DNA of 64,000 nt from a virus, in the IMG/VR virus record IMGVR_UViG_3300017917_002814, positions 1-64,000 of that record; one strand, 5' to 3'. The stretch's first letter is position 1. Each line of letters starts with the position of its first letter. Below, piece after piece: positions 1-64,000 of the stretch. The position numbers and the translations under genes are program-made. The notes beneath the pieces were generated by a model that was not told the DNA's origin, searched no databases, and worked only from the letters and a program-made list of their open reading frames with translations.

Positions 1-340
1 ATCGGTCACTCTTTGCCCAGGGCGGGCAAAAAATATATGAGCTTCATCTGAGTAGCACAGTCACTAGTATTAGAGCATTACAGAGGCGGTTGTCCGGTAC
101 CTCGAGCTCCGTCTTTATACAACGGCGGTTTACACATAACATACTAGCGTAACATGTAAACGTGCAGTATCGCTACTGCGTCTTTTTAGCCTTTATGAAT
201 CCTGTTCAAACAATCAAATCGCGGCATTTGCGATCTTCATCCCGAAGGGTAGTGATTGAGTGCTCGCAGCAGCGGCGAGTCTTCCATCCCTGCGTATATT
301 TCAACCAGGTCCAGGGCACACGATGTTGGCCTGTGCCAGC
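1..340. other. Left-edge stretch without a recognisable gene, GC-richer than the rest
   Basis: No reading frame on either strand gives a convincing protein: all minus-strand frames contain several stops and the longest plus-strand frame (about 60 codons) resembles nothing I know. By hand count about half the bases are G or C, clearly above the AT-rich genes that follow. A perfect 7-bp stem (TTTGCCC 12-18, GGGCAAA 24-30, five-base loop) lies near the edge. I found no tRNA-like T-arm. It may be a non-coding or regulatory region, decayed sequence, or an assembly-end artefact. Confidence 0.6.
164..186 (+). terminator. Weak terminator-like hairpin
   Basis: GCAGTA (164-169) and TACTGC (174-179) form a perfect 6-bp stem with a TCGC loop, extendable by G-U pairs, followed by GTCTTTTT. 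This is the form of a short rho-independent terminator for plus-strand transcription entering from the left. No plus-strand gene is visible before it in the window, so its role is a guess. Confidence 0.25.
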
Positions 341-775
341 CTAACTGCTTAGTTTACCTTTAATGTGGGAGCCATGGACACGGACTTGTATGTGTCCGTT
401 ATAATAATCATCTGATTCTAAGACTTGGTGTCGGAATTGTTCTCTTGCTTAAATATATGAACATTCTGCTTTTGTTTTACAGTAATAAAGTATTTCTCTA
501 GTAAAATTTTCTGGGCCTAATGCGTGTATGTCTTTTTTGAGTTCTTCGTTTGAGCCATAATACTGTTGCCAATCGCTGTCTATTTTGCTTCTGACCTTCT
601 TTTTCTTTTTGTTACCATTTTTGAGTTTAACTGTTTTTACTGTAGTTTTTGAAAATTTGGCTAATTTTTTTCCTATATATTTGCGTCCGGATACAGTATT
701 TGTTATCAAATACACAAATCCCACACAATCTTCAGGAAGGGATTCCACAAGAGTGGATTCAAATAGCCATGACAT
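341..775 (-). pseudogene. GIY-YIG endonuclease-like protein with an in-frame TAA
   Basis: From ATG at 775 the first 108 codons hold a GIY-YIG type N-terminus (GFVYLITN, then YIGKK), a lysine-rich loop, DWQQYYGSN and FTREIL. A TAA at 449-451 ends the frame after KAECSYI. Translation in the same frame continues without further stops for 35 codons (AREQFRHQVLESDDYYNG, then HIQVRVHGSHIKGKLSS) to a TAG at 341-343. From memory, marine T4-like phage relatives keep this tail, with Glu where the TAA sits. A single GAA-to-TAA change would explain it, and the missing residue would be the family's likely metal-binding glutamate. It may be a broken or truncated Seg-like homing-type endonuclease, a sequencing error or a read-through site. 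It is the last gene of the minus-strand block. Confidence 0.7.
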
Positions 776-786
776 ACAGCATATAA

Positions 787-1371
787 TTATGCCTTGTACT
801 CCAGATTACAATAAAATGTTATTTCTTCTATGCAAGTGTTTGAATTCAAACTTTGAGCATATTTTATGAAATTTGATATATCTAGAAGATTAATTCCGTT
901 TCCTGTCCAACTTTCACGACTACGACTTAGTTCAGTATCTAATCGATCAATGGTTATCAGTGTAGTTTTGAATTGCACTTTGTTTGATTTAAAAGACGCG
1001 GTACATTGCTTTGAAGCATGTGCTAATGCGGCTTTTGCTACCCTATAAGTTTCAAAATTGGGTTCACAGGCCACAATGTGCTTTTCGCCTACACTGCCAA
1101 TATTAAAAATATATCCTGCTTTATTGTTTTTACTCCATAAATCATACACCGCATGCAAAACACGAACTTGCCCAAAATTGGCCCAGTCTTCTTGGGGAGG
1201 ACCATCGAACGCATTATTGATAAAGATATCATAATTTAAACTCATGTTGGCTATAGATATATCGTCTTTGGTTATGTCAAGATTATTGGATCGACTTATA
1301 CTTGTTCCGTCAAATGTTTTTACCAAATGCTTGCCTAATCCTCTGTTACCGCCTGTAACTAAAACTTTCAT
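787..1371 (-). CDS. Short-chain dehydrogenase/reductase-like protein
   Basis: This is a 195-residue SDR fold protein, likely an NAD(P)-dependent oxidoreductase acting on a small molecule. Visible motifs are the cofactor loop TGGNRGLG (6-13), NNA (52-54), a Ser in NIGS (93) and the catalytic YRVAK pair (Tyr109, Lys113). I chose the ATG at 1371 because MKVLVTGG is the canonical SDR start; an upstream in-frame ATG at 1431 would add 20 residues without SDR character and overlap the preceding gene. Its ATG overlaps the TGA of the upstream radical SAM gene in an ATGA junction, so the two are probably translated together and may act in one pathway. It is shorter than a usual SDR (about 250 residues). 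The substrate cannot be inferred. Confidence 0.75.
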   Translation of the reverse strand: MKVLVTGGNRGLGKHLVKTFDGTSISRSNNLDITKDDISIANMSLNYDIFINNAFDGPPQEDWANFGQVRVLHAVYDLWSKNNKAGYIFNIGSVGEKHIVACEPNFETYRVAKAALAHASKQCTASFKSNKVQFKTTLITIDRLDTELSRSRESWTGNGINLLDISNFIKYAQSLNSNTCIEEITFYCNLEYKA

Positions 1372-2483
1372 CTCTTGCTGCCTCCTTGATCCCATACCTT
1401 GGTAAATTTTTCTCCGCAGGTCATAGCGCACTCCATAAGCTTTTCTTTACCGCTCCAACGCTCAACTAATTCTTTCCAAAAACTAGAACGAAAAACATTG
1501 TCAAGATTGTTTATGTTTATATCTAGTTCGCTTTTATATCTGTTGATAAACTCCACTATTTGATTTTGTCCGTTATAAAAATGGGCTTCGTTGGCGCCTG
1601 GCATGTATGTTGGACTAACAAATCTAGCATCATACATGTTGTGTTCAAAAAAGTTACATGGCAATACTAATCCTTCGGCAGTGATTGTGACTTTACTTCC
1701 AAGCAAGGCATCACATTTGATTTCTGTTTGATTTAAGTAATGCCTAAAACCACCATGAATTTTTTTAATAACATTTATTTTATGTACACTGGGATTGCAC
1801 CATTCCTGATTCACTGGTTCCTCTAAAACATATTCTGTGTTGCCGTGCTTATCTAGTACAGGCCAATTTGGGTAGGCACATTCGTCGGCATGATTATAAA
1901 ATCTTCCAGTTTTCCTAGGTAAGAAATTATAGAAACCATAGTCTTTGCTCAGTTGTCTTGCCTGTTCAATTTGATGTTCGTTGTGTTTAAAAACAATGTA
2001 ATTCCATTGTGCTCTGCCCCCAGCAGCAATGAACGCACGAGCATTACGTATAGCAATTTCGAATTTTACATTACGTCTGTATAAATGTAGAGTGTCGTCT
2101 AACCCGTCAAAACCAAAATCAATTTGACCGTACCCATTCATTATAGTTGCAATTTCTTGCCAATAGTCTACATCATGAACACCGCCATTGGTATGTATGT
2201 ATAACCACAAGGTGGGATTTTTATTACGAAAATCCTGTAATATATCCAAAAAATCTGGATGCATTATTGGGTCACCGTAACTGCCACAGAAAAATATTTG
2301 TTTGAGCTGTCTGCAATGATCAACACTAAAACACGCATCGATTACTTCACGATCCAGGTGCAATAATGGCATATAAGGATTTATTCTACTACCTTGAATG
2401 TTTCTAGGGCACTGAGGACAAGCAGCATTACAATAGGTTGTAATTTCCAACTGATATTCAGTGATGGTTTTAAAATTAAACAA
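1368..2483 (-). CDS. Radical SAM protein with C-terminal SPASM-like cysteines
   Basis: This 371-residue protein carries the radical SAM [4Fe-4S] motif CNAACPQC (Cys18, 22, 25) right at the N-terminus, then FFCGSYGDP in the place of the GGEP motif. A later cysteine-rich part (a Cys before ALLGSKVTITAEG, LPC, then CAMTCGE at 352-357) fits a C-terminal SPASM-type auxiliary cluster domain. It differs from the other seven radical SAM proteins here, whose auxiliary-type cysteines come first. The start appears to be TTG at 2483: a TAG lies two codons upstream in frame and no ATG is available before the motif. It overlaps the end of gp46 by 8 bases and is joined by ATGA to the following SDR gene. It probably modifies a peptide or small molecule; the substrate is unknown. 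Confidence 0.8.
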   Translation of the reverse strand: MFNFKTITEYQLEITTYCNAACPQCPRNIQGSRINPYMPLLHLDREVIDACFSVDHCRQLKQIFFCGSYGDPIMHPDFLDILQDFRNKNPTLWLYIHTNGGVHDVDYWQEIATIMNGYGQIDFGFDGLDDTLHLYRRNVKFEIAIRNARAFIAAGGRAQWNYIVFKHNEHQIEQARQLSKDYGFYNFLPRKTGRFYNHADECAYPNWPVLDKHGNTEYVLEEPVNQEWCNPSVHKINVIKKIHGGFRHYLNQTEIKCDALLGSKVTITAEGLVLPCNFFEHNMYDARFVSPTYMPGANEAHFYNGQNQIVEFINRYKSELDININNLDNVFRSSFWKELVERWSGKEKLMECAMTCGEKFTKVWDQGGSKR

Positions 2484-4245
2484 TTTCTACATCCGTGTTG
2501 TAACTTGTGAATCCGTTCTCTTTGACTACACTCAGCACATTGTTTACACGCCCTGCTAGTTCGTCTTTGTGACTGACTAACCACACCGATCTGTTACCTT
2601 CTCTGGACATTTTCTTTAAGATTGCTAGACTATTTTCTACGCCTGAGCTGTCCATGCCAGTGTCAATTACCTCGTCAATGAACAACAAGTTGATGGGCTG
2701 ATAAAGACTTTCCCATACATCACGAAAAGCCCAACTTAGGCTTAAAATAAGTCTGTTTCTCTCGCCCCTACTCAAGTTATCAAAATCTAGTTCTCTACCT
2801 AGTTCTTCGATACTGACAGTAAGATCGTTTTGAAATTTAACAGTGTGTGGAAGGCCAATACGGTCTAGGTATTGACTAAGTCTAGCATTCAAGTACGACA
2901 AGTTTTGATCAATAATACGTTTACGTATAAAACTGTCTTTATTGGTCAGTAGTTTGAGTAAAAATTCTTGATGTTCTTTAACATTTGCAAGCTCGTTTAT
3001 CAAATCATAGTCAATTTCTTCAAGAGCTTGAGTCTCCATTTCGCGAATTTGTTCTTCATAGGGATCTAGTTCCGCTTGCTTGGTTGCCAGCTGCTGTCTT
3101 AAATTGGCCACAGTGTTTTTGTGATTGATAGCATCCTCTTTGTTGTCATAAAACACTCGTGGTGCGGTACTGACTGTACCCAATAAGTTTAATGCATCAA
3201 TGTGCGACATCAATTGTTCGTCATTGGCAAGATACTGTAAAGAAGTTTCTTTTAATGTATTACGTTTTTCTTCCAGCACTTCTTGGTGTTTTAAATCATG
3301 TATTGGTTGCCCGCATGCATAACATTCATGTTTTTCAAGTTTGTCAATTTCAGACTTGAGTTTGTCTAGTTGTTTTAACAAGCGTACTTGATCTGTTTCA
3401 CAGGCCACTCGCCAGCGAGATATTTCTCTTATTTTGTTTGTTTTTTCGTTGTACTCATCAAGTAGGTTATGATTGCGCAATTCCTGCTCAATATCTAAAT
3501 CGCCCACCACTTCCAATGCCTTTTCAAGTTCCACTAACTCGTTTGCCTGTTTGTTCCGCCACAAATTTTGTCTACGCCGTGTAGCTTCAATCTGTTCTTG
3601 AATACGACCATTAGCATCAGTGACAGCTTTGATACGATATTCTTCTTGAGTAATAGCGTCTTTAGTTGCTTTGAGCTGTTCTTTTAATGCATCTGCTTTT
3701 TCACTGAGCATGGTTATACCAAGCAGTTGTTCAATGATAGTTCTTTGGTCATTGGCCTTTAAAGCAAGAAACGGTTCAGTATAAGTGTTCAAGGCCACAA
3801 TGTGTTTGAACATGTCATGACTCATACCCAACATACGCTCAATTTCTGCTTGTGTTTCTCTACTATCACCTTGGCTTTCATCAGTGATTTGTTGTTCCTG
3901 TCCGCCTACATAGAATGCCATTGTGTTGGGCTTGCGACCACGCTCAATCTTGTAATCTGTACCATCTTTTTCAAACTCAATTGTGACCAACATATTCTTA
4001 CCATTTGTTTTATTGATAAGATTGTCTTTTTTGATATTGGTCAAAGCGGCGCCGTACAGCGCATAGCTTAGTGCATTGATAATTGTTGTTTTGCCCGTAC
4101 CATTTCTAGCACCAGTGTCATCACCGCCTAGGTCTAAGTTTTGTCCAAGAACAAGAGTAAGATCTCTACGATCAAATTGAACAGCCTGGGTAGCATTACC
4201 CACGCTCATGAAATTTTTTACAGAAAGGGTTTTTATTTTGAACAT
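2476..4245 (-). CDS. 46: Recombination endonuclease large subunit, gp46 (Rad50/SbcC-like)
   Basis: This 589-residue SMC-family ATPase partners gp47 in the T4-type nuclease that resects DNA ends for recombination-dependent replication. It has Walker A GARNGTGKT (45-53), a long central coiled coil broken near residue 308 by a zinc-hook CYAC, the ABC signature LSRGERNR near residue 490, Walker B LLFIDEV near 520 and the switch WLVSHKDE. Its length is close to T4 gp46 (about 560). It lies in the same operon as gp47 but is separated from it by an SDR-like and a radical SAM gene, which look like insertions into a conserved module. The next gene starts inside its last codons. Confidence 0.93.
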   Translation of the reverse strand: MFKIKTLSVKNFMSVGNATQAVQFDRRDLTLVLGQNLDLGGDDTGARNGTGKTTIINALSYALYGAALTNIKKDNLINKTNGKNMLVTIEFEKDGTDYKIERGRKPNTMAFYVGGQEQQITDESQGDSRETQAEIERMLGMSHDMFKHIVALNTYTEPFLALKANDQRTIIEQLLGITMLSEKADALKEQLKATKDAITQEEYRIKAVTDANGRIQEQIEATRRRQNLWRNKQANELVELEKALEVVGDLDIEQELRNHNLLDEYNEKTNKIREISRWRVACETDQVRLLKQLDKLKSEIDKLEKHECYACGQPIHDLKHQEVLEEKRNTLKETSLQYLANDEQLMSHIDALNLLGTVSTAPRVFYDNKEDAINHKNTVANLRQQLATKQAELDPYEEQIREMETQALEEIDYDLINELANVKEHQEFLLKLLTNKDSFIRKRIIDQNLSYLNARLSQYLDRIGLPHTVKFQNDLTVSIEELGRELDFDNLSRGERNRLILSLSWAFRDVWESLYQPINLLFIDEVIDTGMDSSGVENSLAILKKMSREGNRSVWLVSHKDELAGRVNNVLSVVKENGFTSYNTDVEIV

Positions 4246-4253
4246 TTACAGTA

Positions 4254-5405
4254 TTATAACATAGAATATAAATTAGGAAATATGTTTTGACTATCTAGTT
4301 TGCGTCTTTGATCAATTTCGCGGAGAAATTTAAAGAGGCTAGCAAAATCTTTTTCAAAGCTTTGATTCAAAAAATTAAACATTAGATTCATTGAGTTGTG
4401 CAAAGAGTAATCAGAATTATAATGATTCAGCTTGTTTTGCAAAATAGTTTTGATATGTTGAATTTTATATTCTGGCAAATGTAATATGTGTAATTCTCTA
4501 GGAAATTCCAAAGGATTTACAATAAAAGTGTTTTCGTGAAATCCCATATCTAAAAGCAAATCAATACAGTTAAATATGGACTCATGATTTAAAATACACC
4601 ATACTAAGTTGAAATTTATAGTTTTAAATTCACGAGACAGTTGTTTTAGGTTATTCAAAAACTCATTCCAATTTCCTCCATATCGTAAATATTCAAATTC
4701 TTTACCAATGTTGTCAACACTAACAGTCCAGTGTACGTTTTTAAATTTCTTCAGCAGTTTATAAATGGTGTTATCAATTATGCTCAAATTTGTGTTTATT
4801 CTAATTTCTATATCTGGATTTATAGCATACAGTTTGTTTAGTAAATCTATATTCTCTTTGATTAGCAAAGGTTCACCACCAGCAAGATAAACATGCTCAA
4901 TTTGATGTAAATTTGAATCAATGTATGCCAACGATTTATCTAAAGAATCTTTATTTATTGTTTGTGAAATGTTTAATTCAGCAGCCCATTGGCTGCTTAA
5001 ATCAGGACCACAATACACGCAAGCAAAATTACAAGTGTTTCGCCACCGCAAATCTAGTATTTTTAATTTATGACTTTCAGGATTGCTGTATAGTTCTAGA
5101 TTATTTTTACTACTTATTTTAATATACCAGACTCGATTACTGGTTTGATTGAAATGATTTTTTTGATTTGATTCTAAATGGTGACAAACAGAGCAACGAT
5201 TATGTTTAACACTCATTAGCATATCTTTTTTAATATTGATATTAGTAGTGTTATGTAAAATATTTTTCAACGACTCGTGGTTGACATTTCCAAGCGGCTG
5301 CGATGTTATAGCACAATTTCTAACTTCGCCGTCGGGTTGTATATAAACTCCAATCCATGGCAACACGCAAAATGCCTTGTTGGTTAAAAAATCTTTTGGA
5401 GTCAT
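4254..5405 (-). CDS. Twitch-type radical SAM protein
   Basis: This 383-residue protein has an N-terminal four-cysteine module (Cys13 in CVLPW, Cys31, then CSVC at 71-74) likely to hold an auxiliary Fe-S cluster. The radical SAM motif CNFACVYC (Cys125, 129, 132) follows, then AGGEPL for SAM binding. The tail DQRRKLDSQNIFPN matches the C-terminal motif shared by its paralogs in this window. It lies 8 bases after gp46 in genome order. Its ATG overlaps the TGA of the upstream SDR gene (ATGA), so the SDR and radical SAM are probably made together. Substrate unknown; the CxxPW...CC...CxxC layout is typical of phage twitch-domain radical SAM proteins. Confidence 0.8.
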   Translation of the reverse strand: MTPKDFLTNKAFCVLPWIGVYIQPDGEVRNCAITSQPLGNVNHESLKNILHNTTNINIKKDMLMSVKHNRCSVCHHLESNQKNHFNQTSNRVWYIKISSKNNLELYSNPESHKLKILDLRWRNTCNFACVYCGPDLSSQWAAELNISQTINKDSLDKSLAYIDSNLHQIEHVYLAGGEPLLIKENIDLLNKLYAINPDIEIRINTNLSIIDNTIYKLLKKFKNVHWTVSVDNIGKEFEYLRYGGNWNEFLNNLKQLSREFKTINFNLVWCILNHESIFNCIDLLLDMGFHENTFIVNPLEFPRELHILHLPEYKIQHIKTILQNKLNHYNSDYSLHNSMNLMFNFLNQSFEKDFASLFKFLREIDQRRKLDSQNIFPNLYSML

Positions 5406-5857
5406 ATCAACAATATATCTAACTGTTGTTGGGCATATTCATCGGTATCTAATAAATGACTGGGATTGAGCAAAATCAACTTGCAACTAGAAATTTTAGA
5501 CAACGTCTGATGTGCGTGTGCCAGTGCTATTTTTTGTGTAATATATTCTAATAGAAAAGTGTCTGTCCATTCAGGCGGACTAGTTATAACCTGACTTCCT
5601 ATACTGATAATATTTTTGCATGACTGCTGTCTAACCAATCTATATAAAATTTGAGCTTGAGCATAATCAGGTTTAGCATTGTTTATAAAAAAATCAAAGC
5701 CTTGAACTGCATCTAACATACGTCCTACTTGAGTGTAATCTCTAAGATCATAACCATTTGATCTACTGAAACCATAAACACTATGCCCACGCTCAATGCT
5801 TGCATTATAAAAACTTTTGCCTAATCCTGAGGTGTGACCTGTTACTGCGATTTTCAT
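5402..5857 (-). CDS. Small SDR-like protein
   Basis: This 151-residue protein begins with a Rossmann loop TGHTSGLG (6-13), has NNA (59-61), a Ser in ISIGS (85-88) and a YITQK pair (Tyr105, Lys109), the SDR active-site pattern. It is far shorter than ordinary SDRs and lacks most of the C-terminal substrate-binding part, so it may be a minimal enzyme or a non-catalytic relative. It resembles the other SDR here (787-1371), and both sit directly beside a radical SAM gene through ATGA overlaps. Its own ATG overlaps the gp47 stop. Substrate unknown. Confidence 0.7.
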   Translation of the reverse strand: MKIAVTGHTSGLGKSFYNASIERGHSVYGFSRSNGYDLRDYTQVGRMLDAVQGFDFFINNAKPDYAQAQILYRLVRQQSCKNIISIGSQVITSPPEWTDTFLLEYITQKIALAHAHQTLSKISSCKLILLNPSHLLDTDEYAQQQLDILLI

Positions 5858-6873
5858 AGATTTCTATAAATGTCTAATAATAGATTTTTATTATATTGTT
5901 CGCTTTGAATATTTGTCAGTTGATTGGTAACAATCGTATCCACACTTTCAAACATGATGTTTCCGGTAATGTCGTAATTTATGTCTTCGCTAACAGTTTT
6001 TTGCGGAATAAGTGTTATTTCTCTAAGATTGTAAGTGTTTACAAAAGTTTCTTTTATAAATGTTGCTTCTTCGTAACTGATGTCAACGTCTAGATTCACA
6101 CGCACATGCATTCCTCGATTTAGTAAGGCATCAGTATTTTGTAACACGTCGCTCAATTGATACACACGATATCTAGGCTGATCAGGCCAGGCATGATACT
6201 CAGGCTCTGCACCCCATTCTAGCACCATCATACCACGCTCATCATCATGATTGTCTGCATAGTTGTGCGGAAAACAGTTGCCAATATAAGTGATATTCTT
6301 TTGTGTTTGACGTTTGTGAAAATGCCCAGTGAACACATGTTCAATACCAGTAAAGTCCTCGCGTTTAACATCACCATGATCTGGCATTTGCACCATGGCA
6401 TTCATGTAGAATGTAGGCAGTTCAAAATGCCCAAACATATACTTGGCTGACAGTTTAGGAATGCGTTTGTAATCATCGCCTACCAACCAAGGGGCCACAA
6501 TAACATCACCGCTGTGTAACCAATCATTACAAATGACCACATTCGGTAAGTGTCGAGCCCACTCAACGCTTTGAACATCCCTTTTGTCTCTATAATATAA
6601 ATCATGATTGCCAGGAATGAAATACACACGATCGAAGTTGTCATTGAGATGTTCCAACGCACGGAGACTATAGTTAAGAGTGACAATATTGATACTAGCA
6701 CGATTGTTATGCCAATCTCCAAGAAAAAACGCTGTTTCACATCCTTCCTCCTTTGCCTTTTGCGTAAACCATTTGATAAAATTCAAGCAATCGTCGTTGT
6801 GAGTTTGACTGTTGCTTTTTAATCCAAAGTGTATATCTGTGCAGACTGCTGCTTTTTTAAATAAATTAGACAT
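5854..6873 (-). CDS. 47: Recombination endonuclease subunit, gp47 (Mre11/SbcD-like)
   Basis: This 339-residue calcineurin-like phosphoesterase is the nuclease partner of gp46. Metal-binding motifs are in order: DIH (13-15), GDWHN (52-56), GNHD (88-91), GHFELP (148-153) and GHFH (183-186). Its length equals that of T4 gp47 (339). It is preceded by a 32-base gap after the upstream radical SAM gene and followed by an ATGA overlap into a small SDR gene. It acts on DNA in the cytoplasm during recombination-dependent replication and probably in host DNA breakdown. Confidence 0.93.
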   Translation of the reverse strand: MSNLFKKAAVCTDIHFGLKSNSQTHNDDCLNFIKWFTQKAKEEGCETAFFLGDWHNNRASINIVTLNYSLRALEHLNDNFDRVYFIPGNHDLYYRDKRDVQSVEWARHLPNVVICNDWLHSGDVIVAPWLVGDDYKRIPKLSAKYMFGHFELPTFYMNAMVQMPDHGDVKREDFTGIEHVFTGHFHKRQTQKNITYIGNCFPHNYADNHDDERGMMVLEWGAEPEYHAWPDQPRYRVYQLSDVLQNTDALLNRGMHVRVNLDVDISYEEATFIKETFVNTYNLREITLIPQKTVSEDINYDITGNIMFESVDTIVTNQLTNIQSEQYNKNLLLDIYRNL

Positions 6874-6905
6874 TCAGTTATTGTACAATCTTATACCAAC
6901 ACAAA

Positions 6906-8417
6906 TCAACCTGACATCGCATCAAAAATTTCTTTATGATATGCGGCAAAATTTTGCGAACGTCGACTGTCTAGTTTTTTGGTATAAGCTAAAAAATCTT
7001 GTCCGCTTACTGGTAAAGTTTGTTGAACTCTATGGGCTATTGCTCGTAGTTCTGTATTTTTATGATCTGAATACTTGGATACTACCTTGGCTTTAGTTTG
7101 TTCAGTTATAAAATCAATACACAAAAATTTTGGGTTCTCTAGGTATGTCCATAATATAGTCAAATTTCTTGATTCACAAAAAGAAACCAGTTCGTCCAAG
7201 TAAAGCAAGTTTTGTATGTTGACTGTTACAGCTATTTGTATATCAAAACTGTCAGATTTACGTTTAAGATATAAATCTAAATTCTTACATACTTTGTCCC
7301 AACTGCCTCCGCGCTGAATTTTAAATCTATCACCTATATCGTCGATACTGATTGACACTGTTACTTTGTTAAAATTATCTAATAGAGAAAATATTTTGTT
7401 TGGAAAAATACTTCCGTTGGTGTGAAACATAAAATGAATTTTTTTTGAGTACTCTAATTTAACAAGTTCTTCGAGAAGTATAGGAAGGTTTTTCCATAAC
7501 AAAGGTTCTCCACCTAACAATTGGTACATTCTTGTATTTTGGAACGTTTTGGGTACATTATTTAGAATTATTTCTTCTGCTGAAGCATAATGATTTTTAA
7601 TTTTTAAAATTAAATTTTTAGTATCAGCATCGTTGTTATGCAAGAGTTCTTCGGCTGCAATTTTAGAACTAGCATAAGGTTCACAAATTCTACAGGAAAA
7701 ATTGCACGTATTTGAAAGAATGTGCGATATACTTTTATTTTCTGGTTGATCAACTAATCTGTAGTTAAGTTCTTGGTCTAATAGGGTTAAACCGTGTGTT
7801 CTCAGACTGGTACATTGTTTTTCTTCGGTTTCCCAACATATGGAACATTCTGGAATTTTTTCTCCATTCAACATGCGATTTCTAATGCTCTGCATAGCAT
7901 CGCCAAAAAATATTTCTTCTGTGGTGTTTTTAGTTAGATCTCCTACCCCCTCGGGCAAATTAAATTTACAACATGGTAATACAGTTGATCCTGAAATATA
8001 CAATTGATAAAATGGATATGCGCACAAGGTATTGTAGTCCTTGGCAATATTAAACGTGTCAATTTTCTTAGTATTTTTAATTTTTACTACATTATACCCT
8101 ATACACACTTCATCGTTGCTAAAATTGTGATTAGCTATTTTTAATTTTTCTTTTAAGTCGTAAGGTGTAACTAGTAAGATAAAATAATTACCAATATCAA
8201 CCAAGGTTGCAGCTTTTTGTATGTGATTTATTAGCTGTTGTTCTGGTTCAAATTCGCTATAAAATACAAATCTCTGATTACAATCAAATTCTGCGCTGTA
8301 ATGTTGTTGAAACAAATTATACACTGCACCATGCAAAGTTTTGATATCTGCAAGGTCAACAAAACATAACAAGTTATATTTAGATTTTAAAGCGTATTTT
8401 AATTGATCTGCAGTCAT
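6906..8417 (-). CDS. Twitch-type radical SAM protein with N-terminal extension
   Basis: This 503-residue protein begins with about 125 residues without cysteine motifs that I do not recognise. Then comes the N-terminal twitch-like module (Cys132 in CAYPF, CC at 149-150, CSIC at 191-194). The radical SAM motif CNFSCRIC (Cys238, 242, 245) and LGGEPLLW follow, and the tail DSRRSQNFAAYHKE matches the shared C-terminal motif. It lies between gp55 and gp47 on the minus strand. The extension could be a substrate- or partner-binding domain; it is the only member of the set with one this long. Substrate unknown. Confidence 0.8.
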   Translation of the reverse strand: MTADQLKYALKSKYNLLCFVDLADIKTLHGAVYNLFQQHYSAEFDCNQRFVFYSEFEPEQQLINHIQKAATLVDIGNYFILLVTPYDLKEKLKIANHNFSNDEVCIGYNVVKIKNTKKIDTFNIAKDYNTLCAYPFYQLYISGSTVLPCCKFNLPEGVGDLTKNTTEEIFFGDAMQSIRNRMLNGEKIPECSICWETEEKQCTSLRTHGLTLLDQELNYRLVDQPENKSISHILSNTCNFSCRICEPYASSKIAAEELLHNNDADTKNLILKIKNHYASAEEIILNNVPKTFQNTRMYQLLGGEPLLWKNLPILLEELVKLEYSKKIHFMFHTNGSIFPNKIFSLLDNFNKVTVSISIDDIGDRFKIQRGGSWDKVCKNLDLYLKRKSDSFDIQIAVTVNIQNLLYLDELVSFCESRNLTILWTYLENPKFLCIDFITEQTKAKVVSKYSDHKNTELRAIAHRVQQTLPVSGQDFLAYTKKLDSRRSQNFAAYHKEIFDAMSG

Positions 8418-8425
8418 TTAAACAA

Positions 8426-9313
8426 TCAATCATCACTGTAATCACCAGATTGCGGATTGCCGCCCCACGATCCCATACCTTGTCTGGTATAAGAAGGTGT
8501 TAGTCCGTTCATTTCAAGAATATCATCTCGAAGATTCTGGTTGCGTTTTTCAATGTTAAGGACTCGAGTAAAGGAATTAGTGATAGCAGCAGTATAATAA
8601 GCAAAAGGATTTTGTGATTTACTTTCATCAAATTGTAGTCCTATCTGAGATAATTGTAACAGTGCTTGGCTACGCATTTCGTCATTGTAAGTGTATCCGC
8701 GCCAGTTTGATCGTGTAGCATAACGCTCACACAACTTCATGAACATGTGCGCCAACGTTTTTGTCATTGTTCCGTGATCTTTACAGAATTCGCCTTTTTC
8801 CAAATCGCCTCGCCAATGACTTTTGCCAACACAGTAAACATTACCAGAATCGTCTATTCGATAATGCTGAAATGGTGGAAAGTTCACTTTGGTATATTTG
8901 GTTGCAGCAGGTGGTTCTAATCCGTCGTCGTATTCAGTAACTGGATCCTCCTCTTCGTCGATCACAACGGTAGTTTTGGCCTTTTTTGATTTAGTTAAAT
9001 CAACTGGCACATGCTCCCAGGTCATTATGCGAAAAACAATGTCGGTGGTGGCTATTTTGCCGGGTTTTATCGCAAAGTCGTCTAACTTTAGCTTGGTAGT
9101 ACTGACAGCTTGTGCAGCATCATACGCAGCTCGTCCTAGTCGTTCGGCTCGCAATTTACGACCTTCAGCAATGTTTTTCTTGTTGATTTTGTCAACGCTG
9201 GGCAAAATTATATCGTAATAGCCGTCTTCGGGCGTGGTAAACGAACAATAAGTTAGTTTGCTCTTATGGATTTCTTTAAGAATGTCTCTGTTGTTTAGGT
9301 AGTTGTGTTTCAT
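8426..9313 (-). CDS. 55: Late-transcription sigma factor, gp55-like
   Basis: This is a 295-residue relative of T4 gp55, which directs host RNA polymerase to TATAAATA late promoters with the sliding clamp. The N-terminus (YLNNRDILKEIHKSK) and the C-terminal half (KLCERYATRSNWRG, then a helix-rich region with NPFAYYTAAITNSFTRVLN and QNLRDDILEMNG) look like gp55 of marine T4-like phages and sigma region 2. It is about 110 residues longer than T4 gp55; the extra sequence lies between these parts and includes an acidic stretch (DEEEDP). An AAGGAA ribosome site precedes the ATG. It is the first gene of the minus-strand block, divergent from the structural operon whose late promoters it would recognise; only a poor sigma70 match (TTGCTT, 17, TAAATT) lies upstream. 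Confidence 0.85.
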   Translation of the reverse strand: MKHNYLNNRDILKEIHKSKLTYCSFTTPEDGYYDIILPSVDKINKKNIAEGRKLRAERLGRAAYDAAQAVSTTKLKLDDFAIKPGKIATTDIVFRIMTWEHVPVDLTKSKKAKTTVVIDEEEDPVTEYDDGLEPPAATKYTKVNFPPFQHYRIDDSGNVYCVGKSHWRGDLEKGEFCKDHGTMTKTLAHMFMKLCERYATRSNWRGYTYNDEMRSQALLQLSQIGLQFDESKSQNPFAYYTAAITNSFTRVLNIEKRNQNLRDDILEMNGLTPSYTRQGMGSWGGNPQSGDYSDD

Positions 9314-9345
9314 TCGTTTCCTTAAAATACACAGTTAATTTAGCA

Positions 9346-9353
9346 AATAAATA
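9346..9353 (+). promoter_or_regulatory. Putative late promoter (AATAAATA)
   Basis: AATAAATA differs from the T4 late box TATAAATA at the first base and lies 24 bases before the ATG at 9377, giving a short leader with an AGAGGA ribosome site. It sits in the divergent gap beside the gp55-like gene, where the late structural operon should begin. Confidence 0.5.
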
Positions 9354-9376
9354 ATAAAAAAGCAAGAGGAATCTAT

Positions 9377-10408
9377 ATGGCAGTAGTACAACAAGTCACA
9401 AGTTATCTGAACCCTGTGTATAATCAAGGCGCACAACAAAAAGGACAAATTAGACCCGATGTTGAGGCTCTGAAGTTTGCCGACGGCGGAATTTTTAGTC
9501 CAAACAAAGGTAATCAAACCACACCTGCGGGCAGTTTAAATTCTGAAGATACTAGGCTAGCAAAAGCCAATCTACAAAAAGGTGGAGCATCTGTGCCTCC
9601 TGCCAACACAAATGGACCTAAAACGCAATTTGGTGTTAGCGACGATTCTGGTAATGATTGGCGAGTCAAAATCAGCATTAATCCTACTAGTAAGATTTTG
9701 TATTGGGATCCAACTGCAACTGGCAATGTGCCGGGCCTATTGGCTCCGTTAAAACTAACAGATGGATTTATTTTTCCTTATGTTCCGCAAGTTACTGTGA
9801 GCCACAGTGCAAATTATTCTTCAGTTCCTTTAACACATTCTAACTATGCTCAGTATTTTTATGAATCAAGTGCAGTTGCGTCTATCAGCATCAGTGGAGA
9901 CTTTACTGTACAAAACATTGATGAAGCAAAATATTTTTTAGCTGGCATTTATTATTTTAGAGCTCTCACAAAAATGTTTTATGGCATGTCAGGAGATTAT
10001 CAAGGTAGTCCTCCTCCAATAGTTTATCTTGACGGATATGGACAACACTATTTACCGCATGTGCCCTGCGTAATTACGAATTTTAGCCATACTATGCCAG
10101 CAGATGTTGATTACCTTGAAGTAAATACTCCACAATCTGTAACAGAAAAAAGAACATCAAACAGAACTCCTGGTGGTACCATGGGATCCATTACTTTACC
10201 AAGTGTAAGAGGTACAAATGCCGGTAGCGAAATAGTCACACAAACAATAAACACTGCGTTTAATCGAGTGCCAACATCAAGTACATTTACTTTAACGTTA
10301 CAACCAGTTATAAGTCGTACACAGGCAATAGCGTTTAATTATCAATCCTTTGCTCGGGGCGGTCTGATATCAGGAAAAGACAGTGCCTTTACTGGAGGAT
10401 TCCTATAA
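9377..10408 (+). CDS. Putative baseplate/tail-tube-associated structural protein
   Basis: This 343-residue protein opens the structural operon just before gp53. The first 100 residues are rich in Gln, Gly and Pro. Then comes a well-ordered beta-rich part (DGFIFPYVPQVTVSHSANY, THSNYAQYFYESS, FRALTKMFYG, VDYLEVNTP). I recognise it as a protein common in marine T4-like phages. Its size and place fit the T4 gp48/gp54 group, the tail-tube cap and initiator proteins of the baseplate, but I cannot choose between them from sequence. The stop and the next start overlap as TAATG. Confidence 0.5.
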   Translation: MAVVQQVTSYLNPVYNQGAQQKGQIRPDVEALKFADGGIFSPNKGNQTTPAGSLNSEDTRLAKANLQKGGASVPPANTNGPKTQFGVSDDSGNDWRVKISINPTSKILYWDPTATGNVPGLLAPLKLTDGFIFPYVPQVTVSHSANYSSVPLTHSNYAQYFYESSAVASISISGDFTVQNIDEAKYFLAGIYYFRALTKMFYGMSGDYQGSPPPIVYLDGYGQHYLPHVPCVITNFSHTMPADVDYLEVNTPQSVTEKRTSNRTPGGTMGSITLPSVRGTNAGSEIVTQTINTAFNRVPTSSTFTLTLQPVISRTQAIAFNYQSFARGGLISGKDSAFTGGFL

Positions 10409-10713
10409 TGTCGCAAACTCGTTATCCCCCAACCAGCCCCTATTATAGAACTGGCACATTTGGTATTTTTCTTGACGTAATGACCAATAGACCAATCACC
10501 AGATTGTCTGACGATGTTCTTTACGAAATTGATAGTGTGTACGAATACAGACCTGATCTGTTGGCGTCTGACTTGTATGGCGACAGCAGTTTGTGGTGGG
10601 TGTTTGCACAACGTAATCCCAATGTGCTAATTGATCCGCTCATGGATTTTGTTGCTGGAGCAAGAATTTACATCCCCAAAATGGCAACATTAAAACAAGA
10701 TCTAGGAGTGTAA
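10408..10713 (+). CDS. 53: Baseplate wedge protein gp53-like
   Basis: This 101-residue protein has the pattern of gp53-like wedge subunits: RLSDDVLYEIDSVYEYRPDL, SDLYGDSSLWWVFAQRNPN, and a C-terminal LysM-like GARIYIPK. T4 gp53 is about twice as long, so this is the compact form. It is translationally coupled to the previous gene (TAATG) and followed after three bases by the large hub protein. It would join baseplate wedges during assembly. Confidence 0.8.
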   Translation: MSQTRYPPTSPYYRTGTFGIFLDVMTNRPITRLSDDVLYEIDSVYEYRPDLLASDLYGDSSLWWVFAQRNPNVLIDPLMDFVAGARIYIPKMATLKQDLGV

Positions 10714-10716
10714 CTG

Positions 10717-13700
10717 GTGGCCACAGTACAAGAGTTAAAAGACAAAGTTAGTAATGCAGAATTTAATTTAAACTTTAGAAAAGGTGGTAACCAAAATTCT
10801 AGACGCGGCCCTGACGGACTCATGCCATTGGGTGGCATTGATTTTTTATTAGAAGAAAATATAAAAAAACAAGAACGATTCAAGGCGGCAGGCAATCAAT
10901 TTGAATTAGAAAATCAACAGCGAATTTATAGAAATCTAATAAGTGAACGGTTGCAACAAGAACGGGTTATTGCTCAAAGAGAAATTGAACTTGCTGCATT
11001 AAAACAAGAATTAGAAGTTGCTGTATCAAATCAAGCACAACAAGATGCAGCAAAAGGCCAGACAGCCACAGCTCCTACCACCAACGGCGAACCAGTACCG
11101 GTGGCAGTGCCAGTGACCAATGAACAACAGGCCAAGCTTGATCAATCCCGGTCCGGCGAATTATCAAGCAAAGTCGAACAAAGTCAAGATCCAATTGCAG
11201 CAAATAAACAAAACAATCAAAACGGAACTGCTCAACCTAAGTCAGAAGCAAATTTTAGTGGAGAAACCAATCAAAATGCCGCAGCTTCGGTATCAGGCAA
11301 CAACAATGTTTCGGGTAAAAAATCTGATTTTGCACCTCAATCAGCTCCGGGCTACGGACTACCAAAAAACAAACTGCATGACTATACCAGTTACACTTAT
11401 AGAATAACTTTGTTTCTACTTACAAAAAAAGATTTCAATGAACTGGCCAGCAACCCAACAAAATTTGTTCCAACATTTAGTTTGATCAGCAGCGGCGGTG
11501 GATTTGCTGCGCCTGGTTCGATTAAAACAGAAACGACACGGAAAGTGTCGCCTTTTGGTGGATATGAAGATGTTTCTACCACTCAAACCAAAGCCGGGCG
11601 TCATCCGGATTTTCAGACTGACTTTTTTATTGACAATTTACAAATACAAACTGTTGTTGGGTTAAATGCCAAATCTAAGGCATCCAATGCCATTGATATA
11701 TCATTTAATATAACTGAACCATACGGGCTTAGTCTATTAGATAGATTACTAAGTGCTTCGGAAACCTGTGGAGACAAAAATGCCAACTACATGGAACAAC
11801 CTTATCTACTGCAAGTTGATCTGTTGGCAAGTCCTACTGACGAACAACTGGGTATTATGAAACAGTCTACAAACGTGATTGACAGTAAAAAAATCGCCAT
11901 CAAACTGTTAGAAATGAAAATTAAACCATCTGGTAGCGGAAGCACTTATGCAATCAAGGCCATGCCTTACAATCATGTGGCTTTTAGTTTGACCACAGCA
12001 GCTATGCCAATCACTTTAAGCGTTGAAGCCAGCACTGTGGGAGAATTTTTCAGTAGTGCAGATGATATTGCTAAAATTTTTTCCGGCCAAAATGCCATCA
12101 ATGAAGAACGATTGGAAAGCGAATTAAAAGCCTGGATTGATGAATTTTGGTCAACAGGCGGATTTCAACCGACACCAGAACAAATAGCCAACCAAAGAAA
12201 AGCTCTACAGAATGCAATTGTTTACAACAGCAAAAGTTTAGCAGCTGGATATAACGGCTACATGGACAAGGTGGCAAAAGATCAAAAACTCAGCCGATTG
12301 CCCCCTACAAAAATCGCCTTCAACATACCAGATAGAATATTATCAGAATCACCAATAGTGGATGAAAAAGCTCAAGTCACCGACGGCAAGATGCAGGATC
12401 CAACTACAACTGTTGGTAAAGTTGACCCTCAATTGAAAAAAACACAATCGTTCACTATCAATGCCGGGACAAGCATAATTGATGTTATTGACATGATAAT
12501 GGGCAAAAGCGAGTATGTTAAATCTCAAATAAAAACGTTGGGTAAAACCAACAACAATGACGCCGCGCAAAAAGAATATACCAATGATCGTGAAAGAGCC
12601 AATGCCGACAAGCAACTAAAAGCGTTGACGTTAAAATGGTATAAAGTTGTACCCACTGTGGCATTAAATGATTTTGATGCTACTAGAAATGCCTATAGTA
12701 AAACTATTTTATACACCATATTACCGTACACAGCAGCCAATGCCTATCATCCTAATTTTCCGCAGTCCACTGCCCAAACACTAGAAAATTCTGTGGTACG
12801 AGAATACAATTATCTTTACACAGGAAAAAATCAAGACATACTGCGTTTAGATATTGATTTTGATAGCACTTTTTATACACAGTTGACAACTAAACCTTTG
12901 CAAGTGGCTGTTTTAGGCACAGACCGAAACAGTGACATTGACGACGTGAACAAAAATCAAGCACAATATAGTGTCAATACTCCATCAAATCCAACTAATC
13001 CACCAACATCATATCAAATTTCAGGTCAGCAAAGAAGAAGTAACTCGCTAAATTCATCTAACAATCCTGATGAACAAATAGTCAATGATTTGAAACAAAG
13101 CATTTATACCAGTCAACGCGGTGACGCTTTGAATATCAAGTTACAAATAATTGGTGACCCAGATTTTATCAAGCAAGACGACATATTCTATAACCCAGGA
13201 AGCCCTGAAGAATATGCAAAAACCATGGGCAGTAGATTAAATAATTCATCAGCTCCTATAAATGAAAGTGGTCAAATATTATTTGATGCAGAACAAGTTT
13301 ATGTGAAATTAACATTCAGAAATGCGGTTGATATCAATGACAAAATTGGAATAGTAAACAAACAAGACAAACTTACAAATGGCAGAATGACCAACGGATC
13401 ATTTTCTGGCATTTATAAAATTCAAACAGTGGAAAGTGAATTCAGCCGCGGACAATTTACGCAAACACTTGATTTGATCAGGATGCCAGAATCATTGCCA
13501 GAAATAAAAATTGCAGCACCCCAAACTACTCAATCAGGAATAAGTACAGATACTCAAAGTGCCAAAAAAAATGAAGAGGCAGACAATTCTAAGCAAAATG
13601 CTGTTTCTGCCAATCCCACTGGACTAGCACCGCCTGTACCACCAAAATTAGCCGAAGCGGCTGCACAGCCAGCAGCAAATGGCCAAGGAGGACCTGAAAA

Positions 13701-13899
13701 TGCTGGTAACAATCAAGCTGTGGCTCCGCAAGTGTCAGCTGGCTTTACTTTTGCAGAAGCATTTAGACAAGCAAGAAAAGATTTTGGCAACCGACCAGGT
13801 GGTGTATTTGAATGGCGCGGCAAATTATATCAAACAAATTATCAAAATGAACCTCTCGTTAAAAATCCCATACCGGTGTATCCAGGAGCCAATCAATAA
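10717..13899 (+). CDS. Large virion protein, putative baseplate hub component
   Basis: This 1060-residue protein has a charged, probably coiled-coil N-terminus (to about 110), then a Gln/Asn/Ala-rich linker (about 110-225). A folded core follows with YTYRITLFLLTKKDF, GGGF, RHPDFQTDFFIDNLQI, SNAIDISFNITEPYG and YMEQPYLLQVDLL. The C-terminal end is again Ala/Gln/Pro-rich. It starts with GTG at 10717, eight bases after an AGGAG ribosome site. Its place between gp53 and the gp5-like gene suggests a gp27-type hub function, but that is position-based; I do not see a clear gp27 fold. TAATG joins it to the next gene. Confidence 0.6.
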   Translation: MATVQELKDKVSNAEFNLNFRKGGNQNSRRGPDGLMPLGGIDFLLEENIKKQERFKAAGNQFELENQQRIYRNLISERLQQERVIAQREIELAALKQELEVAVSNQAQQDAAKGQTATAPTTNGEPVPVAVPVTNEQQAKLDQSRSGELSSKVEQSQDPIAANKQNNQNGTAQPKSEANFSGETNQNAAASVSGNNNVSGKKSDFAPQSAPGYGLPKNKLHDYTSYTYRITLFLLTKKDFNELASNPTKFVPTFSLISSGGGFAAPGSIKTETTRKVSPFGGYEDVSTTQTKAGRHPDFQTDFFIDNLQIQTVVGLNAKSKASNAIDISFNITEPYGLSLLDRLLSASETCGDKNANYMEQPYLLQVDLLASPTDEQLGIMKQSTNVIDSKKIAIKLLEMKIKPSGSGSTYAIKAMPYNHVAFSLTTAAMPITLSVEASTVGEFFSSADDIAKIFSGQNAINEERLESELKAWIDEFWSTGGFQPTPEQIANQRKALQNAIVYNSKSLAAGYNGYMDKVAKDQKLSRLPPTKIAFNIPDRILSESPIVDEKAQVTDGKMQDPTTTVGKVDPQLKKTQSFTINAGTSIIDVIDMIMGKSEYVKSQIKTLGKTNNNDAAQKEYTNDRERANADKQLKALTLKWYKVVPTVALNDFDATRNAYSKTILYTILPYTAANAYHPNFPQSTAQTLENSVVREYNYLYTGKNQDILRLDIDFDSTFYTQLTTKPLQVAVLGTDRNSDIDDVNKNQAQYSVNTPSNPTNPPTSYQISGQQRRSNSLNSSNNPDEQIVNDLKQSIYTSQRGDALNIKLQIIGDPDFIKQDDIFYNPGSPEEYAKTMGSRLNNSSAPINESGQILFDAEQVYVKLTFRNAVDINDKIGIVNKQDKLTNGRMTNGSFSGIYKIQTVESEFSRGQFTQTLDLIRMPESLPEIKIAAPQTTQSGISTDTQSAKKNEEADNSKQNAVSANPTGLAPPVPPKLAEAAAQPAANGQGGPENAGNNQAVAPQVSAGFTFAEAFRQARKDFGNRPGGVFEWRGKLYQTNYQNEPLVKNPIPVYPGANQ

Positions 13900-15386
13900 T
13901 GGCCAATGATAAACAAAGCGCGAACAGAATTCCAGACTGGGCAGGCACAAACAAGCCTTCGGGTGTAAAACTAGATCCTGGACCATTTATAGGCATTGTA
14001 AGAAACAATGCTGATCCTGCTAGACAGGGCAGATTGGCGGTATATGTGCCTGACATTGGCGGCGACGAAAATGATCCCAATAATTGGTATGTGGTAAGAT
14101 ATGCCAGTCCTTTTTTTGGAAGTACCTTGGGATTGGCAGGATCACCTGACAGTCAAAATGATAACTTTGCTACATCACAGCAGACTTATGGATTTTGGGC
14201 TGTGCCTCCTGATATCAACAATCGTGTTTTAATAACTTTTGTAATGGGAGACCCAACTAGAGGATACTGGTTTGCCTGCGTACCCAACATACAAACTATG
14301 AATATGGTACCAGGTATGTCACGACCACCAGGCGATAAGCCGTATACAGCAACCAATTCTGACAAATTTTTTGGAGCAGGAAGAATAACCAGCGACAGCT
14401 ATTTGCCGGTATCAGAGCTGGTAACAGAAAATCCTACCGTTGACAGAAATCCTTATTTTTTTGATCTGCCTAGGGTAGTTCATACATATCAAGCAAATAT
14501 TGTAATTGAGCAAGGATTAGATCAAGACCCTTTGCGCGGCACGGTTACTAGTAGTAGTCAACGAGAAACCCCCAGTCAAGTTGTGGGGCTAAGTAGCCCC
14601 GGTCGTACAATTCCTGACCCGGCTGACTTTCCGAGTTTACGGCGCTTGTTGGACCAGCAGGCTCTTCCAATATCAGTACTACAGCAATTTTCCAGCAGAA
14701 AAGGTGGTCATAGTTTCGTCATGGATGACGGTGATTTATTTGGTCAAAGCCAGCTGTTGAGAATACGTAGTAGTTCAGGACATCAAATACTCATGCACGA
14801 TACTGCAGATTTAATGTATATCGGCAATAGCAAAGGCACAGCCTGGATAGAACTAACTCCAGATGGAAGCATGAATGTGTTTAGTGCCAGCAATGTAAGT
14901 ATACGAGCGCAGCAAGATATAAATTTTCATGCAGACAATAATATAAATTTTCATAGCGGTAACACCATAAAAATGTTTGCAGAAAAATATTTTTTAAATC
15001 AAACTCAAAGTTATCAAGTGACTGCAACTAAAAATTACTCGTTAAACGCAGGCAATGTAGGAATCAAAAGCGGAACAAGTCTGTTGATGCAATCAATCAC
15101 AGGAGGATGGCAAACTTCAGCTGATCTAGTACTTAAAGGCCGAAAAATATATTTAAACAGCGGAACCCCAGCTGCACCATTGTCCAATGCACCGTTGGAA
15201 TTTTATGAACAGGGTAATGTGGCTTATGATAATGAAAGAAAATTGTGGAGACCAGTGACTACAACATTTAACAGTCTAGCACCTTTTACCCCAACACACG
15301 AGCCTTGGCAAAGACAAACAGGGGTCCTTAAAAAGAACAACGGTAAAATTGTGCCGCCAACGCTGCAAACATTAGGAAAAACATAA
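13899..15386 (+). CDS. 5: Baseplate hub/central spike protein, gp5-like without lysozyme
   Basis: This 495-residue protein has an N-terminal OB-fold region (PFIGIVRNNADPARQGRLAV, YVPDIGG, VRYASPFFG, PPDINNRVLITFVMGD; about 28-125) as in gp5/VgrG proteins. After a linker there is a repetitive beta-helix-like C-terminal half (HQILMHDTADLMYIG, AWIELTPDGSMNVFS, then repeated INFH.. and NV.IK..). T4 gp5 has a lysozyme domain between OB fold and helix; here no such active-site region is visible and the linker is low in complexity. It would form the membrane-piercing spike of the tail. It is coupled by TAATG to both neighbours. Confidence 0.75.
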   Translation: MANDKQSANRIPDWAGTNKPSGVKLDPGPFIGIVRNNADPARQGRLAVYVPDIGGDENDPNNWYVVRYASPFFGSTLGLAGSPDSQNDNFATSQQTYGFWAVPPDINNRVLITFVMGDPTRGYWFACVPNIQTMNMVPGMSRPPGDKPYTATNSDKFFGAGRITSDSYLPVSELVTENPTVDRNPYFFDLPRVVHTYQANIVIEQGLDQDPLRGTVTSSSQRETPSQVVGLSSPGRTIPDPADFPSLRRLLDQQALPISVLQQFSSRKGGHSFVMDDGDLFGQSQLLRIRSSSGHQILMHDTADLMYIGNSKGTAWIELTPDGSMNVFSASNVSIRAQQDINFHADNNINFHSGNTIKMFAEKYFLNQTQSYQVTATKNYSLNAGNVGIKSGTSLLMQSITGGWQTSADLVLKGRKIYLNSGTPAAPLSNAPLEFYEQGNVAYDNERKLWRPVTTTFNSLAPFTPTHEPWQRQTGVLKKNNGKIVPPTLQTLGKT

Positions 15387-16474
15387 TGGCCAGTCGCGGA
15401 ATAATAAATGCAAAAAACGAAGTAGTGATCAATCCAGCCGAAAGATCATTGCTGACCAGTGCCGGCGCACCATTTGGATTTACATTAGAACAATATAGGC
15501 CAGAAATTTTAACACTATCAAAATTTGAAACCAAATGTTTGCTAATTCAGTTGGCCAATTTGGAAAGCAACATAACGTCTAGTCTCACTAGTATTGGTGT
15601 CCCTAAATTGGGAATTTTTAAAGCAAATATCAATGCAAATAACCTAGTGTCAAGTTCTAATGTGGCAACAGTAACAATTACCAATTCAGATCATAGCGAT
15701 ATAAATTTAGGCATGATAGCACAACTGCTACCTGATAGCGTGGGTGTATTTGGTAGCAATACACTTGTAGTTGCCAAATCAGTAGGCGGTAATATCATAG
15801 CCGGTAATTTTGTACCTGGATGCACTTATACTATCACAAGTGTAGGCACAACAGATTTTTCAAAAATAGGACATACAGGTGAAGTCACAGCAATTGGCAA
15901 CGTGTTTGTGGCCAATGCAGCTGGTTCAGGCACCGGGACTGCATTAGGAACAAACAATCAAATCATATTTGGAAGCAATCACACAATTAGCGGTGATGTG
16001 ACCTTCAACGTAGTTCCGTTAAAACTAGGAAAATATCAGACTTCACCGTGGTTACTGACCAAGCTTGGTTATTTAGAAACTAACGGTGCCTGGAAAAACA
16101 CAGACGGAGTTGATTCTAACGATATATTTTTAGCTGCCCCGGAAGTTCAAGATTCAGTAGTAGCAACATTTTTACAACAGCAGTATATAGAGCTGGTCAA
16201 AATAGGTGCAATTCGTGCAGGAGACGACAAAGAGACAGTGGCGGGAATGTTGGCACTTGCATATCAATATCAAGATATAGGAAATCCCTCATTGAATCAA
16301 AACGTTTTCAATTCTGATGGCACAGTGAATTTAGAGAATTATTCAATAGCTTCACGAGCAAATGTATGGAGAAATACAGGACAAACTGTAGACAGTCAAG
16401 GGCGGCCTGGACATATTTATTTTAATGCAGGACGATATGCTGTACGAACTCTAGGGGCAGATGTGCCAGAATAA
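15386..16474 (+). CDS. Virion structural protein, baseplate region
   Basis: I do not recognise the function of this 362-residue protein. The N-terminus (PAERSLLTSAGAPFGFTLEQ, EILTLSKFETKCLL) and C-terminus (ELVKIGAIRAGDDKETVAG, then GRPGHIYFNAGRYAV) look like a conserved virion protein. Between them, residues about 135-190 hold a module (CTYTITSVGTTDFSKIG, then GSGTGTA) seen in many unrelated phage proteins and again in gp6 here. Its place between gp5 and gp25 makes it a hub or wedge component. Its stop codon lies inside an AATAAATA box preceding gp25. Confidence 0.6.
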   Translation: MASRGIINAKNEVVINPAERSLLTSAGAPFGFTLEQYRPEILTLSKFETKCLLIQLANLESNITSSLTSIGVPKLGIFKANINANNLVSSSNVATVTITNSDHSDINLGMIAQLLPDSVGVFGSNTLVVAKSVGGNIIAGNFVPGCTYTITSVGTTDFSKIGHTGEVTAIGNVFVANAAGSGTGTALGTNNQIIFGSNHTISGDVTFNVVPLKLGKYQTSPWLLTKLGYLETNGAWKNTDGVDSNDIFLAAPEVQDSVVATFLQQQYIELVKIGAIRAGDDKETVAGMLALAYQYQDIGNPSLNQNVFNSDGTVNLENYSIASRANVWRNTGQTVDSQGRPGHIYFNAGRYAVRTLGADVPE

Positions 16475-16477
16475 ATA
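16470..16477 (+). promoter_or_regulatory. Possible late promoter overlapping a stop codon
   Basis: AATAAATA covers the TAA of the upstream gene and ends five bases before the gp25 ATG at 16483. If used as a T4-like late promoter, transcription would start at or near the ATG, giving a leaderless mRNA. It could equally be a chance match at a stop codon. Confidence 0.25.
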
Positions 16478-16482
16478 CAGTT

Positions 16483-16863
16483 ATGGCTCTAATAAGATAT
16501 AAAGGTTTCAGTACTATTGATCAGTACAAAAAATTCAGATTGACAGATTTGGATTTAATCAAGCGTGACTTGTTGAATCATTTTGCTATAAGAAAAGGTG
16601 AAAAACTAATGAATTCTGAATTTGGCAGTATAATTTGGAATATTTTATTTGAACCTCTTACTGCTGATGTCAAAGCTCTAGTGGTTGGTGATATTCAACG
16701 GGTACTTGCATATGATCCCAGAGTAAGAATAGACAATGTATTAGTTGATCAGCTTGATGCAGGTTTACAAGTGCAAATTGAATTGACCGTTCTTCCAGAT
16801 AATTACAGTGATGTTATAAATCTGCAATTTAACAGAGATCTCAATACTGTAGTAGCTGTATAA
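16483..16863 (+). CDS. 25: Baseplate wedge protein gp25-like
   Basis: This 126-residue protein is a clear gp25/GpW-like wedge subunit: DLDLIKRDLLNHFAIRKGEK, EFGSIIWNILFEP, VVGDIQRVLAYDPRV, LPDNYSDVINLQF. T4 gp25 is 132 residues. It would sit in the inner baseplate, where it is thought to help trigger sheath assembly and contraction. It is followed by a 47-base gap containing a late-promoter-like box before gp6. Confidence 0.9.
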   Translation: MALIRYKGFSTIDQYKKFRLTDLDLIKRDLLNHFAIRKGEKLMNSEFGSIIWNILFEPLTADVKALVVGDIQRVLAYDPRVRIDNVLVDQLDAGLQVQIELTVLPDNYSDVINLQFNRDLNTVVAV

Positions 16864-16883
16864 AAGTACCAGATTATTATTAT

Positions 16884-16891
16884 AATAAATA
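16884..16891 (+). promoter_or_regulatory. Putative late promoter (AATAAATA) before gp6
   Basis: AATAAATA lies 19 bases before the ATG at 16911 in the only sizeable gap of this part of the operon, with a purine-rich AGACAGG ribosome site between. It differs from the T4 late consensus at one base. Confidence 0.45.
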
Positions 16892-16910
16892 CTAAAAGAC
16901 AGGTATAGAT

Positions 16911-19900
16911 ATGGCTATTACTACAAGACAAACTAATTTATTGGTGCAACAAGATTGGACCAAAATCTATCAAACTTTCAGAGAAGCTGATTTCCAAAGT
17001 TTTGACTATGAAACTTTGCGTAAATCAATGATTGAATATCTCACCACATACTACCCAGAAGATTTCAACGATTTTACTGATAGTTCTGAATATATTGCTT
17101 TGATTGATTTGATAGCATTTTTAGGACAAAGTCTAGCATTTAGAACAGATCTAAACTCACGTGAAAATTTTATTGACACCGCCGAGCGCAGAGACAGCAT
17201 TCTAAAGCTGGCAAGATTGGTCAGTTACAATCCAAAACGCAGTACACCTGCAGCAGGATTTTTAAAATTTGATAGCGTAAGCACCACTGAAAACATTTTT
17301 GACAGCACTGGGTTTAATTTAAGTAATACTGTGGTAAACTGGAATGATAGCACAAATGAAAACTGGCTAGAACAATTTACTGCTGTGCTGAATGCTTCAT
17401 TGATAGCAACTCAGGCCATTGGAAAACCCGGCGGAACAAAAAATTTAAGTGGGATAAAAACAGAAGAGTACACCATAGATGTAGTAAGAGGAATAACACC
17501 AACTTATCCATACACAGCAGCAATAGCAGGGGTCACATATCCATTTGAAATTGTAAGCGCAACTAGCACCAGTCAAAACTACATATACGAATCTACACCC
17601 AGTCCTGGAGGCGCATTTAATTTTTTATATAGAAACGACAATCAAGGAAATTCAAGCAACAACACCGGATACTTTTTTTATTTTAAACAAGGCGAATTAA
17701 ACAGCCTAGATTTTACAATAACAGAAAGTCTGCCAAATAGAATTATAAACATCAATTTTGATAATATCAATAATACAGATGTTTGGTTATTTTCTTTAAC
17801 ATCAAATGGTACATTAAATGAACAATGGACACAAGTGCCTGCTGTAAATGGAATTAATGTCATATACAACAATACAGAGGAACGAAATCTTTATAGTGTA
17901 GCAACTAGAGCGAATGATCAAATTGATCTTGTGTTTGGTGACGGAAGTTTTACAAATATTCCTGTGGGTAATTTTAGAATTTACTATAGAGTCAGTAATA
18001 ATCTTACCTATAAAATCACTCCTGACGAAATGTCTGGAATAACAATAAATGTACCTTATGTTGGTAGAATTGGCAGAGCAGAAACTCTTACAATCAGAGC
18101 AAGTTTACAATATACAGTAACTAATGCAATATCAAGAGAAAGTCTTGAAGACATAAGAACCAAAGCTCCACAACAATACTATACGCAAAATCGTATGGTC
18201 ACTGGAGAAGATTATAACGTTCTGCCTTATACAACATTCAACAACATTCTTAAACTAAAGGCTGTCAACAGAACCAGTTCGGGCATAAGTAGATACCTCG
18301 ATGTGATTGACGCTACCGGCAAGTATTCAAGCACGAATATTTTTGCAGAAGATGGTATTATTTACAAAGAAGACTACAACGAAACAGAAAATTTCCAATT
18401 TACAAGTAGTACAGAAGTAAATGCAATTGTTCGCAACACTTTAAAACCATTGATATCTAGTGTCACTACCCGACATTTGTATTATGACACAGCCACAAGA
18501 AGTACTCCAACAGGTGCAACAATAGCTGCAACAACCATGGTAACTGGTACTACCTATGTAATTGTAAGTGCTGGTACTACTAATTTCACGTTATTTGGTG
18601 CTGCATCAAATTCAGTTGGAACAGTGTTTAAAGCTACCGCAAATGGTTTTGTGGGTATTGGGTCAGGCACCATTGCCACTAGAGCGGCATGGACACAATC
18701 AACTAATTCAGGTGGTAGAAGTACAGGTACCTTTACCAGCCCCAGTTACACTTTTCTGGTACAAGGAAGCTTGGTAAAATTTAATGCTCCGGCTGGACAA
18801 TATTTTGATGCTCAAAATCAGTTGCAAACAGGAACCCCAACAACAGAATTTCAGCGAACTTGGTTGTGGGCAAGTATAATTGATTACGACAATCCAGGTC
18901 TTACTTCAACTGCTACTCTGAGTGTTGTGGTTCCCACTGGTGCTATTGTAGCTGAAATAATACCAATGTTTGCAAATGATTGGTCTGAAACTTTGATCAA
19001 TAATATCATTTTACAAATTCTTAGTTACAAAACATTTGGTTTGAGATATGACATAACCACAATGTCTTGGCAAATAGTTGAAAGCCAGAATCTTGGCTCA
19101 GGCGATTTCAGTTTGACTAATGCAGGCAACACAGCAGGCACAGGACTAGACAACAGTTGGTTTATTAGTTTAAGTTTTGCCAATGGAGAATACACTACTA
19201 TTAGTAGAGGCTTAAATTATTATTTTGAAAGCGAAAGAGAAACAAGATTCTACTTTGATCCTGATGTGCGGGTATATGATAGTAGAACTGCAACAACTTT
19301 AATTGACAGTATAAAAGTTTTAAGAACCAACACGGAACCAGATTCCAGTGACAGTATATTTTATAGCCAGACATATAGAGTTTGGAGTAGAGCAATTGGA
19401 GCGGACGGAATTGACGATAATAGAAAAATTAAAATCACTTTCCTTGACGATAATTTAGACGAGGTTCCTGACGATCCTGATTTGTTTGTTGAGTTGGTTG
19501 CTCCAACAGTCAATACCAAAAACAAATATGTATATTTTGTTGAAAATGTAAACCAATACAACTTTTTACAATATGATCCTGTTGATCAAACAAATATTGT
19601 TAGTGAATATCCAACACAAGAAAATATTTTAAATAACATTTCTCTATACAGTGAGGGCACAATATTCTATGCCGTTGACGAAGACAAATTTTATGAGTCA
19701 CAAGGAACAACATTGAATCAAGTATCAAATTATGTTGCACGTATTGGAAGGCAAAGTTTACAATTTCAATACAAACATAACGCTCCTAATAACCGGAGAA
19801 TAGATCCTAGTCCAAACAATTTAATTGATTTTTATATCTTAACTAAGTCGTATTCCAATGATTATTTTGCCTATATAACTGACACTAGCGGTAGAATAAC

Positions 19901-20375
19901 TGAACCAGTGGCTCCTTCTATAGACGACCTAAAAGTTGAATTTGGATCAATTGAAACTTACAAAACTATTAGTGACAGTATAATCTACAATCCTGCAGTA
20001 TTCAAACCTTTGTTCGGGAATAAAGCAGATGCAGCACTGAGAGCAACTTTCAAAGTAATCAAAAATCCAAATGTAAATGTAAGTGACAATGAGATTAAAA
20101 GCCAAGTTGTTGCTGCCATAAACACATATTTTGACATCAATAATTGGGATTTTGGAGAAACTTTTTATTTTAGTGAATTGAGCGCATATCTACACACTAC
20201 ACTAGTACCTAATGTGAGTAGTATAATCATAGTACCATCTAGCTCCGGAAGCCAATTTGGTACATTATATCAGATTAATGCTGATCCCGATGAAATTTTA
20301 GTAAGTGCGGCTACTGTAGATAACGTACAAATTATTTCTGCCATCACAGCGGCACAATTGAATTTATCTGTTTAA
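16911..20375 (+). CDS. 6: Baseplate wedge protein gp6-like, enlarged
   Basis: This 1154-residue protein is a gp6/J-like wedge subunit. The N-terminus (FNDFTDSSEYIALIDLIAFL, SLAFRTDLNSRENFIDTAER, RDSILKLARLVSYNPKRS) and the section with VNVSDNEIKSQVVAAINTYF and GETFYFSELSAYL near the C-terminus are typical. T4 gp6 is about 660 residues; the extra length lies in inserted central domains, including residues about 540-595 (TTYVIVSAGTTNFTLFGAAS, VGTVFKATA), a module also present in the 15386 gene. It would form the ring linking baseplate wedges. It lies between gp25 and the gp7-like gene, as in T4. Confidence 0.88.
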   Translation: MAITTRQTNLLVQQDWTKIYQTFREADFQSFDYETLRKSMIEYLTTYYPEDFNDFTDSSEYIALIDLIAFLGQSLAFRTDLNSRENFIDTAERRDSILKLARLVSYNPKRSTPAAGFLKFDSVSTTENIFDSTGFNLSNTVVNWNDSTNENWLEQFTAVLNASLIATQAIGKPGGTKNLSGIKTEEYTIDVVRGITPTYPYTAAIAGVTYPFEIVSATSTSQNYIYESTPSPGGAFNFLYRNDNQGNSSNNTGYFFYFKQGELNSLDFTITESLPNRIININFDNINNTDVWLFSLTSNGTLNEQWTQVPAVNGINVIYNNTEERNLYSVATRANDQIDLVFGDGSFTNIPVGNFRIYYRVSNNLTYKITPDEMSGITINVPYVGRIGRAETLTIRASLQYTVTNAISRESLEDIRTKAPQQYYTQNRMVTGEDYNVLPYTTFNNILKLKAVNRTSSGISRYLDVIDATGKYSSTNIFAEDGIIYKEDYNETENFQFTSSTEVNAIVRNTLKPLISSVTTRHLYYDTATRSTPTGATIAATTMVTGTTYVIVSAGTTNFTLFGAASNSVGTVFKATANGFVGIGSGTIATRAAWTQSTNSGGRSTGTFTSPSYTFLVQGSLVKFNAPAGQYFDAQNQLQTGTPTTEFQRTWLWASIIDYDNPGLTSTATLSVVVPTGAIVAEIIPMFANDWSETLINNIILQILSYKTFGLRYDITTMSWQIVESQNLGSGDFSLTNAGNTAGTGLDNSWFISLSFANGEYTTISRGLNYYFESERETRFYFDPDVRVYDSRTATTLIDSIKVLRTNTEPDSSDSIFYSQTYRVWSRAIGADGIDDNRKIKITFLDDNLDEVPDDPDLFVELVAPTVNTKNKYVYFVENVNQYNFLQYDPVDQTNIVSEYPTQENILNNISLYSEGTIFYAVDEDKFYESQGTTLNQVSNYVARIGRQSLQFQYKHNAPNNRRIDPSPNNLIDFYILTKSYSNDYFAYITDTSGRITEPVAPSIDDLKVEFGSIETYKTISDSIIYNPAVFKPLFGNKADAALRATFKVIKNPNVNVSDNEIKSQVVAAINTYFDINNWDFGETFYFSELSAYLHTTLVPNVSSIIIVPSSSGSQFGTLYQINADPDEILVSAATVDNVQIISAITAAQLNLSV

Positions 20376-20388
20376 ATAGGAAACAACA

Positions 20389-23300
20389 ATGGCAGCTTTT
20401 AAGACATTACAGTTTTTGCCCGAAATTTTCAGAACTGACACAAATAGAAAATTTCTTAATGCTACAGTTGATCAGCTGATCAGTGAGCCAAATCTTATCA
20501 AAGTAAACGGATACATCGGAAGAAAACTAGCACCGTCTTATAAAAACTCAGACAGTTATATAACAGAACCATCAAAGACTAGACAAGATTATCAACTTGA
20601 ACCGAGTATCATCATCAAGGATGCTACAACTGACGAACTGACTTTTGCTACAACTTATGTTGATATAGTAAACAAAATCAATTTTTATGGCGGATTTGGT
20701 AACAATCAAAATAGATTATTTGACAATGAATATTATTCTTATGATCCTCAGATAAATTTTGACAAATTTGTTAATTTTTCACAATATTATTGGTTATCAA
20801 ATGGTCCAAATTCTGTGTTAGTAAGCGCAAGTTCTGTGCCACTTGAGCAAACATTTACAGTTTTCTTTGATATTACTACTCAAACATATAGAATAAGCGG
20901 TTTCAACAATGCTCCTAATCCTGTTCTAACTTTGGCCAGGGGAGGCAGATACACCTTTGTAAATAACGAGCCAGGAAATAAATTTTATATCCAGACATCA
21001 CCAGGATCGCTTGGAATAGATCCTGGTGCTCCTAATTTGTCTACTAGATCGGTATTAGGAGTAAATGGCAATGGTCAAGATGTTGGCAATACAGTATTTC
21101 AAGTGCCACTTGCCACCGCCCAAGTTCAGTTTACAAATATGACAATTGTGGATAACGTAAATTATGCCACAAATTTAAGTTTTCAATCCTTACAAGGATG
21201 TCTTGTAAGTGATCTACAAAATGTGCTAGGCGGTCTTGATGGACCAACATCAAGTCTTGAAGATGTTACAGTTGTTTTTGTGAATAATGAATTCATTGAT
21301 GACATTTATTGGTATAATACAGCAAGAGTAGACGATAACGTAATTTATTTAGATCAAAACAATTTGGTGCCTTTTAGTCAAAGGAATAACATTTACCAAA
21401 TAAACATTTTTGATGATGATCAGGGAAATCTCAGAGTATTCCTTTCAAACAAGTTCAACGTCAGCAACGAACAAAAAGTAAGAATTGAAGCAGGTGCAAC
21501 TAATGCTGGTAAAGAATTTTACAGTCGGCTGGATATCTTTAATGAAGTTCCGGCAATAACTGCACCACTGGGTCTTTTATATTATCAGAGTGATCAAACA
21601 GATAATGCAGTCGGAGCTATACAGATAATTGATCCTGACGCTGCTGTCATAGACCCTGACCTTGAAATTGTTGGACAAAAAAATTATACCAGTCCGGGCG
21701 GCGTGGTGTTTACAAATGGTTTAAAAGTAACTTTCGATTCAACAGCAGTTGCACCATATTCCAATAACACATATTATGTAGAAGGAGTAGGAACTGCAAT
21801 TGTACTAGTTCTAGCAGATGATCTAGTTTGTCCAGAATTGAACAATGACTTGTCGGTACCGGATTATTTAACAATTAATAGAGGAAGCGCCGATCTAAAT
21901 GGATGGTCTAGAAGTAATAGATGGTTCCATGTTGAAATAATAGAAGCTGCTGCAAGATACAACAACGTTGATTTGATATTGGATCAGAATAAAAGAGCAC
22001 AAAGACCAATCATTGAATTCAAACCAAATTTGCAATTATTCAATTTTGGAGTTGAAGCAAAAAAACCAGTAGACATTCTTGATGATATTGTCACAAATGC
22101 CTATACACAAATACAGGGTGTTATTTGTCCATATATTCCTCCTGAAATTCCAACACAAGTTACTATTTTGATTGGAGATAAATCAGTAACATTACAAAAC
22201 GGAGATAGAGTTATCTTTAGTAGAGATGACAATCTTGACGTCAGAAATAAAATATATAATTTTACAATAGAACTTACGACCGAAGCACCCGATGCATTGA
22301 TTTACAGAGCTTACATTCAAGAGGCAGAGGATTCTGTAGTCGAAGAAGGACAAACCATCATTGTGAATTCTGGTACCAACGGAGAAAAACAGTGGTATTT
22401 TAACGGAAACATATGGATTGAATCACAACAAAAAACTTCAGTAAATCAAGCACCTTTATTTGATATAATAAATCAAGAAGGTATAAGCTTTGGTGATAAT
22501 TCTGTTTATCCTGGATCTACTTTTGCTGGTAGCAAAATATTCTCATATAAAATAGGCACCGGAATAAATGATTCTGTGCTAGGATTTCCTTTAAGTTATA
22601 AAAATTTAGTCACACAAGGTGATATCCAATTTGAAAATAATTTTGATTTAGACAATTTTGAATATATTTTAAGTGCCGGCGTCACAGACACTATTTCTAT
22701 TAACTCCGGACTAATGCAACAAAATTTAAGTAGAACAACCAGCACTAGATTGAACACTTGGGTAATTAACTCCAATTTTAGCAAGCAATATCAAATTTTT
22801 AATTTTACCTACGACGGAACTACAAATCTATTTCCAGTTGATATATTGCCAGACATAAGCGTTGATATTCCCAACATAAAAGTTGTAATTAATAATGTAC
22901 CAGTAACTAACGGACAATTTGGCATAACCAAAGTAGTTGACAAGTTAGCAATTTTAGTTGATCCAAATTTGCTCAGCATAGGAGATGTGGTCTTTATTAG
23001 TATTTTTAATCAGAACAATACCTCAGTTGAAGGATTTTACCAAGTTCCTCTTAACTTTGATATCAATAGTTTGAACGTTGACCTAGAGACACTTACTCTA
23101 GGTCAGATGCGTAATCATTTGATAGCCTACAAAAATAACAGTCTTGACATTGTTGGAGATGTACCTGGAAAAAGCAACATTAGAGATATTAATTTCTTAA
23201 ATCGTGGTGGTAGCATACTACAACACAGCGCACCTTTAATTTATGCTGGGTTATTTTTAAATCACCCCACAATGAATTTTGTTGATGCGTTAAACTTGGC

Positions 23301-26300
23301 ATCACGTGAATATTCGCAATTTAAAATTAAATTTTTAGAGTTAGCTGCCAATCTAGAATTAGATAGGAACAACATACCTAGTTGTGTTGATACTATCATG
23401 GCTACACTAAACTCTGTAAAAAATGATAATTTTCCATTCCATTACAGTGATATGGTTCCTCATGGTGAAGACGAAAGGGTAGTTCTTCCCAGTTATACTG
23501 TTTTTGATACAGACATTAGATCTTATGAAATTACAAGCATATTTAACGACACTGTTGTAAGTAACAAATCGGTTTTAGTTTATATAACTCGAGAACTAAA
23601 CAACATAATTACAACCACATTATTAGTAAAGGGGCAAGACTATTATTTTGATCAATCTAGACCGGCTATTGTTATTCAAGACTCTTTCAATCTATTATAC
23701 AATGACATCATAAGCATTGTAGAATATAATAATACTGACGGAAGTTATGTTCCGGAAACTCCAACCAAATTGGGATTATATCCCAAATATATTCCCGAAA
23801 TATTTACTGATAATACATACAGAACACCAATACAAGTAATTCAAGGACATGACGGCAGTATCACTCCTGCGTTTGGAGATTTCAGGGATGATATATTACT
23901 TGAACTTGAAAGAAGAATTTACAACAATATCAAAGTAGAGTACGATCCTTTAAGTTTTAATCTGAATGATTATAATCCTGGTAAATTCAGGATTTTAGAT
24001 TATAACAGACAAGAATTCAATCAATTACTTAGCCGTAGTTTTTTACGATGGGTAGGCACAAATAGAGTAGATTTTACCACTAACAACACGTTTCAAGCAT
24101 CTGATCCATTTACTTGGAACTATAAAAAATTTAGAGACGTAATCAACGGCGAGTCTTTGCCAGGAACCTGGCGTAGTGTGTTTAGATATTTCTTTGATAC
24201 AGATAGACCGCACACTCATCCTTGGGAAATGTTAGGATTCAGTGAAAAACCTGATTATTGGAATGAAAGGTATGGTCCTGCTCCTTACACCGGCGGAAAT
24301 ATAGTGTTGTGGAGTGATTTGGAATCCGGTTATATACATGCAGGTCCCAGAGCCGGAATAGATCTAAGATATAGTAGACCGGGGCTAACGTCTATAATTC
24401 CTGTTGACGAAAACGGAAATCTTCGTAGTCCTACAGAGTTTTTGGTCACTGACTTTGACAGTGCAAATGCAAACGTAAGTTTTGCTGTTGGGGATATTGG
24501 GCCTACAGAATTAGCCTGGCGCAGAAGCAGCGACTTTCCGTTTGCTATACAATACGCCTTGGCAATTGGTAAACCAGCTAGATATTTTTCATTGTTGGCA
24601 GATGTCAAGAATTATAAAAGAAGTTCTACCACTGGTCAATTTGTAGATTCTAATAACAACAAACACATACAGCCAGATGTTATTAGAGTTAATGGTTATG
24701 TTTCAATTGACGGTACAGTAGAAAGAAGTGCCGGATACTTAAATTGGATTAGAGATCATGTAAAAAATATTGGTATTACAGATGCCGGTGCGCTACTGAA
24801 AGAAAATTTGAGCAGAATAACAGTCCAACTGTCGTACAAAATGGCTGGATATTCTGACAAAAGATTTTTAGAATTATTAGCCGAACAAGTAAGCCCTAGC
24901 AGTATAAATGACAGTGTTGTTATACCTGAAGAAAACTATAGTATAGAACTTTACAAAGGTGCACCTTTAAACAAAATAACTTATTCTAGCGTAATAGTAG
25001 AAAAAAGTGTCAATGGGTACACAGTTAGCGGGTATGATACAAATAATCCATATTTCTATATGATTCCTAGTTTACCTAATAACAATGCTTATACTGTTGA
25101 GGTAGAAGGACAGCGAGGCGTCATCTATCGTGATTTTAAAAAACAAAGAGTCACTATACCTTATGGTTTTGAGTTTAACTCTAAACAACAAGTGGTTGAT
25201 TTTCTTGTCAGTTATCAAAGATATTTAATAGCCCAAGGTTTTATTTTTGAAGATAGAGATAATTTACTCAACGAAAAGAAAGATTGGATTTTAAGTGTAA
25301 AAGAATTTTTACACTGGAGTAACCAAGGATGGAGAACAGGTAATATTATTGTTTTAAGTCCAGTGTCGGACACTTTGAAAATTTTCAATGAATTTTCTGT
25401 GGTTGATGAAATTACAAATGCGACCAATGGTAGTAGAGTACTTGATATTAATTATCAAACAATAAGGAAAAATAATTTTACTATTGTTAGGGATAGTAAT
25501 TTATTCACGTTCAAATGTTTAGCACAACAAACAATAGGGTTGGCAGAATTCAATTTAATACAGTATGAACATTTATTGATACTTGACAACACAACGGTAT
25601 TTAGAGACATTATCTATGTTCCAGAAACAGGCAATAGACAATACAGACTTAAGTTGGTTGGAGCTAAAACTGGGTTTTGGAACGGTAACTTAGAATTACC
25701 TGGATACATTTATAGCAGTGATAAAATTGAGGAATGGAAACCAGGACAAGATTATTTAAAAGGATCAATTGTTGTCAACAAAGAAAGATATTACACAGCA
25801 ATTGAAAATATATCAGCAGCTGATCAATTTCAAACTATCTTATGGAAGCAAATTACTCAAAATGAATTGAAATCAGGTTTAATTAATAATTTGGCAACAA
25901 ATGCCAGTCAGTCTTTGCAATATTACGATATCAATAATCAACCTCTTGATGAACAAATTCAACTGTTTAGTAATGGATTGATTGGGTTCAGGCCCAGACA
26001 ATACTTTACCAACTTGGGTATTGATATCGCCACGCAATCTAAATTTTATCAAGGTTTAATCAAACAAGGTGGCACCACCAATGCAATATCGGCACTTAAA
26101 GGTGCGCAATTTAACAACTTAAATACTGAATTAAACTTCTTTGAAAATTGGGCCATACGAGTAGGTGAGTATGGGGCTCTTGACATCAATAATTATTATG
26201 AATTTATTTTGTCTGAAGCAGAGTTCAATAATAATCCTGCAATATTTCAATTGATTGATGGCACTCAATCTGCACAAACTGACATAACCAAATTTGATCT

Positions 26301-29300
26301 AGCTAGTACCTATAAAATATCAGGATCTTTCTCGGCTGATTTTTTAAGAACACAATCAAATGACACACCTCCAGAATTAAAATCTTTGCCAGTAGCTGGT
26401 TTTGTAAATCTAGATGACATAGACGCAACAATCTTTGACATAAAGGATTATGCACAATATGCAAGCATCGTAAGTAATTTGGGAGTAGGTTATACTATCT
26501 GGACCGCCCGTGACTTTGATAATAGTTGGAACGTGTATAGAGCATCAAGTGTTCCCGGCCTGGCCTTCATTTTGAGACACAATGTAGACGATCAAGCCGA
26601 GCTAGTCATGAGTGCTGAACACGGGCTCGCAGAGGGCAATCTCATTGCATTGAAGAATTTTGACGAAAGATATAACGGAATTTATCGCGTTGTTTCTATC
26701 ATTGACAGCACTAGATTTTTAATAACCATTTACAATAACTTACAAGAACTAATAGATAATGATGCTGTTTTAGGCAACGGGCTTGTTTATCAATTAACAA
26801 GCAGCAAGTTACAAACCCCCACCGCAGTAATAGATAATACACCAAACGATGGGTGGATACTTAATGACAAAGTATGGGTTGAGAATTTGGACAACCGAGG
26901 AAACTGGGGAGTATACACGGTAACCAATCCCTGGGAATATCAGGCAAAAATTCAATTAGGCGAAAGCCAATACGCAGGAAACGATCATTTTGGCCGAACA
27001 GTAGCACTAGATTCTACAGCTTTGTTTTTGTACGGCGGTGCCCCTGACAGTTCAAACGGTCGAGTAAGTATCTATGCACGAAATACAAATAATCAATGGG
27101 ATAGTTACGGATTCTTGTGGGGCAACAATCCTGTTTTAGATAGTTTTGGTAAAGTGGTTATCACCGCCACTGTTGGTAGTTCAAATTTCCTTGCTGTGTC
27201 GGCGTCGGATTCCGGAAGTAAGCAAGGGGTTGTTTATGTTTTTGAAAATCAAACTCTAATTCAAATTTTAGCAGACAGTGCAGGTGCCGCCGGGGACGAG
27301 TTTGGTGCTTCGTTGACAATGAGCGATGATGCCAAGTATTTGTATGTTGGTGCACCGGGTGCAAACAAAGTTTACTGTTATGCACTAAACTATCCACGAG
27401 ATTCAGTTTCACAAAATATTCTAGGCTCAACTGGTGTGACAACCTTTAATTTAAATTTTGCAGCAGTTGACGCTAGCGATATAATTGTAACTGCGCCTTT
27501 GAGATCTTCAGAATATTTTCCCGGTATAGATTATACTGTGGCAAGTGGACCTAACAGAATAATTTTCAATGTTGCTCCGGCCAATGGTGATAGAATAACC
27601 GTTCAAAAAAGAGGTTATTACTATAGTCTATTAGACACATTGCCATTATTGGGCGAATCTAGTTCTGGCAGCAAGTTTGGATCGGCGTTAGCCTGTAGTC
27701 AAGATGGGTCTATAATTGCTGTTGGCGCCAGCTCTACCACAGTTGATGGATTAAACGATGCTGGTGCGGTTTATGTTTACCACAGAACTGTGACTGAATT
27801 TGTAACAAATGGAATATTGAATACTTTCACCGTACCAGACAATTTAGGTAATGTTTTCTATGTATATTACAACGGAGAACTATTGATCAATGGCCTGGAC
27901 TATTTTACCATTGGAACAAATATCATACAGTTTGCAGGATTTAATGTACCAGCAGCTGGAAATCGTTTAGTTGTTGAGTCTAATCAGTTTATTTTAGATC
28001 AAACTATTTACCCACAGACTGTAGGATCAGCCGGCGGCTCCTTTGGCGCAAAAATTTCCATGTGCAATAGCGGATGCAACATATATGTGTCAAGTCCTAC
28101 CTATTTAGAAGCAAATTATAGATTTGGTCTAGTAACAAGATTTGTCAACGTTGGAAGAGTGTACGGCACAGTTACAGGGACAATTGAAAATCCTACTGTC
28201 ACCATTGGTGAAAGTATTGTAATTAATAATAGAATAATAACATTTACAGGAAGTACTCTAGCATCTGTAGTATCTAATATCAATGGAGCAAACATTCCCG
28301 GGGTGACTGCTTCGATATCAAATAACAAACTAAAAATTGACAGCAACGTGGTTATTGCTGCCAATCGACTCAATATAGTGTCTGGTGGCACAGGGACTCC
28401 GTTAGCTGATCTTGGAATTGAAGATTATAAATTTGTACAAATAATTAAACATCCTGAAACATTAGGGGAGATCTTTGGTTCTACAGTCAAGGTTGATCAA
28501 TCAAGCGGAACTTTGGCAATTGGTAGTGACGGAGCAGATATAGCTATTCCAATTAACATTGATAATACACTGGGCACGCCAACCCTATTTGACAGCGGTG
28601 GTACAAAATTTGTAGATTTAATCAAAGACAGTGGAGCAGTTTACATATACAACCTAATGTCTAATCCATATGAAGATGTTGATAACCCGTCTTTATTTGC
28701 ATTTACTCAAAAATTAGTTGGTCCTAATCTCAACACAGGGTTTAATTTTGGTGCAGCAATTGACCTTCGCTCGGACTATTTGATTGTTGGTGTATCAAAT
28801 GACTTTGGTGTAGTTGCCGAAGGGGGCAGTCTTTACTATTACTACAATCAAAATGCCAAATCTGGTTGGGAATTGACTCGCTACAAGGAATCCAGAGTTG
28901 ATATAGGTGCAGTTTCTAGTTCATTCCTTTACAACACAGTGTCTCAAAATATATTGGAATTTTTTGATTATTTAGATCCCGCTAAAGGCAAGTTGTTGGG
29001 AGTGGTGGATCAAGAACTTGATTACAAAGAAGATTATGACCCTGCCAGTTACAACAGAGCCAGTAGAACAGACACCATCAATAACAACAATTTCTATTGG
29101 TCAGACAGGCACGTGGGAAAAACATGGTGGGATTTATCGCAGGCAAGTTTTATAGATTACGAACAAGGAATTCTCCAATATCGAGTTAAAAATTGGGGAA
29201 GTTTGTTTCCAGGAAGCCGAGTTATTATATACGAGTGGGTAGAAAGTGACTTTTTACCTAGTCAATATGAAACATCCGTGGGCGACGGAGTTCCTAGGTA

Positions 29301-32300
29301 CGCCGATGACACTGCTTACAGTTCTATCACAATCGTAGATCCGGTGACCGGAATAATTACTCAAAAATATTATTACTGGGTTTCTGGCAAAGTAAATGTT
29401 GATGTAAACAGAGCACGTAGAACACTTAGTGTTAAAGCCTTGGAATCTTATATCACTAATCCAAAAGATCAAGGTATTCCGTATTTGGCTTTACTTGCAC
29501 CAAATTCAGTGGCGGTGTATAATATTTCCAGTCAATTGGTTGGAAACGATGTTGCTATTCATTTAGATGTAGCGGATGTGCGAAATCATAATCTTATACA
29601 CAACGAATGGCAATTGGTGCAACAAAATGCATCTGCTGAATCAATACCTATTAGGGCGATCAATAAATTAAAAGACAGTATTGTTGGTTTTGATTTAAAT
29701 GGTCTCACTGTACCTGATCCTTTGTTAAAAGCACAAGACAAGTTAGGAATATTGGATTTTCCTAGACAAACAATGGTAGCGGATAGAATTCAAGCTTTAG
29801 AAAATTATGTAGAAACTCTTAATTCTATTTTAGTAAACTATCCTATACTTTTAATTACTACTCCGTCTTCGTTGCTGTCTGAAGAACCATTGCCTACAGT
29901 TGGATTTGATACACAAACCGATAGTGTGACTGATCTTGAATATTTGGACACCAACGCTTTCCCTGATGGTTATAAAATTTTAATACCAAGCGATTCCACT
30001 TTTCAGGGCAAATGGAGTATATACAAATTTAATGCAACAGTTGATACTTTTGAATTGTTTAAATTACAAAGTTTCAAGACTAATTTGTTTTGGAATGCTA
30101 TAGATTGGTACGATGCGACATATCAGCTTGGCAAAGATATCAACTATACTGTAAATATTTATAGCGACACTCAAGCTTTAACTCCATCAATTGGTGATTA
30201 CATCAAGGTGTTAGATAATGGACAAGGAAAATGGTTACTGTACGAAGTTTTAGATAATGGCACATTTAGTCTAATAGGAGCTCAAGACGGAACTTTTCAA
30301 ATAAGCACCGAAGTTTACGATGTCACCGTTGGTTCTGGGTATGACAGTGCAGTGTATGATTCAGTAGGATTTGATCCTCAGGCCATACGTGAACTTCAAA
30401 ATATATATAACAGTGTTTACCAAGAAATATTAATAGGTAATCTTAGCACTGAATTTAATAGATTGTTTTTGACAATTATAAACTATATTTTTAAAGAACA
30501 AAAAAATCCAGACTGGATTTTTAAAACCAGTTTCATTGATGTATACCATAATTTAAGAACGCTAGAACAGTTTCCTAGCTACGTTAGAGACAACCAAAGC
30601 TTTTACAATGATTATATTGAAGAAGTTAAACCGTATCGCACTCAAATTAGAGAATATGTTCCAAGCTACTACAAACAAGATTTAGCCAATGGTAACTGGA
30701 CAGATTTTGATTTGCCAAGTTCATACGACAGTCAATATGATGTTTTTAGAGTTCCTGATATAGCTAATCCTAGCGATGCTGATTTGTTTGAAACAGAATT
30801 GTATTCTAACTGGGCAAATAATTATAAATTTAAAATTACAGATTATATTATAGGAAATGTTGGATTAAATTACACTTTACCTCCCAATGTTGAAATAACC
30901 GGAGGTGGTGGATCAGGTGCCACAGCAATTACTAGTATTGACGCCAACGGAAAAATTACTGCTGTAACTGTAACAAATGCTGGCGAAGGTTATACATCAA
31001 CGCCTAACGTGTTTATAAACGGCGACGGGATTGGTGGGGCAGTTTATCCTCTATTGAAAAATGAGTTCTATAACTCCCAGGCCAATTTAAGTTATAATCT
31101 TATTAGAAGTGTTGTAACAACACTCAAGTTTGATAGACTAGCATATAATAGTAATTTGATACTTTGGCAACCCAATACGGCGTATGCCAACACTGTAGTC
31201 ACATCGGGTAATACCTTGATTGATGATGGAAACATTTATATCAGTTCTGGTAATATTGTTGTGTACAACAATCAAGCCTATCTTGCTACAAATGCAAATG
31301 TTTCGACAGAAGCGATATTTGACTTTACAAGATTTAGTAAAATTGATAACGGTAACGTTTTATTAAATGCAATTGATAGAATAATGGCATATTATGAACC
31401 TGAAATAGGAATGCCTGGTAAAAATCTACCACAGTTAGTAAATGGACTAGAGTATCCGGGTATTTCGGTGTTAGGTCCGGAATTTAGAACTAACGCATTT
31501 GAAATTACAAGCAATGTTATTTCGTTCAATTACACCGGGCTTACCATAGATAGCGGCAATGTTGCAGCGGTGAATTTCCAAACACTGGGTTTTGAAATAA
31601 ATCAACCTATTAGAATTGAAGCACTGGTGCCATTTGATTTTCAAAATAACGGATACTTTACAATCGTTAATGTTGAACGCGACTCAATGACACTGACTGG
31701 ACAACCAGTAGAGACTACCTATAAACTATTATTAGATAATCCAATTACAGCGAATGCCGGCGATTATATAACTCAAGCAAACACTTTAGCAAACGCTTTT
31801 GTTTTACAATCTGTTGCCAACTCTAATCTACTTGACGTAATTTATTCTGTTCCTGAATTTACAGTATCAACCAATACAATTAGTATAAATGGTATAGTAA
31901 CTTCGTCTAACATTGCACAAATTACCACAGGCGGCAATGTAAACGCAACTATATCATATTTAAATTTACAAACAGTTATAGATTCAAATATCTATAGTTC
32001 GTACTTGGATACAGCACTAGGAACCAGACCACAAGACATCAATATTGTGGGCGGTGATTATGTAGATCAATACGTTAGTCATGCTCCTGAAGAATTAATT
32101 CCAGGTAAAATGTATGATGCACTAGAAATGCAAGTATTTGGTAACACTGTTGGAAATACTGCCACCTATGGTTTCCGTGTATTTCAACCAATGAGTGCAA
32201 ACATCGAATACACTAGAATTAGTGCAAATGCAACAACTGTGTTATCAGCCAATCTAGAAATAGTTGACGATGAAATCTTAGTCAATGACGCAAGTGTTTT

Positions 32301-33093
32301 GCCAACGCCGTCTCCCTCTACTGCTACTCCTGGTGTAGTGTTTGTAAACGGTGAACGAATCGTATACTATCAAAAATATGATTTAGCAAAAATGTCAACG
32401 GCGGTTGCATGGGCTGCTAATACTCAAATTCCTTTAGATACATTGATAGTGATTGACAGTAACGTATATTTGACTACAGGTAATGTATATGCCAATGCCA
32501 ATGCGTTCGTGAACACAGCCAATATTCAATTGATCAAATTAAATTCATTGAGACAACTTCGTAGAGGTGTAGATGGTACAGGCGTAGCCAATATAGTATT
32601 AGCCGGTAACTTGGTGTCAGACAGCAGTCAAGCACAACTGATTCCTAATGCACAAATTTTTACTTCGCAGACTATAACCGGAAACTTAAAAGTAACCTCA
32701 AATGTGACCTATAAGATAGTATTGAGTTCAACTATTAGTGCTAATATTGGTGATTATATTACACAATTTGCTAATACAGGCAACGCTCGCGTTTTACAAA
32801 GCGTAACCAATGCAAATGTATTAGCAGTTGATTTTGTAACTGGTACTTTCCAACCCGCAGCAAATATAGGAACAAGAATTAATCTTGTTAGCCTAACAAG
32901 CGGAGTGTCAAGCGTAAATGCTAATGTAATAAGTTTACCAACTTTGGGTTCAGTTTATTCAAACGGTAATGTAGTTTTATCATCTGTTGCTGTTTTAAGA
33001 AGTAATATTTGGGAACAGTTTAGCACCACACTGGAAAACAGCACCACTACAGGAGCACAATTTATTAGAGCGGAGCCTAGTTATACACCATGA
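20389..33093 (+). CDS. 7: Giant baseplate wedge protein, gp7-like
   Basis: This 4234-residue protein occupies the gp7 position after gp6. Its N-terminus (FLNATVDQLISEPN, VNGYIGRKLAPSY, RQDYQLEPSIIIKD, INFDKFVNFSQYYWLSNGPN) is that of the large wedge-like proteins of marine T4-like phages; T4 gp7 is about 1030 residues. Residues about 2185-2820 contain seven FG-GAP type repeats (DHFGRTVALD, DEFGASLTMSDDAKYLYVGA, SKFGSALACSQDG, and four more), the pattern of an integrin-like beta-propeller, with inserted strand-rich pieces (ASDIIVTAP, PGIDYTV). Residues near 3500 hold a Gly-rich motif (GGGGSGATAITSI). It is joined to the next gene by ATGA. It probably builds the baseplate periphery and may contact the host surface. 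Confidence 0.75.
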   Translation: MAAFKTLQFLPEIFRTDTNRKFLNATVDQLISEPNLIKVNGYIGRKLAPSYKNSDSYITEPSKTRQDYQLEPSIIIKDATTDELTFATTYVDIVNKINFYGGFGNNQNRLFDNEYYSYDPQINFDKFVNFSQYYWLSNGPNSVLVSASSVPLEQTFTVFFDITTQTYRISGFNNAPNPVLTLARGGRYTFVNNEPGNKFYIQTSPGSLGIDPGAPNLSTRSVLGVNGNGQDVGNTVFQVPLATAQVQFTNMTIVDNVNYATNLSFQSLQGCLVSDLQNVLGGLDGPTSSLEDVTVVFVNNEFIDDIYWYNTARVDDNVIYLDQNNLVPFSQRNNIYQINIFDDDQGNLRVFLSNKFNVSNEQKVRIEAGATNAGKEFYSRLDIFNEVPAITAPLGLLYYQSDQTDNAVGAIQIIDPDAAVIDPDLEIVGQKNYTSPGGVVFTNGLKVTFDSTAVAPYSNNTYYVEGVGTAIVLVLADDLVCPELNNDLSVPDYLTINRGSADLNGWSRSNRWFHVEIIEAAARYNNVDLILDQNKRAQRPIIEFKPNLQLFNFGVEAKKPVDILDDIVTNAYTQIQGVICPYIPPEIPTQVTILIGDKSVTLQNGDRVIFSRDDNLDVRNKIYNFTIELTTEAPDALIYRAYIQEAEDSVVEEGQTIIVNSGTNGEKQWYFNGNIWIESQQKTSVNQAPLFDIINQEGISFGDNSVYPGSTFAGSKIFSYKIGTGINDSVLGFPLSYKNLVTQGDIQFENNFDLDNFEYILSAGVTDTISINSGLMQQNLSRTTSTRLNTWVINSNFSKQYQIFNFTYDGTTNLFPVDILPDISVDIPNIKVVINNVPVTNGQFGITKVVDKLAILVDPNLLSIGDVVFISIFNQNNTSVEGFYQVPLNFDINSLNVDLETLTLGQMRNHLIAYKNNSLDIVGDVPGKSNIRDINFLNRGGSILQHSAPLIYAGLFLNHPTMNFVDALNLASREYSQFKIKFLELAANLELDRNNIPSCVDTIMATLNSVKNDNFPFHYSDMVPHGEDERVVLPSYTVFDTDIRSYEITSIFNDTVVSNKSVLVYITRELNNIITTTLLVKGQDYYFDQSRPAIVIQDSFNLLYNDIISIVEYNNTDGSYVPETPTKLGLYPKYIPEIFTDNTYRTPIQVIQGHDGSITPAFGDFRDDILLELERRIYNNIKVEYDPLSFNLNDYNPGKFRILDYNRQEFNQLLSRSFLRWVGTNRVDFTTNNTFQASDPFTWNYKKFRDVINGESLPGTWRSVFRYFFDTDRPHTHPWEMLGFSEKPDYWNERYGPAPYTGGNIVLWSDLESGYIHAGPRAGIDLRYSRPGLTSIIPVDENGNLRSPTEFLVTDFDSANANVSFAVGDIGPTELAWRRSSDFPFAIQYALAIGKPARYFSLLADVKNYKRSSTTGQFVDSNNNKHIQPDVIRVNGYVSIDGTVERSAGYLNWIRDHVKNIGITDAGALLKENLSRITVQLSYKMAGYSDKRFLELLAEQVSPSSINDSVVIPEENYSIELYKGAPLNKITYSSVIVEKSVNGYTVSGYDTNNPYFYMIPSLPNNNAYTVEVEGQRGVIYRDFKKQRVTIPYGFEFNSKQQVVDFLVSYQRYLIAQGFIFEDRDNLLNEKKDWILSVKEFLHWSNQGWRTGNIIVLSPVSDTLKIFNEFSVVDEITNATNGSRVLDINYQTIRKNNFTIVRDSNLFTFKCLAQQTIGLAEFNLIQYEHLLILDNTTVFRDIIYVPETGNRQYRLKLVGAKTGFWNGNLELPGYIYSSDKIEEWKPGQDYLKGSIVVNKERYYTAIENISAADQFQTILWKQITQNELKSGLINNLATNASQSLQYYDINNQPLDEQIQLFSNGLIGFRPRQYFTNLGIDIATQSKFYQGLIKQGGTTNAISALKGAQFNNLNTELNFFENWAIRVGEYGALDINNYYEFILSEAEFNNNPAIFQLIDGTQSAQTDITKFDLASTYKISGSFSADFLRTQSNDTPPELKSLPVAGFVNLDDIDATIFDIKDYAQYASIVSNLGVGYTIWTARDFDNSWNVYRASSVPGLAFILRHNVDDQAELVMSAEHGLAEGNLIALKNFDERYNGIYRVVSIIDSTRFLITIYNNLQELIDNDAVLGNGLVYQLTSSKLQTPTAVIDNTPNDGWILNDKVWVENLDNRGNWGVYTVTNPWEYQAKIQLGESQYAGNDHFGRTVALDSTALFLYGGAPDSSNGRVSIYARNTNNQWDSYGFLWGNNPVLDSFGKVVITATVGSSNFLAVSASDSGSKQGVVYVFENQTLIQILADSAGAAGDEFGASLTMSDDAKYLYVGAPGANKVYCYALNYPRDSVSQNILGSTGVTTFNLNFAAVDASDIIVTAPLRSSEYFPGIDYTVASGPNRIIFNVAPANGDRITVQKRGYYYSLLDTLPLLGESSSGSKFGSALACSQDGSIIAVGASSTTVDGLNDAGAVYVYHRTVTEFVTNGILNTFTVPDNLGNVFYVYYNGELLINGLDYFTIGTNIIQFAGFNVPAAGNRLVVESNQFILDQTIYPQTVGSAGGSFGAKISMCNSGCNIYVSSPTYLEANYRFGLVTRFVNVGRVYGTVTGTIENPTVTIGESIVINNRIITFTGSTLASVVSNINGANIPGVTASISNNKLKIDSNVVIAANRLNIVSGGTGTPLADLGIEDYKFVQIIKHPETLGEIFGSTVKVDQSSGTLAIGSDGADIAIPINIDNTLGTPTLFDSGGTKFVDLIKDSGAVYIYNLMSNPYEDVDNPSLFAFTQKLVGPNLNTGFNFGAAIDLRSDYLIVGVSNDFGVVAEGGSLYYYYNQNAKSGWELTRYKESRVDIGAVSSSFLYNTVSQNILEFFDYLDPAKGKLLGVVDQELDYKEDYDPASYNRASRTDTINNNNFYWSDRHVGKTWWDLSQASFIDYEQGILQYRVKNWGSLFPGSRVIIYEWVESDFLPSQYETSVGDGVPRYADDTAYSSITIVDPVTGIITQKYYYWVSGKVNVDVNRARRTLSVKALESYITNPKDQGIPYLALLAPNSVAVYNISSQLVGNDVAIHLDVADVRNHNLIHNEWQLVQQNASAESIPIRAINKLKDSIVGFDLNGLTVPDPLLKAQDKLGILDFPRQTMVADRIQALENYVETLNSILVNYPILLITTPSSLLSEEPLPTVGFDTQTDSVTDLEYLDTNAFPDGYKILIPSDSTFQGKWSIYKFNATVDTFELFKLQSFKTNLFWNAIDWYDATYQLGKDINYTVNIYSDTQALTPSIGDYIKVLDNGQGKWLLYEVLDNGTFSLIGAQDGTFQISTEVYDVTVGSGYDSAVYDSVGFDPQAIRELQNIYNSVYQEILIGNLSTEFNRLFLTIINYIFKEQKNPDWIFKTSFIDVYHNLRTLEQFPSYVRDNQSFYNDYIEEVKPYRTQIREYVPSYYKQDLANGNWTDFDLPSSYDSQYDVFRVPDIANPSDADLFETELYSNWANNYKFKITDYIIGNVGLNYTLPPNVEITGGGGSGATAITSIDANGKITAVTVTNAGEGYTSTPNVFINGDGIGGAVYPLLKNEFYNSQANLSYNLIRSVVTTLKFDRLAYNSNLILWQPNTAYANTVVTSGNTLIDDGNIYISSGNIVVYNNQAYLATNANVSTEAIFDFTRFSKIDNGNVLLNAIDRIMAYYEPEIGMPGKNLPQLVNGLEYPGISVLGPEFRTNAFEITSNVISFNYTGLTIDSGNVAAVNFQTLGFEINQPIRIEALVPFDFQNNGYFTIVNVERDSMTLTGQPVETTYKLLLDNPITANAGDYITQANTLANAFVLQSVANSNLLDVIYSVPEFTVSTNTISINGIVTSSNIAQITTGGNVNATISYLNLQTVIDSNIYSSYLDTALGTRPQDINIVGGDYVDQYVSHAPEELIPGKMYDALEMQVFGNTVGNTATYGFRVFQPMSANIEYTRISANATTVLSANLEIVDDEILVNDASVLPTPSPSTATPGVVFVNGERIVYYQKYDLAKMSTAVAWAANTQIPLDTLIVIDSNVYLTTGNVYANANAFVNTANIQLIKLNSLRQLRRGVDGTGVANIVLAGNLVSDSSQAQLIPNAQIFTSQTITGNLKVTSNVTYKIVLSSTISANIGDYITQFANTGNARVLQSVTNANVLAVDFVTGTFQPAANIGTRINLVSLTSGVSSVNANVISLPTLGSVYSNGNVVLSSVAVLRSNIWEQFSTTLENSTTTGAQFIRAEPSYTP

Positions 33094-33794
33094 ACAACAG
33101 CCAACTAAATAGTAATATGGATAAAAATATGGAAGATTTACAAGAAAATTCTATGAACAAAGATACAAAACCCAATGAAATGGGCGGCATTCATGTGCAA
33201 GGACATATCAAAATTTTTGATCCCGAGTCCGGTGAAGTGTTTATAGACAAACGCAATGCTATTCACTACGAAAATATTTCGGAAGCCATTGCTTACACAC
33301 TAGCAAACAAAGGCCAAAACTACATATACGAAATGCATTTTGGTAACGGGGGAACCAGTGTAGACCCAACTGGTATCATCAATTATTTGCCGCCTAATGT
33401 AAACACTAGTAACAGTAATTTATATAACCCAACTTTTGCCAAAATTGTAGATAATACCAGTGCCCTAAACGCAGACCCAACAAGAAACAAGATGGAAATT
33501 AGGCATGTGCCGGGAAGGGTTTATACAGATATTGTAATCAGTTGCTTGTTAGATTATGGTGAACCTACTGGTCAAGCAGCATTTGATAACAGCACAAACA
33601 TGGAGGATACATACACCTTTGATGAGCTAGGACTCAAAGCAAGAAGCACCGACGGCAGTTCTGGACTGACCACAACTGGTAAATTGTTGACCCATGTAAT
33701 TTTTCATCCAGTACAAAAAAGTTTGAATAGATTGATTCAAATTGACTATACAGTAAGAATACAAACCTTAACAAATTTAAGTAGCATAGGATAA
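33090..33794 (+). CDS. Virion structural protein after gp7
   Basis: This 234-residue protein has a methionine- and Asn-rich, probably disordered N-terminus of about 30 residues. A conserved part follows: IHVQGHIKIFDPESGEV, AIHYENISEAIAYTLANKG, YEMHFGNGGTSVDPTG, YTFDELGLKARS. It is familiar from marine T4-like phages but has no assigned role; position suggests a baseplate (gp8-like) or fibre-attachment protein. The ATG at 33090 overlaps the stop of the giant gene (ATGA). A later start near 33180 is possible, but the ATGA coupling favours this one. Confidence 0.55.
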   Translation: MNNSQLNSNMDKNMEDLQENSMNKDTKPNEMGGIHVQGHIKIFDPESGEVFIDKRNAIHYENISEAIAYTLANKGQNYIYEMHFGNGGTSVDPTGIINYLPPNVNTSNSNLYNPTFAKIVDNTSALNADPTRNKMEIRHVPGRVYTDIVISCLLDYGEPTGQAAFDNSTNMEDTYTFDELGLKARSTDGSSGLTTTGKLLTHVIFHPVQKSLNRLIQIDYTVRIQTLTNLSSIG

Positions 33795-33798
33795 TGCA

Positions 33799-34914
33799 AT
33801 GTCATATTTTGTAAACAAAACCGACGGATCAGTTATTGTAGTACTAGATGGTACAAAAGATACCACAAGCACCAGTCTCACACTGTTTGGACGGTTGGTA
33901 CAAAATTATGGCGACCAAACTAACGAAAATTTTGTTAGATTATTGGAAAATTTCAGTTTTAATTCTAGTCCTGCCAATCCTATTGCAGGGCAACTATGGT
34001 TTGATACCAATACAAACAATATCAAAGTGTATACTACAACTAACACATGGGTAACCGTTGGTAGTGTGATACAAGGTAATGTTGATATAAGTGGTAATTT
34101 AGAAGTGGGTCCATTGGGATTTGCAATAAAAGATATTGATGGCAATGTACAAATTACTAATTCTGCAGTGTCCGCAAATGTAAGTTTTTACAGTAATGTT
34201 GCCGGTGTAAGCACCAGAGTATTACACATCAACGGAACGACCGGTCTAGTAGAAGTCAATGCCAATGCCACAACTAATTTTGGTGTTACAACCAAACTGT
34301 ATGTTGATAGTGAAATACAAAGAGCAACATCCAGTGGAGATGCCAATTTACTTGCCAATGTTGCAATTATCAATGCCAATCTGGTAGCAAGAATAAATTC
34401 AGAAAATGATTTAAGAGCCAATATTACTGCTGCCAATGCCCAAATCGCTCTTAGAGATACTATATCTAGAGTCAACAATATTAATACTGCAATTGACACT
34501 GCACTAACAGCCAATGTAAATGCAATTTATTCCAACTTAGCTGCTAGAGTAGATCAAACTTCAACAGTTGAAACAGCAATGATTGCGAATGTGGCTGCTG
34601 CTAATGCACGAGTAAATGGCGCGAATGTCAACATAACAAATTTAAACAATAGACTTGATAGTGTAAACACAGCAATTGATATTGCCTTGGTAACTAATCT
34701 TGCACTCAAAGCCGACACCCTAAGTCCTGCACTATCTGGGATTCCTACTGCACCAACTGCTGCGTTTGGTGCTAACACTTTGCAAGTAGCTACTACAGAA
34801 TATGTAATGACAAGATCTGTTTTCTGGGATGGTAGTAGAAAATTTGTTAGCACAGCAGATCCATCTGCCAGTGACGGCGCCAATGGCGATATTTGGTTCA
34901 AGTACATTCCCTAA
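33799..34914 (+). CDS. Tail fibre-like protein with shared N-terminal module
   Basis: This 371-residue protein begins with a module of about 85 residues (NKTDGSVIVVLDGTKDTTST, LENFSFNSSPANPIAGQLWF, then DTNTNNIKVYTTTNTWVTVG) that recurs in the protein at 36933. After it come beta-rich and helical, Ala/Asn/Ile-rich repeats (NVAIINANLVARINSE, NITAANAQIALRD, NVAAANARVNGANVNI) likely to form a trimeric coiled coil. The end (APTAAFGANTLQVATTEYV, GDIWFKYIP) resembles tail-fibre tips. It probably attaches to the baseplate through the N-terminus. Confidence 0.6.
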   Translation: MSYFVNKTDGSVIVVLDGTKDTTSTSLTLFGRLVQNYGDQTNENFVRLLENFSFNSSPANPIAGQLWFDTNTNNIKVYTTTNTWVTVGSVIQGNVDISGNLEVGPLGFAIKDIDGNVQITNSAVSANVSFYSNVAGVSTRVLHINGTTGLVEVNANATTNFGVTTKLYVDSEIQRATSSGDANLLANVAIINANLVARINSENDLRANITAANAQIALRDTISRVNNINTAIDTALTANVNAIYSNLAARVDQTSTVETAMIANVAAANARVNGANVNITNLNNRLDSVNTAIDIALVTNLALKADTLSPALSGIPTAPTAAFGANTLQVATTEYVMTRSVFWDGSRKFVSTADPSASDGANGDIWFKYIP

Positions 34915-34917
34915 AGC

Positions 34918-36879
34918 ATGACCACTACCAGAATCATACAAAGAGAATTTGTAATAGAGCAAGGATATGATACCTTGCCTCCGGTTACACTAGGCTACGC
35001 TTGGTCTAGTTTTATGAACACCTATGCGGTATGGCCAGCAGGCGCCGGCAATAGTGTCACAATTAGACGAACAATATCATTGCAGGCTGGCAATTATTAC
35101 GTAACTGGTGCAGTTGATAATTATGGAACAGTTAGCATCAACGGACAATACAATATAAGTTTGTATAACTTTGATGCTAACATATCAAGAACCTCAATTG
35201 GCAATAGTATCTTGGTCAATCACCAAGGTGGCCCGATGTCAATTGTAATTAGTGCAACCAATACAGGAGGGCCTAGAGGAGTTGCAGTTACAATATCACG
35301 ACAAGATCAATATGGTGGAGGTATCACTGGTGGACTAGGTGGCATTCCAACTTCTCCTACATATTATGTAGGAGATCTTGTATGGAGCACCAGAAGTCCT
35401 GGAACGCTTGATACTGGAAGGTACCAAGCGACTATGCCGTTCAGAGCAAATATTACTGCGTATGCTTGGGGTGGAGGTGGAGGCGGTGGCGGCATGGATG
35501 CCGGCACAATAGGCGGCATTGGTGCACCGGGACTATATAATACTGCTTTTATTCAAGTTGATAAAGGAGATCTATTAGAAATATTTGTAGGCTCAGGCGG
35601 CTTGGGAGGAGGTAGTAATTCTGGAAGTGCCCCAGGAGGCGCCGCAGGAGCTAGTAGAATTGCCATCAATGGGCAGACTGTACAATCATTTAATGGAGGT
35701 GCAGGATCTGCGGCAGGCCCAAGTCCATACTCCGGTGGGGGTGGTGGGGGTGGCGGTGCATCTGGGGTTTTAGTCGACAATCAATTGGCGTTAGTTGCAG
35801 CAGGTGGCGGCGGAGGTGGAGGAGCTGGCAATGACGGTAATGCCAGCGACAAATATGTAAGAAGAGACGCATCAATCAATAACAATGCAATTGGAGATTA
35901 TACCATTGGTTCCCGGGCATTAAATATTGATAATTCTGGTTCTATAACTTTAAGTGCTCAAACTCAAGTTGTAGAATATACCACACTTCCAGGAATGACA
36001 GCGCCGCCGACAGCTTCTGGGTCAACTAAGGTTCTCGGATTTGGATACGGATTTAATGCTTCAGGCACATTCACTAGAACAGTGCAAACAAACAGTAAGG
36101 TAAATTTATCAAGCAGCGGAGTTCTAACTTTTTTTGTTCGAAGAGGATCATTGCAAGTTCCTGATTCAGGTGAAGATTTACGTCTAGAGTACAGTACCGA
36201 TGGCTCAACATGGGTAAATATTACCACAGTACCTGTCAATGTTACCGCCGATACTTGGCTAGTGAGATCACCACAAATTCCCGTAGGAGCCAAAGTAGCA
36301 GGCGGTGTCTTTCTACGTTATAGACAATCTGTTACTGGATCTAGTAATTTTACCAACAAAGACCTTTGGGCAATGACTTCAATTTTTAACGGATCGCCAA
36401 CATTGGATTTCCGTGGCGAAAATGGACAAATCAAAGGCGGCGACGGTGGTGGTGCCGGTGGTGGCGGCGGGGGGTATCCTGGTGGTCAAGGCGGTGCTGT
36501 ATTCGGGGGTGACGCCAGTGGCTTTGCTGGCCAATGTGGAGGCAATTTTCCTGACAATGTTGGAGCAACTACTGGTACAGGTACTGCCTATTACAAAGCT
36601 GGATTTGCTGGCGGAGGCAATCGAGGAGGCGGTAATGGTCAAAATGGGCGAGTGCTTTTATTAATAGAACCGCTTGGTTTAAATTCAGTTAAAATAGCTA
36701 ACGAATGGAAACAGATTCAAGAAGCATTTGTTAAAGTAGGCGGCACCTGGCGAGACATTGATACAATCTATGTAAAAATAAATGATTCGTGGAATCAAGT
36801 AACTGGGGCAGGGCAAGGGGATGTGGCTTTAATTGGAAACTTACAAAGTTATGGTACTTCTGTAAGAAGCTTTACATAA
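34918..36879 (+). CDS. Glycine-rich adhesin-like tail protein
   Basis: This 653-residue protein contains several long Gly-rich stretches (WGGGGGGGGMDAG, SGGGGGGGGASG, AAGGGGGGGAGNDG, GGDGGGAGGGGGGYPGGQGG) separated by hydrophobic strands. This is the layout of T-even gp38 adhesins, whose tip is a sandwich of polyglycine helices; no other sequence similarity to gp38 is claimed. The C-terminus has repeated strands (EWKQIQEAFVKVGGTWRDID, YVKINDSWNQV), a motif common at the end of phage fibre proteins. It lies between two fibre-like genes, so a receptor-binding role is likely. Receptor unknown. Confidence 0.6.
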   Translation: MTTTRIIQREFVIEQGYDTLPPVTLGYAWSSFMNTYAVWPAGAGNSVTIRRTISLQAGNYYVTGAVDNYGTVSINGQYNISLYNFDANISRTSIGNSILVNHQGGPMSIVISATNTGGPRGVAVTISRQDQYGGGITGGLGGIPTSPTYYVGDLVWSTRSPGTLDTGRYQATMPFRANITAYAWGGGGGGGGMDAGTIGGIGAPGLYNTAFIQVDKGDLLEIFVGSGGLGGGSNSGSAPGGAAGASRIAINGQTVQSFNGGAGSAAGPSPYSGGGGGGGGASGVLVDNQLALVAAGGGGGGGAGNDGNASDKYVRRDASINNNAIGDYTIGSRALNIDNSGSITLSAQTQVVEYTTLPGMTAPPTASGSTKVLGFGYGFNASGTFTRTVQTNSKVNLSSSGVLTFFVRRGSLQVPDSGEDLRLEYSTDGSTWVNITTVPVNVTADTWLVRSPQIPVGAKVAGGVFLRYRQSVTGSSNFTNKDLWAMTSIFNGSPTLDFRGENGQIKGGDGGGAGGGGGGYPGGQGGAVFGGDASGFAGQCGGNFPDNVGATTGTGTAYYKAGFAGGGNRGGGNGQNGRVLLLIEPLGLNSVKIANEWKQIQEAFVKVGGTWRDIDTIYVKINDSWNQVTGAGQGDVALIGNLQSYGTSVRSFT

Positions 36880-36900
36880 GACTTTGTGCCAAAATAAACG

Positions 36901-36908
36901 CATAAATA
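36901..36908 (+). promoter_or_regulatory. Putative late promoter (CATAAATA)
   Basis: CATAAATA differs from the T4 late box TATAAATA only at the first base. It lies 24 bases before the ATG at 36933, with a GGAGA ribosome site between, in a 53-base gap where most neighbouring genes abut. Confidence 0.55.
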
Positions 36909-36932
36909 ATAGAAGTTGGAGAATACATAAAA

Positions 36933-38555
36933 ATGGCATATAATATTACGTTAACTAACGGGTCAACATTAATCCCTGGCGGTCTACCCGATGGTACGAT
37001 TGATACATCAAATAGCAGTCTGACACTAGTTGGTAAAAACTATCCCGGATATGGTTTATTTTTGAATCAGAACATGATTCGATTGATGGAAAATTTCAGC
37101 AATACTTCGGCTCCTGCCGCACCGTTGCCAGGGCAACTTTGGTGGAATTCTGCAACAAAAAACTTGACAGTCAATACAGCTACAGTAAAAGGAACAGCAA
37201 GCGCAGCATGGAAAACCATAACCACAATGACGTATTCGTCAAGTGCACCAAGCAATCCGGTTACTGGCGAACAATGGTACGACACCATCGGTGGACAGTT
37301 AAAAGTATGGACTGGCTCATGGACCACTATTGGCCCTGCAGCAACCGCTGCAACTGGTAATTCAGGTGCTATTCCGGACACTATTGCTGCTACTTCTCCT
37401 AGTGCAACTTATGTTGTGTTAAAGTTTTTTATTGATAATGTTTTGGTTGGAATTTGGAGTAAAGAAGCTTCGTTTACTACAGCAGTATCAGGATTTGCCA
37501 CAGTGAATAGAGGGTTGAACCTAAGCACAGCATTAAATCAAGCATTCTACGGCAATGCTGATGTCACAAACAATTTATATGTTAGTGGTGTAGCTGTTCC
37601 AGGTAGTAGTTTTTTAAGAAATGACACATCAGGAACTGTCAATGGCTCGTTGAGTTTAACAAATGATAGCGGAATAAGTGTTGGCGTTGCAAGCGATTTT
37701 CAGGCTTTAGTAAGCAGCGGAACGGTTACATTGCGTAATCAAACCAACAACAAAGATTTGATTTTAAGTTTGAAAACTGGTGGTATACAAACTCCGTTCC
37801 TGCGCGGTAATTTTCAAACTGGCCTAGCCGAAGCCTATAGTAATCCTACTTCGTCGTCGCCGGCACTGACTCTAGCCACTAAAAATTATGTTGATACACA
37901 ACTTGGCGGCGGAACTGGTACAACAAGTTTTGCCGCAAGTTTGAACCCTAGTGCTAATGTAACTTATACACTAGGCAATACCACTAATCGTTGGAGCAAT
38001 GTTTTTGCTGAAAGCACATTGGTTGGTAACATATTTGTAGCAAATGCAAACGTGTCCACAGTTTACGTAAGTAATGCAATTTTACCTACATCAAATACCT
38101 CTGTTAATCTTGGCAGCACAGGTATGTGGTTTAATACTTTTTATGGTGTTTCTGTACAAGCACAATACGCTGACTTGGCCGAAAGATTTGAAACAGACCA
38201 ACCATATGATCCAGGAACAGTTGTTGCATTAGGCGGTGCCAAAGAGATTACTGCGGCTAATGAAGAACTGAGCGAAGATGTGTTTGGAGTCATAAGTACA
38301 AGAGCTGCTTATTTAATGAATGGCGCAGCAGGGTCCGACGATACACACCCACCAGTGGCAGTGAATGGCCGAGTTCCTGTTAGAGTAATAGGCAAAATAC
38401 GCAAAGGAGATAGACTGGTCAGTGCTGGCAACGGACTGGCCCGAGCCGGTGCTAAAAACGAGTTGAATGCGTTCAATGTCATTGGTCGAAGTCTTCAAGA
38501 TAAACTGGACACTGGTGAAGGCACAATCGAAGCCATTGTTAAATTGAACAGTTAA
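36933..38555 (+). CDS. Tail fibre protein with conserved C-terminal domain
   Basis: This 540-residue protein begins with the same module as the protein at 33799 (DTSNSSLTLVGKNYPGYG, RLMENFSNTSAPAAPLPGQL), then a second similar unit (SSAPSNPVTGEQWYDT). The centre is repetitive beta structure. The C-terminal about 140 residues (QYADLAERFETDQPYDPGTV, DVFGVISTRAAYLMN, NGRVPVRVIGKIRKGDRLV) form a domain common at the ends of marine phage fibres and resembling self-cleaving or trimerising fibre tips. I cannot tell whether it is cleaved. A late-promoter-like box precedes it. Confidence 0.65.
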   Translation: MAYNITLTNGSTLIPGGLPDGTIDTSNSSLTLVGKNYPGYGLFLNQNMIRLMENFSNTSAPAAPLPGQLWWNSATKNLTVNTATVKGTASAAWKTITTMTYSSSAPSNPVTGEQWYDTIGGQLKVWTGSWTTIGPAATAATGNSGAIPDTIAATSPSATYVVLKFFIDNVLVGIWSKEASFTTAVSGFATVNRGLNLSTALNQAFYGNADVTNNLYVSGVAVPGSSFLRNDTSGTVNGSLSLTNDSGISVGVASDFQALVSSGTVTLRNQTNNKDLILSLKTGGIQTPFLRGNFQTGLAEAYSNPTSSSPALTLATKNYVDTQLGGGTGTTSFAASLNPSANVTYTLGNTTNRWSNVFAESTLVGNIFVANANVSTVYVSNAILPTSNTSVNLGSTGMWFNTFYGVSVQAQYADLAERFETDQPYDPGTVVALGGAKEITAANEELSEDVFGVISTRAAYLMNGAAGSDDTHPPVAVNGRVPVRVIGKIRKGDRLVSAGNGLARAGAKNELNAFNVIGRSLQDKLDTGEGTIEAIVKLNS

Positions 38556-38567
38556 TAGGAATAAAAA

Positions 38568-39530
38568 ATGTCATACGCACAAGGCGATTTAATTGAAGCT
38601 ACTGATTACAATAACATAATTGGAGCCAATACCAGTTCAAATACCAGCACTTTTCATGCAGTGTGGGCATGGGGCAACGGTAGTAGAGGATATGGCCAAA
38701 CTCCAATTAGCAATGTGTCTGTTGCAGGAACAGTAACAGCAACACAATGGGCCACATTGGTCAACAACATCAACAGCGCAAACTTGCATGTTAGAAACAC
38801 CAGTTCGGGACTGACAGCTAACACAGCCGGCCAAACAATTGGATTCAGTGGTGGATTGCCTGTTGCTATTACTAGACTAAATCAAGATAGATTGTTGTTT
38901 GCAACTAACTCGGCTGTGATTGCTAACCAAAATTCTCTAACAGCTTATGGTGCATGGTCTGTTGCCTCAACCACCGTTACTCAAACAAGAGCATTTGGTG
39001 CTACTGTAACATTTGCTAGTCCAGACCGAGCAAGATTTTTCTTCAATGCCGGCGGTCGATTAAAATTTAATTGCAGTGCTGTCAACAATGCAGGTGCCAA
39101 CTCGAGGTCAGCTGCTGCTGCTGCATTATTTGGATATTTAGGTGGCGTTGCAACATTTGGTGCAAACACCAACGGAGGCAGAACTGGTACTGGCGGAACC
39201 TTAGGCACAAATGATACCGCCAAAGGGTATTGGAATGCAACCACTGGTAATATTACTTTGGTTTCTGTAACTAGTACCACTACCAATTATACCACAGATA
39301 CAGCGTCAATTACTTACACCACAAACGGTACAGTTGGTAGTCACAATGATAACGGTACAGTGTTGAGTTTTTATGCAGTTATCAATTCAACTTCTGGTGG
39401 CAACGCCGGCGGTAGTTTTGATGACAGCATTAATATTACCCCTACTGTCACTGTTGATGTTTCCTACCCCGAAACCACAAATTTGAGTAATACCTGGGGT
39501 GCTGTTACTGTAGCTCGTATAGGTTCTTAA
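38568..39530 (+). CDS. Tail structural protein, fibre-like
   Basis: This 320-residue protein is rich in Ser, Thr, Asn and Gly with a beta-rich pattern throughout. The N-terminus MSYAQGDLIEATDYNNIIG and the section DRARFFFNAGGRLKFN are typical of phage tail-tip or fibre-associated proteins of unclear role. An AGGAAT ribosome site precedes the ATG. It is the last gene of the late structural operon, followed by an inverted repeat that could end transcription. Confidence 0.55.
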   Translation: MSYAQGDLIEATDYNNIIGANTSSNTSTFHAVWAWGNGSRGYGQTPISNVSVAGTVTATQWATLVNNINSANLHVRNTSSGLTANTAGQTIGFSGGLPVAITRLNQDRLLFATNSAVIANQNSLTAYGAWSVASTTVTQTRAFGATVTFASPDRARFFFNAGGRLKFNCSAVNNAGANSRSAAAAALFGYLGGVATFGANTNGGRTGTGGTLGTNDTAKGYWNATTGNITLVSVTSTTTNYTTDTASITYTTNGTVGSHNDNGTVLSFYAVINSTSGGNAGGSFDDSINITPTVTVDVSYPETTNLSNTWGAVTVARIGS

Positions 39531-39535
39531 AATAC

Positions 39536-39565
39536 TTTACATTCTTGTACTGGTTAGTGTATAAT
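39536..39565 (+). promoter_or_regulatory. Sigma70-type promoter of the accessory operon
   Basis: TTTACA (39536-39541) and a perfect TATAAT (39560-39565) are separated by 18 bases. Transcription would begin near 39572, some 23 bases before the ATG at 39595. The gene group starting there could therefore be read by unmodified host polymerase, early, unlike the structural operon before it. The -10 box lies in the loop of a perfect inverted repeat, which may allow control by a repressor or by DNA structure. Confidence 0.55.
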
Positions 39566-39590
39566 TTACGCTAACCAGTTTCTACATTTA
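39549..39590 (+). terminator. Inverted repeat, possible terminator of the structural operon
   Basis: ACTGGTTAG (39549-39557) and CTAACCAGT (39571-39579) are a perfect 9-bp inverted repeat, extendable to 11 pairs with one G-U, with a nine-base loop containing the TATAAT. TTTCTACATTT follows. It could fold as a terminator for the structural operon, though the T-run is imperfect, or act as an operator over the overlapping promoter. Confidence 0.45.
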
Positions 39591-39594
39591 TAAT

Positions 39595-39909
39595 ATGAAC
39601 GAAATCGAATCTTTAGTTAAAGAAATTCGCCAGGCGACGGATTTTCAAATCAATCGACGAATTTTACGAGAAAAAATTCAAACAGATTTACACATGACAC
39701 ATAACGGGGGAATGTTTAAAATTACACCAGAACTTTTAGCATTCGTAAAAACATGGCCTGTTGATGAAATTTATTTAGAGGACACTTATCAGAATCCAGT
39801 GTGTATAGATAAACAAACTTTCCTGGTAACAGCACAACAACACTATCAAACAGTAATGAATCGTTGGCATCAAGAATATGAAAACCTCAAAAAAATTAGA
39901 AAAATCTAG
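39595..39909 (+). CDS. Conserved phage protein of unknown function
   Basis: This 104-residue protein is charged and mostly helical (MNEIESLVKEIRQATDFQIN, REKIQTDLHMTHNGG, EIYLEDTYQNPV, WHQEYENLKKIRKI). I recall similar short proteins from marine T4-like phages but know no function. It is the first gene after the predicted sigma70 promoter. No clear Shine-Dalgarno is seen before its ATG. Its last codons overlap the next gene by 32 bases. Confidence 0.6.
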   Translation: MNEIESLVKEIRQATDFQINRRILREKIQTDLHMTHNGGMFKITPELLAFVKTWPVDEIYLEDTYQNPVCIDKQTFLVTAQQHYQTVMNRWHQEYENLKKIRKI

Positions 39910-40666
39910 AGGTATACTGGCGTTTGCTTACAATGTAGAATCAATTGATTACATTGCGATAGCAGCAAGCACATTAAAATTAGCAAGCGAAAAATTATCA
40001 TTACCTTACAGACTAATTACTGACGCAGAGCTAAAGAACGATGTATTTAATTCAAGATACGACATTGATTCAGACTCATTTATTACATGGCGAAATGTTG
40101 GTAGACATCATGCATATGAACTTTCACCTTTTGATGAAACCTTGGTCATTGACGTAGATTATCTTGTTGTCGACAACAATCTGAATAAAATTTTTGATTC
40201 AGATTGGGATTATTTGTTGCAGCGAAAAAGTTATGCATTGACGGCAGAGTGGTCAAAATTGATGGGTGCAACCAGTTTGCCTTACGTGTGGGCCACAGTA
40301 TTTGCTTTTAGAAAAACATCTCGTGCTCGACTTTACTTTGATTTAATTGGTCGCATACAAAGAAATTATGCATATTATTGCGCTCTGTTTAATGTTCAAG
40401 AACGTAATTTTAGAAATGATTATGCATTTGCTATGGCAGATGTTATCTTAAATGGTTATTCCTTGGCAAGCCAATCAATACCAGAAAACATGTTGGCTAT
40501 AAATCAACCTATTATGGATATTGATGTTGACGGTAATAAATTTGTTATTAGAGACAAAGACCAAGCATACGTCCTACCAAAAATGAATTTACATGTGATG
40601 AGTAAAAAATATTTACAGAGTGACAGATTTAAAAAATTAGTAAACCAACTAACCGATGAATCATAA
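39878..40666 (+). CDS. Glycosyltransferase-like protein
   Basis: This 262-residue protein looks like a GT-A type nucleotide-sugar transferase: FAYNVESIDYIAIAASTLKL at the N-terminus, then SPFDETLVIDVDYLVVD with a DVD metal-binding motif. It resembles the next protein in layout. It would move a sugar from a nucleotide donor to an unknown acceptor, probably in the cytoplasm; no signal peptide or membrane segment is visible. The start is inside the previous gene. Confidence 0.6.
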   Translation: MKTSKKLEKSRGILAFAYNVESIDYIAIAASTLKLASEKLSLPYRLITDAELKNDVFNSRYDIDSDSFITWRNVGRHHAYELSPFDETLVIDVDYLVVDNNLNKIFDSDWDYLLQRKSYALTAEWSKLMGATSLPYVWATVFAFRKTSRARLYFDLIGRIQRNYAYYCALFNVQERNFRNDYAFAMADVILNGYSLASQSIPENMLAINQPIMDIDVDGNKFVIRDKDQAYVLPKMNLHVMSKKYLQSDRFKKLVNQLTDES

Positions 40667-41492
40667 AGAACAACAAGGGTTTTTGACTGTGGCAATAAAT
40701 TCAGATAGTGTTGATTATCTTGAATTAGCCTATACACAGGCACTAAATGTCAAATGTACCCAAAAAATAAAAAGTTTTGCTGTTGTAGTAGACAAACACA
40801 CCCACAACTGTGTTAAAGACAAACACAGGGCAGTGTTTGATTATATAATTCAAGTACCTGAATCGACAACAGGACCATATGGCATAGAGCCTGAAGTATT
40901 TTGGTTGACTCCGTTCAAAGAAACTGTAAAATTAGAAAGTGACCTATTGTTTACTAGAAGTATTGATCATTGGTGGAACACTTTTAGATTACGAGATATT
41001 GTATTGAGCACAGGCTGTAGAAACTATCAACAAGAACTTTCGTTAGTAAGAAAATATAGAAAATTTTTTGATGACAATGATTTACCTGATGTGTATAATG
41101 GACTGATGTATTTTAGATTTACAAAAACAGCACGAGATTTTTTTACAACCGCAAAAAATATCTATGCCAATTGGACCACAGTGGGCGACATCCTTTTGAA
41201 TTGTAGGGATGATATTCCTACCACTGATGTGGTGTATGCAATTGCTGCACGGCTTGTTGGCCAAGAACAATGCACCTTACCCAGCGCAGATTTTGTAAAC
41301 TTTGTGCATTTAAAACCAGCAATCAACAGATTTGATGAAGACCTTGCAGTTAGAGAAGTATTTGTGACAGAATTTGATCAAGGTATGATTAGAATCAATA
41401 ATATAAATCAATATCATCCTTTGCATTATTACGATAAAACGTTTGTTACTAAAGAAATGATAGAATATTATGAACAAAGATCTATGGCTTGA
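40656..41492 (+). CDS. Glycosyltransferase-like protein, paralog of the preceding one
   Basis: This 278-residue protein shares the N-terminal pattern (INSDSVDYLELAYTQAL) and the motif LTPFKETVKLESDLLF, where ESD takes the place of DxD, with the upstream protein. The two are probably diverged duplicates. The later section DLPDVYNGLMYFRFTKTARD and the histidines near the end fit a GT-A fold. It overlaps both neighbours by 11 and 23 bases. Donor and acceptor are unknown. Confidence 0.55.
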   Translation: MNHKEQQGFLTVAINSDSVDYLELAYTQALNVKCTQKIKSFAVVVDKHTHNCVKDKHRAVFDYIIQVPESTTGPYGIEPEVFWLTPFKETVKLESDLLFTRSIDHWWNTFRLRDIVLSTGCRNYQQELSLVRKYRKFFDDNDLPDVYNGLMYFRFTKTARDFFTTAKNIYANWTTVGDILLNCRDDIPTTDVVYAIAARLVGQEQCTLPSADFVNFVHLKPAINRFDEDLAVREVFVTEFDQGMIRINNINQYHPLHYYDKTFVTKEMIEYYEQRSMA

Positions 41493-41841
41493 AGTAGCGA
41501 GACTGGTTGCCGAGCATGATGCACAACGGCCAATTGTGACCAAAGAATACAGATTATATTACAACGATGATGGTTCTATAATAGGATTATGGGAATCAAG
41601 CCATCCTGAAGGACACAATTATGTTGTACTTGATGATCCAGGAATATATTTTCACACAAATACGCATCTGTTAAAGGTAGTCAAAAACAAATTGGTAGTG
41701 CTAGATCCAAGAGAACCTAGTAGAGCAAGGCTTCAAAAATCAAATTCTGGTTTTATAACAGTAAAAGGTCACGCGGCTTTAATTGTTGAATCAAAAGAAA
41801 ATTACGGATTAATAGAGTACTATGACAAAACAAATTATTGA
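41470..41841 (+). CDS. Unknown protein
   Basis: This 123-residue protein has a beta-rich, charged sequence (KEYRLYYNDDGSIIGLWESS, HNYVVLDDPGIYFHTNTHLL, VKNKLVVLDPREPSR, SGFITVKGHAALIVESKENY). I do not recognise it. Overlaps with the glycosyltransferase-like genes on both sides suggest it is made with them, perhaps as a small partner. Confidence 0.5.
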   Translation: MNKDLWLEVARLVAEHDAQRPIVTKEYRLYYNDDGSIIGLWESSHPEGHNYVVLDDPGIYFHTNTHLLKVVKNKLVVLDPREPSRARLQKSNSGFITVKGHAALIVESKENYGLIEYYDKTNY

Positions 41842-42751
41842 TATAGCAGATTTAGATTGCATTTTTTTAACCTATGACGAACCTAAAAAAGAAGAGTTTT
41901 GGATCCAGATTCAAAACATGGTGCCGTGGGCAAAGAGAGTTGATGGAGTTAAAGGGTCTGATGCAGCGCATAAAGCAGCCGCAGCCGCCAGCGACACAGA
42001 CCGTTTCGTACTTATTGATGGAGACAATATTCCGGACCCAGAATTTTTCAACTTACAATTATCGTTGGATGAAAGAAATCATGACCACGTTTTTAGGTGG
42101 AGAGCACGTAATGTTATCAACGGACTCCGTTATGGTAACGGTGGTGTAAGTTGTTGGACTCAAGATTTTGTCAACAACATGCGTACTCACGAGGCCAGTG
42201 ATGGCAGTGAGGAAACTGCGGTAGAATTTTGTTTTAATCCAAAATACACAGCAATGCATAATTGTTACAGTACAACCTATCCCAATGGTAGCGCCAAACA
42301 GGCTTGGCGTGCAGGGTTCAGAGAAGGTGTAAAAATGTGTCTGGATAGAGGACATAAACCTTCGCTGCTGGAATTTGAAGAAGGTGTGAACAAAAGAAAT
42401 TACGATCATTTATGCATCTGGCAAAGTGTGGGCGCGGATATAGATAATGGTTATTGGGCTATGTATGGTGCTAGACTAGGAACCTATATGATAATGCTAG
42501 AGGGATGGGATTACCGTCAGGTGCAGGACTTTGATATGCTAGAAAGATTGTGGGAAAGTTTTAGTAAGGAAGATCCTGAAGAGGGTTGTAAAGGCATTGA
42601 AAGCGCACTCAGAAATAGATTGGGTTTGCCTATAGTTACATATACGCCAGAACAAAGCCGTTTCTTCAAATATCATTATACAACAGGGCAACGTAACAGC
42701 GAAATTATGATGACGGAAATTGATGTAATACGGAGAATAGAAGGATGGTAA
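41822..42751 (+). CDS. Glycosyltransferase-like protein related to the 617-residue repeat protein
   Basis: This 309-residue protein has a GT2-like arrangement: CIFLTYDEPKKEEFW, then GSDAAHKAAAAASDTDRFVL leading to IDGDNIPDPEF with a DGD metal motif. Later RNVINGLRYGNGGVSCWTQ and QAWRAGFREGVKM match the C-terminal part of the 61133 protein (RNCLNGLEYGHMGVIAYNK; WRTAFREVLKL). The two share a homologous domain. It overlaps the following dehydrogenase gene. Acceptor unknown. Confidence 0.6.
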   Translation: MTKQIIDIADLDCIFLTYDEPKKEEFWIQIQNMVPWAKRVDGVKGSDAAHKAAAAASDTDRFVLIDGDNIPDPEFFNLQLSLDERNHDHVFRWRARNVINGLRYGNGGVSCWTQDFVNNMRTHEASDGSEETAVEFCFNPKYTAMHNCYSTTYPNGSAKQAWRAGFREGVKMCLDRGHKPSLLEFEEGVNKRNYDHLCIWQSVGADIDNGYWAMYGARLGTYMIMLEGWDYRQVQDFDMLERLWESFSKEDPEEGCKGIESALRNRLGLPIVTYTPEQSRFFKYHYTTGQRNSEIMMTEIDVIRRIEGW

Positions 42752-43512
42752 TCGGAATTATAGGGTTTGGTGTAGTAGGAAAAGCTGTTTCGGCAGGACT
42801 ATCAAGTATAGGTAATATCTTATGTCATTATGATATCAACGACAATTCAAATTTAAATTCGGTAATAAAAAGTGATTTGGTTTTTATTTGCACGCCTACA
42901 GACACAACCATTGAAGGTAAATGCAATATTAGCTCAGTAGAAACAGTTGTTCAAGAGTTAAACGATAAAAATTTTACAGGAGTAATTGCTATAAAATCTA
43001 CTGTTATTCCTGGCACTACAGATAGACTTATTCAACAATATCCTGAGCTTAAAATTTGTTGTGTACCAGAATTTTTAAGAGCAAAAAGTGCTGCTGATGA
43101 CTTTTTCATGAATCATGATGTGTTAGTAGTAGGGTCGCACAATAAAAAATATAGTGATCTAGTAATTAAAGCACATGGTGCAATACCAAAATCAATATCT
43201 GTCGTTTCTCCGGTTGAAGCTGAGATTGTAAAATATTTTAATAATGTTCATAATGCTCTAGAAGTTGTATTTGCGAATGTGTTTTCTGAAATTTGTACTA
43301 AGGTCGGAGCAGACTATCAAAATGTTTTTAACGCCATAATTCAACGAAATAACATAAATGAGAAATATTTAAAATGCGATAAAAATTATAAAGGATATAA
43401 CGGCCATTGTTTACCAAAAGATACAATAGCATGGTATTATTTTACTAAAAATCTTGGCATTGACATAAATTTATTTCAATCAATTTTACAAGACAACGAA
43501 AGATATATATGA
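42745..43512 (+). CDS. UDP-glucose/GDP-mannose dehydrogenase family, short form
   Basis: This 255-residue protein has the NAD-binding GFGVVG loop (7-12), FICTPTDTTIEG, IKSTVIPGTTDRL, VPEFLRAKSA, and GHCLPKD with catalytic Cys222. These are hallmarks of enzymes oxidising the C6 hydroxyl of a nucleotide sugar to a uronic acid. Cellular forms have about 400 residues; the C-terminal UDP-binding domain is absent here. It may still act with a partner or use a different substrate. It overlaps the epimerase gene by ATGA. Confidence 0.8.
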   Translation: MVIGIIGFGVVGKAVSAGLSSIGNILCHYDINDNSNLNSVIKSDLVFICTPTDTTIEGKCNISSVETVVQELNDKNFTGVIAIKSTVIPGTTDRLIQQYPELKICCVPEFLRAKSAADDFFMNHDVLVVGSHNKKYSDLVIKAHGAIPKSISVVSPVEAEIVKYFNNVHNALEVVFANVFSEICTKVGADYQNVFNAIIQRNNINEKYLKCDKNYKGYNGHCLPKDTIAWYYFTKNLGIDINLFQSILQDNERYI

Positions 43513-44471
43513 AAATTATAGTAACAGGAAGCGAAGGCAGTTTAATGCAAGCATTAATACCTAGATTATTACATTCTGGTCATAGCATAGTTGGCATAGA
43601 TAATCTTTATAGGTATGGTAAACCAAGTGATCGTGCCGGAAAAGATTATGAATTTATAAATCAAGACCTGATAGATAGAGATAAAATTTTTAATATTACA
43701 AAAGGTGCAGACACGATTATACACAGTGCAGCTAAATTATATGGTGTGTTGGGATTACTAAATTATCGAGCCGATATACTAGGTGACGACACCGCTATTT
43801 GTAGTAATATAATGCAAGCCTGCGTTACTAACGATATATCACGTGTTGTATACATGAGTTCTAGCATGGTGTATGACAGTTGTATTCAAGACATCAACGT
43901 TCCATTATCTGAAACAATGACAGATACGTGTCCTTTGCCTAAAACAGATTATGGGTTGAGTAAACTAGTATGCGAAAGAATGATTGAATCCTTTAGGCAA
44001 CAATACGGTATAGAGTATACAATTTGGCGACCTTTCAATATTGTAAGTCCCCATGAGGAGCCAATGACAGAAATTGGATTTAGTCATGTATTACCTGATT
44101 TAATTAAAAACATAACTAAGAAACAACTTAATCCTTTGCCAATAATTGGGAACGGTGAACAAATTCGTTGTTTTACTTGGATCGACGATGTAGTTGATAT
44201 TATAGAAAAATATAGTTTTTCTGAAGCCACAAAAAATGAAACCTTTAATGTTTGTAATGTTGAACCAATTAAAATAAAAGATTTGGCTCAATTAATACAC
44301 GAAACATTTACACAAAAAAACGACAAACTAGAATTTACTACATCAATTGATTATGTACATGATGTTAAAATACGTATTCCTACTATTCAAAAACTTCTAG
44401 ATATTACAGGGCCCTACCGGTTTACTAAAACAAAAGAAAGTGTTCATAGATGCTTGCAACATCAACAGTAG
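43509..44471 (+). CDS. NAD-dependent sugar epimerase/dehydratase (extended SDR)
   Basis: This 320-residue protein has a Rossmann start TGSEGSL (6-12), AAKLYG, MSSSMVYDS, and the catalytic pair YGLSK, followed by RPFNIVSPHEEPM and FTWIDDVVDIIE. This is the pattern of GalE-like nucleotide-sugar epimerases and dehydratases. With the preceding dehydrogenase it would supply activated sugars to the glycosyltransferases. The product sugar cannot be told. The start of the next gene overlaps by 22 bases. Confidence 0.8.
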   Translation: MKIIVTGSEGSLMQALIPRLLHSGHSIVGIDNLYRYGKPSDRAGKDYEFINQDLIDRDKIFNITKGADTIIHSAAKLYGVLGLLNYRADILGDDTAICSNIMQACVTNDISRVVYMSSSMVYDSCIQDINVPLSETMTDTCPLPKTDYGLSKLVCERMIESFRQQYGIEYTIWRPFNIVSPHEEPMTEIGFSHVLPDLIKNITKKQLNPLPIIGNGEQIRCFTWIDDVVDIIEKYSFSEATKNETFNVCNVEPIKIKDLAQLIHETFTQKNDKLEFTTSIDYVHDVKIRIPTIQKLLDITGPYRFTKTKESVHRCLQHQQ

Positions 44472-45451
44472 TTATTGAAAATAACAATAAAAAAATTTGG
44501 CATCGTGATAAAGTTATAAACGAAATAATTTTAGCGATCCATAAAAAAGCTGATAAAATAATAGTACATCTTAATAACGAAGGCCCGTGTGCTGAAAGTT
44601 TAGGACTGTATAGTCTCTTAGATAGTATTTGTCAAAATTTTAATTATGATCCTAAGAATATTTCTATTGTTACCTGCAATCTATTAGAAAAAAATGATAA
44701 TTATAATATTGTCATTAATCCTCCAATTAAACATATTGATGTTTTACAAAAAAGACTTATCAAAGAACCGGCAGGATACAAAACTGTAGACAACAACACT
44801 AAACACTTTGGCCATTTTATCGGGCATGGTAATGTCCATAGATTACACGTTGGAAGTATTTTATACAAAAAATACCATAACAAGACAGTACAAACATACC
44901 ACTGTAATATTAAGGATTCGTATCACAGAGAATTTTTGGCGATAGAAGACATAATGTTTGGAAATTACAGTCAAGATGAAATAGATTGTGCTGTTGAATT
45001 TTTAAGAACTACTCCGATAAAATTTGATTTAGATATAGTTGATAGTTATCCTATAAGAGATTACAAGATGTATGATATATCTTTAGCTTATCCATCTATA
45101 TTTGTTGACATTGTAGCACACACTTTCTATTCAGGTAACACTTTTTATTTAGATGAAAAGTTATGGCGGCCTATAATCACAAAAACACCTTTTATAGTTC
45201 AAGGATCTCAGAACTTTATGCACAATCTAAAAAAATTAGGATTTCAAACTTTTGATAGATGGTGGAGCGAAGGATATAGTGAAGACCACGAAGATCACCA
45301 ACCTCGAGAAATTTTATCAATTATCGAGGATTTGTCAAAATTATCTGTAACAGATCTCAGTACAATGTACAAGGAAATGAAACCAGTATTGGATCATAAT
45401 TATAATACGTTTTTAAAGTTAAACAGTGCAAGCTTTGAGGTATTTAAATGA
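44450..45451 (+). CDS. GT-like protein with DEKLWRP motif (family A, copy 1)
   Basis: This 333-residue protein has a C-terminal third that matches two other proteins in the window: YLDEKLWRPIITKTPFIVQG, then LKKLGFQTFDRWWSEGY. The TEK-P-PFI-G pattern resembles the donor-binding end of fucosyltransferase-like GT10 enzymes, but that link is tentative. The N-terminal half is unlike its relatives. It is followed by an SGNH-like gene (ATGA) and a radical SAM gene, the same order as at 51535. Confidence 0.5.
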   Translation: MLATSTVVIENNNKKIWHRDKVINEIILAIHKKADKIIVHLNNEGPCAESLGLYSLLDSICQNFNYDPKNISIVTCNLLEKNDNYNIVINPPIKHIDVLQKRLIKEPAGYKTVDNNTKHFGHFIGHGNVHRLHVGSILYKKYHNKTVQTYHCNIKDSYHREFLAIEDIMFGNYSQDEIDCAVEFLRTTPIKFDLDIVDSYPIRDYKMYDISLAYPSIFVDIVAHTFYSGNTFYLDEKLWRPIITKTPFIVQGSQNFMHNLKKLGFQTFDRWWSEGYSEDHEDHQPREILSIIEDLSKLSVTDLSTMYKEMKPVLDHNYNTFLKLNSASFEVFK

Positions 45452-46158
45452 CGCAATTTGTTTATGCGGGAGACAGTTGGGCTTTAAAAGGATTTACTAA
45501 CGATAATTATAACATTGGAAATAATAATCCAATGGCCAATGATGTTAGAATGGCAGATCATTGGGAACTACCTTATACATATTGCTTGACACCGGGCAAA
45601 GGAAATTTGAGTATTTTAGATAAACTCTTAAGAATGAATATTCATGATAATATTCCTATTGTTTGGATTTATACCGAACCAGGTAGAGACTTTGGATATA
45701 TAACCGGGAAAGATGAGTTTGACTGGATAACAAGTGAAGACATTTTTTCTATTAGAAAAGAACTAGATGTTTATATAGTAAATGAAATTAAGAAAAAAAT
45801 TCGTAATCCTATAGCTTTCATTGGGGGACTAAGTGACATTAATATAGAATTAATGCAACAAAATGAGTTTAAAGTATTACACCCAAGTTGGCAACAATGG
45901 ATGGCAGAATATTTAAATAGGACAGAATATTTTAATTTTGGATGGGGAGCTTGCGACATTGGTTGGCGAGCCGATTACAACAATGTTACACCTAGTAAAA
46001 CTGCTTTGTTTGCCTGGGACGAGTTAATCAAAGAATGGTGTATGTGGGAAGACCTGGGTTTTATGTGTCATGAACATCCTACACCTTTATCAAACAAGTT
46101 ATTTGCAGACTACTTGCAGCAAGATGTTTATAATTGGATAGATAGTGTCAAAAAGTAA
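45448..46158 (+). CDS. SGNH-hydrolase-like protein 1
   Basis: This 236-residue protein has a GDSW block (8-11) at the N-terminus and HEHPTPLSN (His210) near the C-terminus, matching blocks I and V of SGNH/GDSL hydrolases. The Gly and Asn blocks between them are less clear. Such enzymes remove or transfer acyl or acetyl groups, for example on sugars. No signal peptide is visible. It lies between a family A GT-like gene and a radical SAM gene, both overlapping. Confidence 0.5.
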   Translation: MTQFVYAGDSWALKGFTNDNYNIGNNNPMANDVRMADHWELPYTYCLTPGKGNLSILDKLLRMNIHDNIPIVWIYTEPGRDFGYITGKDEFDWITSEDIFSIRKELDVYIVNEIKKKIRNPIAFIGGLSDINIELMQQNEFKVLHPSWQQWMAEYLNRTEYFNFGWGACDIGWRADYNNVTPSKTALFAWDELIKEWCMWEDLGFMCHEHPTPLSNKLFADYLQQDVYNWIDSVKK

Positions 46159-47527
46159 ATTTTTATCATCGGCAGAAGAAATGAAGGACCAATTAGGTCC
46201 TAGTCTCTGCTTGGCTAAGTGGCAACAAGTTAGTTTACATCTTCCTACAGGATTAACTAATAGTTGCTATCATCCTCCTTTGCATGAAATAGATGCCACA
46301 TTGTTAAAAGACAATCCTAGTGCGCTACATAATACATCTTACAAAAAAGAACAACGCAAGATCATGTTACGTAACGAGCGCCCGCAGGAATGTAGCTATT
46401 GTTGGACACAAGAAGATTTAGGAAATCTAAGTGACAGACATTACAGATCAGGTGAACCGTGGGCAGCAGAACATTTTGAAACCATTATGAATTCAACAGG
46501 TGATGAGGATCCTGTTCCTTCTTATGTGGAAGTCAATTTTAATCATGCTTGTAATCTCACGTGCTCCTATTGTAGTCCCCAGTTTAGTAGTAGTTGGGAT
46601 GATGAAGTTAGACGATTTGGCGGATATCCCACCAGTACTACTCATAATGATCCTTCCCATTTTGTTGGCCGAAGACGTCCTATACCTCATAGAGAACATA
46701 ACCCATTTGTGGAAGCTTTCTGGGAGTGGTGGCCAAGTTTATATCCAAAACTAAAACACTTTAGAATGACCGGTGGTGAGCCGCTGATGGATCGCAACAC
46801 CTATCGTGTGTTTGATTATGTGCTGGCATTTCCTAAGCCAGATCTACATATTGATGTAACCAGTAACTTTAGCGTAGAAGAAAAGTTATGGCAGCAATAT
46901 TTTGGTTATGTGAGTCAACTGTGTAATACAAACATTGAACACTTTATGCAATATGTCAGTTTAGATTCTGGCATAGCCAAGCATGCCGAATATATCAGAC
47001 ATGGCATGGAATTTAACAAGGTATTAGCGAGGGTTGAATTTTTCTTAAGACATATACCTAACCGCAATAGCCTAACATTTATCATAACGATGAATAATCT
47101 AAGTGTGCTAGGTCTTAAACAACAATTGGAAATTGTGCTGGCCTTACGTAGATATCATAGCACTACATACCAGCGGGTTTGGTTTGATACACCAATACTA
47201 AGACAACCCACTTGGCAAAGCTTACAAATATTGCCACCTGTATATGCCAGACGCTTGCAGGATGTCGTGGATTGGATGAAGGAAAACCTAGAGACAACGG
47301 ATCGTCCATTTCAAGGCTTCAAAGATTACGAAGTGCAACGTATGCAACGAGTATTAGATTGGATGCAAGAAGGTAGCAAATTAGATAGAGAATATGTTAT
47401 AATGCAACGTGCAGACTTTTACAGATTCTTCAATGAGCACGATAAACGTAGAGGAACCTGGTTTGCAAATACTTTTCCTGAAATGAAAGAGTTTTGGGAC
47501 GAATGCCGATATCATGCCCAAAATTAA
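46145..47527 (+). CDS. Twitch-type radical SAM protein
   Basis: This 460-residue protein has an N-terminal four-cysteine module (Cys22 in CLAKW, Cys41, CSYC at 83-86), the radical SAM motif CNLTCSYC (Cys136, 140, 143), TGGEPLMD, and the tail DKRRGTWFANTFPEMKEFW. It starts with GTG at 46145 inside the previous gene; an ATG 36 bases later is possible, but the longer form aligns better with its neighbour at 47514. These two are the closest pair among the eight (C..AKW, HNT, ECSYCW). Confidence 0.8.
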   Translation: MSKSKFLSSAEEMKDQLGPSLCLAKWQQVSLHLPTGLTNSCYHPPLHEIDATLLKDNPSALHNTSYKKEQRKIMLRNERPQECSYCWTQEDLGNLSDRHYRSGEPWAAEHFETIMNSTGDEDPVPSYVEVNFNHACNLTCSYCSPQFSSSWDDEVRRFGGYPTSTTHNDPSHFVGRRRPIPHREHNPFVEAFWEWWPSLYPKLKHFRMTGGEPLMDRNTYRVFDYVLAFPKPDLHIDVTSNFSVEEKLWQQYFGYVSQLCNTNIEHFMQYVSLDSGIAKHAEYIRHGMEFNKVLARVEFFLRHIPNRNSLTFIITMNNLSVLGLKQQLEIVLALRRYHSTTYQRVWFDTPILRQPTWQSLQILPPVYARRLQDVVDWMKENLETTDRPFQGFKDYEVQRMQRVLDWMQEGSKLDREYVIMQRADFYRFFNEHDKRRGTWFANTFPEMKEFWDECRYHAQN

Positions 47528-48884
47528 CAACGAGACAGACTTAGAATATAGACGCAGAGTAATCGACATCAAGTCAGAATCATTCTGTGGAGCCAAGTGG
47601 TACAATGCAACTATTTGGTTAGGTAGTGGAATGACCACTAGTTGCCATCATCCTTTACCACACAAAGTTAGTATTGAAGAGGTACAAGACAATCCTCGAG
47701 CATTACATAACACACCTAAAAAGAAGTCAGAACGTTTAATGATGCAAACAGGCGAAAGACCGTTGGGGTGCGAGTATTGTTGGAAGATTGAAGATATAGG
47801 TCGTGATAATATAAGCGATCGTGTTTACAAAACAGTAATTTATTCAGACGAGGATCTAAATCATGCATACAACTCAGACCCTAGCGAAGACATCAATCTT
47901 CGAACTCTTGAAATCAGTTTTGATCGTACTTGTCAGTTTGCTTGCAGTTATTGTAACCCTGCATTCAGTAGTACTTGGGTCAAAGACATCAATAACAATG
48001 GACCCTACACTGGGTTGGTGTCTGATGGCAGGAATCATTTTACTCATAGCCATGACAGTGCGCAGCTTTTTAAATTTGGTGAAAATAACCCATACGTCGA
48101 AGCCTTCTTCAAGTGGTGGGAAACGGACCTCCACAAAACCCTAGACGAATTGCGTATAACCGGAGGTGAACCGTTGATGTCAGGATATACTTGGCAATTG
48201 CTTGATTGGTTCAAAAAAAACAAAGGTCGGAGTAAAACAAGACTCGCAATCAACAGTAACTTAGGAACTCAAGTTGATATCAATCGCTTATTTGACAGTG
48301 TGGATGCACCCATTGACTTATACACTAGTAACGAATCTATCAAAAGTCATGCAGAATATATTAGAGACGGATTGGTTTGGGACGATTGGATTAGTAGTGT
48401 AGAACTCATATGTGACAACTTTGCCAATAATAAATTGAGAGGACTGCACATAATGTGTACTATAAATGCGTTATGTTTAGAAAGTTTAGTGGAATTTTTA
48501 GATCGTATAATGCAATGGAAAATGCAATACGGTAGAGATTATCCTAGCTTTACGTTAAATATATTAAGATTTCCCAGTTTCCAGAGCCCTTTAGTATTAC
48601 CCAATGAAACAAGAACAATACATAAAAATAGTTTAGAATCCTGGCTTGCTGCCAACAATAATAAATGTCTACATCAACACGAAGTAAATCATATACAAAG
48701 ATTGATTGATTATTTAGATGTAGTAAAAACTCCCCATGTTGATGCTGCGGAGCAATCTGTTTTGCAAAAAGATTTTAAAAAATTTTACATGCAATACGAT
48801 CAGCGACGTAAAAAAAACTTTCAACAAACATTTCCAAATTTAAAAAATTGGTATGATAAAATACAAGGATTACATATAAAGTAA
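47514..48884 (+). CDS. Twitch-type radical SAM protein
   Basis: This 456-residue protein carries Cys25 in CGAKW, Cys44, CEYC at 86-89, then the radical SAM motif CQFACSYC (Cys140, 144, 147), TGGEPLMS and the tail DQRRKKNFQQTFPNLKNWY. It is close to the upstream protein in sequence and layout (NPRALHNT against NPSALHNT), so a tandem duplication is likely. It overlaps that gene by 14 bases. Substrate unknown. Confidence 0.8.
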   Translation: MPKINNETDLEYRRRVIDIKSESFCGAKWYNATIWLGSGMTTSCHHPLPHKVSIEEVQDNPRALHNTPKKKSERLMMQTGERPLGCEYCWKIEDIGRDNISDRVYKTVIYSDEDLNHAYNSDPSEDINLRTLEISFDRTCQFACSYCNPAFSSTWVKDINNNGPYTGLVSDGRNHFTHSHDSAQLFKFGENNPYVEAFFKWWETDLHKTLDELRITGGEPLMSGYTWQLLDWFKKNKGRSKTRLAINSNLGTQVDINRLFDSVDAPIDLYTSNESIKSHAEYIRDGLVWDDWISSVELICDNFANNKLRGLHIMCTINALCLESLVEFLDRIMQWKMQYGRDYPSFTLNILRFPSFQSPLVLPNETRTIHKNSLESWLAANNNKCLHQHEVNHIQRLIDYLDVVKTPHVDAAEQSVLQKDFKKFYMQYDQRRKKNFQQTFPNLKNWYDKIQGLHIK

Positions 48885-48889
48885 ATGAC

Positions 48890-50338
48890 ATGACTAAACT
48901 GAATAAGAAAGCCTATGATGCGTTTTTGGGCAGTGATTGGCCATCCTATCAAGATTATTTAAATGATATTTTTCCAAACGATAGCGTCAAACAAGAACTT
49001 ATAGCATTAGAAGAAGATTCCGCAAAGATCAATATTGGATATGATTATCTGTCCTTGATACCATTAAAAGGTGATTTTGAAAAAATGACTGACGATCAAA
49101 AATACAAATTGACTCAGAGCAAGGTTTTTTGTATGTTACCATGGACACATTTTCATGCATTTCCTGATGGTAGAGCATATCCATGCTGTCTTGCAGATTA
49201 TTGGCATCCTGTTGGAGATCTACGGAAAAATACCATGGAAGAAGTTTGGAATCAAGAACCTTATAAGTTGCTAAGAAAAAATATGTTGGAGGACAAACAA
49301 TCCAAAGAGTGTACAAAATGTTACGAAAGAGAAAAACACGGTGCGTTTGCATTACGCAATGATGCCAACCGTAACTACGGGCATCATATTGCTGAAATTG
49401 ATAAAACTCGCAACGATGGATATCATCCAGAATTTCAACTGCGCTATTGGGATGTTAGATTTAGTAATTTGTGTAATTTCAGTTGTCGTACCTGTGGGCC
49501 AATATTCAGTTCTAACTGGTACAACGATCATGTAAAACTTTATAATAGAAAACCAGATGTTCTTGGAAGAGAAATGTTTAGAGTTGAATACACAGCTGGT
49601 AACGAAGATGCAATTATCGAACAGATGCTTCCGCATATTCCATATCTTGAACAAGTTTATTTTGCCGGCGGTGAACCTTTAATAATGAAAGAACATTATT
49701 TTCTATTAGAAAAACTAATAGAATATGGCAAAACTGATATACGTATACAATATAATACAAATTTTAGCGAATTGAGATATAAAGATAAACATGTTTTTGA
49801 CTACTGGAAACATTTTAGTAATGTTAGTGTTGGTGCAAGTCTAGATGCTAGTGGGACTAGAGCCGAACTAATTCGTAAAGGAACCAATTGGAGTCAGACT
49901 TTAAAAAACAGAAAACGCATGATTGAAGAAGTACCGCACGTTGATTTTTATGTCAGTGCAACAGTAAGTGTTATGAACGTATTACATATTTTAGATTTTC
50001 ATAAAGAATGGGTTGACTTAGGCTTGATTTCACCACAAGATTACAACATCAATGTTTGCCAGAGTCCGGACTGGTATAGAATCGACATTTTGCCGGAAAA
50101 ATTTAAAAATGAGATTGTGATACCTGCATATGAAAAACATCTTGAATGGCTAGAGCCCAAAGATGATTTGAAACGTGCCACGTCTGGGTACAGAAGTTTA
50201 ATTAATATGATGAAAGATGAAAACAACAGTCATTTATTATCAAGATTCAAAGATGAAGTGGAAAAATTAGATAGTATTAGAAATGAAAATTTTTGGCAAA
50301 TATTTCCGGAATTACAGATTTTAAATGAAACTACCTGA
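48890..50338 (+). CDS. Twitch-type radical SAM protein
   Basis: This 482-residue protein has an extra N-terminal helical part of about 75 residues, then Cys81 in CMLPW, CC at 99-100 and CTKC at 141-144. The radical SAM motif CNFSCRTC (Cys195, 199, 202), AGGEPLIM and the tail DSIRNENFWQIFPELQ follow. The CxxPW...PDG...CC...CxxC order is a clear example of the N-terminal auxiliary-cluster module. The next radical SAM gene starts inside its end. Confidence 0.82.
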   Translation: MTKLNKKAYDAFLGSDWPSYQDYLNDIFPNDSVKQELIALEEDSAKINIGYDYLSLIPLKGDFEKMTDDQKYKLTQSKVFCMLPWTHFHAFPDGRAYPCCLADYWHPVGDLRKNTMEEVWNQEPYKLLRKNMLEDKQSKECTKCYEREKHGAFALRNDANRNYGHHIAEIDKTRNDGYHPEFQLRYWDVRFSNLCNFSCRTCGPIFSSNWYNDHVKLYNRKPDVLGREMFRVEYTAGNEDAIIEQMLPHIPYLEQVYFAGGEPLIMKEHYFLLEKLIEYGKTDIRIQYNTNFSELRYKDKHVFDYWKHFSNVSVGASLDASGTRAELIRKGTNWSQTLKNRKRMIEEVPHVDFYVSATVSVMNVLHILDFHKEWVDLGLISPQDYNINVCQSPDWYRIDILPEKFKNEIVIPAYEKHLEWLEPKDDLKRATSGYRSLINMMKDENNSHLLSRFKDEVEKLDSIRNENFWQIFPELQILNETT

Positions 50339-51542
50339 TACCATCTGTATGCTTCCATGGATAAGCATTGAGACTAGTCCAATTGGTTCCGCTAGACCTT
50401 GTTGCCTGGCTAGAGAAGAAATTGTTGACGACAAAGGTATAAAATATGATTTAAATAAGGATAATTTAGAAACAATATATCATAGCCATTACATGCAAAC
50501 TCTTAGACGGCAATTTCGCCAAGGCGAAAAACCCAACACCTGTAAACTTTGTTGGGACGAAGAAGCTGCAGGTAGAACTAGTAAAAGAATGCACAGTCAA
50601 ATACGACTGAAAGAATTATACACAAAAATTGATTGGTTAAATGATAACCCGGACCAATTATGGTTCCTTGATTTGAAGCTTGGTAATATTTGCAATCTAA
50701 AATGTCGTATTTGTGGTTCATGGTCCAGCAGTAAATGGGCTGCAGAAGAATTAGATTACATGCCCAAGGAATTTGATAAAAAACAACACATCGCATATCA
50801 GTGGTTGAAACAAGGAGCGTGGCCTAGAAACAAAGATACCAGTTTTTGGGAAAATTTAAAAAGATTATTGCCTAATATAAAATATATAGAATTTACTGGA
50901 GGCGAGCCGTGGTTGATACAAGAACACTTTGAATTATTAGAATATGCTGTGACACAGGGATTTAGCAAAAGCATTGATATACACTACAATACGAATGCAA
51001 CACAAATGCCAGGCGAATTTGATGCAACAATATGGAAGGAATTTGGCCGAGTTGATATTGCATTCAGTATAGACAATGTTGGCGAAAGATTTGAATATGA
51101 AAGATACGGTGCCAAATGGGAATTGGCAAATAAAATTATTGATTACGTGCATTACAGTCAATCAGCAATACCAAACATTACCACACAACTTTGTTTTACT
51201 ATTAATATTCAAAATGTATATTATCTTGACGAATTATTAGCATGGGCAGACACTAAACCTTTTGGAAGTGTTTATTTTAACATGATGCACAGTCCGGATC
51301 ATATGAGTATACAGCGTATGACTTCACAAGCTCAAGAATTAGTATTGAACAAATTGAAAACTATTTTTTGGTCAAATAAAAATTATCTTAAAGAAATTAA
51401 TAATGTAATTAATTTCATTGAACAGGGTATAGGTAGTGATGGATTAGAATTTTTAGAGAAGATGAAAAAAACTGATAACTATAGAAAACAAAACTTTAAA
51501 GACACACACCCTGAAATAGCAGTGGCCATGGGATATGAGTAA
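50325..51542 (+). CDS. Twitch-type radical SAM protein
   Basis: This 405-residue protein is the most compact of the tandem set: Cys8 in CMLPW, CC at 26-27, CKLC at 73-76, radical SAM motif CNLKCRIC (Cys123, 127, 130), TGGEPWLI, and tail DNYRKQNFKDTHPEIAV. It is the fourth of four radical SAM genes in a row, and its end overlaps the start of a family A GT-like gene by 8 bases. Confidence 0.82.
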   Translation: MKLPDTICMLPWISIETSPIGSARPCCLAREEIVDDKGIKYDLNKDNLETIYHSHYMQTLRRQFRQGEKPNTCKLCWDEEAAGRTSKRMHSQIRLKELYTKIDWLNDNPDQLWFLDLKLGNICNLKCRICGSWSSSKWAAEELDYMPKEFDKKQHIAYQWLKQGAWPRNKDTSFWENLKRLLPNIKYIEFTGGEPWLIQEHFELLEYAVTQGFSKSIDIHYNTNATQMPGEFDATIWKEFGRVDIAFSIDNVGERFEYERYGAKWELANKIIDYVHYSQSAIPNITTQLCFTINIQNVYYLDELLAWADTKPFGSVYFNMMHSPDHMSIQRMTSQAQELVLNKLKTIFWSNKNYLKEINNVINFIEQGIGSDGLEFLEKMKKTDNYRKQNFKDTHPEIAVAMGYE

Positions 51543-52407
51543 GTTACAATTAGTTCTGTCAGATAAAGATTACACTTCATTTAATCAGCCTTGGATTATA
51601 GATATCGCTAAAGATTATTTTAATATAGTATATATTGAACATAATCCAAGTATTGACAAAAATGCAATATTTGTTACTAATGCGTTAAACAATAAACAAT
51701 GGTTTTCTTTGGATCATAAATTAATTATTGATAATTTATGGGAAGTTCCTAAAATTGATCACAGAGGATTAGTGCTTACCAACAAGAATTGGTTTTGGTA
51801 TAATGAAAGTTTATGGTACAGATCGCTAGGCTATAATAATTATATTCCCAAACCTAATTTTGCATATAAAGCTTTTATGCCAATAAATATACCGCGACCG
51901 TGGCGTCAGAATATTATTGATAAATTAGATACACGCCTTGATACATTTTTATGGTCGTACAATTCATCGTTAGTAGGAGATATTGATAGAAACCATCTTT
52001 TGTGGCAACGCTATTTTAATCCAGATTGGTATGACCTGTGCGAATTTAGTTTTGTTGTAGAATCTAATTTACAAGCAGTAGAATTTGTTACAGAAAAAAC
52101 TTTTAAACCGATTGCATTTAACCATCCATTTATCGTGTATGGCTCTTGCGGAACCTTAGAGTTTCTTAAAAGAAACGGGTTTGAAACTTTTGATAACATG
52201 TTTGATGAAACTTATGATTATGAAACTAATTCATTATCAAGATTAGACAAATTAATAAAAAATGTTGATCTATATAATGGACGCGATAATAAAGTACAAG
52301 AAAGACTAGACCATAACAGAAATCATTTTTTTAACAAAGACCTTGTAACAAAAAAAATCTATAATGAAATTATTGTAACAATATTAGAATATGCAGAACA
52401 TCTATGA
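51535..52407 (+). CDS. GT-like protein with TEKTFKP motif (family A, copy 2)
   Basis: This 290-residue protein ends with the section shared with copies 1 and 3: FVTEKTFKPIAFNHPFIVYG and FLKRNGFETFDNMFDETYD. The N-terminal part (AIFVTNALNNKQWFSLDHKL, IPRPWRQNIIDKL) differs from the others. It is followed by an SGNH-like gene through ATGA and by a radical SAM gene, repeating the cassette at 44450-47527. Likely a glycosyltransferase; donor unknown. Confidence 0.5.
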   Translation: MSKLQLVLSDKDYTSFNQPWIIDIAKDYFNIVYIEHNPSIDKNAIFVTNALNNKQWFSLDHKLIIDNLWEVPKIDHRGLVLTNKNWFWYNESLWYRSLGYNNYIPKPNFAYKAFMPINIPRPWRQNIIDKLDTRLDTFLWSYNSSLVGDIDRNHLLWQRYFNPDWYDLCEFSFVVESNLQAVEFVTEKTFKPIAFNHPFIVYGSCGTLEFLKRNGFETFDNMFDETYDYETNSLSRLDKLIKNVDLYNGRDNKVQERLDHNRNHFFNKDLVTKKIYNEIIVTILEYAEHL

Positions 52408-53120
52408 CTAATTTTATAATTACAGGATGCAGTTTTTCGGCTGGAATTATTCCTTTACCTCACAATACTGTAAAGGATTGGGAAGATCGTGGTAGTGTAT
52501 GGCCTCACTTTTGTTTTGCAAAAATGAATCCATCAAGAGATAAATTTTTAAATTTAGCGATTCCGGGCGGTGGTAATTTAGCATCATTCATGAATTTAAT
52601 TTATGTGTTAGAAACAAATAAGAATGATGTAACTCCAGATAACACGCTCATTGGATTCAATATTACCGGTATGAATCGATATGATATAATAGGAAGTCCA
52701 GAAAGAGATAATATTAATAAAGATATGTGCTGTATTGACCCTGAAGGTATTTTACATCCAAGCGAAATGTTGGGATTCGGATGGATAACAAAACCAAACT
52801 ACAATTTAAATACATATATTATTTCAGAGTTAGTTATTCTAGCATGTTTAAGTTATTTAGAATCAAGAAACTTTAACTATTTTTTTATGTTAATGAATGA
52901 TTCAATATACACAGACTCATCGTTTATGTTTCAACAGGTGTTAGATGAAAGAAAAACAAATTGGATTATTTTCAATAAAATCAAAGGAATGGCAGAATTC
53001 GCAAAAGATCATCATCAGCTTAAATCAGACGGCCATCCTACTACAATAGGACATAAAATAATAAGCGAATTCGTTCTTGATTGGATTAGAGAAAAACATA
53101 AACATTATATCAATGAATAA
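52404..53120 (+). CDS. SGNH-hydrolase-like protein 2
   Basis: This 238-residue protein has GCSFSAG at residues 8-14, where the usual GDS Asp is Cys, then PGGGN (a Gly/Asn block) and DGHPTTIGHKI with Asp209 and His211. The Ser and the Asp-x-His pair fit an SGNH fold. The Asp-to-Cys change in block I does not touch the catalytic Ser. The ATG overlaps the upstream stop (ATGA). It probably acts on acyl groups of a glycan, by analogy. Confidence 0.5.
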   Translation: MTNFIITGCSFSAGIIPLPHNTVKDWEDRGSVWPHFCFAKMNPSRDKFLNLAIPGGGNLASFMNLIYVLETNKNDVTPDNTLIGFNITGMNRYDIIGSPERDNINKDMCCIDPEGILHPSEMLGFGWITKPNYNLNTYIISELVILACLSYLESRNFNYFFMLMNDSIYTDSSFMFQQVLDERKTNWIIFNKIKGMAEFAKDHHQLKSDGHPTTIGHKIISEFVLDWIREKHKHYINE

Positions 53121-54405
53121 ACCAAGTGCTTTATGTATGGCACCGTGGACTCATACATACCTTAGTCCACAAACAGAACGCAGATTGTGTTGTGCCAGCA
53201 GGGAACCTGCACAAAATTTTCAACAATATATTGATACCAGCATCGGTACAGGCAAGTATATACCTATTACCCTAGAAGAATACTGGAACGGAGACCACAT
53301 GCGCAGTGTACGCAGACGTATGCTGGCAGGAGAAACTTTGCCTGAGTGTGCAGTATGTAATGACCGACTGTTGAACACCGACGTTTACCGCAGTTATTTT
53401 AACAACTTGTTTGCACATAAGTACAAGCAAGTACTAGAAACAACTGACGCTTCGGGCTCAACGACCATGAAGCCCGTTAGCTGGGATTATAGATTTAGTA
53501 ATCTCTGCAACTTCAAATGCCGTATGTGCGGTGACATGCTGTCTAGTTCATGGGAAAGCGAACAGAGACAACACCAAATGATCAATTGGTCTAATCCAAA
53601 AAACAATTGGATGAAGCCTGAAATCAAAAGCGAAATTGAGAAGTTTCAAACAACTCAAATTGAAGCCGAGTTCGCAGCAGCAGTAGAGGACCACCGTGTA
53701 GAAGAAGTGTACTGGGTGGGGGGAGAACCGCTAATGTACGAGCAACATTGGCGGTATATGCAGCGCATTATAGAACTAGGAGACGCACCAAATGTTTACG
53801 CTAGATACAACACTAATCTTAGCCGCATTGATTATAGAGGTTGTAATCTTTATAGGAATATTCTTAGTCAATTACGAGATTGGCAAATATGTGCAAGTAT
53901 CGATGGCACAGGCCAAATTGGAGAATATATCAGAACAGGCCTTGATTATGAAACGTGGCTTGCAAACTTTAAGGCAGGAGTTGCGGTTGCTAACCACCGA
54001 AGACAAATGAGAATAGACTTCACTCTTACCCTTCCGGGTATGTTTGAAGTTGAAAATATACAGCAGTTAGGTAACGATTTGGGCGTTGACATCCTTGCTA
54101 AGGTTGTCTTTAGTTTTACACCAGACATAGTTATGTCACCTTTAGCCCTACCCAGGAGCATATTAGAACCATGGGTAGATGAAATCATAAACGCCGGAGT
54201 AGCCGGTCCATTAAAGGATATACTAGTTCAGTTAAAAACACGCCCTACCTTTCAAGAACAATATGGTATTGATGCTTATCTCAAAGGAGTTGCTCAAGGC
54301 AAGGCTCGTGTGTTACAATTAGAGTCTATTCGTAGTCAACCTATTACAATGGATGAAATATTATCAAAGAGAGCAGATGTATATGAGTGGTGGCAATCAA
54401 TTTGA
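53113..54405 (+). CDS. Twitch-type radical SAM protein
   Basis: This 430-residue protein is read from the ATG at 53113, so that the sequence begins MNKPSALCMAPW like its relatives; an upstream in-frame ATG at 53077 lies inside the previous gene. It has Cys8, CC at 26-27, CAVC at 79-82, radical SAM CNFKCRMC (Cys132, 136, 139) and VGGEPLMY. The tail (SIRSQPITMDEILSKRADVY) keeps only part of the shared C-terminal motif, making it the most diverged in that region. It closes the second GT-like, SGNH, radical SAM cassette. Confidence 0.8.
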   Translation: MNKPSALCMAPWTHTYLSPQTERRLCCASREPAQNFQQYIDTSIGTGKYIPITLEEYWNGDHMRSVRRRMLAGETLPECAVCNDRLLNTDVYRSYFNNLFAHKYKQVLETTDASGSTTMKPVSWDYRFSNLCNFKCRMCGDMLSSSWESEQRQHQMINWSNPKNNWMKPEIKSEIEKFQTTQIEAEFAAAVEDHRVEEVYWVGGEPLMYEQHWRYMQRIIELGDAPNVYARYNTNLSRIDYRGCNLYRNILSQLRDWQICASIDGTGQIGEYIRTGLDYETWLANFKAGVAVANHRRQMRIDFTLTLPGMFEVENIQQLGNDLGVDILAKVVFSFTPDIVMSPLALPRSILEPWVDEIINAGVAGPLKDILVQLKTRPTFQEQYGIDAYLKGVAQGKARVLQLESIRSQPITMDEILSKRADVYEWWQSI

Positions 54406-55573
54406 AGTTACAGTAACTTTAAGGAATCCAGTTGATTACGATGATATTATCAAATATTACATTGATGTTTATGATAATACTTTAGCTAAAGATTGGATAA
54501 ACGCACTTAAATTATTACTGAAATCAAATAGCCTGTTGGAAAAAAATTTTTGTTTTATGGGATTTCCTAATACAAAGAGAACATTAGAGTTATTATGTAA
54601 CCAACTGAATAAATCTGTTTTTCAGATCAATAAATTTAACAGCGAACTTTATTGGGTGAAAGCAGGATTACAGTCCTATATTATCGAGGATTATTTTACA
54701 CCAGATACAGTTAGATTTGGCACAGAGTATTCAATGCCAAGTAGATTACATCCAGAAGGAAATCAAGATTTTCATCAGATTCAACATCTTGGGCTTGTAG
54801 CCAAAAAAAATATTTTGAACAGTTTGCATAATCATTTTGAAATTTTACAAGGCACAGTTGATCAACCAAGCGAATACTACTTGATTGCTGATTACGAAAC
54901 AAAGTATGCAATCAGACAGTTGAATGTTCTTTGTCATGAAATTGAAAATCTAACTCTAAGTCAACTTAAAGAAATGACTATGCCCGAATGGATTAGACCC
55001 AGTCAAATTACAACTTGGTTGCATGCGCCAAGATACAAATTGACAAACGAACATCGTAAATTGTTTTTACAAAATGGATATGATAGAAGATTCGGAAAGG
55101 TGTATATGCACTGGGCACAAATTGGTAAAACATTGTTTGAAGTTTTTAGAGATGAAAATGCCCCCAAATTAGATAGTGCCAAGTGTGCGGCAATTACTCA
55201 TTTAGAATATTATAGCGGTGAATTTGATGTAGAATGGGGATTGGATGTTGTAAGCGGCGAAGGGTCTAGGCATTTTTGGCATGTTGAAGAACAAAAATTA
55301 TTTAGAGAATGGCTTATAAAAAATAATTTAGATCCAAATGATACCCGTTTAAGTCTTGGTTATTTGCCAATTGGCGAAGTAAATTTACAAAAAAGTTTTG
55401 GTACAGAAAATCATTTTGAAATATGGAAAATACTAGGAAATCATTTAGATATATTTTCTATAGAAGTAAATGGCATAGTTGGAGTATACGATTATTGTTG
55501 GAGTGATCCAGATTATAAAAAAATGCAAATAGATATAATGAGACCAGGATATGATTTTAGTAGCCGGCGGTGA
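54383..55573 (+). CDS. Unknown protein
   Basis: This protein of about 396 residues was not recognised. It has no cysteine cluster or nucleotide-binding loop. Notable are EYYLIADYETKYAIRQLNVL, PSQITTWLHAPRYKL, YMHWAQIGKTLFEVFRDE, and a late acidic and aromatic part (LEYYSGEFDVEWGLDVVSGE). I chose ATG 54383, which has an AAGAGAG element at ribosome-site distance; ATGs at 54353 and 54377 are alternatives. Its place between a radical SAM gene and two SGNH-like genes, with overlaps on both sides, suggests the same pathway. Confidence 0.5.
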   Translation: MSGGNQFEVTVTLRNPVDYDDIIKYYIDVYDNTLAKDWINALKLLLKSNSLLEKNFCFMGFPNTKRTLELLCNQLNKSVFQINKFNSELYWVKAGLQSYIIEDYFTPDTVRFGTEYSMPSRLHPEGNQDFHQIQHLGLVAKKNILNSLHNHFEILQGTVDQPSEYYLIADYETKYAIRQLNVLCHEIENLTLSQLKEMTMPEWIRPSQITTWLHAPRYKLTNEHRKLFLQNGYDRRFGKVYMHWAQIGKTLFEVFRDENAPKLDSAKCAAITHLEYYSGEFDVEWGLDVVSGEGSRHFWHVEEQKLFREWLIKNNLDPNDTRLSLGYLPIGEVNLQKSFGTENHFEIWKILGNHLDIFSIEVNGIVGVYDYCWSDPDYKKMQIDIMRPGYDFSSRR

Positions 55574-56375
55574 CAGTTTTATTTTTGGAGCTGAATTAAA
55601 GGATCAAATTCTTGGTCCTAGTCTAAGCACATATCCAGCATTATTGGCAAAAGAAAAAAATATAAATTATCATTGTGCTGCCTGGTCTGGTAATGCCAAT
55701 AATGCCATAAGTCGTATGACGATGGCAGCATGCGAATACTTTAAAAAACAAAATCAAACAGTATTAGCATTAGTGACTTGGACTTTTACTAATAGATATG
55801 AGTTTAGATTTAATTATAATACCAAACAACAAATCAGCCCATGGTATAGTATCAACGCTTGGTCCACAGTAGACGACTTATCAATAATTGAAAATGAATT
55901 TAAATCTAAAAATGACGCTATATTACATTTCCAAAAAGAAAATATAAACACAGCAAAACAAACTGGTATAGCGGAATTTTCTAAAATATTCTTTCAGCAT
56001 GTTGGAGACAATGAGTATTATGAATTGTATTCTAGTCTCAAAGAAATTTTGTTTTTACAAAATTATATGAAAATAAACAATATACCTTATTTGTTTGTAC
56101 CCGCTGATAATCATTTTTACGATCATCCAAATTATTTTAGAAGGAAAGATGAATATATTGATTCACTTTATAACCAAATTGATTGGAATAACTGGTTCTT
56201 TTTTGAATCTGGTACACAAGTAAATCATACTAAAGAACCTCGAGGCTTTTATCAATGGGCAGTAGAAAATAAATATCCAGTGGGAACAACACATCCTCTT
56301 GAAGAAGCACATTCTGCAGCAGCAATTTTATTAAAGGAAAAATTCAATGAATTGGTTACGAAATCTTTGGAATAA
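55551..56375 (+). CDS. SGNH-hydrolase-like protein 3
   Basis: This 274-residue protein starts MILVAGGDSFIFGAEL with GDS at 7-9, has a SGNANNAISRMT block, and ends with THPLEEAHSAAAIL (His248). This is a clear SGNH layout with catalytic Ser9 and His248 by analogy. It overlaps the previous gene by 23 bases, and a 33-residue ORF starts inside its last codons. It resembles the protein at 56445, so the two may be diverged copies. Confidence 0.6.
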   Translation: MILVAGGDSFIFGAELKDQILGPSLSTYPALLAKEKNINYHCAAWSGNANNAISRMTMAACEYFKKQNQTVLALVTWTFTNRYEFRFNYNTKQQISPWYSINAWSTVDDLSIIENEFKSKNDAILHFQKENINTAKQTGIAEFSKIFFQHVGDNEYYELYSSLKEILFLQNYMKINNIPYLFVPADNHFYDHPNYFRRKDEYIDSLYNQIDWNNWFFFESGTQVNHTKEPRGFYQWAVENKYPVGTTHPLEEAHSAAAILLKEKFNELVTKSLE

Positions 56376-56448
56376 AGTTAGATTAGAAATAAGGTATAGA
56401 CGTAAACTAAGAGAATTACGTAAAAGAGATCCTTTTATATACAAATGA
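56347..56448 (+). CDS. 33-residue basic peptide
   Basis: ATG at 56347 opens a 33-codon frame ending in TGA at 56446-56448. It overlaps the end of the previous gene by 29 bases and shares ATGA with the next start. The product is strongly basic and helical (WLRNLWNKVRLEIRYRRKL, then RELRKRDPFIYK). From memory, small proteins ending in KRDPFIY occur in marine T4-like phages. It fills what would otherwise be a 69-base gap. Function unknown; a membrane-surface or nucleic-acid binding peptide would fit its composition. Confidence 0.6.
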   Translation: MNWLRNLWNKVRLEIRYRRKLRELRKRDPFIYK

Positions 56449-57092
56449 TTCATGCCATTGGGGACAGCTTCACTTACGGTGATGAGTTGCAATCACACGA
56501 ACATGCCTGGCCATCGGTGTTGGCCAAAAAAATTGATAAAGATATTGGAAACTTAGGCAAATCTGCTACAGGTAACACACGTATAGTAAAACGCACAATT
56601 GATGCAGTAATTGATAAAAGTGAGATGATTATCATTGGGTGGAGTGATTGCAACAGGCAAGAATTCGCAGATGATATTGGAATATACGATATTTGGGCTG
56701 GTAGAAATTATCGAGCAATGCAAACCCATGATCATACGCATCGAATTGATTTAATAAAATACGTCACAGCTTACGACAACCCTGAATATTATTATTCAAA
56801 TTGGCTACGGCAAATCATACTAGTGCAAAGTTTATGTAAATTACACCAGATTCCGTGCGTGATGTTTATTGCATGCGGGTCAAATAAAAATCATTTACAA
56901 TACTATAAAAAATTTTCAAAGTTACTAAATGCCGTTGATCAATCTATTTTTGTCGACAATATGTTTACAAGCGTAAATGAATGGACATACGGAACAGCAC
57001 AAGGTCCTGGTGGACATCCTCTTGAGGCAGGGCATGAAATTATAGCAAATAAAATTTATGAACATATTAGGAATAAGTGCTGGGTTTCATGA
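56445..57092 (+). CDS. SGNH-hydrolase-like protein 4
   Basis: This 215-residue protein starts MIHAIGDSFTYGDEL with GDS at 6-8, then NLGKSATGNTRIV as the Gly/Asn block and GGHPLEAGHEIIA (His191). It is the best SGNH match of the four. The following carbamoyltransferase starts 35 bases before its end. A role in acylating or deacylating a sugar next to carbamoylation is plausible but not shown. Confidence 0.65.
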   Translation: MIHAIGDSFTYGDELQSHEHAWPSVLAKKIDKDIGNLGKSATGNTRIVKRTIDAVIDKSEMIIIGWSDCNRQEFADDIGIYDIWAGRNYRAMQTHDHTHRIDLIKYVTAYDNPEYYYSNWLRQIILVQSLCKLHQIPCVMFIACGSNKNHLQYYKKFSKLLNAVDQSIFVDNMFTSVNEWTYGTAQGPGGHPLEAGHEIIANKIYEHIRNKCWVS

Positions 57093-58542
57093 CGCTGCTG
57101 CCGCAGTAATTGATCGTCGAGGCAATATACTGTACGCAGCACATAGTGAGCGTTATAGCCGAATCAAAAACGACGCTAATCTTTGTCGCGACATGATGGA
57201 TGATATCATAGATCAATTTCCTATCTCCCATGTTGCATATTACGAAACGCCATGGAAGAAACAATTGCGTAGGTTGTATAGTGGCGAAGGCATAGAATGG
57301 AATAAATTATCTACTAAACGAATACTTACAGAACAATTTGGCGGATGGGCGCATATTCCCAGTTATAGCTCACACAACCATCATCTTAGTCATGCCGCAG
57401 CAGGATTTCAAACCAGTCCATACGATCGTGCCACGGTAGTAGTCATTGATGCCATTGGCGAATGGGATACTATTAGCATATGGGGCGCAGAGTACGATAG
57501 TAGAGGTTACGCTCAATATAAACGATTATGGAGACAACAATATCCTCACAGTATAGGTCTGTTTTATTCGGCAATGACAAAAAAAGTTGGCCTAAAGCCC
57601 AACGAAGATGAATATATTTTAATGGGAATGAGTGCGTATGGTAGACCAGGATACACAACATCATTGCAAGACTTATTGGTAGAAAATGAATGGCAGGCTA
57701 CGTTCAAACACAATTTACATGTTGGCTTAGACACTGAACCTTTGGCTAAACATTTACACGATACAGATTTGGCAGCCGCAACACAAAAAGTGTTAGAAAG
57801 ACTAGTATACAATATCATGCGCCGTGCTAGAGACTTTGGTTGGAGCACCAATCTTGTATATATGGGCGGTGTTGCTTTAAACTGTTTAGCAAATAGAAAC
57901 CTCGGAGAATATTTTGAAAACATTTGGATTATGCCTAATCCTGGTGATGCTGGTAGTAGCCTTGGTGCTGCCGCACTTGCATATGGGCGTCGTGTTAATT
58001 GGGTCAATGCTTATCTTGGCCATGATATTCCGGGAGCATATCCCGTTACACCCATACTTGATAGTTTACTATCTGACGGTATTTGTGGTGTTGCTAATGG
58101 TCGTGCTGAGTTTGGTCCACGTGCTTTAGGTAATAGAAGTTTATTGGCAGATCCAAGAGGACCCAAAATAAAGGATAGAGTAAATGAAATCAAACGCAGA
58201 CAAAAGTTCAGACCTTTCGCTCCTGTTATATTGGAAGAGATGGCTGATCAGTACTTTATTTTCCGCGATGGGTGGCATAATAGCCGTTATATGCAGTCAG
58301 TCGCTCAGTGCAGGTATACTGACCGTTTTCCTGCTATCTGCCATTATGATGGGACCAGTCGAGTACAAACGGTACCACGAGATGGGTCAGGAATTAGAGA
58401 ACTCTTAGAAAAGTGGTTCATGCTTACAGATTGTCCTATGCTGCTAAACACTAGTTTAAACATCAAAGGCGAACCAATGGTAAATGATCGAGCAGATGCA
58501 GATAGATTTGAAAGTAAATACGGTATAAAGGTATTTTCATGA
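57058..58542 (+). CDS. Carbamoyltransferase, NodU/CmcH family
   Basis: This 494-residue protein has GISAGFHDAAAAV at the N-terminus (His11, Asp12), SHNHHLSHAAAGF, VVIDAIGEWDT, MGMSAYGRPGY, GGVALNCLANRN, FGPRALGNRSLLADPR and a C-terminal NTSLNIKGEPMV. These mark the two-domain enzymes that move a carbamoyl group from carbamoyl phosphate, via carbamoyl-AMP, to a hydroxyl of a sugar or other small molecule. It is somewhat shorter than bacterial members (about 550-600). Its place between SGNH-like and kinase genes fits tailoring of a glycan or nucleotide-linked product. Confidence 0.88.
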   Translation: MNILGISAGFHDAAAAVIDRRGNILYAAHSERYSRIKNDANLCRDMMDDIIDQFPISHVAYYETPWKKQLRRLYSGEGIEWNKLSTKRILTEQFGGWAHIPSYSSHNHHLSHAAAGFQTSPYDRATVVVIDAIGEWDTISIWGAEYDSRGYAQYKRLWRQQYPHSIGLFYSAMTKKVGLKPNEDEYILMGMSAYGRPGYTTSLQDLLVENEWQATFKHNLHVGLDTEPLAKHLHDTDLAAATQKVLERLVYNIMRRARDFGWSTNLVYMGGVALNCLANRNLGEYFENIWIMPNPGDAGSSLGAAALAYGRRVNWVNAYLGHDIPGAYPVTPILDSLLSDGICGVANGRAEFGPRALGNRSLLADPRGPKIKDRVNEIKRRQKFRPFAPVILEEMADQYFIFRDGWHNSRYMQSVAQCRYTDRFPAICHYDGTSRVQTVPRDGSGIRELLEKWFMLTDCPMLLNTSLNIKGEPMVNDRADADRFESKYGIKVFS

Positions 58543-58976
58543 CAACCAGAATACTTATAATGGGATTACCAGGTGCAGGAAAAACTACATTGGCTCTGAA
58601 CTTGCTTGGTTACTTCAGTCCTGATGTTCTTTGGCTCAATGCTGACGAAATCAGACGTAAATTTGATGATTGGGATTTTAGCCACGATGGTAGAATTCGA
58701 CAGAGCAGGCGAATGCGAGAAATTGCAGATGTGTCGAACAGAGACTATATAATTGCAGACTTTGTGTGTCCATTGCCGGAAATGCGCGATATATATGATC
58801 CTCATTTTTTAATCTGGGTAGACACAATTACAGAAGGAAGATTTGAAGATACCAATAGAGTATTTGTGCCTCCAGAAAAATACGATGCTAGAGTAACAGA
58901 ACAAGATGCAGGTAGATGGGCTAAGGAAATACATGAACAAATATCACATAAGATTCAATCATCAACACAACGGTAA
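58539..58976 (+). CDS. P-loop kinase, adenylylsulfate-kinase-like
   Basis: This 145-residue protein has the P-loop GLPGAGKTT (9-17), then LWLNADEIRRKFDDWDFS and RIRQSRRMREIADV, similar to CysC-type kinases. It lacks sequence past about residue 145 that larger kinases have. It could phosphorylate APS or a similar nucleotide, or a sugar. ATGA joins it to the carbamoyltransferase, and the next start lies inside its end. Confidence 0.7.
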   Translation: MTTRILIMGLPGAGKTTLALNLLGYFSPDVLWLNADEIRRKFDDWDFSHDGRIRQSRRMREIADVSNRDYIIADFVCPLPEMRDIYDPHFLIWVDTITEGRFEDTNRVFVPPEKYDARVTEQDAGRWAKEIHEQISHKIQSSTQR

Positions 58977-59505
58977 CGGAAAGCTGTGGCGTGTGTTTGA
59001 AAATGGTAAAGAATATCTGGTAGAACATTTAGACATTCGTGTGCCTATACGAGATGATGTAACTGTAGAAAACGGCGTTGAGAAATGGAATATTTACTGC
59101 GAAGGATATCTATCGATTACAAACAGTACTGCTCGAATAGAAGCCACCCCTACATTTGATTGGAGAAAACCAACAGTACAAATGCTTGGTCGTTGGCAAC
59201 CATGGCATGCAGGCCATCGTGCATTGTTTGAACGTGCAATTAAAAAAACTGGACAAGTATGTATTATGATTCGTGACTGCCAAGATTGGAATCACAGTAA
59301 TCCATTTGATGTAGAAGCAGTTAAAAATTATATTCGCGCAGATTTGGATCCTGAATATAAAGGAAGGTATGAGATTGTTATAGTGCCTAATATCGTAAAC
59401 ATCACATACGGTCGTGATGTTGGATATATCATAGAACAAGAAACTTTTGATGACGCCACACAGGCTATTAGCGCCACTGCTATAAGAAAACAAATGGGTG
59501 TATGA
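58933..59505 (+). CDS. Nucleotidyltransferase (HxGH family)
   Basis: This 190-residue protein has an N-terminal part of about 80 residues (YHIRFNHQHNGNGKLWRVFE, KWNIYCEGYL). A nucleotidyltransferase domain follows with GRWQPWHAGHRALFERA (His92, His95) and ISATAIR (179-185). Such enzymes transfer AMP or CMP to a phosphate-bearing substrate. The ATG at 58933 follows AGGAAA at good distance; an ATG at 58906 would add nine residues. Beside the CysC-like kinase, it suggests a two-step activation (phosphorylation and nucleotidylation) of a small molecule. Confidence 0.75.
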   Translation: MNKYHIRFNHQHNGNGKLWRVFENGKEYLVEHLDIRVPIRDDVTVENGVEKWNIYCEGYLSITNSTARIEATPTFDWRKPTVQMLGRWQPWHAGHRALFERAIKKTGQVCIMIRDCQDWNHSNPFDVEAVKNYIRADLDPEYKGRYEIVIVPNIVNITYGRDVGYIIEQETFDDATQAISATAIRKQMGV

Positions 59506-59957
59506 TGAAAGAAAAATTTAAAAATGCCTATATGCAAACCGCACAAACTTTTGCTCAACTTAGTCACGCCAAAAGATTAAAAGTAGGTTGCATCATAGTC
59601 AAAGACGATAGGATTATCTCAATTGGTTATAATGGTATGCCGGCTGGGTGGGATAACAACTGTGAAGATGAAACACTAGAATTATATTCAGGATTTGAAG
59701 GTGCTATACATCGAACCGTTTTAAAAACTAAACCAGAAGTATTGCACGCCGAGTCGAATGCTTTAGCTAAACTTGCACGGAGTAACGAATCAGGTGAAGG
59801 ATCCACATTGTTTGTTACTCACAGCCCTTGCCTTGATTGTGCCAAACTAATTTATCAATCTGGTATTAAAAAGTTGCTGTATAAAATAGCGTACCGGGAT
59901 GATTCTGGGATTGATTTTCTATGTAAGTCTGGGGTGGAAGTTGAGCAAATGCCTTAG
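59502..59957 (+). CDS. dCMP deaminase-like
   Basis: This 151-residue protein has the zinc-binding motifs HAE (82-84) and PCLDC (Cys110, 113) and an N-terminal AKRLKVGCIIVKDDRIISIG, with NGMPAGWDNNCED. It converts dCMP to dUMP for thymidylate synthesis. T4 Cd is 193 residues. Its ATG overlaps the TGA of the upstream gene. Its last 92 bases run opposite a minus-strand gene, so the two overlap tail to tail. Confidence 0.88.
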   Translation: MMKEKFKNAYMQTAQTFAQLSHAKRLKVGCIIVKDDRIISIGYNGMPAGWDNNCEDETLELYSGFEGAIHRTVLKTKPEVLHAESNALAKLARSNESGEGSTLFVTHSPCLDCAKLIYQSGIKKLLYKIAYRDDSGIDFLCKSGVEVEQMP

Positions 59958-61134
59958 TTAGATTTTCTTCAAGCTCGTGCCAAATAGAAGATACAAATTT
60001 TTTACTAAAGAATAAATTGAAGTTATGTTCTAAAACTTCTTCCATGTCACATAACATTTCAAACAATTCATGGTTAGATAATTTACTCAGATTTTCTAAA
60101 ATTTTAACAACTAATTGCATTCGCATCAATGGATCTTGGCATTGATCATAACTTTCGTCCCACCATCTATCAAAAGTTTTAAATCCATATTCTTTAAGGT
60201 ATGCTAGATTATTGACGCAACCTAATAAAATAAAAGGTTGTTTCAATACTATAGGTTTAAAAATTTTTTCAGTTAGATGTTTCTTTTTATCCCAAAAACA
60301 AGTCTCTGTTACTATTTGAACAAAACTTTCCATAGATTGGGGTATTGGATCCACAGTAAAACTAGAATTTTTTATTGCTTTGTCTTGGCAGGAGTCAATT
60401 CGTAAAATTGGCAATAATTCAATAGCTTTTATAGTTTCATCACCTAATTCTTGAGGTAATTGGTATTTTTGAATTGCTTCAAATATAGAATTAGTTAAAT
60501 TACCATGTACAGGACATTCTTTACTAAAACTTATATGTCCATCATCTAATAATTTTTTTTCTGCTAACATAGTAACAAAAAAAGCTCTATAAATTCTAGA
60601 ATTGCCAGTAATTCTATTAAAGGTAATAAACTTTTTGTTTATAGTTCTTTGTCTAATAGGCAGTATGTTGTGAGCATATTCGTAACCTCTAAACCAATCA
60701 ACCGCCGCCAAGGCATGATAAAAATAATAACAATCGACAAAATTATATTGTTGAAGAATTTTATTTTTTTGTTCGCTGTCTTTTTCTGTGTTAAGTAATA
60801 TTGTAGGAATTTTTTTGTGGCTTTTGTTATTCAATGAATAAAAAGTTATATTTTTATCATGGTATTGACTAAAGAAAGTGTGCGATTGATTTTGATCTAA
60901 AATTTCAAACCATGTATGAGCATCATATTTGTCAAAGGTTTGCTGTGTATAGTTCAAATCTAAAGGTTCCTGGTCGTAACAAAGTAAAAAGACTTCGGGT
61001 TCGTTGATGCCAAGAAATTCTATATTTTCAAATTTAGTTGTCCCAAAAGGAAAAAAATATGCAAGTTTTATTTTTTGAACTTTACTTTTTGCATATTCTA
61101 GTATAAAATTATAATGACTGTTTATATTATACAT
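59866..61134 (-). CDS. GT-like protein with TEKIFKP motif (family A, copy 3)
   Basis: This 422-residue protein lies on the opposite strand to the rest of this region. Its section HLTEKIFKPIVLKQPFILLG and LKEYGFKTFDRWWDESYD match copies 1 and 2 at 44450 and 51535. The larger N-terminal part (INEPEVFLLCYDQEPLDL, FITFNRITGNSRIYRAFFV) resembles uncharacterised phage glycosyltransferase-like proteins. Its ATG overlaps the divergent ATG at 61133 (CATG), and its last 92 bases are antisense to the dCMP deaminase gene. Donor and acceptor are unknown. Confidence 0.6.
   Translation of the reverse strand: MYNINSHYNFILEYAKSKVQKIKLAYFFPFGTTKFENIEFLGINEPEVFLLCYDQEPLDLNYTQQTFDKYDAHTWFEILDQNQSHTFFSQYHDKNITFYSLNNKSHKKIPTILLNTEKDSEQKNKILQQYNFVDCYYFYHALAAVDWFRGYEYAHNILPIRQRTINKKFITFNRITGNSRIYRAFFVTMLAEKKLLDDGHISFSKECPVHGNLTNSIFEAIQKYQLPQELGDETIKAIELLPILRIDSCQDKAIKNSSFTVDPIPQSMESFVQIVTETCFWDKKKHLTEKIFKPIVLKQPFILLGCVNNLAYLKEYGFKTFDRWWDESYDQCQDPLMRMQLVVKILENLSKLSNHELFEMLCDMEEVLEHNFNLFFSKKFVSSIWHELEENLTKAFAQLPPQTYIENQSQNHPGTLFYTATF
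61088..61115 (+). promoter_or_regulatory. Possible sigma70-type promoter
   Basis: TTTGCA (61088-61093) and a perfect TATAAT (61110-61115) are 16 bases apart, so transcription would begin about 10 bases before the ATG at 61133, leaving almost no leader. It lies inside the coding region of the divergent gene. Confidence 0.3.
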
Positions 61135-62986
61135 GATTGATGTTTTTTATTGTGGGAAAAAACCCAACTTATTTGCATTTGAAAAAATAGCGGATAATTT
61201 AGAAGATGCTGCTAAAAAAAGTAGAACTGGTTTCTACTGGTATATTTATGGCAACAATGACTATACAAATTTTGATTTTGATTGGCGTCCTGCTCCGTGG
61301 GAATCAAATCAAATACACTGTTTTCCTACGCAATGGCAACGTACAGGCGGTGCATATCTAGCAAATAAAAATACTGTACAAAACAAAGAATGGCACTTTA
61401 GAACTGAGCAAAAAGTCACACGCTGCGTTGATAAATCCAAATGGATCATTCCTGCAAATATAGATGATTCTAATTTTGATTATAGTTGGCATCCAGATGA
61501 ATTGGAACCAAATTATGAATATCATTTTCCTACTGTTTGGCAACGAGATGGAGGACCAATATATCCAGGCACTGCTGGAATTAAATATGTAAACGCTCAG
61601 CACATACGAAATGGTGCTACACAAATCTTTTACATGGATTTTTTAAACGAAGGCAGCCAAAAACAATTTGTTAGGATACAACAACAATATTCCGATGCAA
61701 AAATTACCAGATACGTTGATAGTCATTTAAACGTTTTCAAACGCATTGCGAAACTAGCCACAACAGAATTTGTATGGATAATAAGCAGCTTTTGTGATTA
61801 CACAAATTTTGATTTTACGTGGCACCCTGCGTCCGAACAACTAGAAATGATACATGTGTTCCCTACATCATTTAATAAATGGTATCCTCAAAAACGAGGC
61901 GACACTTTTTATATACATGTTCCTTCATTACAAACACAATTGTATGAGTTAGAACTGCTGGATTGGTTCAATGTAATCAATTATTGCACAGATCAAGTTG
62001 TTCCTGTCACTGTACCTATTGTAGAATACAGCACTGATAGTCTAGTTCCAGTTGTAAAAGACCATGAATTTAAATTTCCATACGCGGTTTTTAAACTAGA
62101 TATATTCCCTACAGACCCGGTGTTCACTCCACCTTGTATGTGGCATTCTAAGGATCGTGTAGCCGAAGCATTGAACGACTCAGGTAGTGTTAGTGTAGTG
62201 CCTAGAGAAGCTCGAGCACATATCCAAACACAATTGTACGATTATCCCTATGTTTTGCGACGAAAAGAAGACTTTTATACAGATAAAGCCTTGGATATTG
62301 TGTATATCAGCAACGGCGAGCCCGATGCTGAGCGTTGGTACAATCATTTGATTACAGTAGCAGAAGCACAGATACCACACGGCATACAAAAAATTCACCG
62401 AGTACAAAATGTCAATGGTCGCATTGCGGCTTATCACGCTGCTGCTCGAGCAAGCAGCACAGATTGGTTCTTTGCTGTGTTTGCCAAACTAGAAGTTGTA
62501 GGCAGTTTTGATTTCGCCTGGCAGCCAGATTATTGGCAGGAGCCTAAACATTATATCTTCCATAGTAGAAATTGTTTGAACGGCCTTGAATATGGACACA
62601 TGGGCGTTATTGCCTACAATAAACGACTGGTACTGGATACCATCGAGTCTGGGTTAGACTTTACGCTTAGTCAAAAACATACTGTGGTTCCGAAATTATC
62701 AGCCATTGCATACTTCAACCAAGACCCGTGGATGACTTGGCGTACAGCTTTTAGAGAAGTATTGAAACTAAAATTGTTTACAGAAACACAGCCAACTTTA
62801 GAAACAGAACATAGATTAGATACATGGCTGACAGTTGCAAATGGTGATAATTCACAATGGTGTTTACGTGGAGCTCAAGACGCAGTTGATTACTTCTTAG
62901 AAGTATCAGGCGAATATGATAAACTTATGTTAAGTTTTGAATGGTCTTGGCTGGCTGCAAGATTTAAGACTCTATATATTGTTTAA
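61133..62986 (+). CDS. 617-residue repeat protein with C-terminal GT-like domain
   Basis: The first half repeats a unit of about 90 residues: YTNFDFDWRPAPWE..HCFPTQWQ, SNFDYSWHPDELE..YHFPTVWQ, YTNFDFTWHPASEQ..HVFPTSFN. A further SFDFAWQPDYWQE..YIFHSRN occurs later. The C-terminal part (AAYHAAARASSTDWFFAVFA, RNCLNGLEYGHMGV, WRTAFREVLKL) is related to the GT2-like protein at 41822. It may be a glycosyltransferase with repeated binding modules. Start codons of this gene and its divergent neighbour overlap; its last 23 bases overlap the aminotransferase gene. Confidence 0.55.
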   Translation: MIDVFYCGKKPNLFAFEKIADNLEDAAKKSRTGFYWYIYGNNDYTNFDFDWRPAPWESNQIHCFPTQWQRTGGAYLANKNTVQNKEWHFRTEQKVTRCVDKSKWIIPANIDDSNFDYSWHPDELEPNYEYHFPTVWQRDGGPIYPGTAGIKYVNAQHIRNGATQIFYMDFLNEGSQKQFVRIQQQYSDAKITRYVDSHLNVFKRIAKLATTEFVWIISSFCDYTNFDFTWHPASEQLEMIHVFPTSFNKWYPQKRGDTFYIHVPSLQTQLYELELLDWFNVINYCTDQVVPVTVPIVEYSTDSLVPVVKDHEFKFPYAVFKLDIFPTDPVFTPPCMWHSKDRVAEALNDSGSVSVVPREARAHIQTQLYDYPYVLRRKEDFYTDKALDIVYISNGEPDAERWYNHLITVAEAQIPHGIQKIHRVQNVNGRIAAYHAAARASSTDWFFAVFAKLEVVGSFDFAWQPDYWQEPKHYIFHSRNCLNGLEYGHMGVIAYNKRLVLDTIESGLDFTLSQKHTVVPKLSAIAYFNQDPWMTWRTAFREVLKLKLFTETQPTLETEHRLDTWLTVANGDNSQWCLRGAQDAVDYFLEVSGEYDKLMLSFEWSWLAARFKTLYIV

Positions 62987-64000
62987 TTTTTTCTACAACA
63001 GTCTCTACTTCGCCATCAGTGAGTTCAGGATAAATTGGTAGACTCAAACACTCTCTAGTGAAGGCCGCAGTCTCTGTAAACAAATCTCTACTATAATCTA
63101 TATAATTGAATCCTACACCTAGATCGTATAACGCATATTCATAATTAATTTTAGTTTCAATACCGTGATATGATAGTCTGCTCATAAGGGCAGATCTATT
63201 ACTGGTTCTAATGACAAATTTGTGCCATGCATGATGCACACCTTCGTTAGGCATAAGAATATCTACATGTTGATATAATTCATTTATGTAGTAGTTGGCT
63301 ATTTCATCTCTACGACGTTGCCATGCGTCAAAATGTTCAAGTTTAATTAACATTTGAGCACAGTCTGATTCACTCATTTTACTGTTAGTTCCTGGGCTAT
63401 CGTGTACTATTTTTCCGTTGTCTCTAAGTGCTCGACAGGTTTCGTATAAATTAAAATCGTCTGTAAGAATCATTCCACCTGATCCATAGTTGTTTAAGTT
63501 TTTAGTAGGATCAAAACTCAACACACTAATAGTGCCCATTTTTCCGCTAGGCGTGCCGCGATAACTAGCACCAAAACTTTGTGCTGCATCTTCAATAACA
63601 ACCAGGTCATCATTAAAAAATTGTGTATACATGCTGAACTTGTTCCAGTCAATACAATTACCAAACAAGTTTACATACATAATGGCACCAACACTGCGAT
63701 CTAATTTGTATTGATACGAATCAAGATCAATCAATCCTTTAAAGTCTACATCGCAGAATACCGGGGTAAAACCGTTCATCACCACGCTGTTTATTGTGGC
63801 AACAAAACTTACTGTAGGAATCAAAATAGAATATGGTGGTTGGTTCATTGCTGCCAACTGGGCAAATATCAATGCCTGAGTGCCCGAATTCACGGCTACC
63901 CCATAAGCTCTATTACACCGCCTAGCTATTTTTTCTTCAAAGTGCTTGGTATATTCCCCATCAAGAACTCGCCCGGTACTGTATACTCGATCGGTTATGT
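62964..64000 (-). CDS. DegT/DnrJ/EryC1/StrS aminotransferase, 5' end outside the window
   Basis: This PLP-dependent sugar aminotransferase is open to the right edge. Residues reading TDRVYSTGRVLDGEYTKHFE, then EEKIARRCNRAYGVAVNSGTQ, continue in frame upstream of a GTG at 63893, so that codon is internal. Later motifs are VIEDAAQSFGASY, and SFDPTKNLNNYGSGGM with the likely PLP lysine. Such enzymes add an amino group to a keto-sugar nucleotide, fitting the epimerase and dehydrogenase upstream. Its end overlaps the 617-residue gene tail to tail. Confidence 0.88.
   Translation of the reverse strand, partial: ITDRVYSTGRVLDGEYTKHFEEKIARRCNRAYGVAVNSGTQALIFAQLAAMNQPPYSILIPTVSFVATINSVVMNGFTPVFCDVDFKGLIDLDSYQYKLDRSVGAIMYVNLFGNCIDWNKFSMYTQFFNDDLVVIEDAAQSFGASYRGTPSGKMGTISVLSFDPTKNLNNYGSGGMILTDDFNLYETCRALRDNGKIVHDSPGTNSKMSESDCAQMLIKLEHFDAWQRRRDEIANYYINELYQHVDILMPNEGVHHAWHKFVIRTSNRSALMSRLSYHGIETKINYEYALYDLGVGFNYIDYSRDLFTETAAFTRECLSLPIYPELTDGEVETVVEKIKQYIES

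Follow-up and report, generated by a model that had tools for sequence, protein, structure and literature searches.

A tail-fibre-associated accessory operon of large aquatic T4-superfamily phages with a conserved core of five radical SAM enzymes and a carbamoyltransferase

Radical SAM gene arrays have been described in several phages. Pelagimyophage host recognition clusters carry glycosyltransferase (GT) genes and radical SAM cassettes, and in pelagimyophages and cyanomyophages the cluster is an accessory island at the tail-fibre module that also contains LPS-related genes and is described as hypervariable (PMC7029224). The T4-related Campylobacter phages CP220 and CPt10 possess an interchangeable module with five radical SAM genes in a block, from a total of 11–12 such genes per genome (PMC2853527), and the Aeromonas jumbo phage vB_AerVM_332-Vera encodes eight radical SAM genes in a structural and tail-fibre cluster (PMC12390700). 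As far as the relevant part of its description goes, the 183 kb T4-like phage TARA_ERS488813_N000010 has 12 radical SAM genes and an A-type Fe-S carrier (PMC5332604).

We compared these systems with an operon located at positions 39595–59957 of a 64,000 nt stretch of viral DNA (the window), which is part of a 137-kb record (IMGVR_UViG_3300017917_002814) from a large T4-superfamily phage. Like the host recognition cluster, the operon sits as an island at the tail-fibre module and combines radical SAM genes with GT and LPS-type genes; it differs in that its core of five radical SAM genes and a carbamoyltransferase is fixed in order and only its cargo is variable, and in that it belongs to a different, larger phage lineage. 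The CP220/CPt10 module shares the block of five radical SAM genes but carries a glycine amidinotransferase rather than the gene set of the operon, and the CP220 radical SAM proteins are not members of NCBIfam family NF033640 (N_Twi_rSAM), scoring at most 31 bits against its curated cut-off of 170 bits. Both 332-Vera and TARA_ERS488813_N000010 were likened to the present phage by published description: the former is a member of the Chimallinviridae with another backbone, and the latter, in the part of the report that covers it, likewise combines many radical SAM genes with an A-type Fe-S carrier. The isolated Vibrio phage K566 encodes five N_Twi_rSAM-type genes, two of which exceed the cut-off, among GT8 genes, with the lipid A enzymes PagP and LpxC encoded a few kb from the array. 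Although K566 and K567 resemble the operon in this pairing of an N_Twi_rSAM array with GT8 genes, identity is approximately 22%, there is no match to g05 or g17, and LpxC and PagP are present instead, making theirs a different and partial gene set. An earlier sequence-only reading of the window knew of no described system of this kind, which was too strong given the phage radical SAM clusters reported in PMC7029224, PMC2853527 and PMC12390700. Phage radical SAM arrays are already known; it is the conserved five-enzyme set that is new.

The operon is a compact run of plus-strand genes 3′ of the tail-fibre genes, with 23 plus-strand ORFs that nearly all abut or overlap and a sole intergenic gap of more than 10 nt (56376–56444). 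The approximately 20 kb of overlapping genes noted in the sequence-only reading was borne out, as were the sigma70-like promoter at its start and the five radical SAM proteins within it. This promoter (TTTACA-18-TATAAT, plus strand, 39536–39579 with boxes at 39536–39565) places its −10 box within a palindrome loop, and a T-rich tail follows the palindrome; in many relatives, too, the operon begins with a sigma70-type promoter that has its −10 box in the loop of a hairpin. In 10 of the 24 distinct upstream regions the hairpin outperformed each of 60 shuffles, with differing stem sequences, and scans of the operon for internal promoters and terminators showed no excess over shuffles. Fibre genes are found immediately 5′ in those relatives with a long enough contig; in the window this position is occupied by s13 (38568–39530, plus strand), a fibre-like protein by position and composition (37% Ser/Thr/Asn) that is variable in relatives. 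The operon opens with g01 (39595–39909), a conserved protein of 104 aa present in 23 close and 6 distant relatives, and closes with a dCMP deaminase assigned by family match (g23, 59502–59957) that probably belongs to ordinary T4-type nucleotide metabolism. No multi-pass membrane protein was predicted from hydropathy in the operon, the products of which we read as soluble, and the same analysis indicated no flippase, polymerase or membrane GT; the operon differs in this from a gtrABC-type O-antigen conversion cassette, which is characterised by a membrane flippase and a membrane GT. Within this lineage of large aquatic T4-superfamily phages, the operon forms an accessory unit with a promoter of its own at the tail-fibre (host-recognition) locus.

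All five radical SAM proteins matched NF033640 over their full length with scores of 285–403 bits: RS1 (46145–47527; 303 bits), RS2 (47514–48884; 285 bits), RS3 (48890–50338; 402 bits), RS4 (50325–51542; 334 bits) and RS5 (53116–54405; 290 bits), each on the plus strand. The CxxxCxxC motif was present in every one and in every ortholog examined in close relatives. Cysteines of the twitch domain (C81, C99, C100, C141 and C144 in RS3 numbering) were invariant in alignment A4, which comprises RS3, RS4, RS5 and relatives, and a Pfam SPASM match at the N-terminus of RS3, RS4 and RS5 corresponds to an N-terminal half-SPASM. Because the sequences in this generic alignment diverge too far to serve in a genome scan, the RS3-centred alignment A5 was used instead.

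The core gene g20 (57058–58542, plus strand) encodes a NodU/CmcH/TobZ-type carbamoyltransferase. Both Carbam_trans_N and Carbam_trans_C scored above the Pfam cut-off, and the protein shares with the O-carbamoyltransferases of this group the conserved His-rich and GRxEFGPRALGNRS motifs. Its nearest solved relatives are the novobiocin, GdmN and TobZ enzymes, which are O-carbamoyltransferases of sugars and natural products, and its phage relatives in the isolate collection are only 26–52% identical. A second core gene of the close lineage, g17 (54353–55573, plus strand), encodes a phage-only protein with a confidently predicted fold (pLDDT 82.8, pTM 0.82). The fold search found no match in the PDB, its BFVD matches are all uncharacterised phage proteins, and tblastn returned no phage match. 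Further downstream, family matches identified an APS-kinase-like P-loop kinase (g21, 58539–58976) and an HxGH nucleotidyltransferase (g22, 58906–59505), both on the plus strand, that together match a single kinase-nucleotidyltransferase PHROG (phrog_10255). We did not take the APS-kinase likeness of g21 as a sign of sulfation because neither ATP sulfurylases nor sulfotransferases were among the families seen.

Three GT-like genes complete the core. The fold model of g05 (41822–42751; DGDN motif; pLDDT 85.8), a highly conserved gene, suggests a GT-A-like glycosyltransferase, the best fold matches being GT-A enzymes, albeit weak ones (E ≥ 0.0026). The putative glycosyltransferases g02 (39878–40666), with a DxD motif invariant in alignment A7, and g03 (40656–41492) are paralogues by internal homology; g02 found no match in Pfam or in a profile search of the PDB. 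A second set, also defined by internal homology, consists of the variable GT-like genes g08 (44450–45451) and g14 (51535–52407), and g24 (59866–61134, minus strand), and a putative glycosyltransferase remotely homologous to g05 lies beyond the operon (g25, 61133–62986, plus strand). Several GT-like proteins had been proposed from the sequence: the proposal is supported, weakly, by fold for g05, but the g02/g03 and g08/g14/g24 sets are homologous only within themselves and have no outside family match. Likewise, the four proposed SGNH-like proteins each show a GDS/GCS block and, late in the sequence, an HP block, but only g19 passes the Pfam GDSL cut-off. These are g09 (45448–46158; GDSW, as read from the sequence) and g15 (52404–53120; GCSFS), both cargo and the latter found in three relatives, g18 (55551–56375; GGDSF), found in 14 relatives and homologous to g19, and g19 itself (56445–57092; DUF6071/Lipase_GDSL). 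The remaining plus-strand genes are the poorly conserved small gene g04 (41470–41841), a nucleotide-sugar dehydrogenase without the C-terminal domain (g06, 42745–43512) and an NAD-dependent epimerase/dehydratase (g07, 43509–44471). The UDP-sugar dehydrogenase, epimerase, carbamoyltransferase, kinase, nucleotidyltransferase and nearby DegT aminotransferase (g26, 62964–63998, minus strand, running to the window end) that had been named beforehand were all confirmed.

Conservation of gene order across phages had been set beforehand as a test of the operon, and it held for the core in 39 close relatives and failed for the rest. The order g01-g02-g03-g05-RS1-RS2-RS3-RS4-RS5-g17-carbamoyltransferase recurs in these relatives, which were found using RS4 as the query. 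Counting only testable loci, in which the contig reaches the gene position, core genes were near-completely present: g05 in 26/30, RS1 in 32/33, RS2 in 35/35, RS3 in 36/36, RS5 in 33/33, g17 in 33/33 and g20 in 29/30. The dN/dS ratio was mostly 0.04–0.2 where dS was unsaturated, indicating purifying selection on the core, and presence and order were kept over saturated synonymous divergence. Each of the RS1–RS5 ortholog groups formed a single clade in the tree, and the marine contigs L064, L069 and L072 have a member of each of the five groups, with homologues of g18 and the carbamoyltransferase behind the radical SAM genes of L064. Loci L041–L057 also gave RS3 and RS4 best matches by BLAST, but those included in the tree group with neither the RS3 nor the RS4 clade; these loci therefore share g01-g02-g03-g05 and other N_Twi_rSAM genes, not the five-enzyme set. 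The conserved core comprises g02, g03, g05, g17, the carbamoyltransferase and five N-twitch radical SAM enzymes that are not redundant with one another; the genes exchanged around it encode SGNH proteins, additional GTs and sugar-nucleotide enzymes. Because the core genes are co-inherited in fixed order over large divergence, they very probably act together. The suggestion that all the genes jointly make or tailor one product was thus upheld for the core but not for g06 and g07, local cargo that none of the 39 close relatives carries. A raw tally of genes neighbouring N_Twi_rSAM members in cellular genomes included other radical SAM (17/103), GT2 (12) and GDSL lipase (5) genes, and GDSL genes are found inside Chitinophagales clusters L085 and L104.

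Our preferred reading, to which we assign a probability of about 0.5, is that the operon encodes soluble enzymes that tailor a glycan, most likely host LPS precursors. It is favoured by the conservation of the core, the solved relatives of g20, the radical SAM, GT2 and GDSL neighbours in cellular genomes, the lipid A genes near the K566 array and the promoter that the operon has in many relatives; the weak GT match of g05, the lack of outside matches for g02, g03 and the g08/g14/g24 set, the variability of the SGNH genes and the fact that K566 is a single phage weigh against it. Here we infer the glycan product, the LPS target, what each enzyme catalyses, early expression and superinfection exclusion. 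The substrates of these soluble products would be sugar nucleotides or lipid-linked LPS precursors in the cytoplasm of the host: the GTs may place a sugar, the radical SAM enzymes may alter it at unactivated C-H positions (by epimerisation, deoxygenation or similar), g20 would, judging from its sequence, add a carbamoyl group to a hydroxyl, and the SGNH proteins may add or remove acyl groups. As the operon has no flippase, polymerase or membrane GT, export of the altered glycan would rely on host machinery, and the changed receptor surface might, for example, exclude superinfecting phages. More tentatively, and with the odds somewhat against it, we suggest a five-step radical SAM pathway, with its own conserved enzyme for each step, whose product would be a hitherto undescribed sugar of the host or virion surface, carbamoylated and C-H-modified, and which would be common to freshwater-type and marine phages and echoed by bacterial clusters of radical SAM, GT and GDSL genes. 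Should a modified surface glycan prove to be the product, this would be a case of phages applying radical chemistry to envelope sugars, and it would bear on receptor change and superinfection exclusion. As far as we found, no reaction is known for NF033640; five members fixed in order with a carbamoyltransferase in many phages constitute a defined, expressible unit with which that reaction could be sought.

The enzymes might instead act on the upstream tail-fibre proteins, giving a protective or receptor-binding glycan or another post-translational modification. Known SPASM-type radical SAM enzymes mostly act on peptides, which favours such a role, as do the predicted solubility of all operon proteins and the location of the operon directly 3′ of fibre genes wherever contigs of relatives reach that far. 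The fibre proteins s10, s12 and s13 are rich in Ser/Thr/Asn (0.31–0.37, compared with about 0.18 in the operon), but such a composition is ordinary for fibres. Mycobacteriophages are an established case of virion glycosylation (Freeman et al. 2023, cited in PMC12619734). Against this, the operon has its own sigma70-type promoter and is not simply part of a fibre transcript, and LpxC and PagP near the K566 array point to the envelope; we consider virion modification doubtful, though a serious contender. Synthesis of a small molecule or modified peptide resembling a RiPP or an antibiotic, whether secreted or kept inside the cell, is improbable: radical SAM/SPASM enzymes and O-carbamoyltransferases are common in natural-product clusters and a kinase-nucleotidyltransferase pair is present, but no precursor peptide, transporter or thiotemplate gene was seen and GT and GDSL neighbours recur in bacteria.

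The modified nucleotide that the sequence-only reading offered as an alternative product is disfavoured, and we regard DNA modification as highly improbable. Phage GTs can glycosylate DNA and a dCMP deaminase ends the operon, but no base-hydroxylating gene or other base-modifying enzyme family of the kind that marks a DNA hypermodification cluster was found in the operon, members of the carbamoyltransferase family modify sugar and natural-product hydroxyls, and the sole thymidylate-synthase-family gene lies elsewhere. A GTP cyclohydrolase I, a PTPS/QueD-like protein and a QueE-like radical SAM protein, candidates for base modification, are likewise encoded elsewhere in the genome, in which QueC was not found. 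That the locus is a loose collection of unrelated morons at a permissive hypervariable site, with no joint pathway, would agree with the variability of the UDP-sugar dehydrogenase, the epimerase, g09, g15 and g14. For the core this is already largely refuted by presence and order kept over saturated synonymous divergence and by the five RS groups common to marine phage contigs, and it is very unlikely overall.

The sequence-only count of five radical SAM proteins holds for the operon but falls short for the 137-kb record, in which we found ten radical SAM places. Three are on the minus strand at 1.4–8.4 kb of the window: RS8 (1368–2483), which is outside N_Twi_rSAM and adjoins an SDR gene (787–1431), RS6 (4254–5405; 259 bits against NF033640), which adjoins another SDR gene (5402–5857), and RS7 (6906–8417; 252 bits), which adjoins a gp47-like gene. 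Among the other genes of the phage is one for an A-type Fe-S carrier, which would be useful for Fe-S enzymes.

The operon core is a real unit under selection. A single viral scan with RS4, one of the five operon radical SAM genes (RS1–RS5), as query returned 57 loci, among which the close ones (L001–L039) were 43–84% identical in RS4; the presence of RS4 in relatives is thus by construction. Mapping of all window proteins onto L001–L039 by tblastn gave the order fibre genes, g01, the putative glycosyltransferases g02 and g03, (g04), the GT-A-like g05 and RS1-RS2-RS3-RS4-RS5, followed by g17, SGNH variants, carbamoyltransferase, kinase and nucleotidyltransferase, and dCMP deaminase, except in L037, where g17 precedes RS5. 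Counting only loci whose contig extends to the gene's place, we found RS1 in 32/33, RS2 in 35/35, RS3 in 36/36, RS5 and g17 each in 33/33, carbamoyltransferase in 29/30 and g05 in 26/30, and the CxxxCxxC cluster motif was lost in no close relative counted. Pairwise dN/dS in the core was mostly 0.04–0.2 at unsaturated synonymous sites, many comparisons being saturated. Conservation of gene order across phages held for the core but not for the UDP-sugar dehydrogenase, the epimerase and SGNH1, none of which has an ortholog in the 39 close relatives; SGNH2 was found in three of these and the GT-like g14 in eight.

A maximum-likelihood tree (quick method) separated each RS group from the rest by a branch supported at 99–100. 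Four further loci (L062, L064, L069 and L072) are filed under bacterial MAGs, yet contain fibre homologues and operon genes; because of the fibre homologues they are probably phage contigs misbinned with bacteria. Their MAG names indicate marine samples, and their labels are Verrucomicrobia, Pelagibacter, Rickettsiales and Betaproteobacteria. All five RS groups are represented in L064, L069 and L072, in the order RS1-RS2-RS3-RS5-RS4; SGNH3 follows the RS genes in L064 and L069, and L064 also has a carbamoyltransferase (50% identical) and DegT. More distant viral loci (L041–L056) carry g01-g02-g03-g05 with other N_Twi_rSAM genes, and RS3/RS4 orthology was rejected for those tested. Related records had 3–16 N_Twi_rSAM matches each. 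Across 50,697 phage records RS3 had three matches, RS4 five and the carbamoyltransferase 134, mostly in cyanophages, while g05 and g17 had none.

The record is 137,412 bp long, the window being its first 64 kb, and has a T4-superfamily structure, with tail fibres, baseplate genes and gp46-/gp47-like genes. The closest relatives of its baseplate wedge protein come from jumbo phages including Atu_ph07, PA5oct and SCTP-2 (36–37% identity); the record may therefore represent only part of a larger genome. An unusually long structural protein of 4,234 aa is encoded at 20389–33093. The operon comprises 23 plus-strand ORFs (39595–59957), nearly all overlapping or abutting, 3′ of fibre genes s10–s13. 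The five radical SAM genes named by the sequence-only reading all matched NF033640 (N_Twi_rSAM) at 285–402 bits, against a cut-off of 170 bits, and Pfam confirmed its carbamoyltransferase, UDP-sugar dehydrogenase, epimerase, kinase and nucleotidyltransferase, as well as the nearby DegT; Pfam also confirmed a dCMP deaminase in the operon. The proposed sigma70-type promoter was likewise located (TTTACA-18-TATAAT, 39536–39565) in the 64-nt gap before g01 (39531–39594). Its −10 sits at the centre of a palindrome, ACTGGTTAGTG...CGCTAACCAGT, that is followed by a T-rich tail. Among relatives the stem is built from differing sequences, but pairing is preserved in many and a TTGACA-like box is seen again; of 24 distinct upstream regions, 10 had a hairpin better than every one of 60 shuffles (about 0.4 expected). 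Among the hairpins listed in a whole-record scan, it was the sole long one with so close a promoter match. We infer that this element combines a fibre-transcript terminator with the operon promoter, or acts as an operator.

The best-supported inference is that the core tailors a glycan. Between host LPS and virion proteins as the target we prefer host LPS, on two indirect grounds: the operon has a sigma70-type promoter of its own, and lipid A genes occur in Vibrio phage K566, where PagP and LpxC are within a few kb of a radical SAM array set among GT8 genes. The 103 neighbours of N_Twi_rSAM genes at 15 bacterial loci included 17 Radical_SAM, 12 Glycos_transf_2 and five Lipase_GDSL_2 matches, a raw tally without a random-locus control. 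Hydropathy revealed no multi-pass membrane proteins in the operon. In the SGNH-like proteins the GDS block lies within about a dozen residues of the start, hence no signal peptide is evident in them. Confident folds were predicted for g05, whose closest solved folds are GT-A enzymes (none at E 0.001 or better), and for g17, which had no PDB match in the fold search. Two Bdellovibrionia contigs (L109 and L128) contain nine N_Twi_rSAM-like ORFs in 21 kb, close to an Asp/Asn beta-hydroxylase and several unknown proteins.

Radical SAM-rich phages have been described previously. Pelagimyophage host-recognition clusters combine glycosyltransferases with radical SAM cassettes (PMC7029224), Aeromonas phage 332-Vera has eight radical SAM genes (PMC12390700), and a T4-like genome has 12 and an A-type carrier (PMC5332604). 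Campylobacter phages have 11–12, with a five-gene radical SAM module (PMC2853527); the radical SAM proteins of Campylobacter phage CP220 belong to a different subfamily from the N_Twi_rSAM proteins of the operon.

Elsewhere in the full record we noted an A-type Fe-S carrier gene (PF01521; 133636–133938), as in another radical SAM-rich T4-like genome. A radical SAM protein that resembles QueE and has a changed cysteine motif, and a PTPS/QueD-like gene (79561–81016), together with a separate FolE/GTP cyclohydrolase I gene, could possibly support 7-deazaguanine-type DNA modification; no QueC match was found in the record. At 1.4–8.4 kb of the window (1368–8417) the minus strand carries three additional radical SAM genes, two of the N_Twi_rSAM family and one outside it, interspersed with the gp46-like (2476–4245) and gp47-like (5854–6873) recombination genes. 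Small SDR genes adjoin two of these three, and the bacterial loci L117, L129 and L136 also have an SDR of this type close to N_Twi_rSAM genes.
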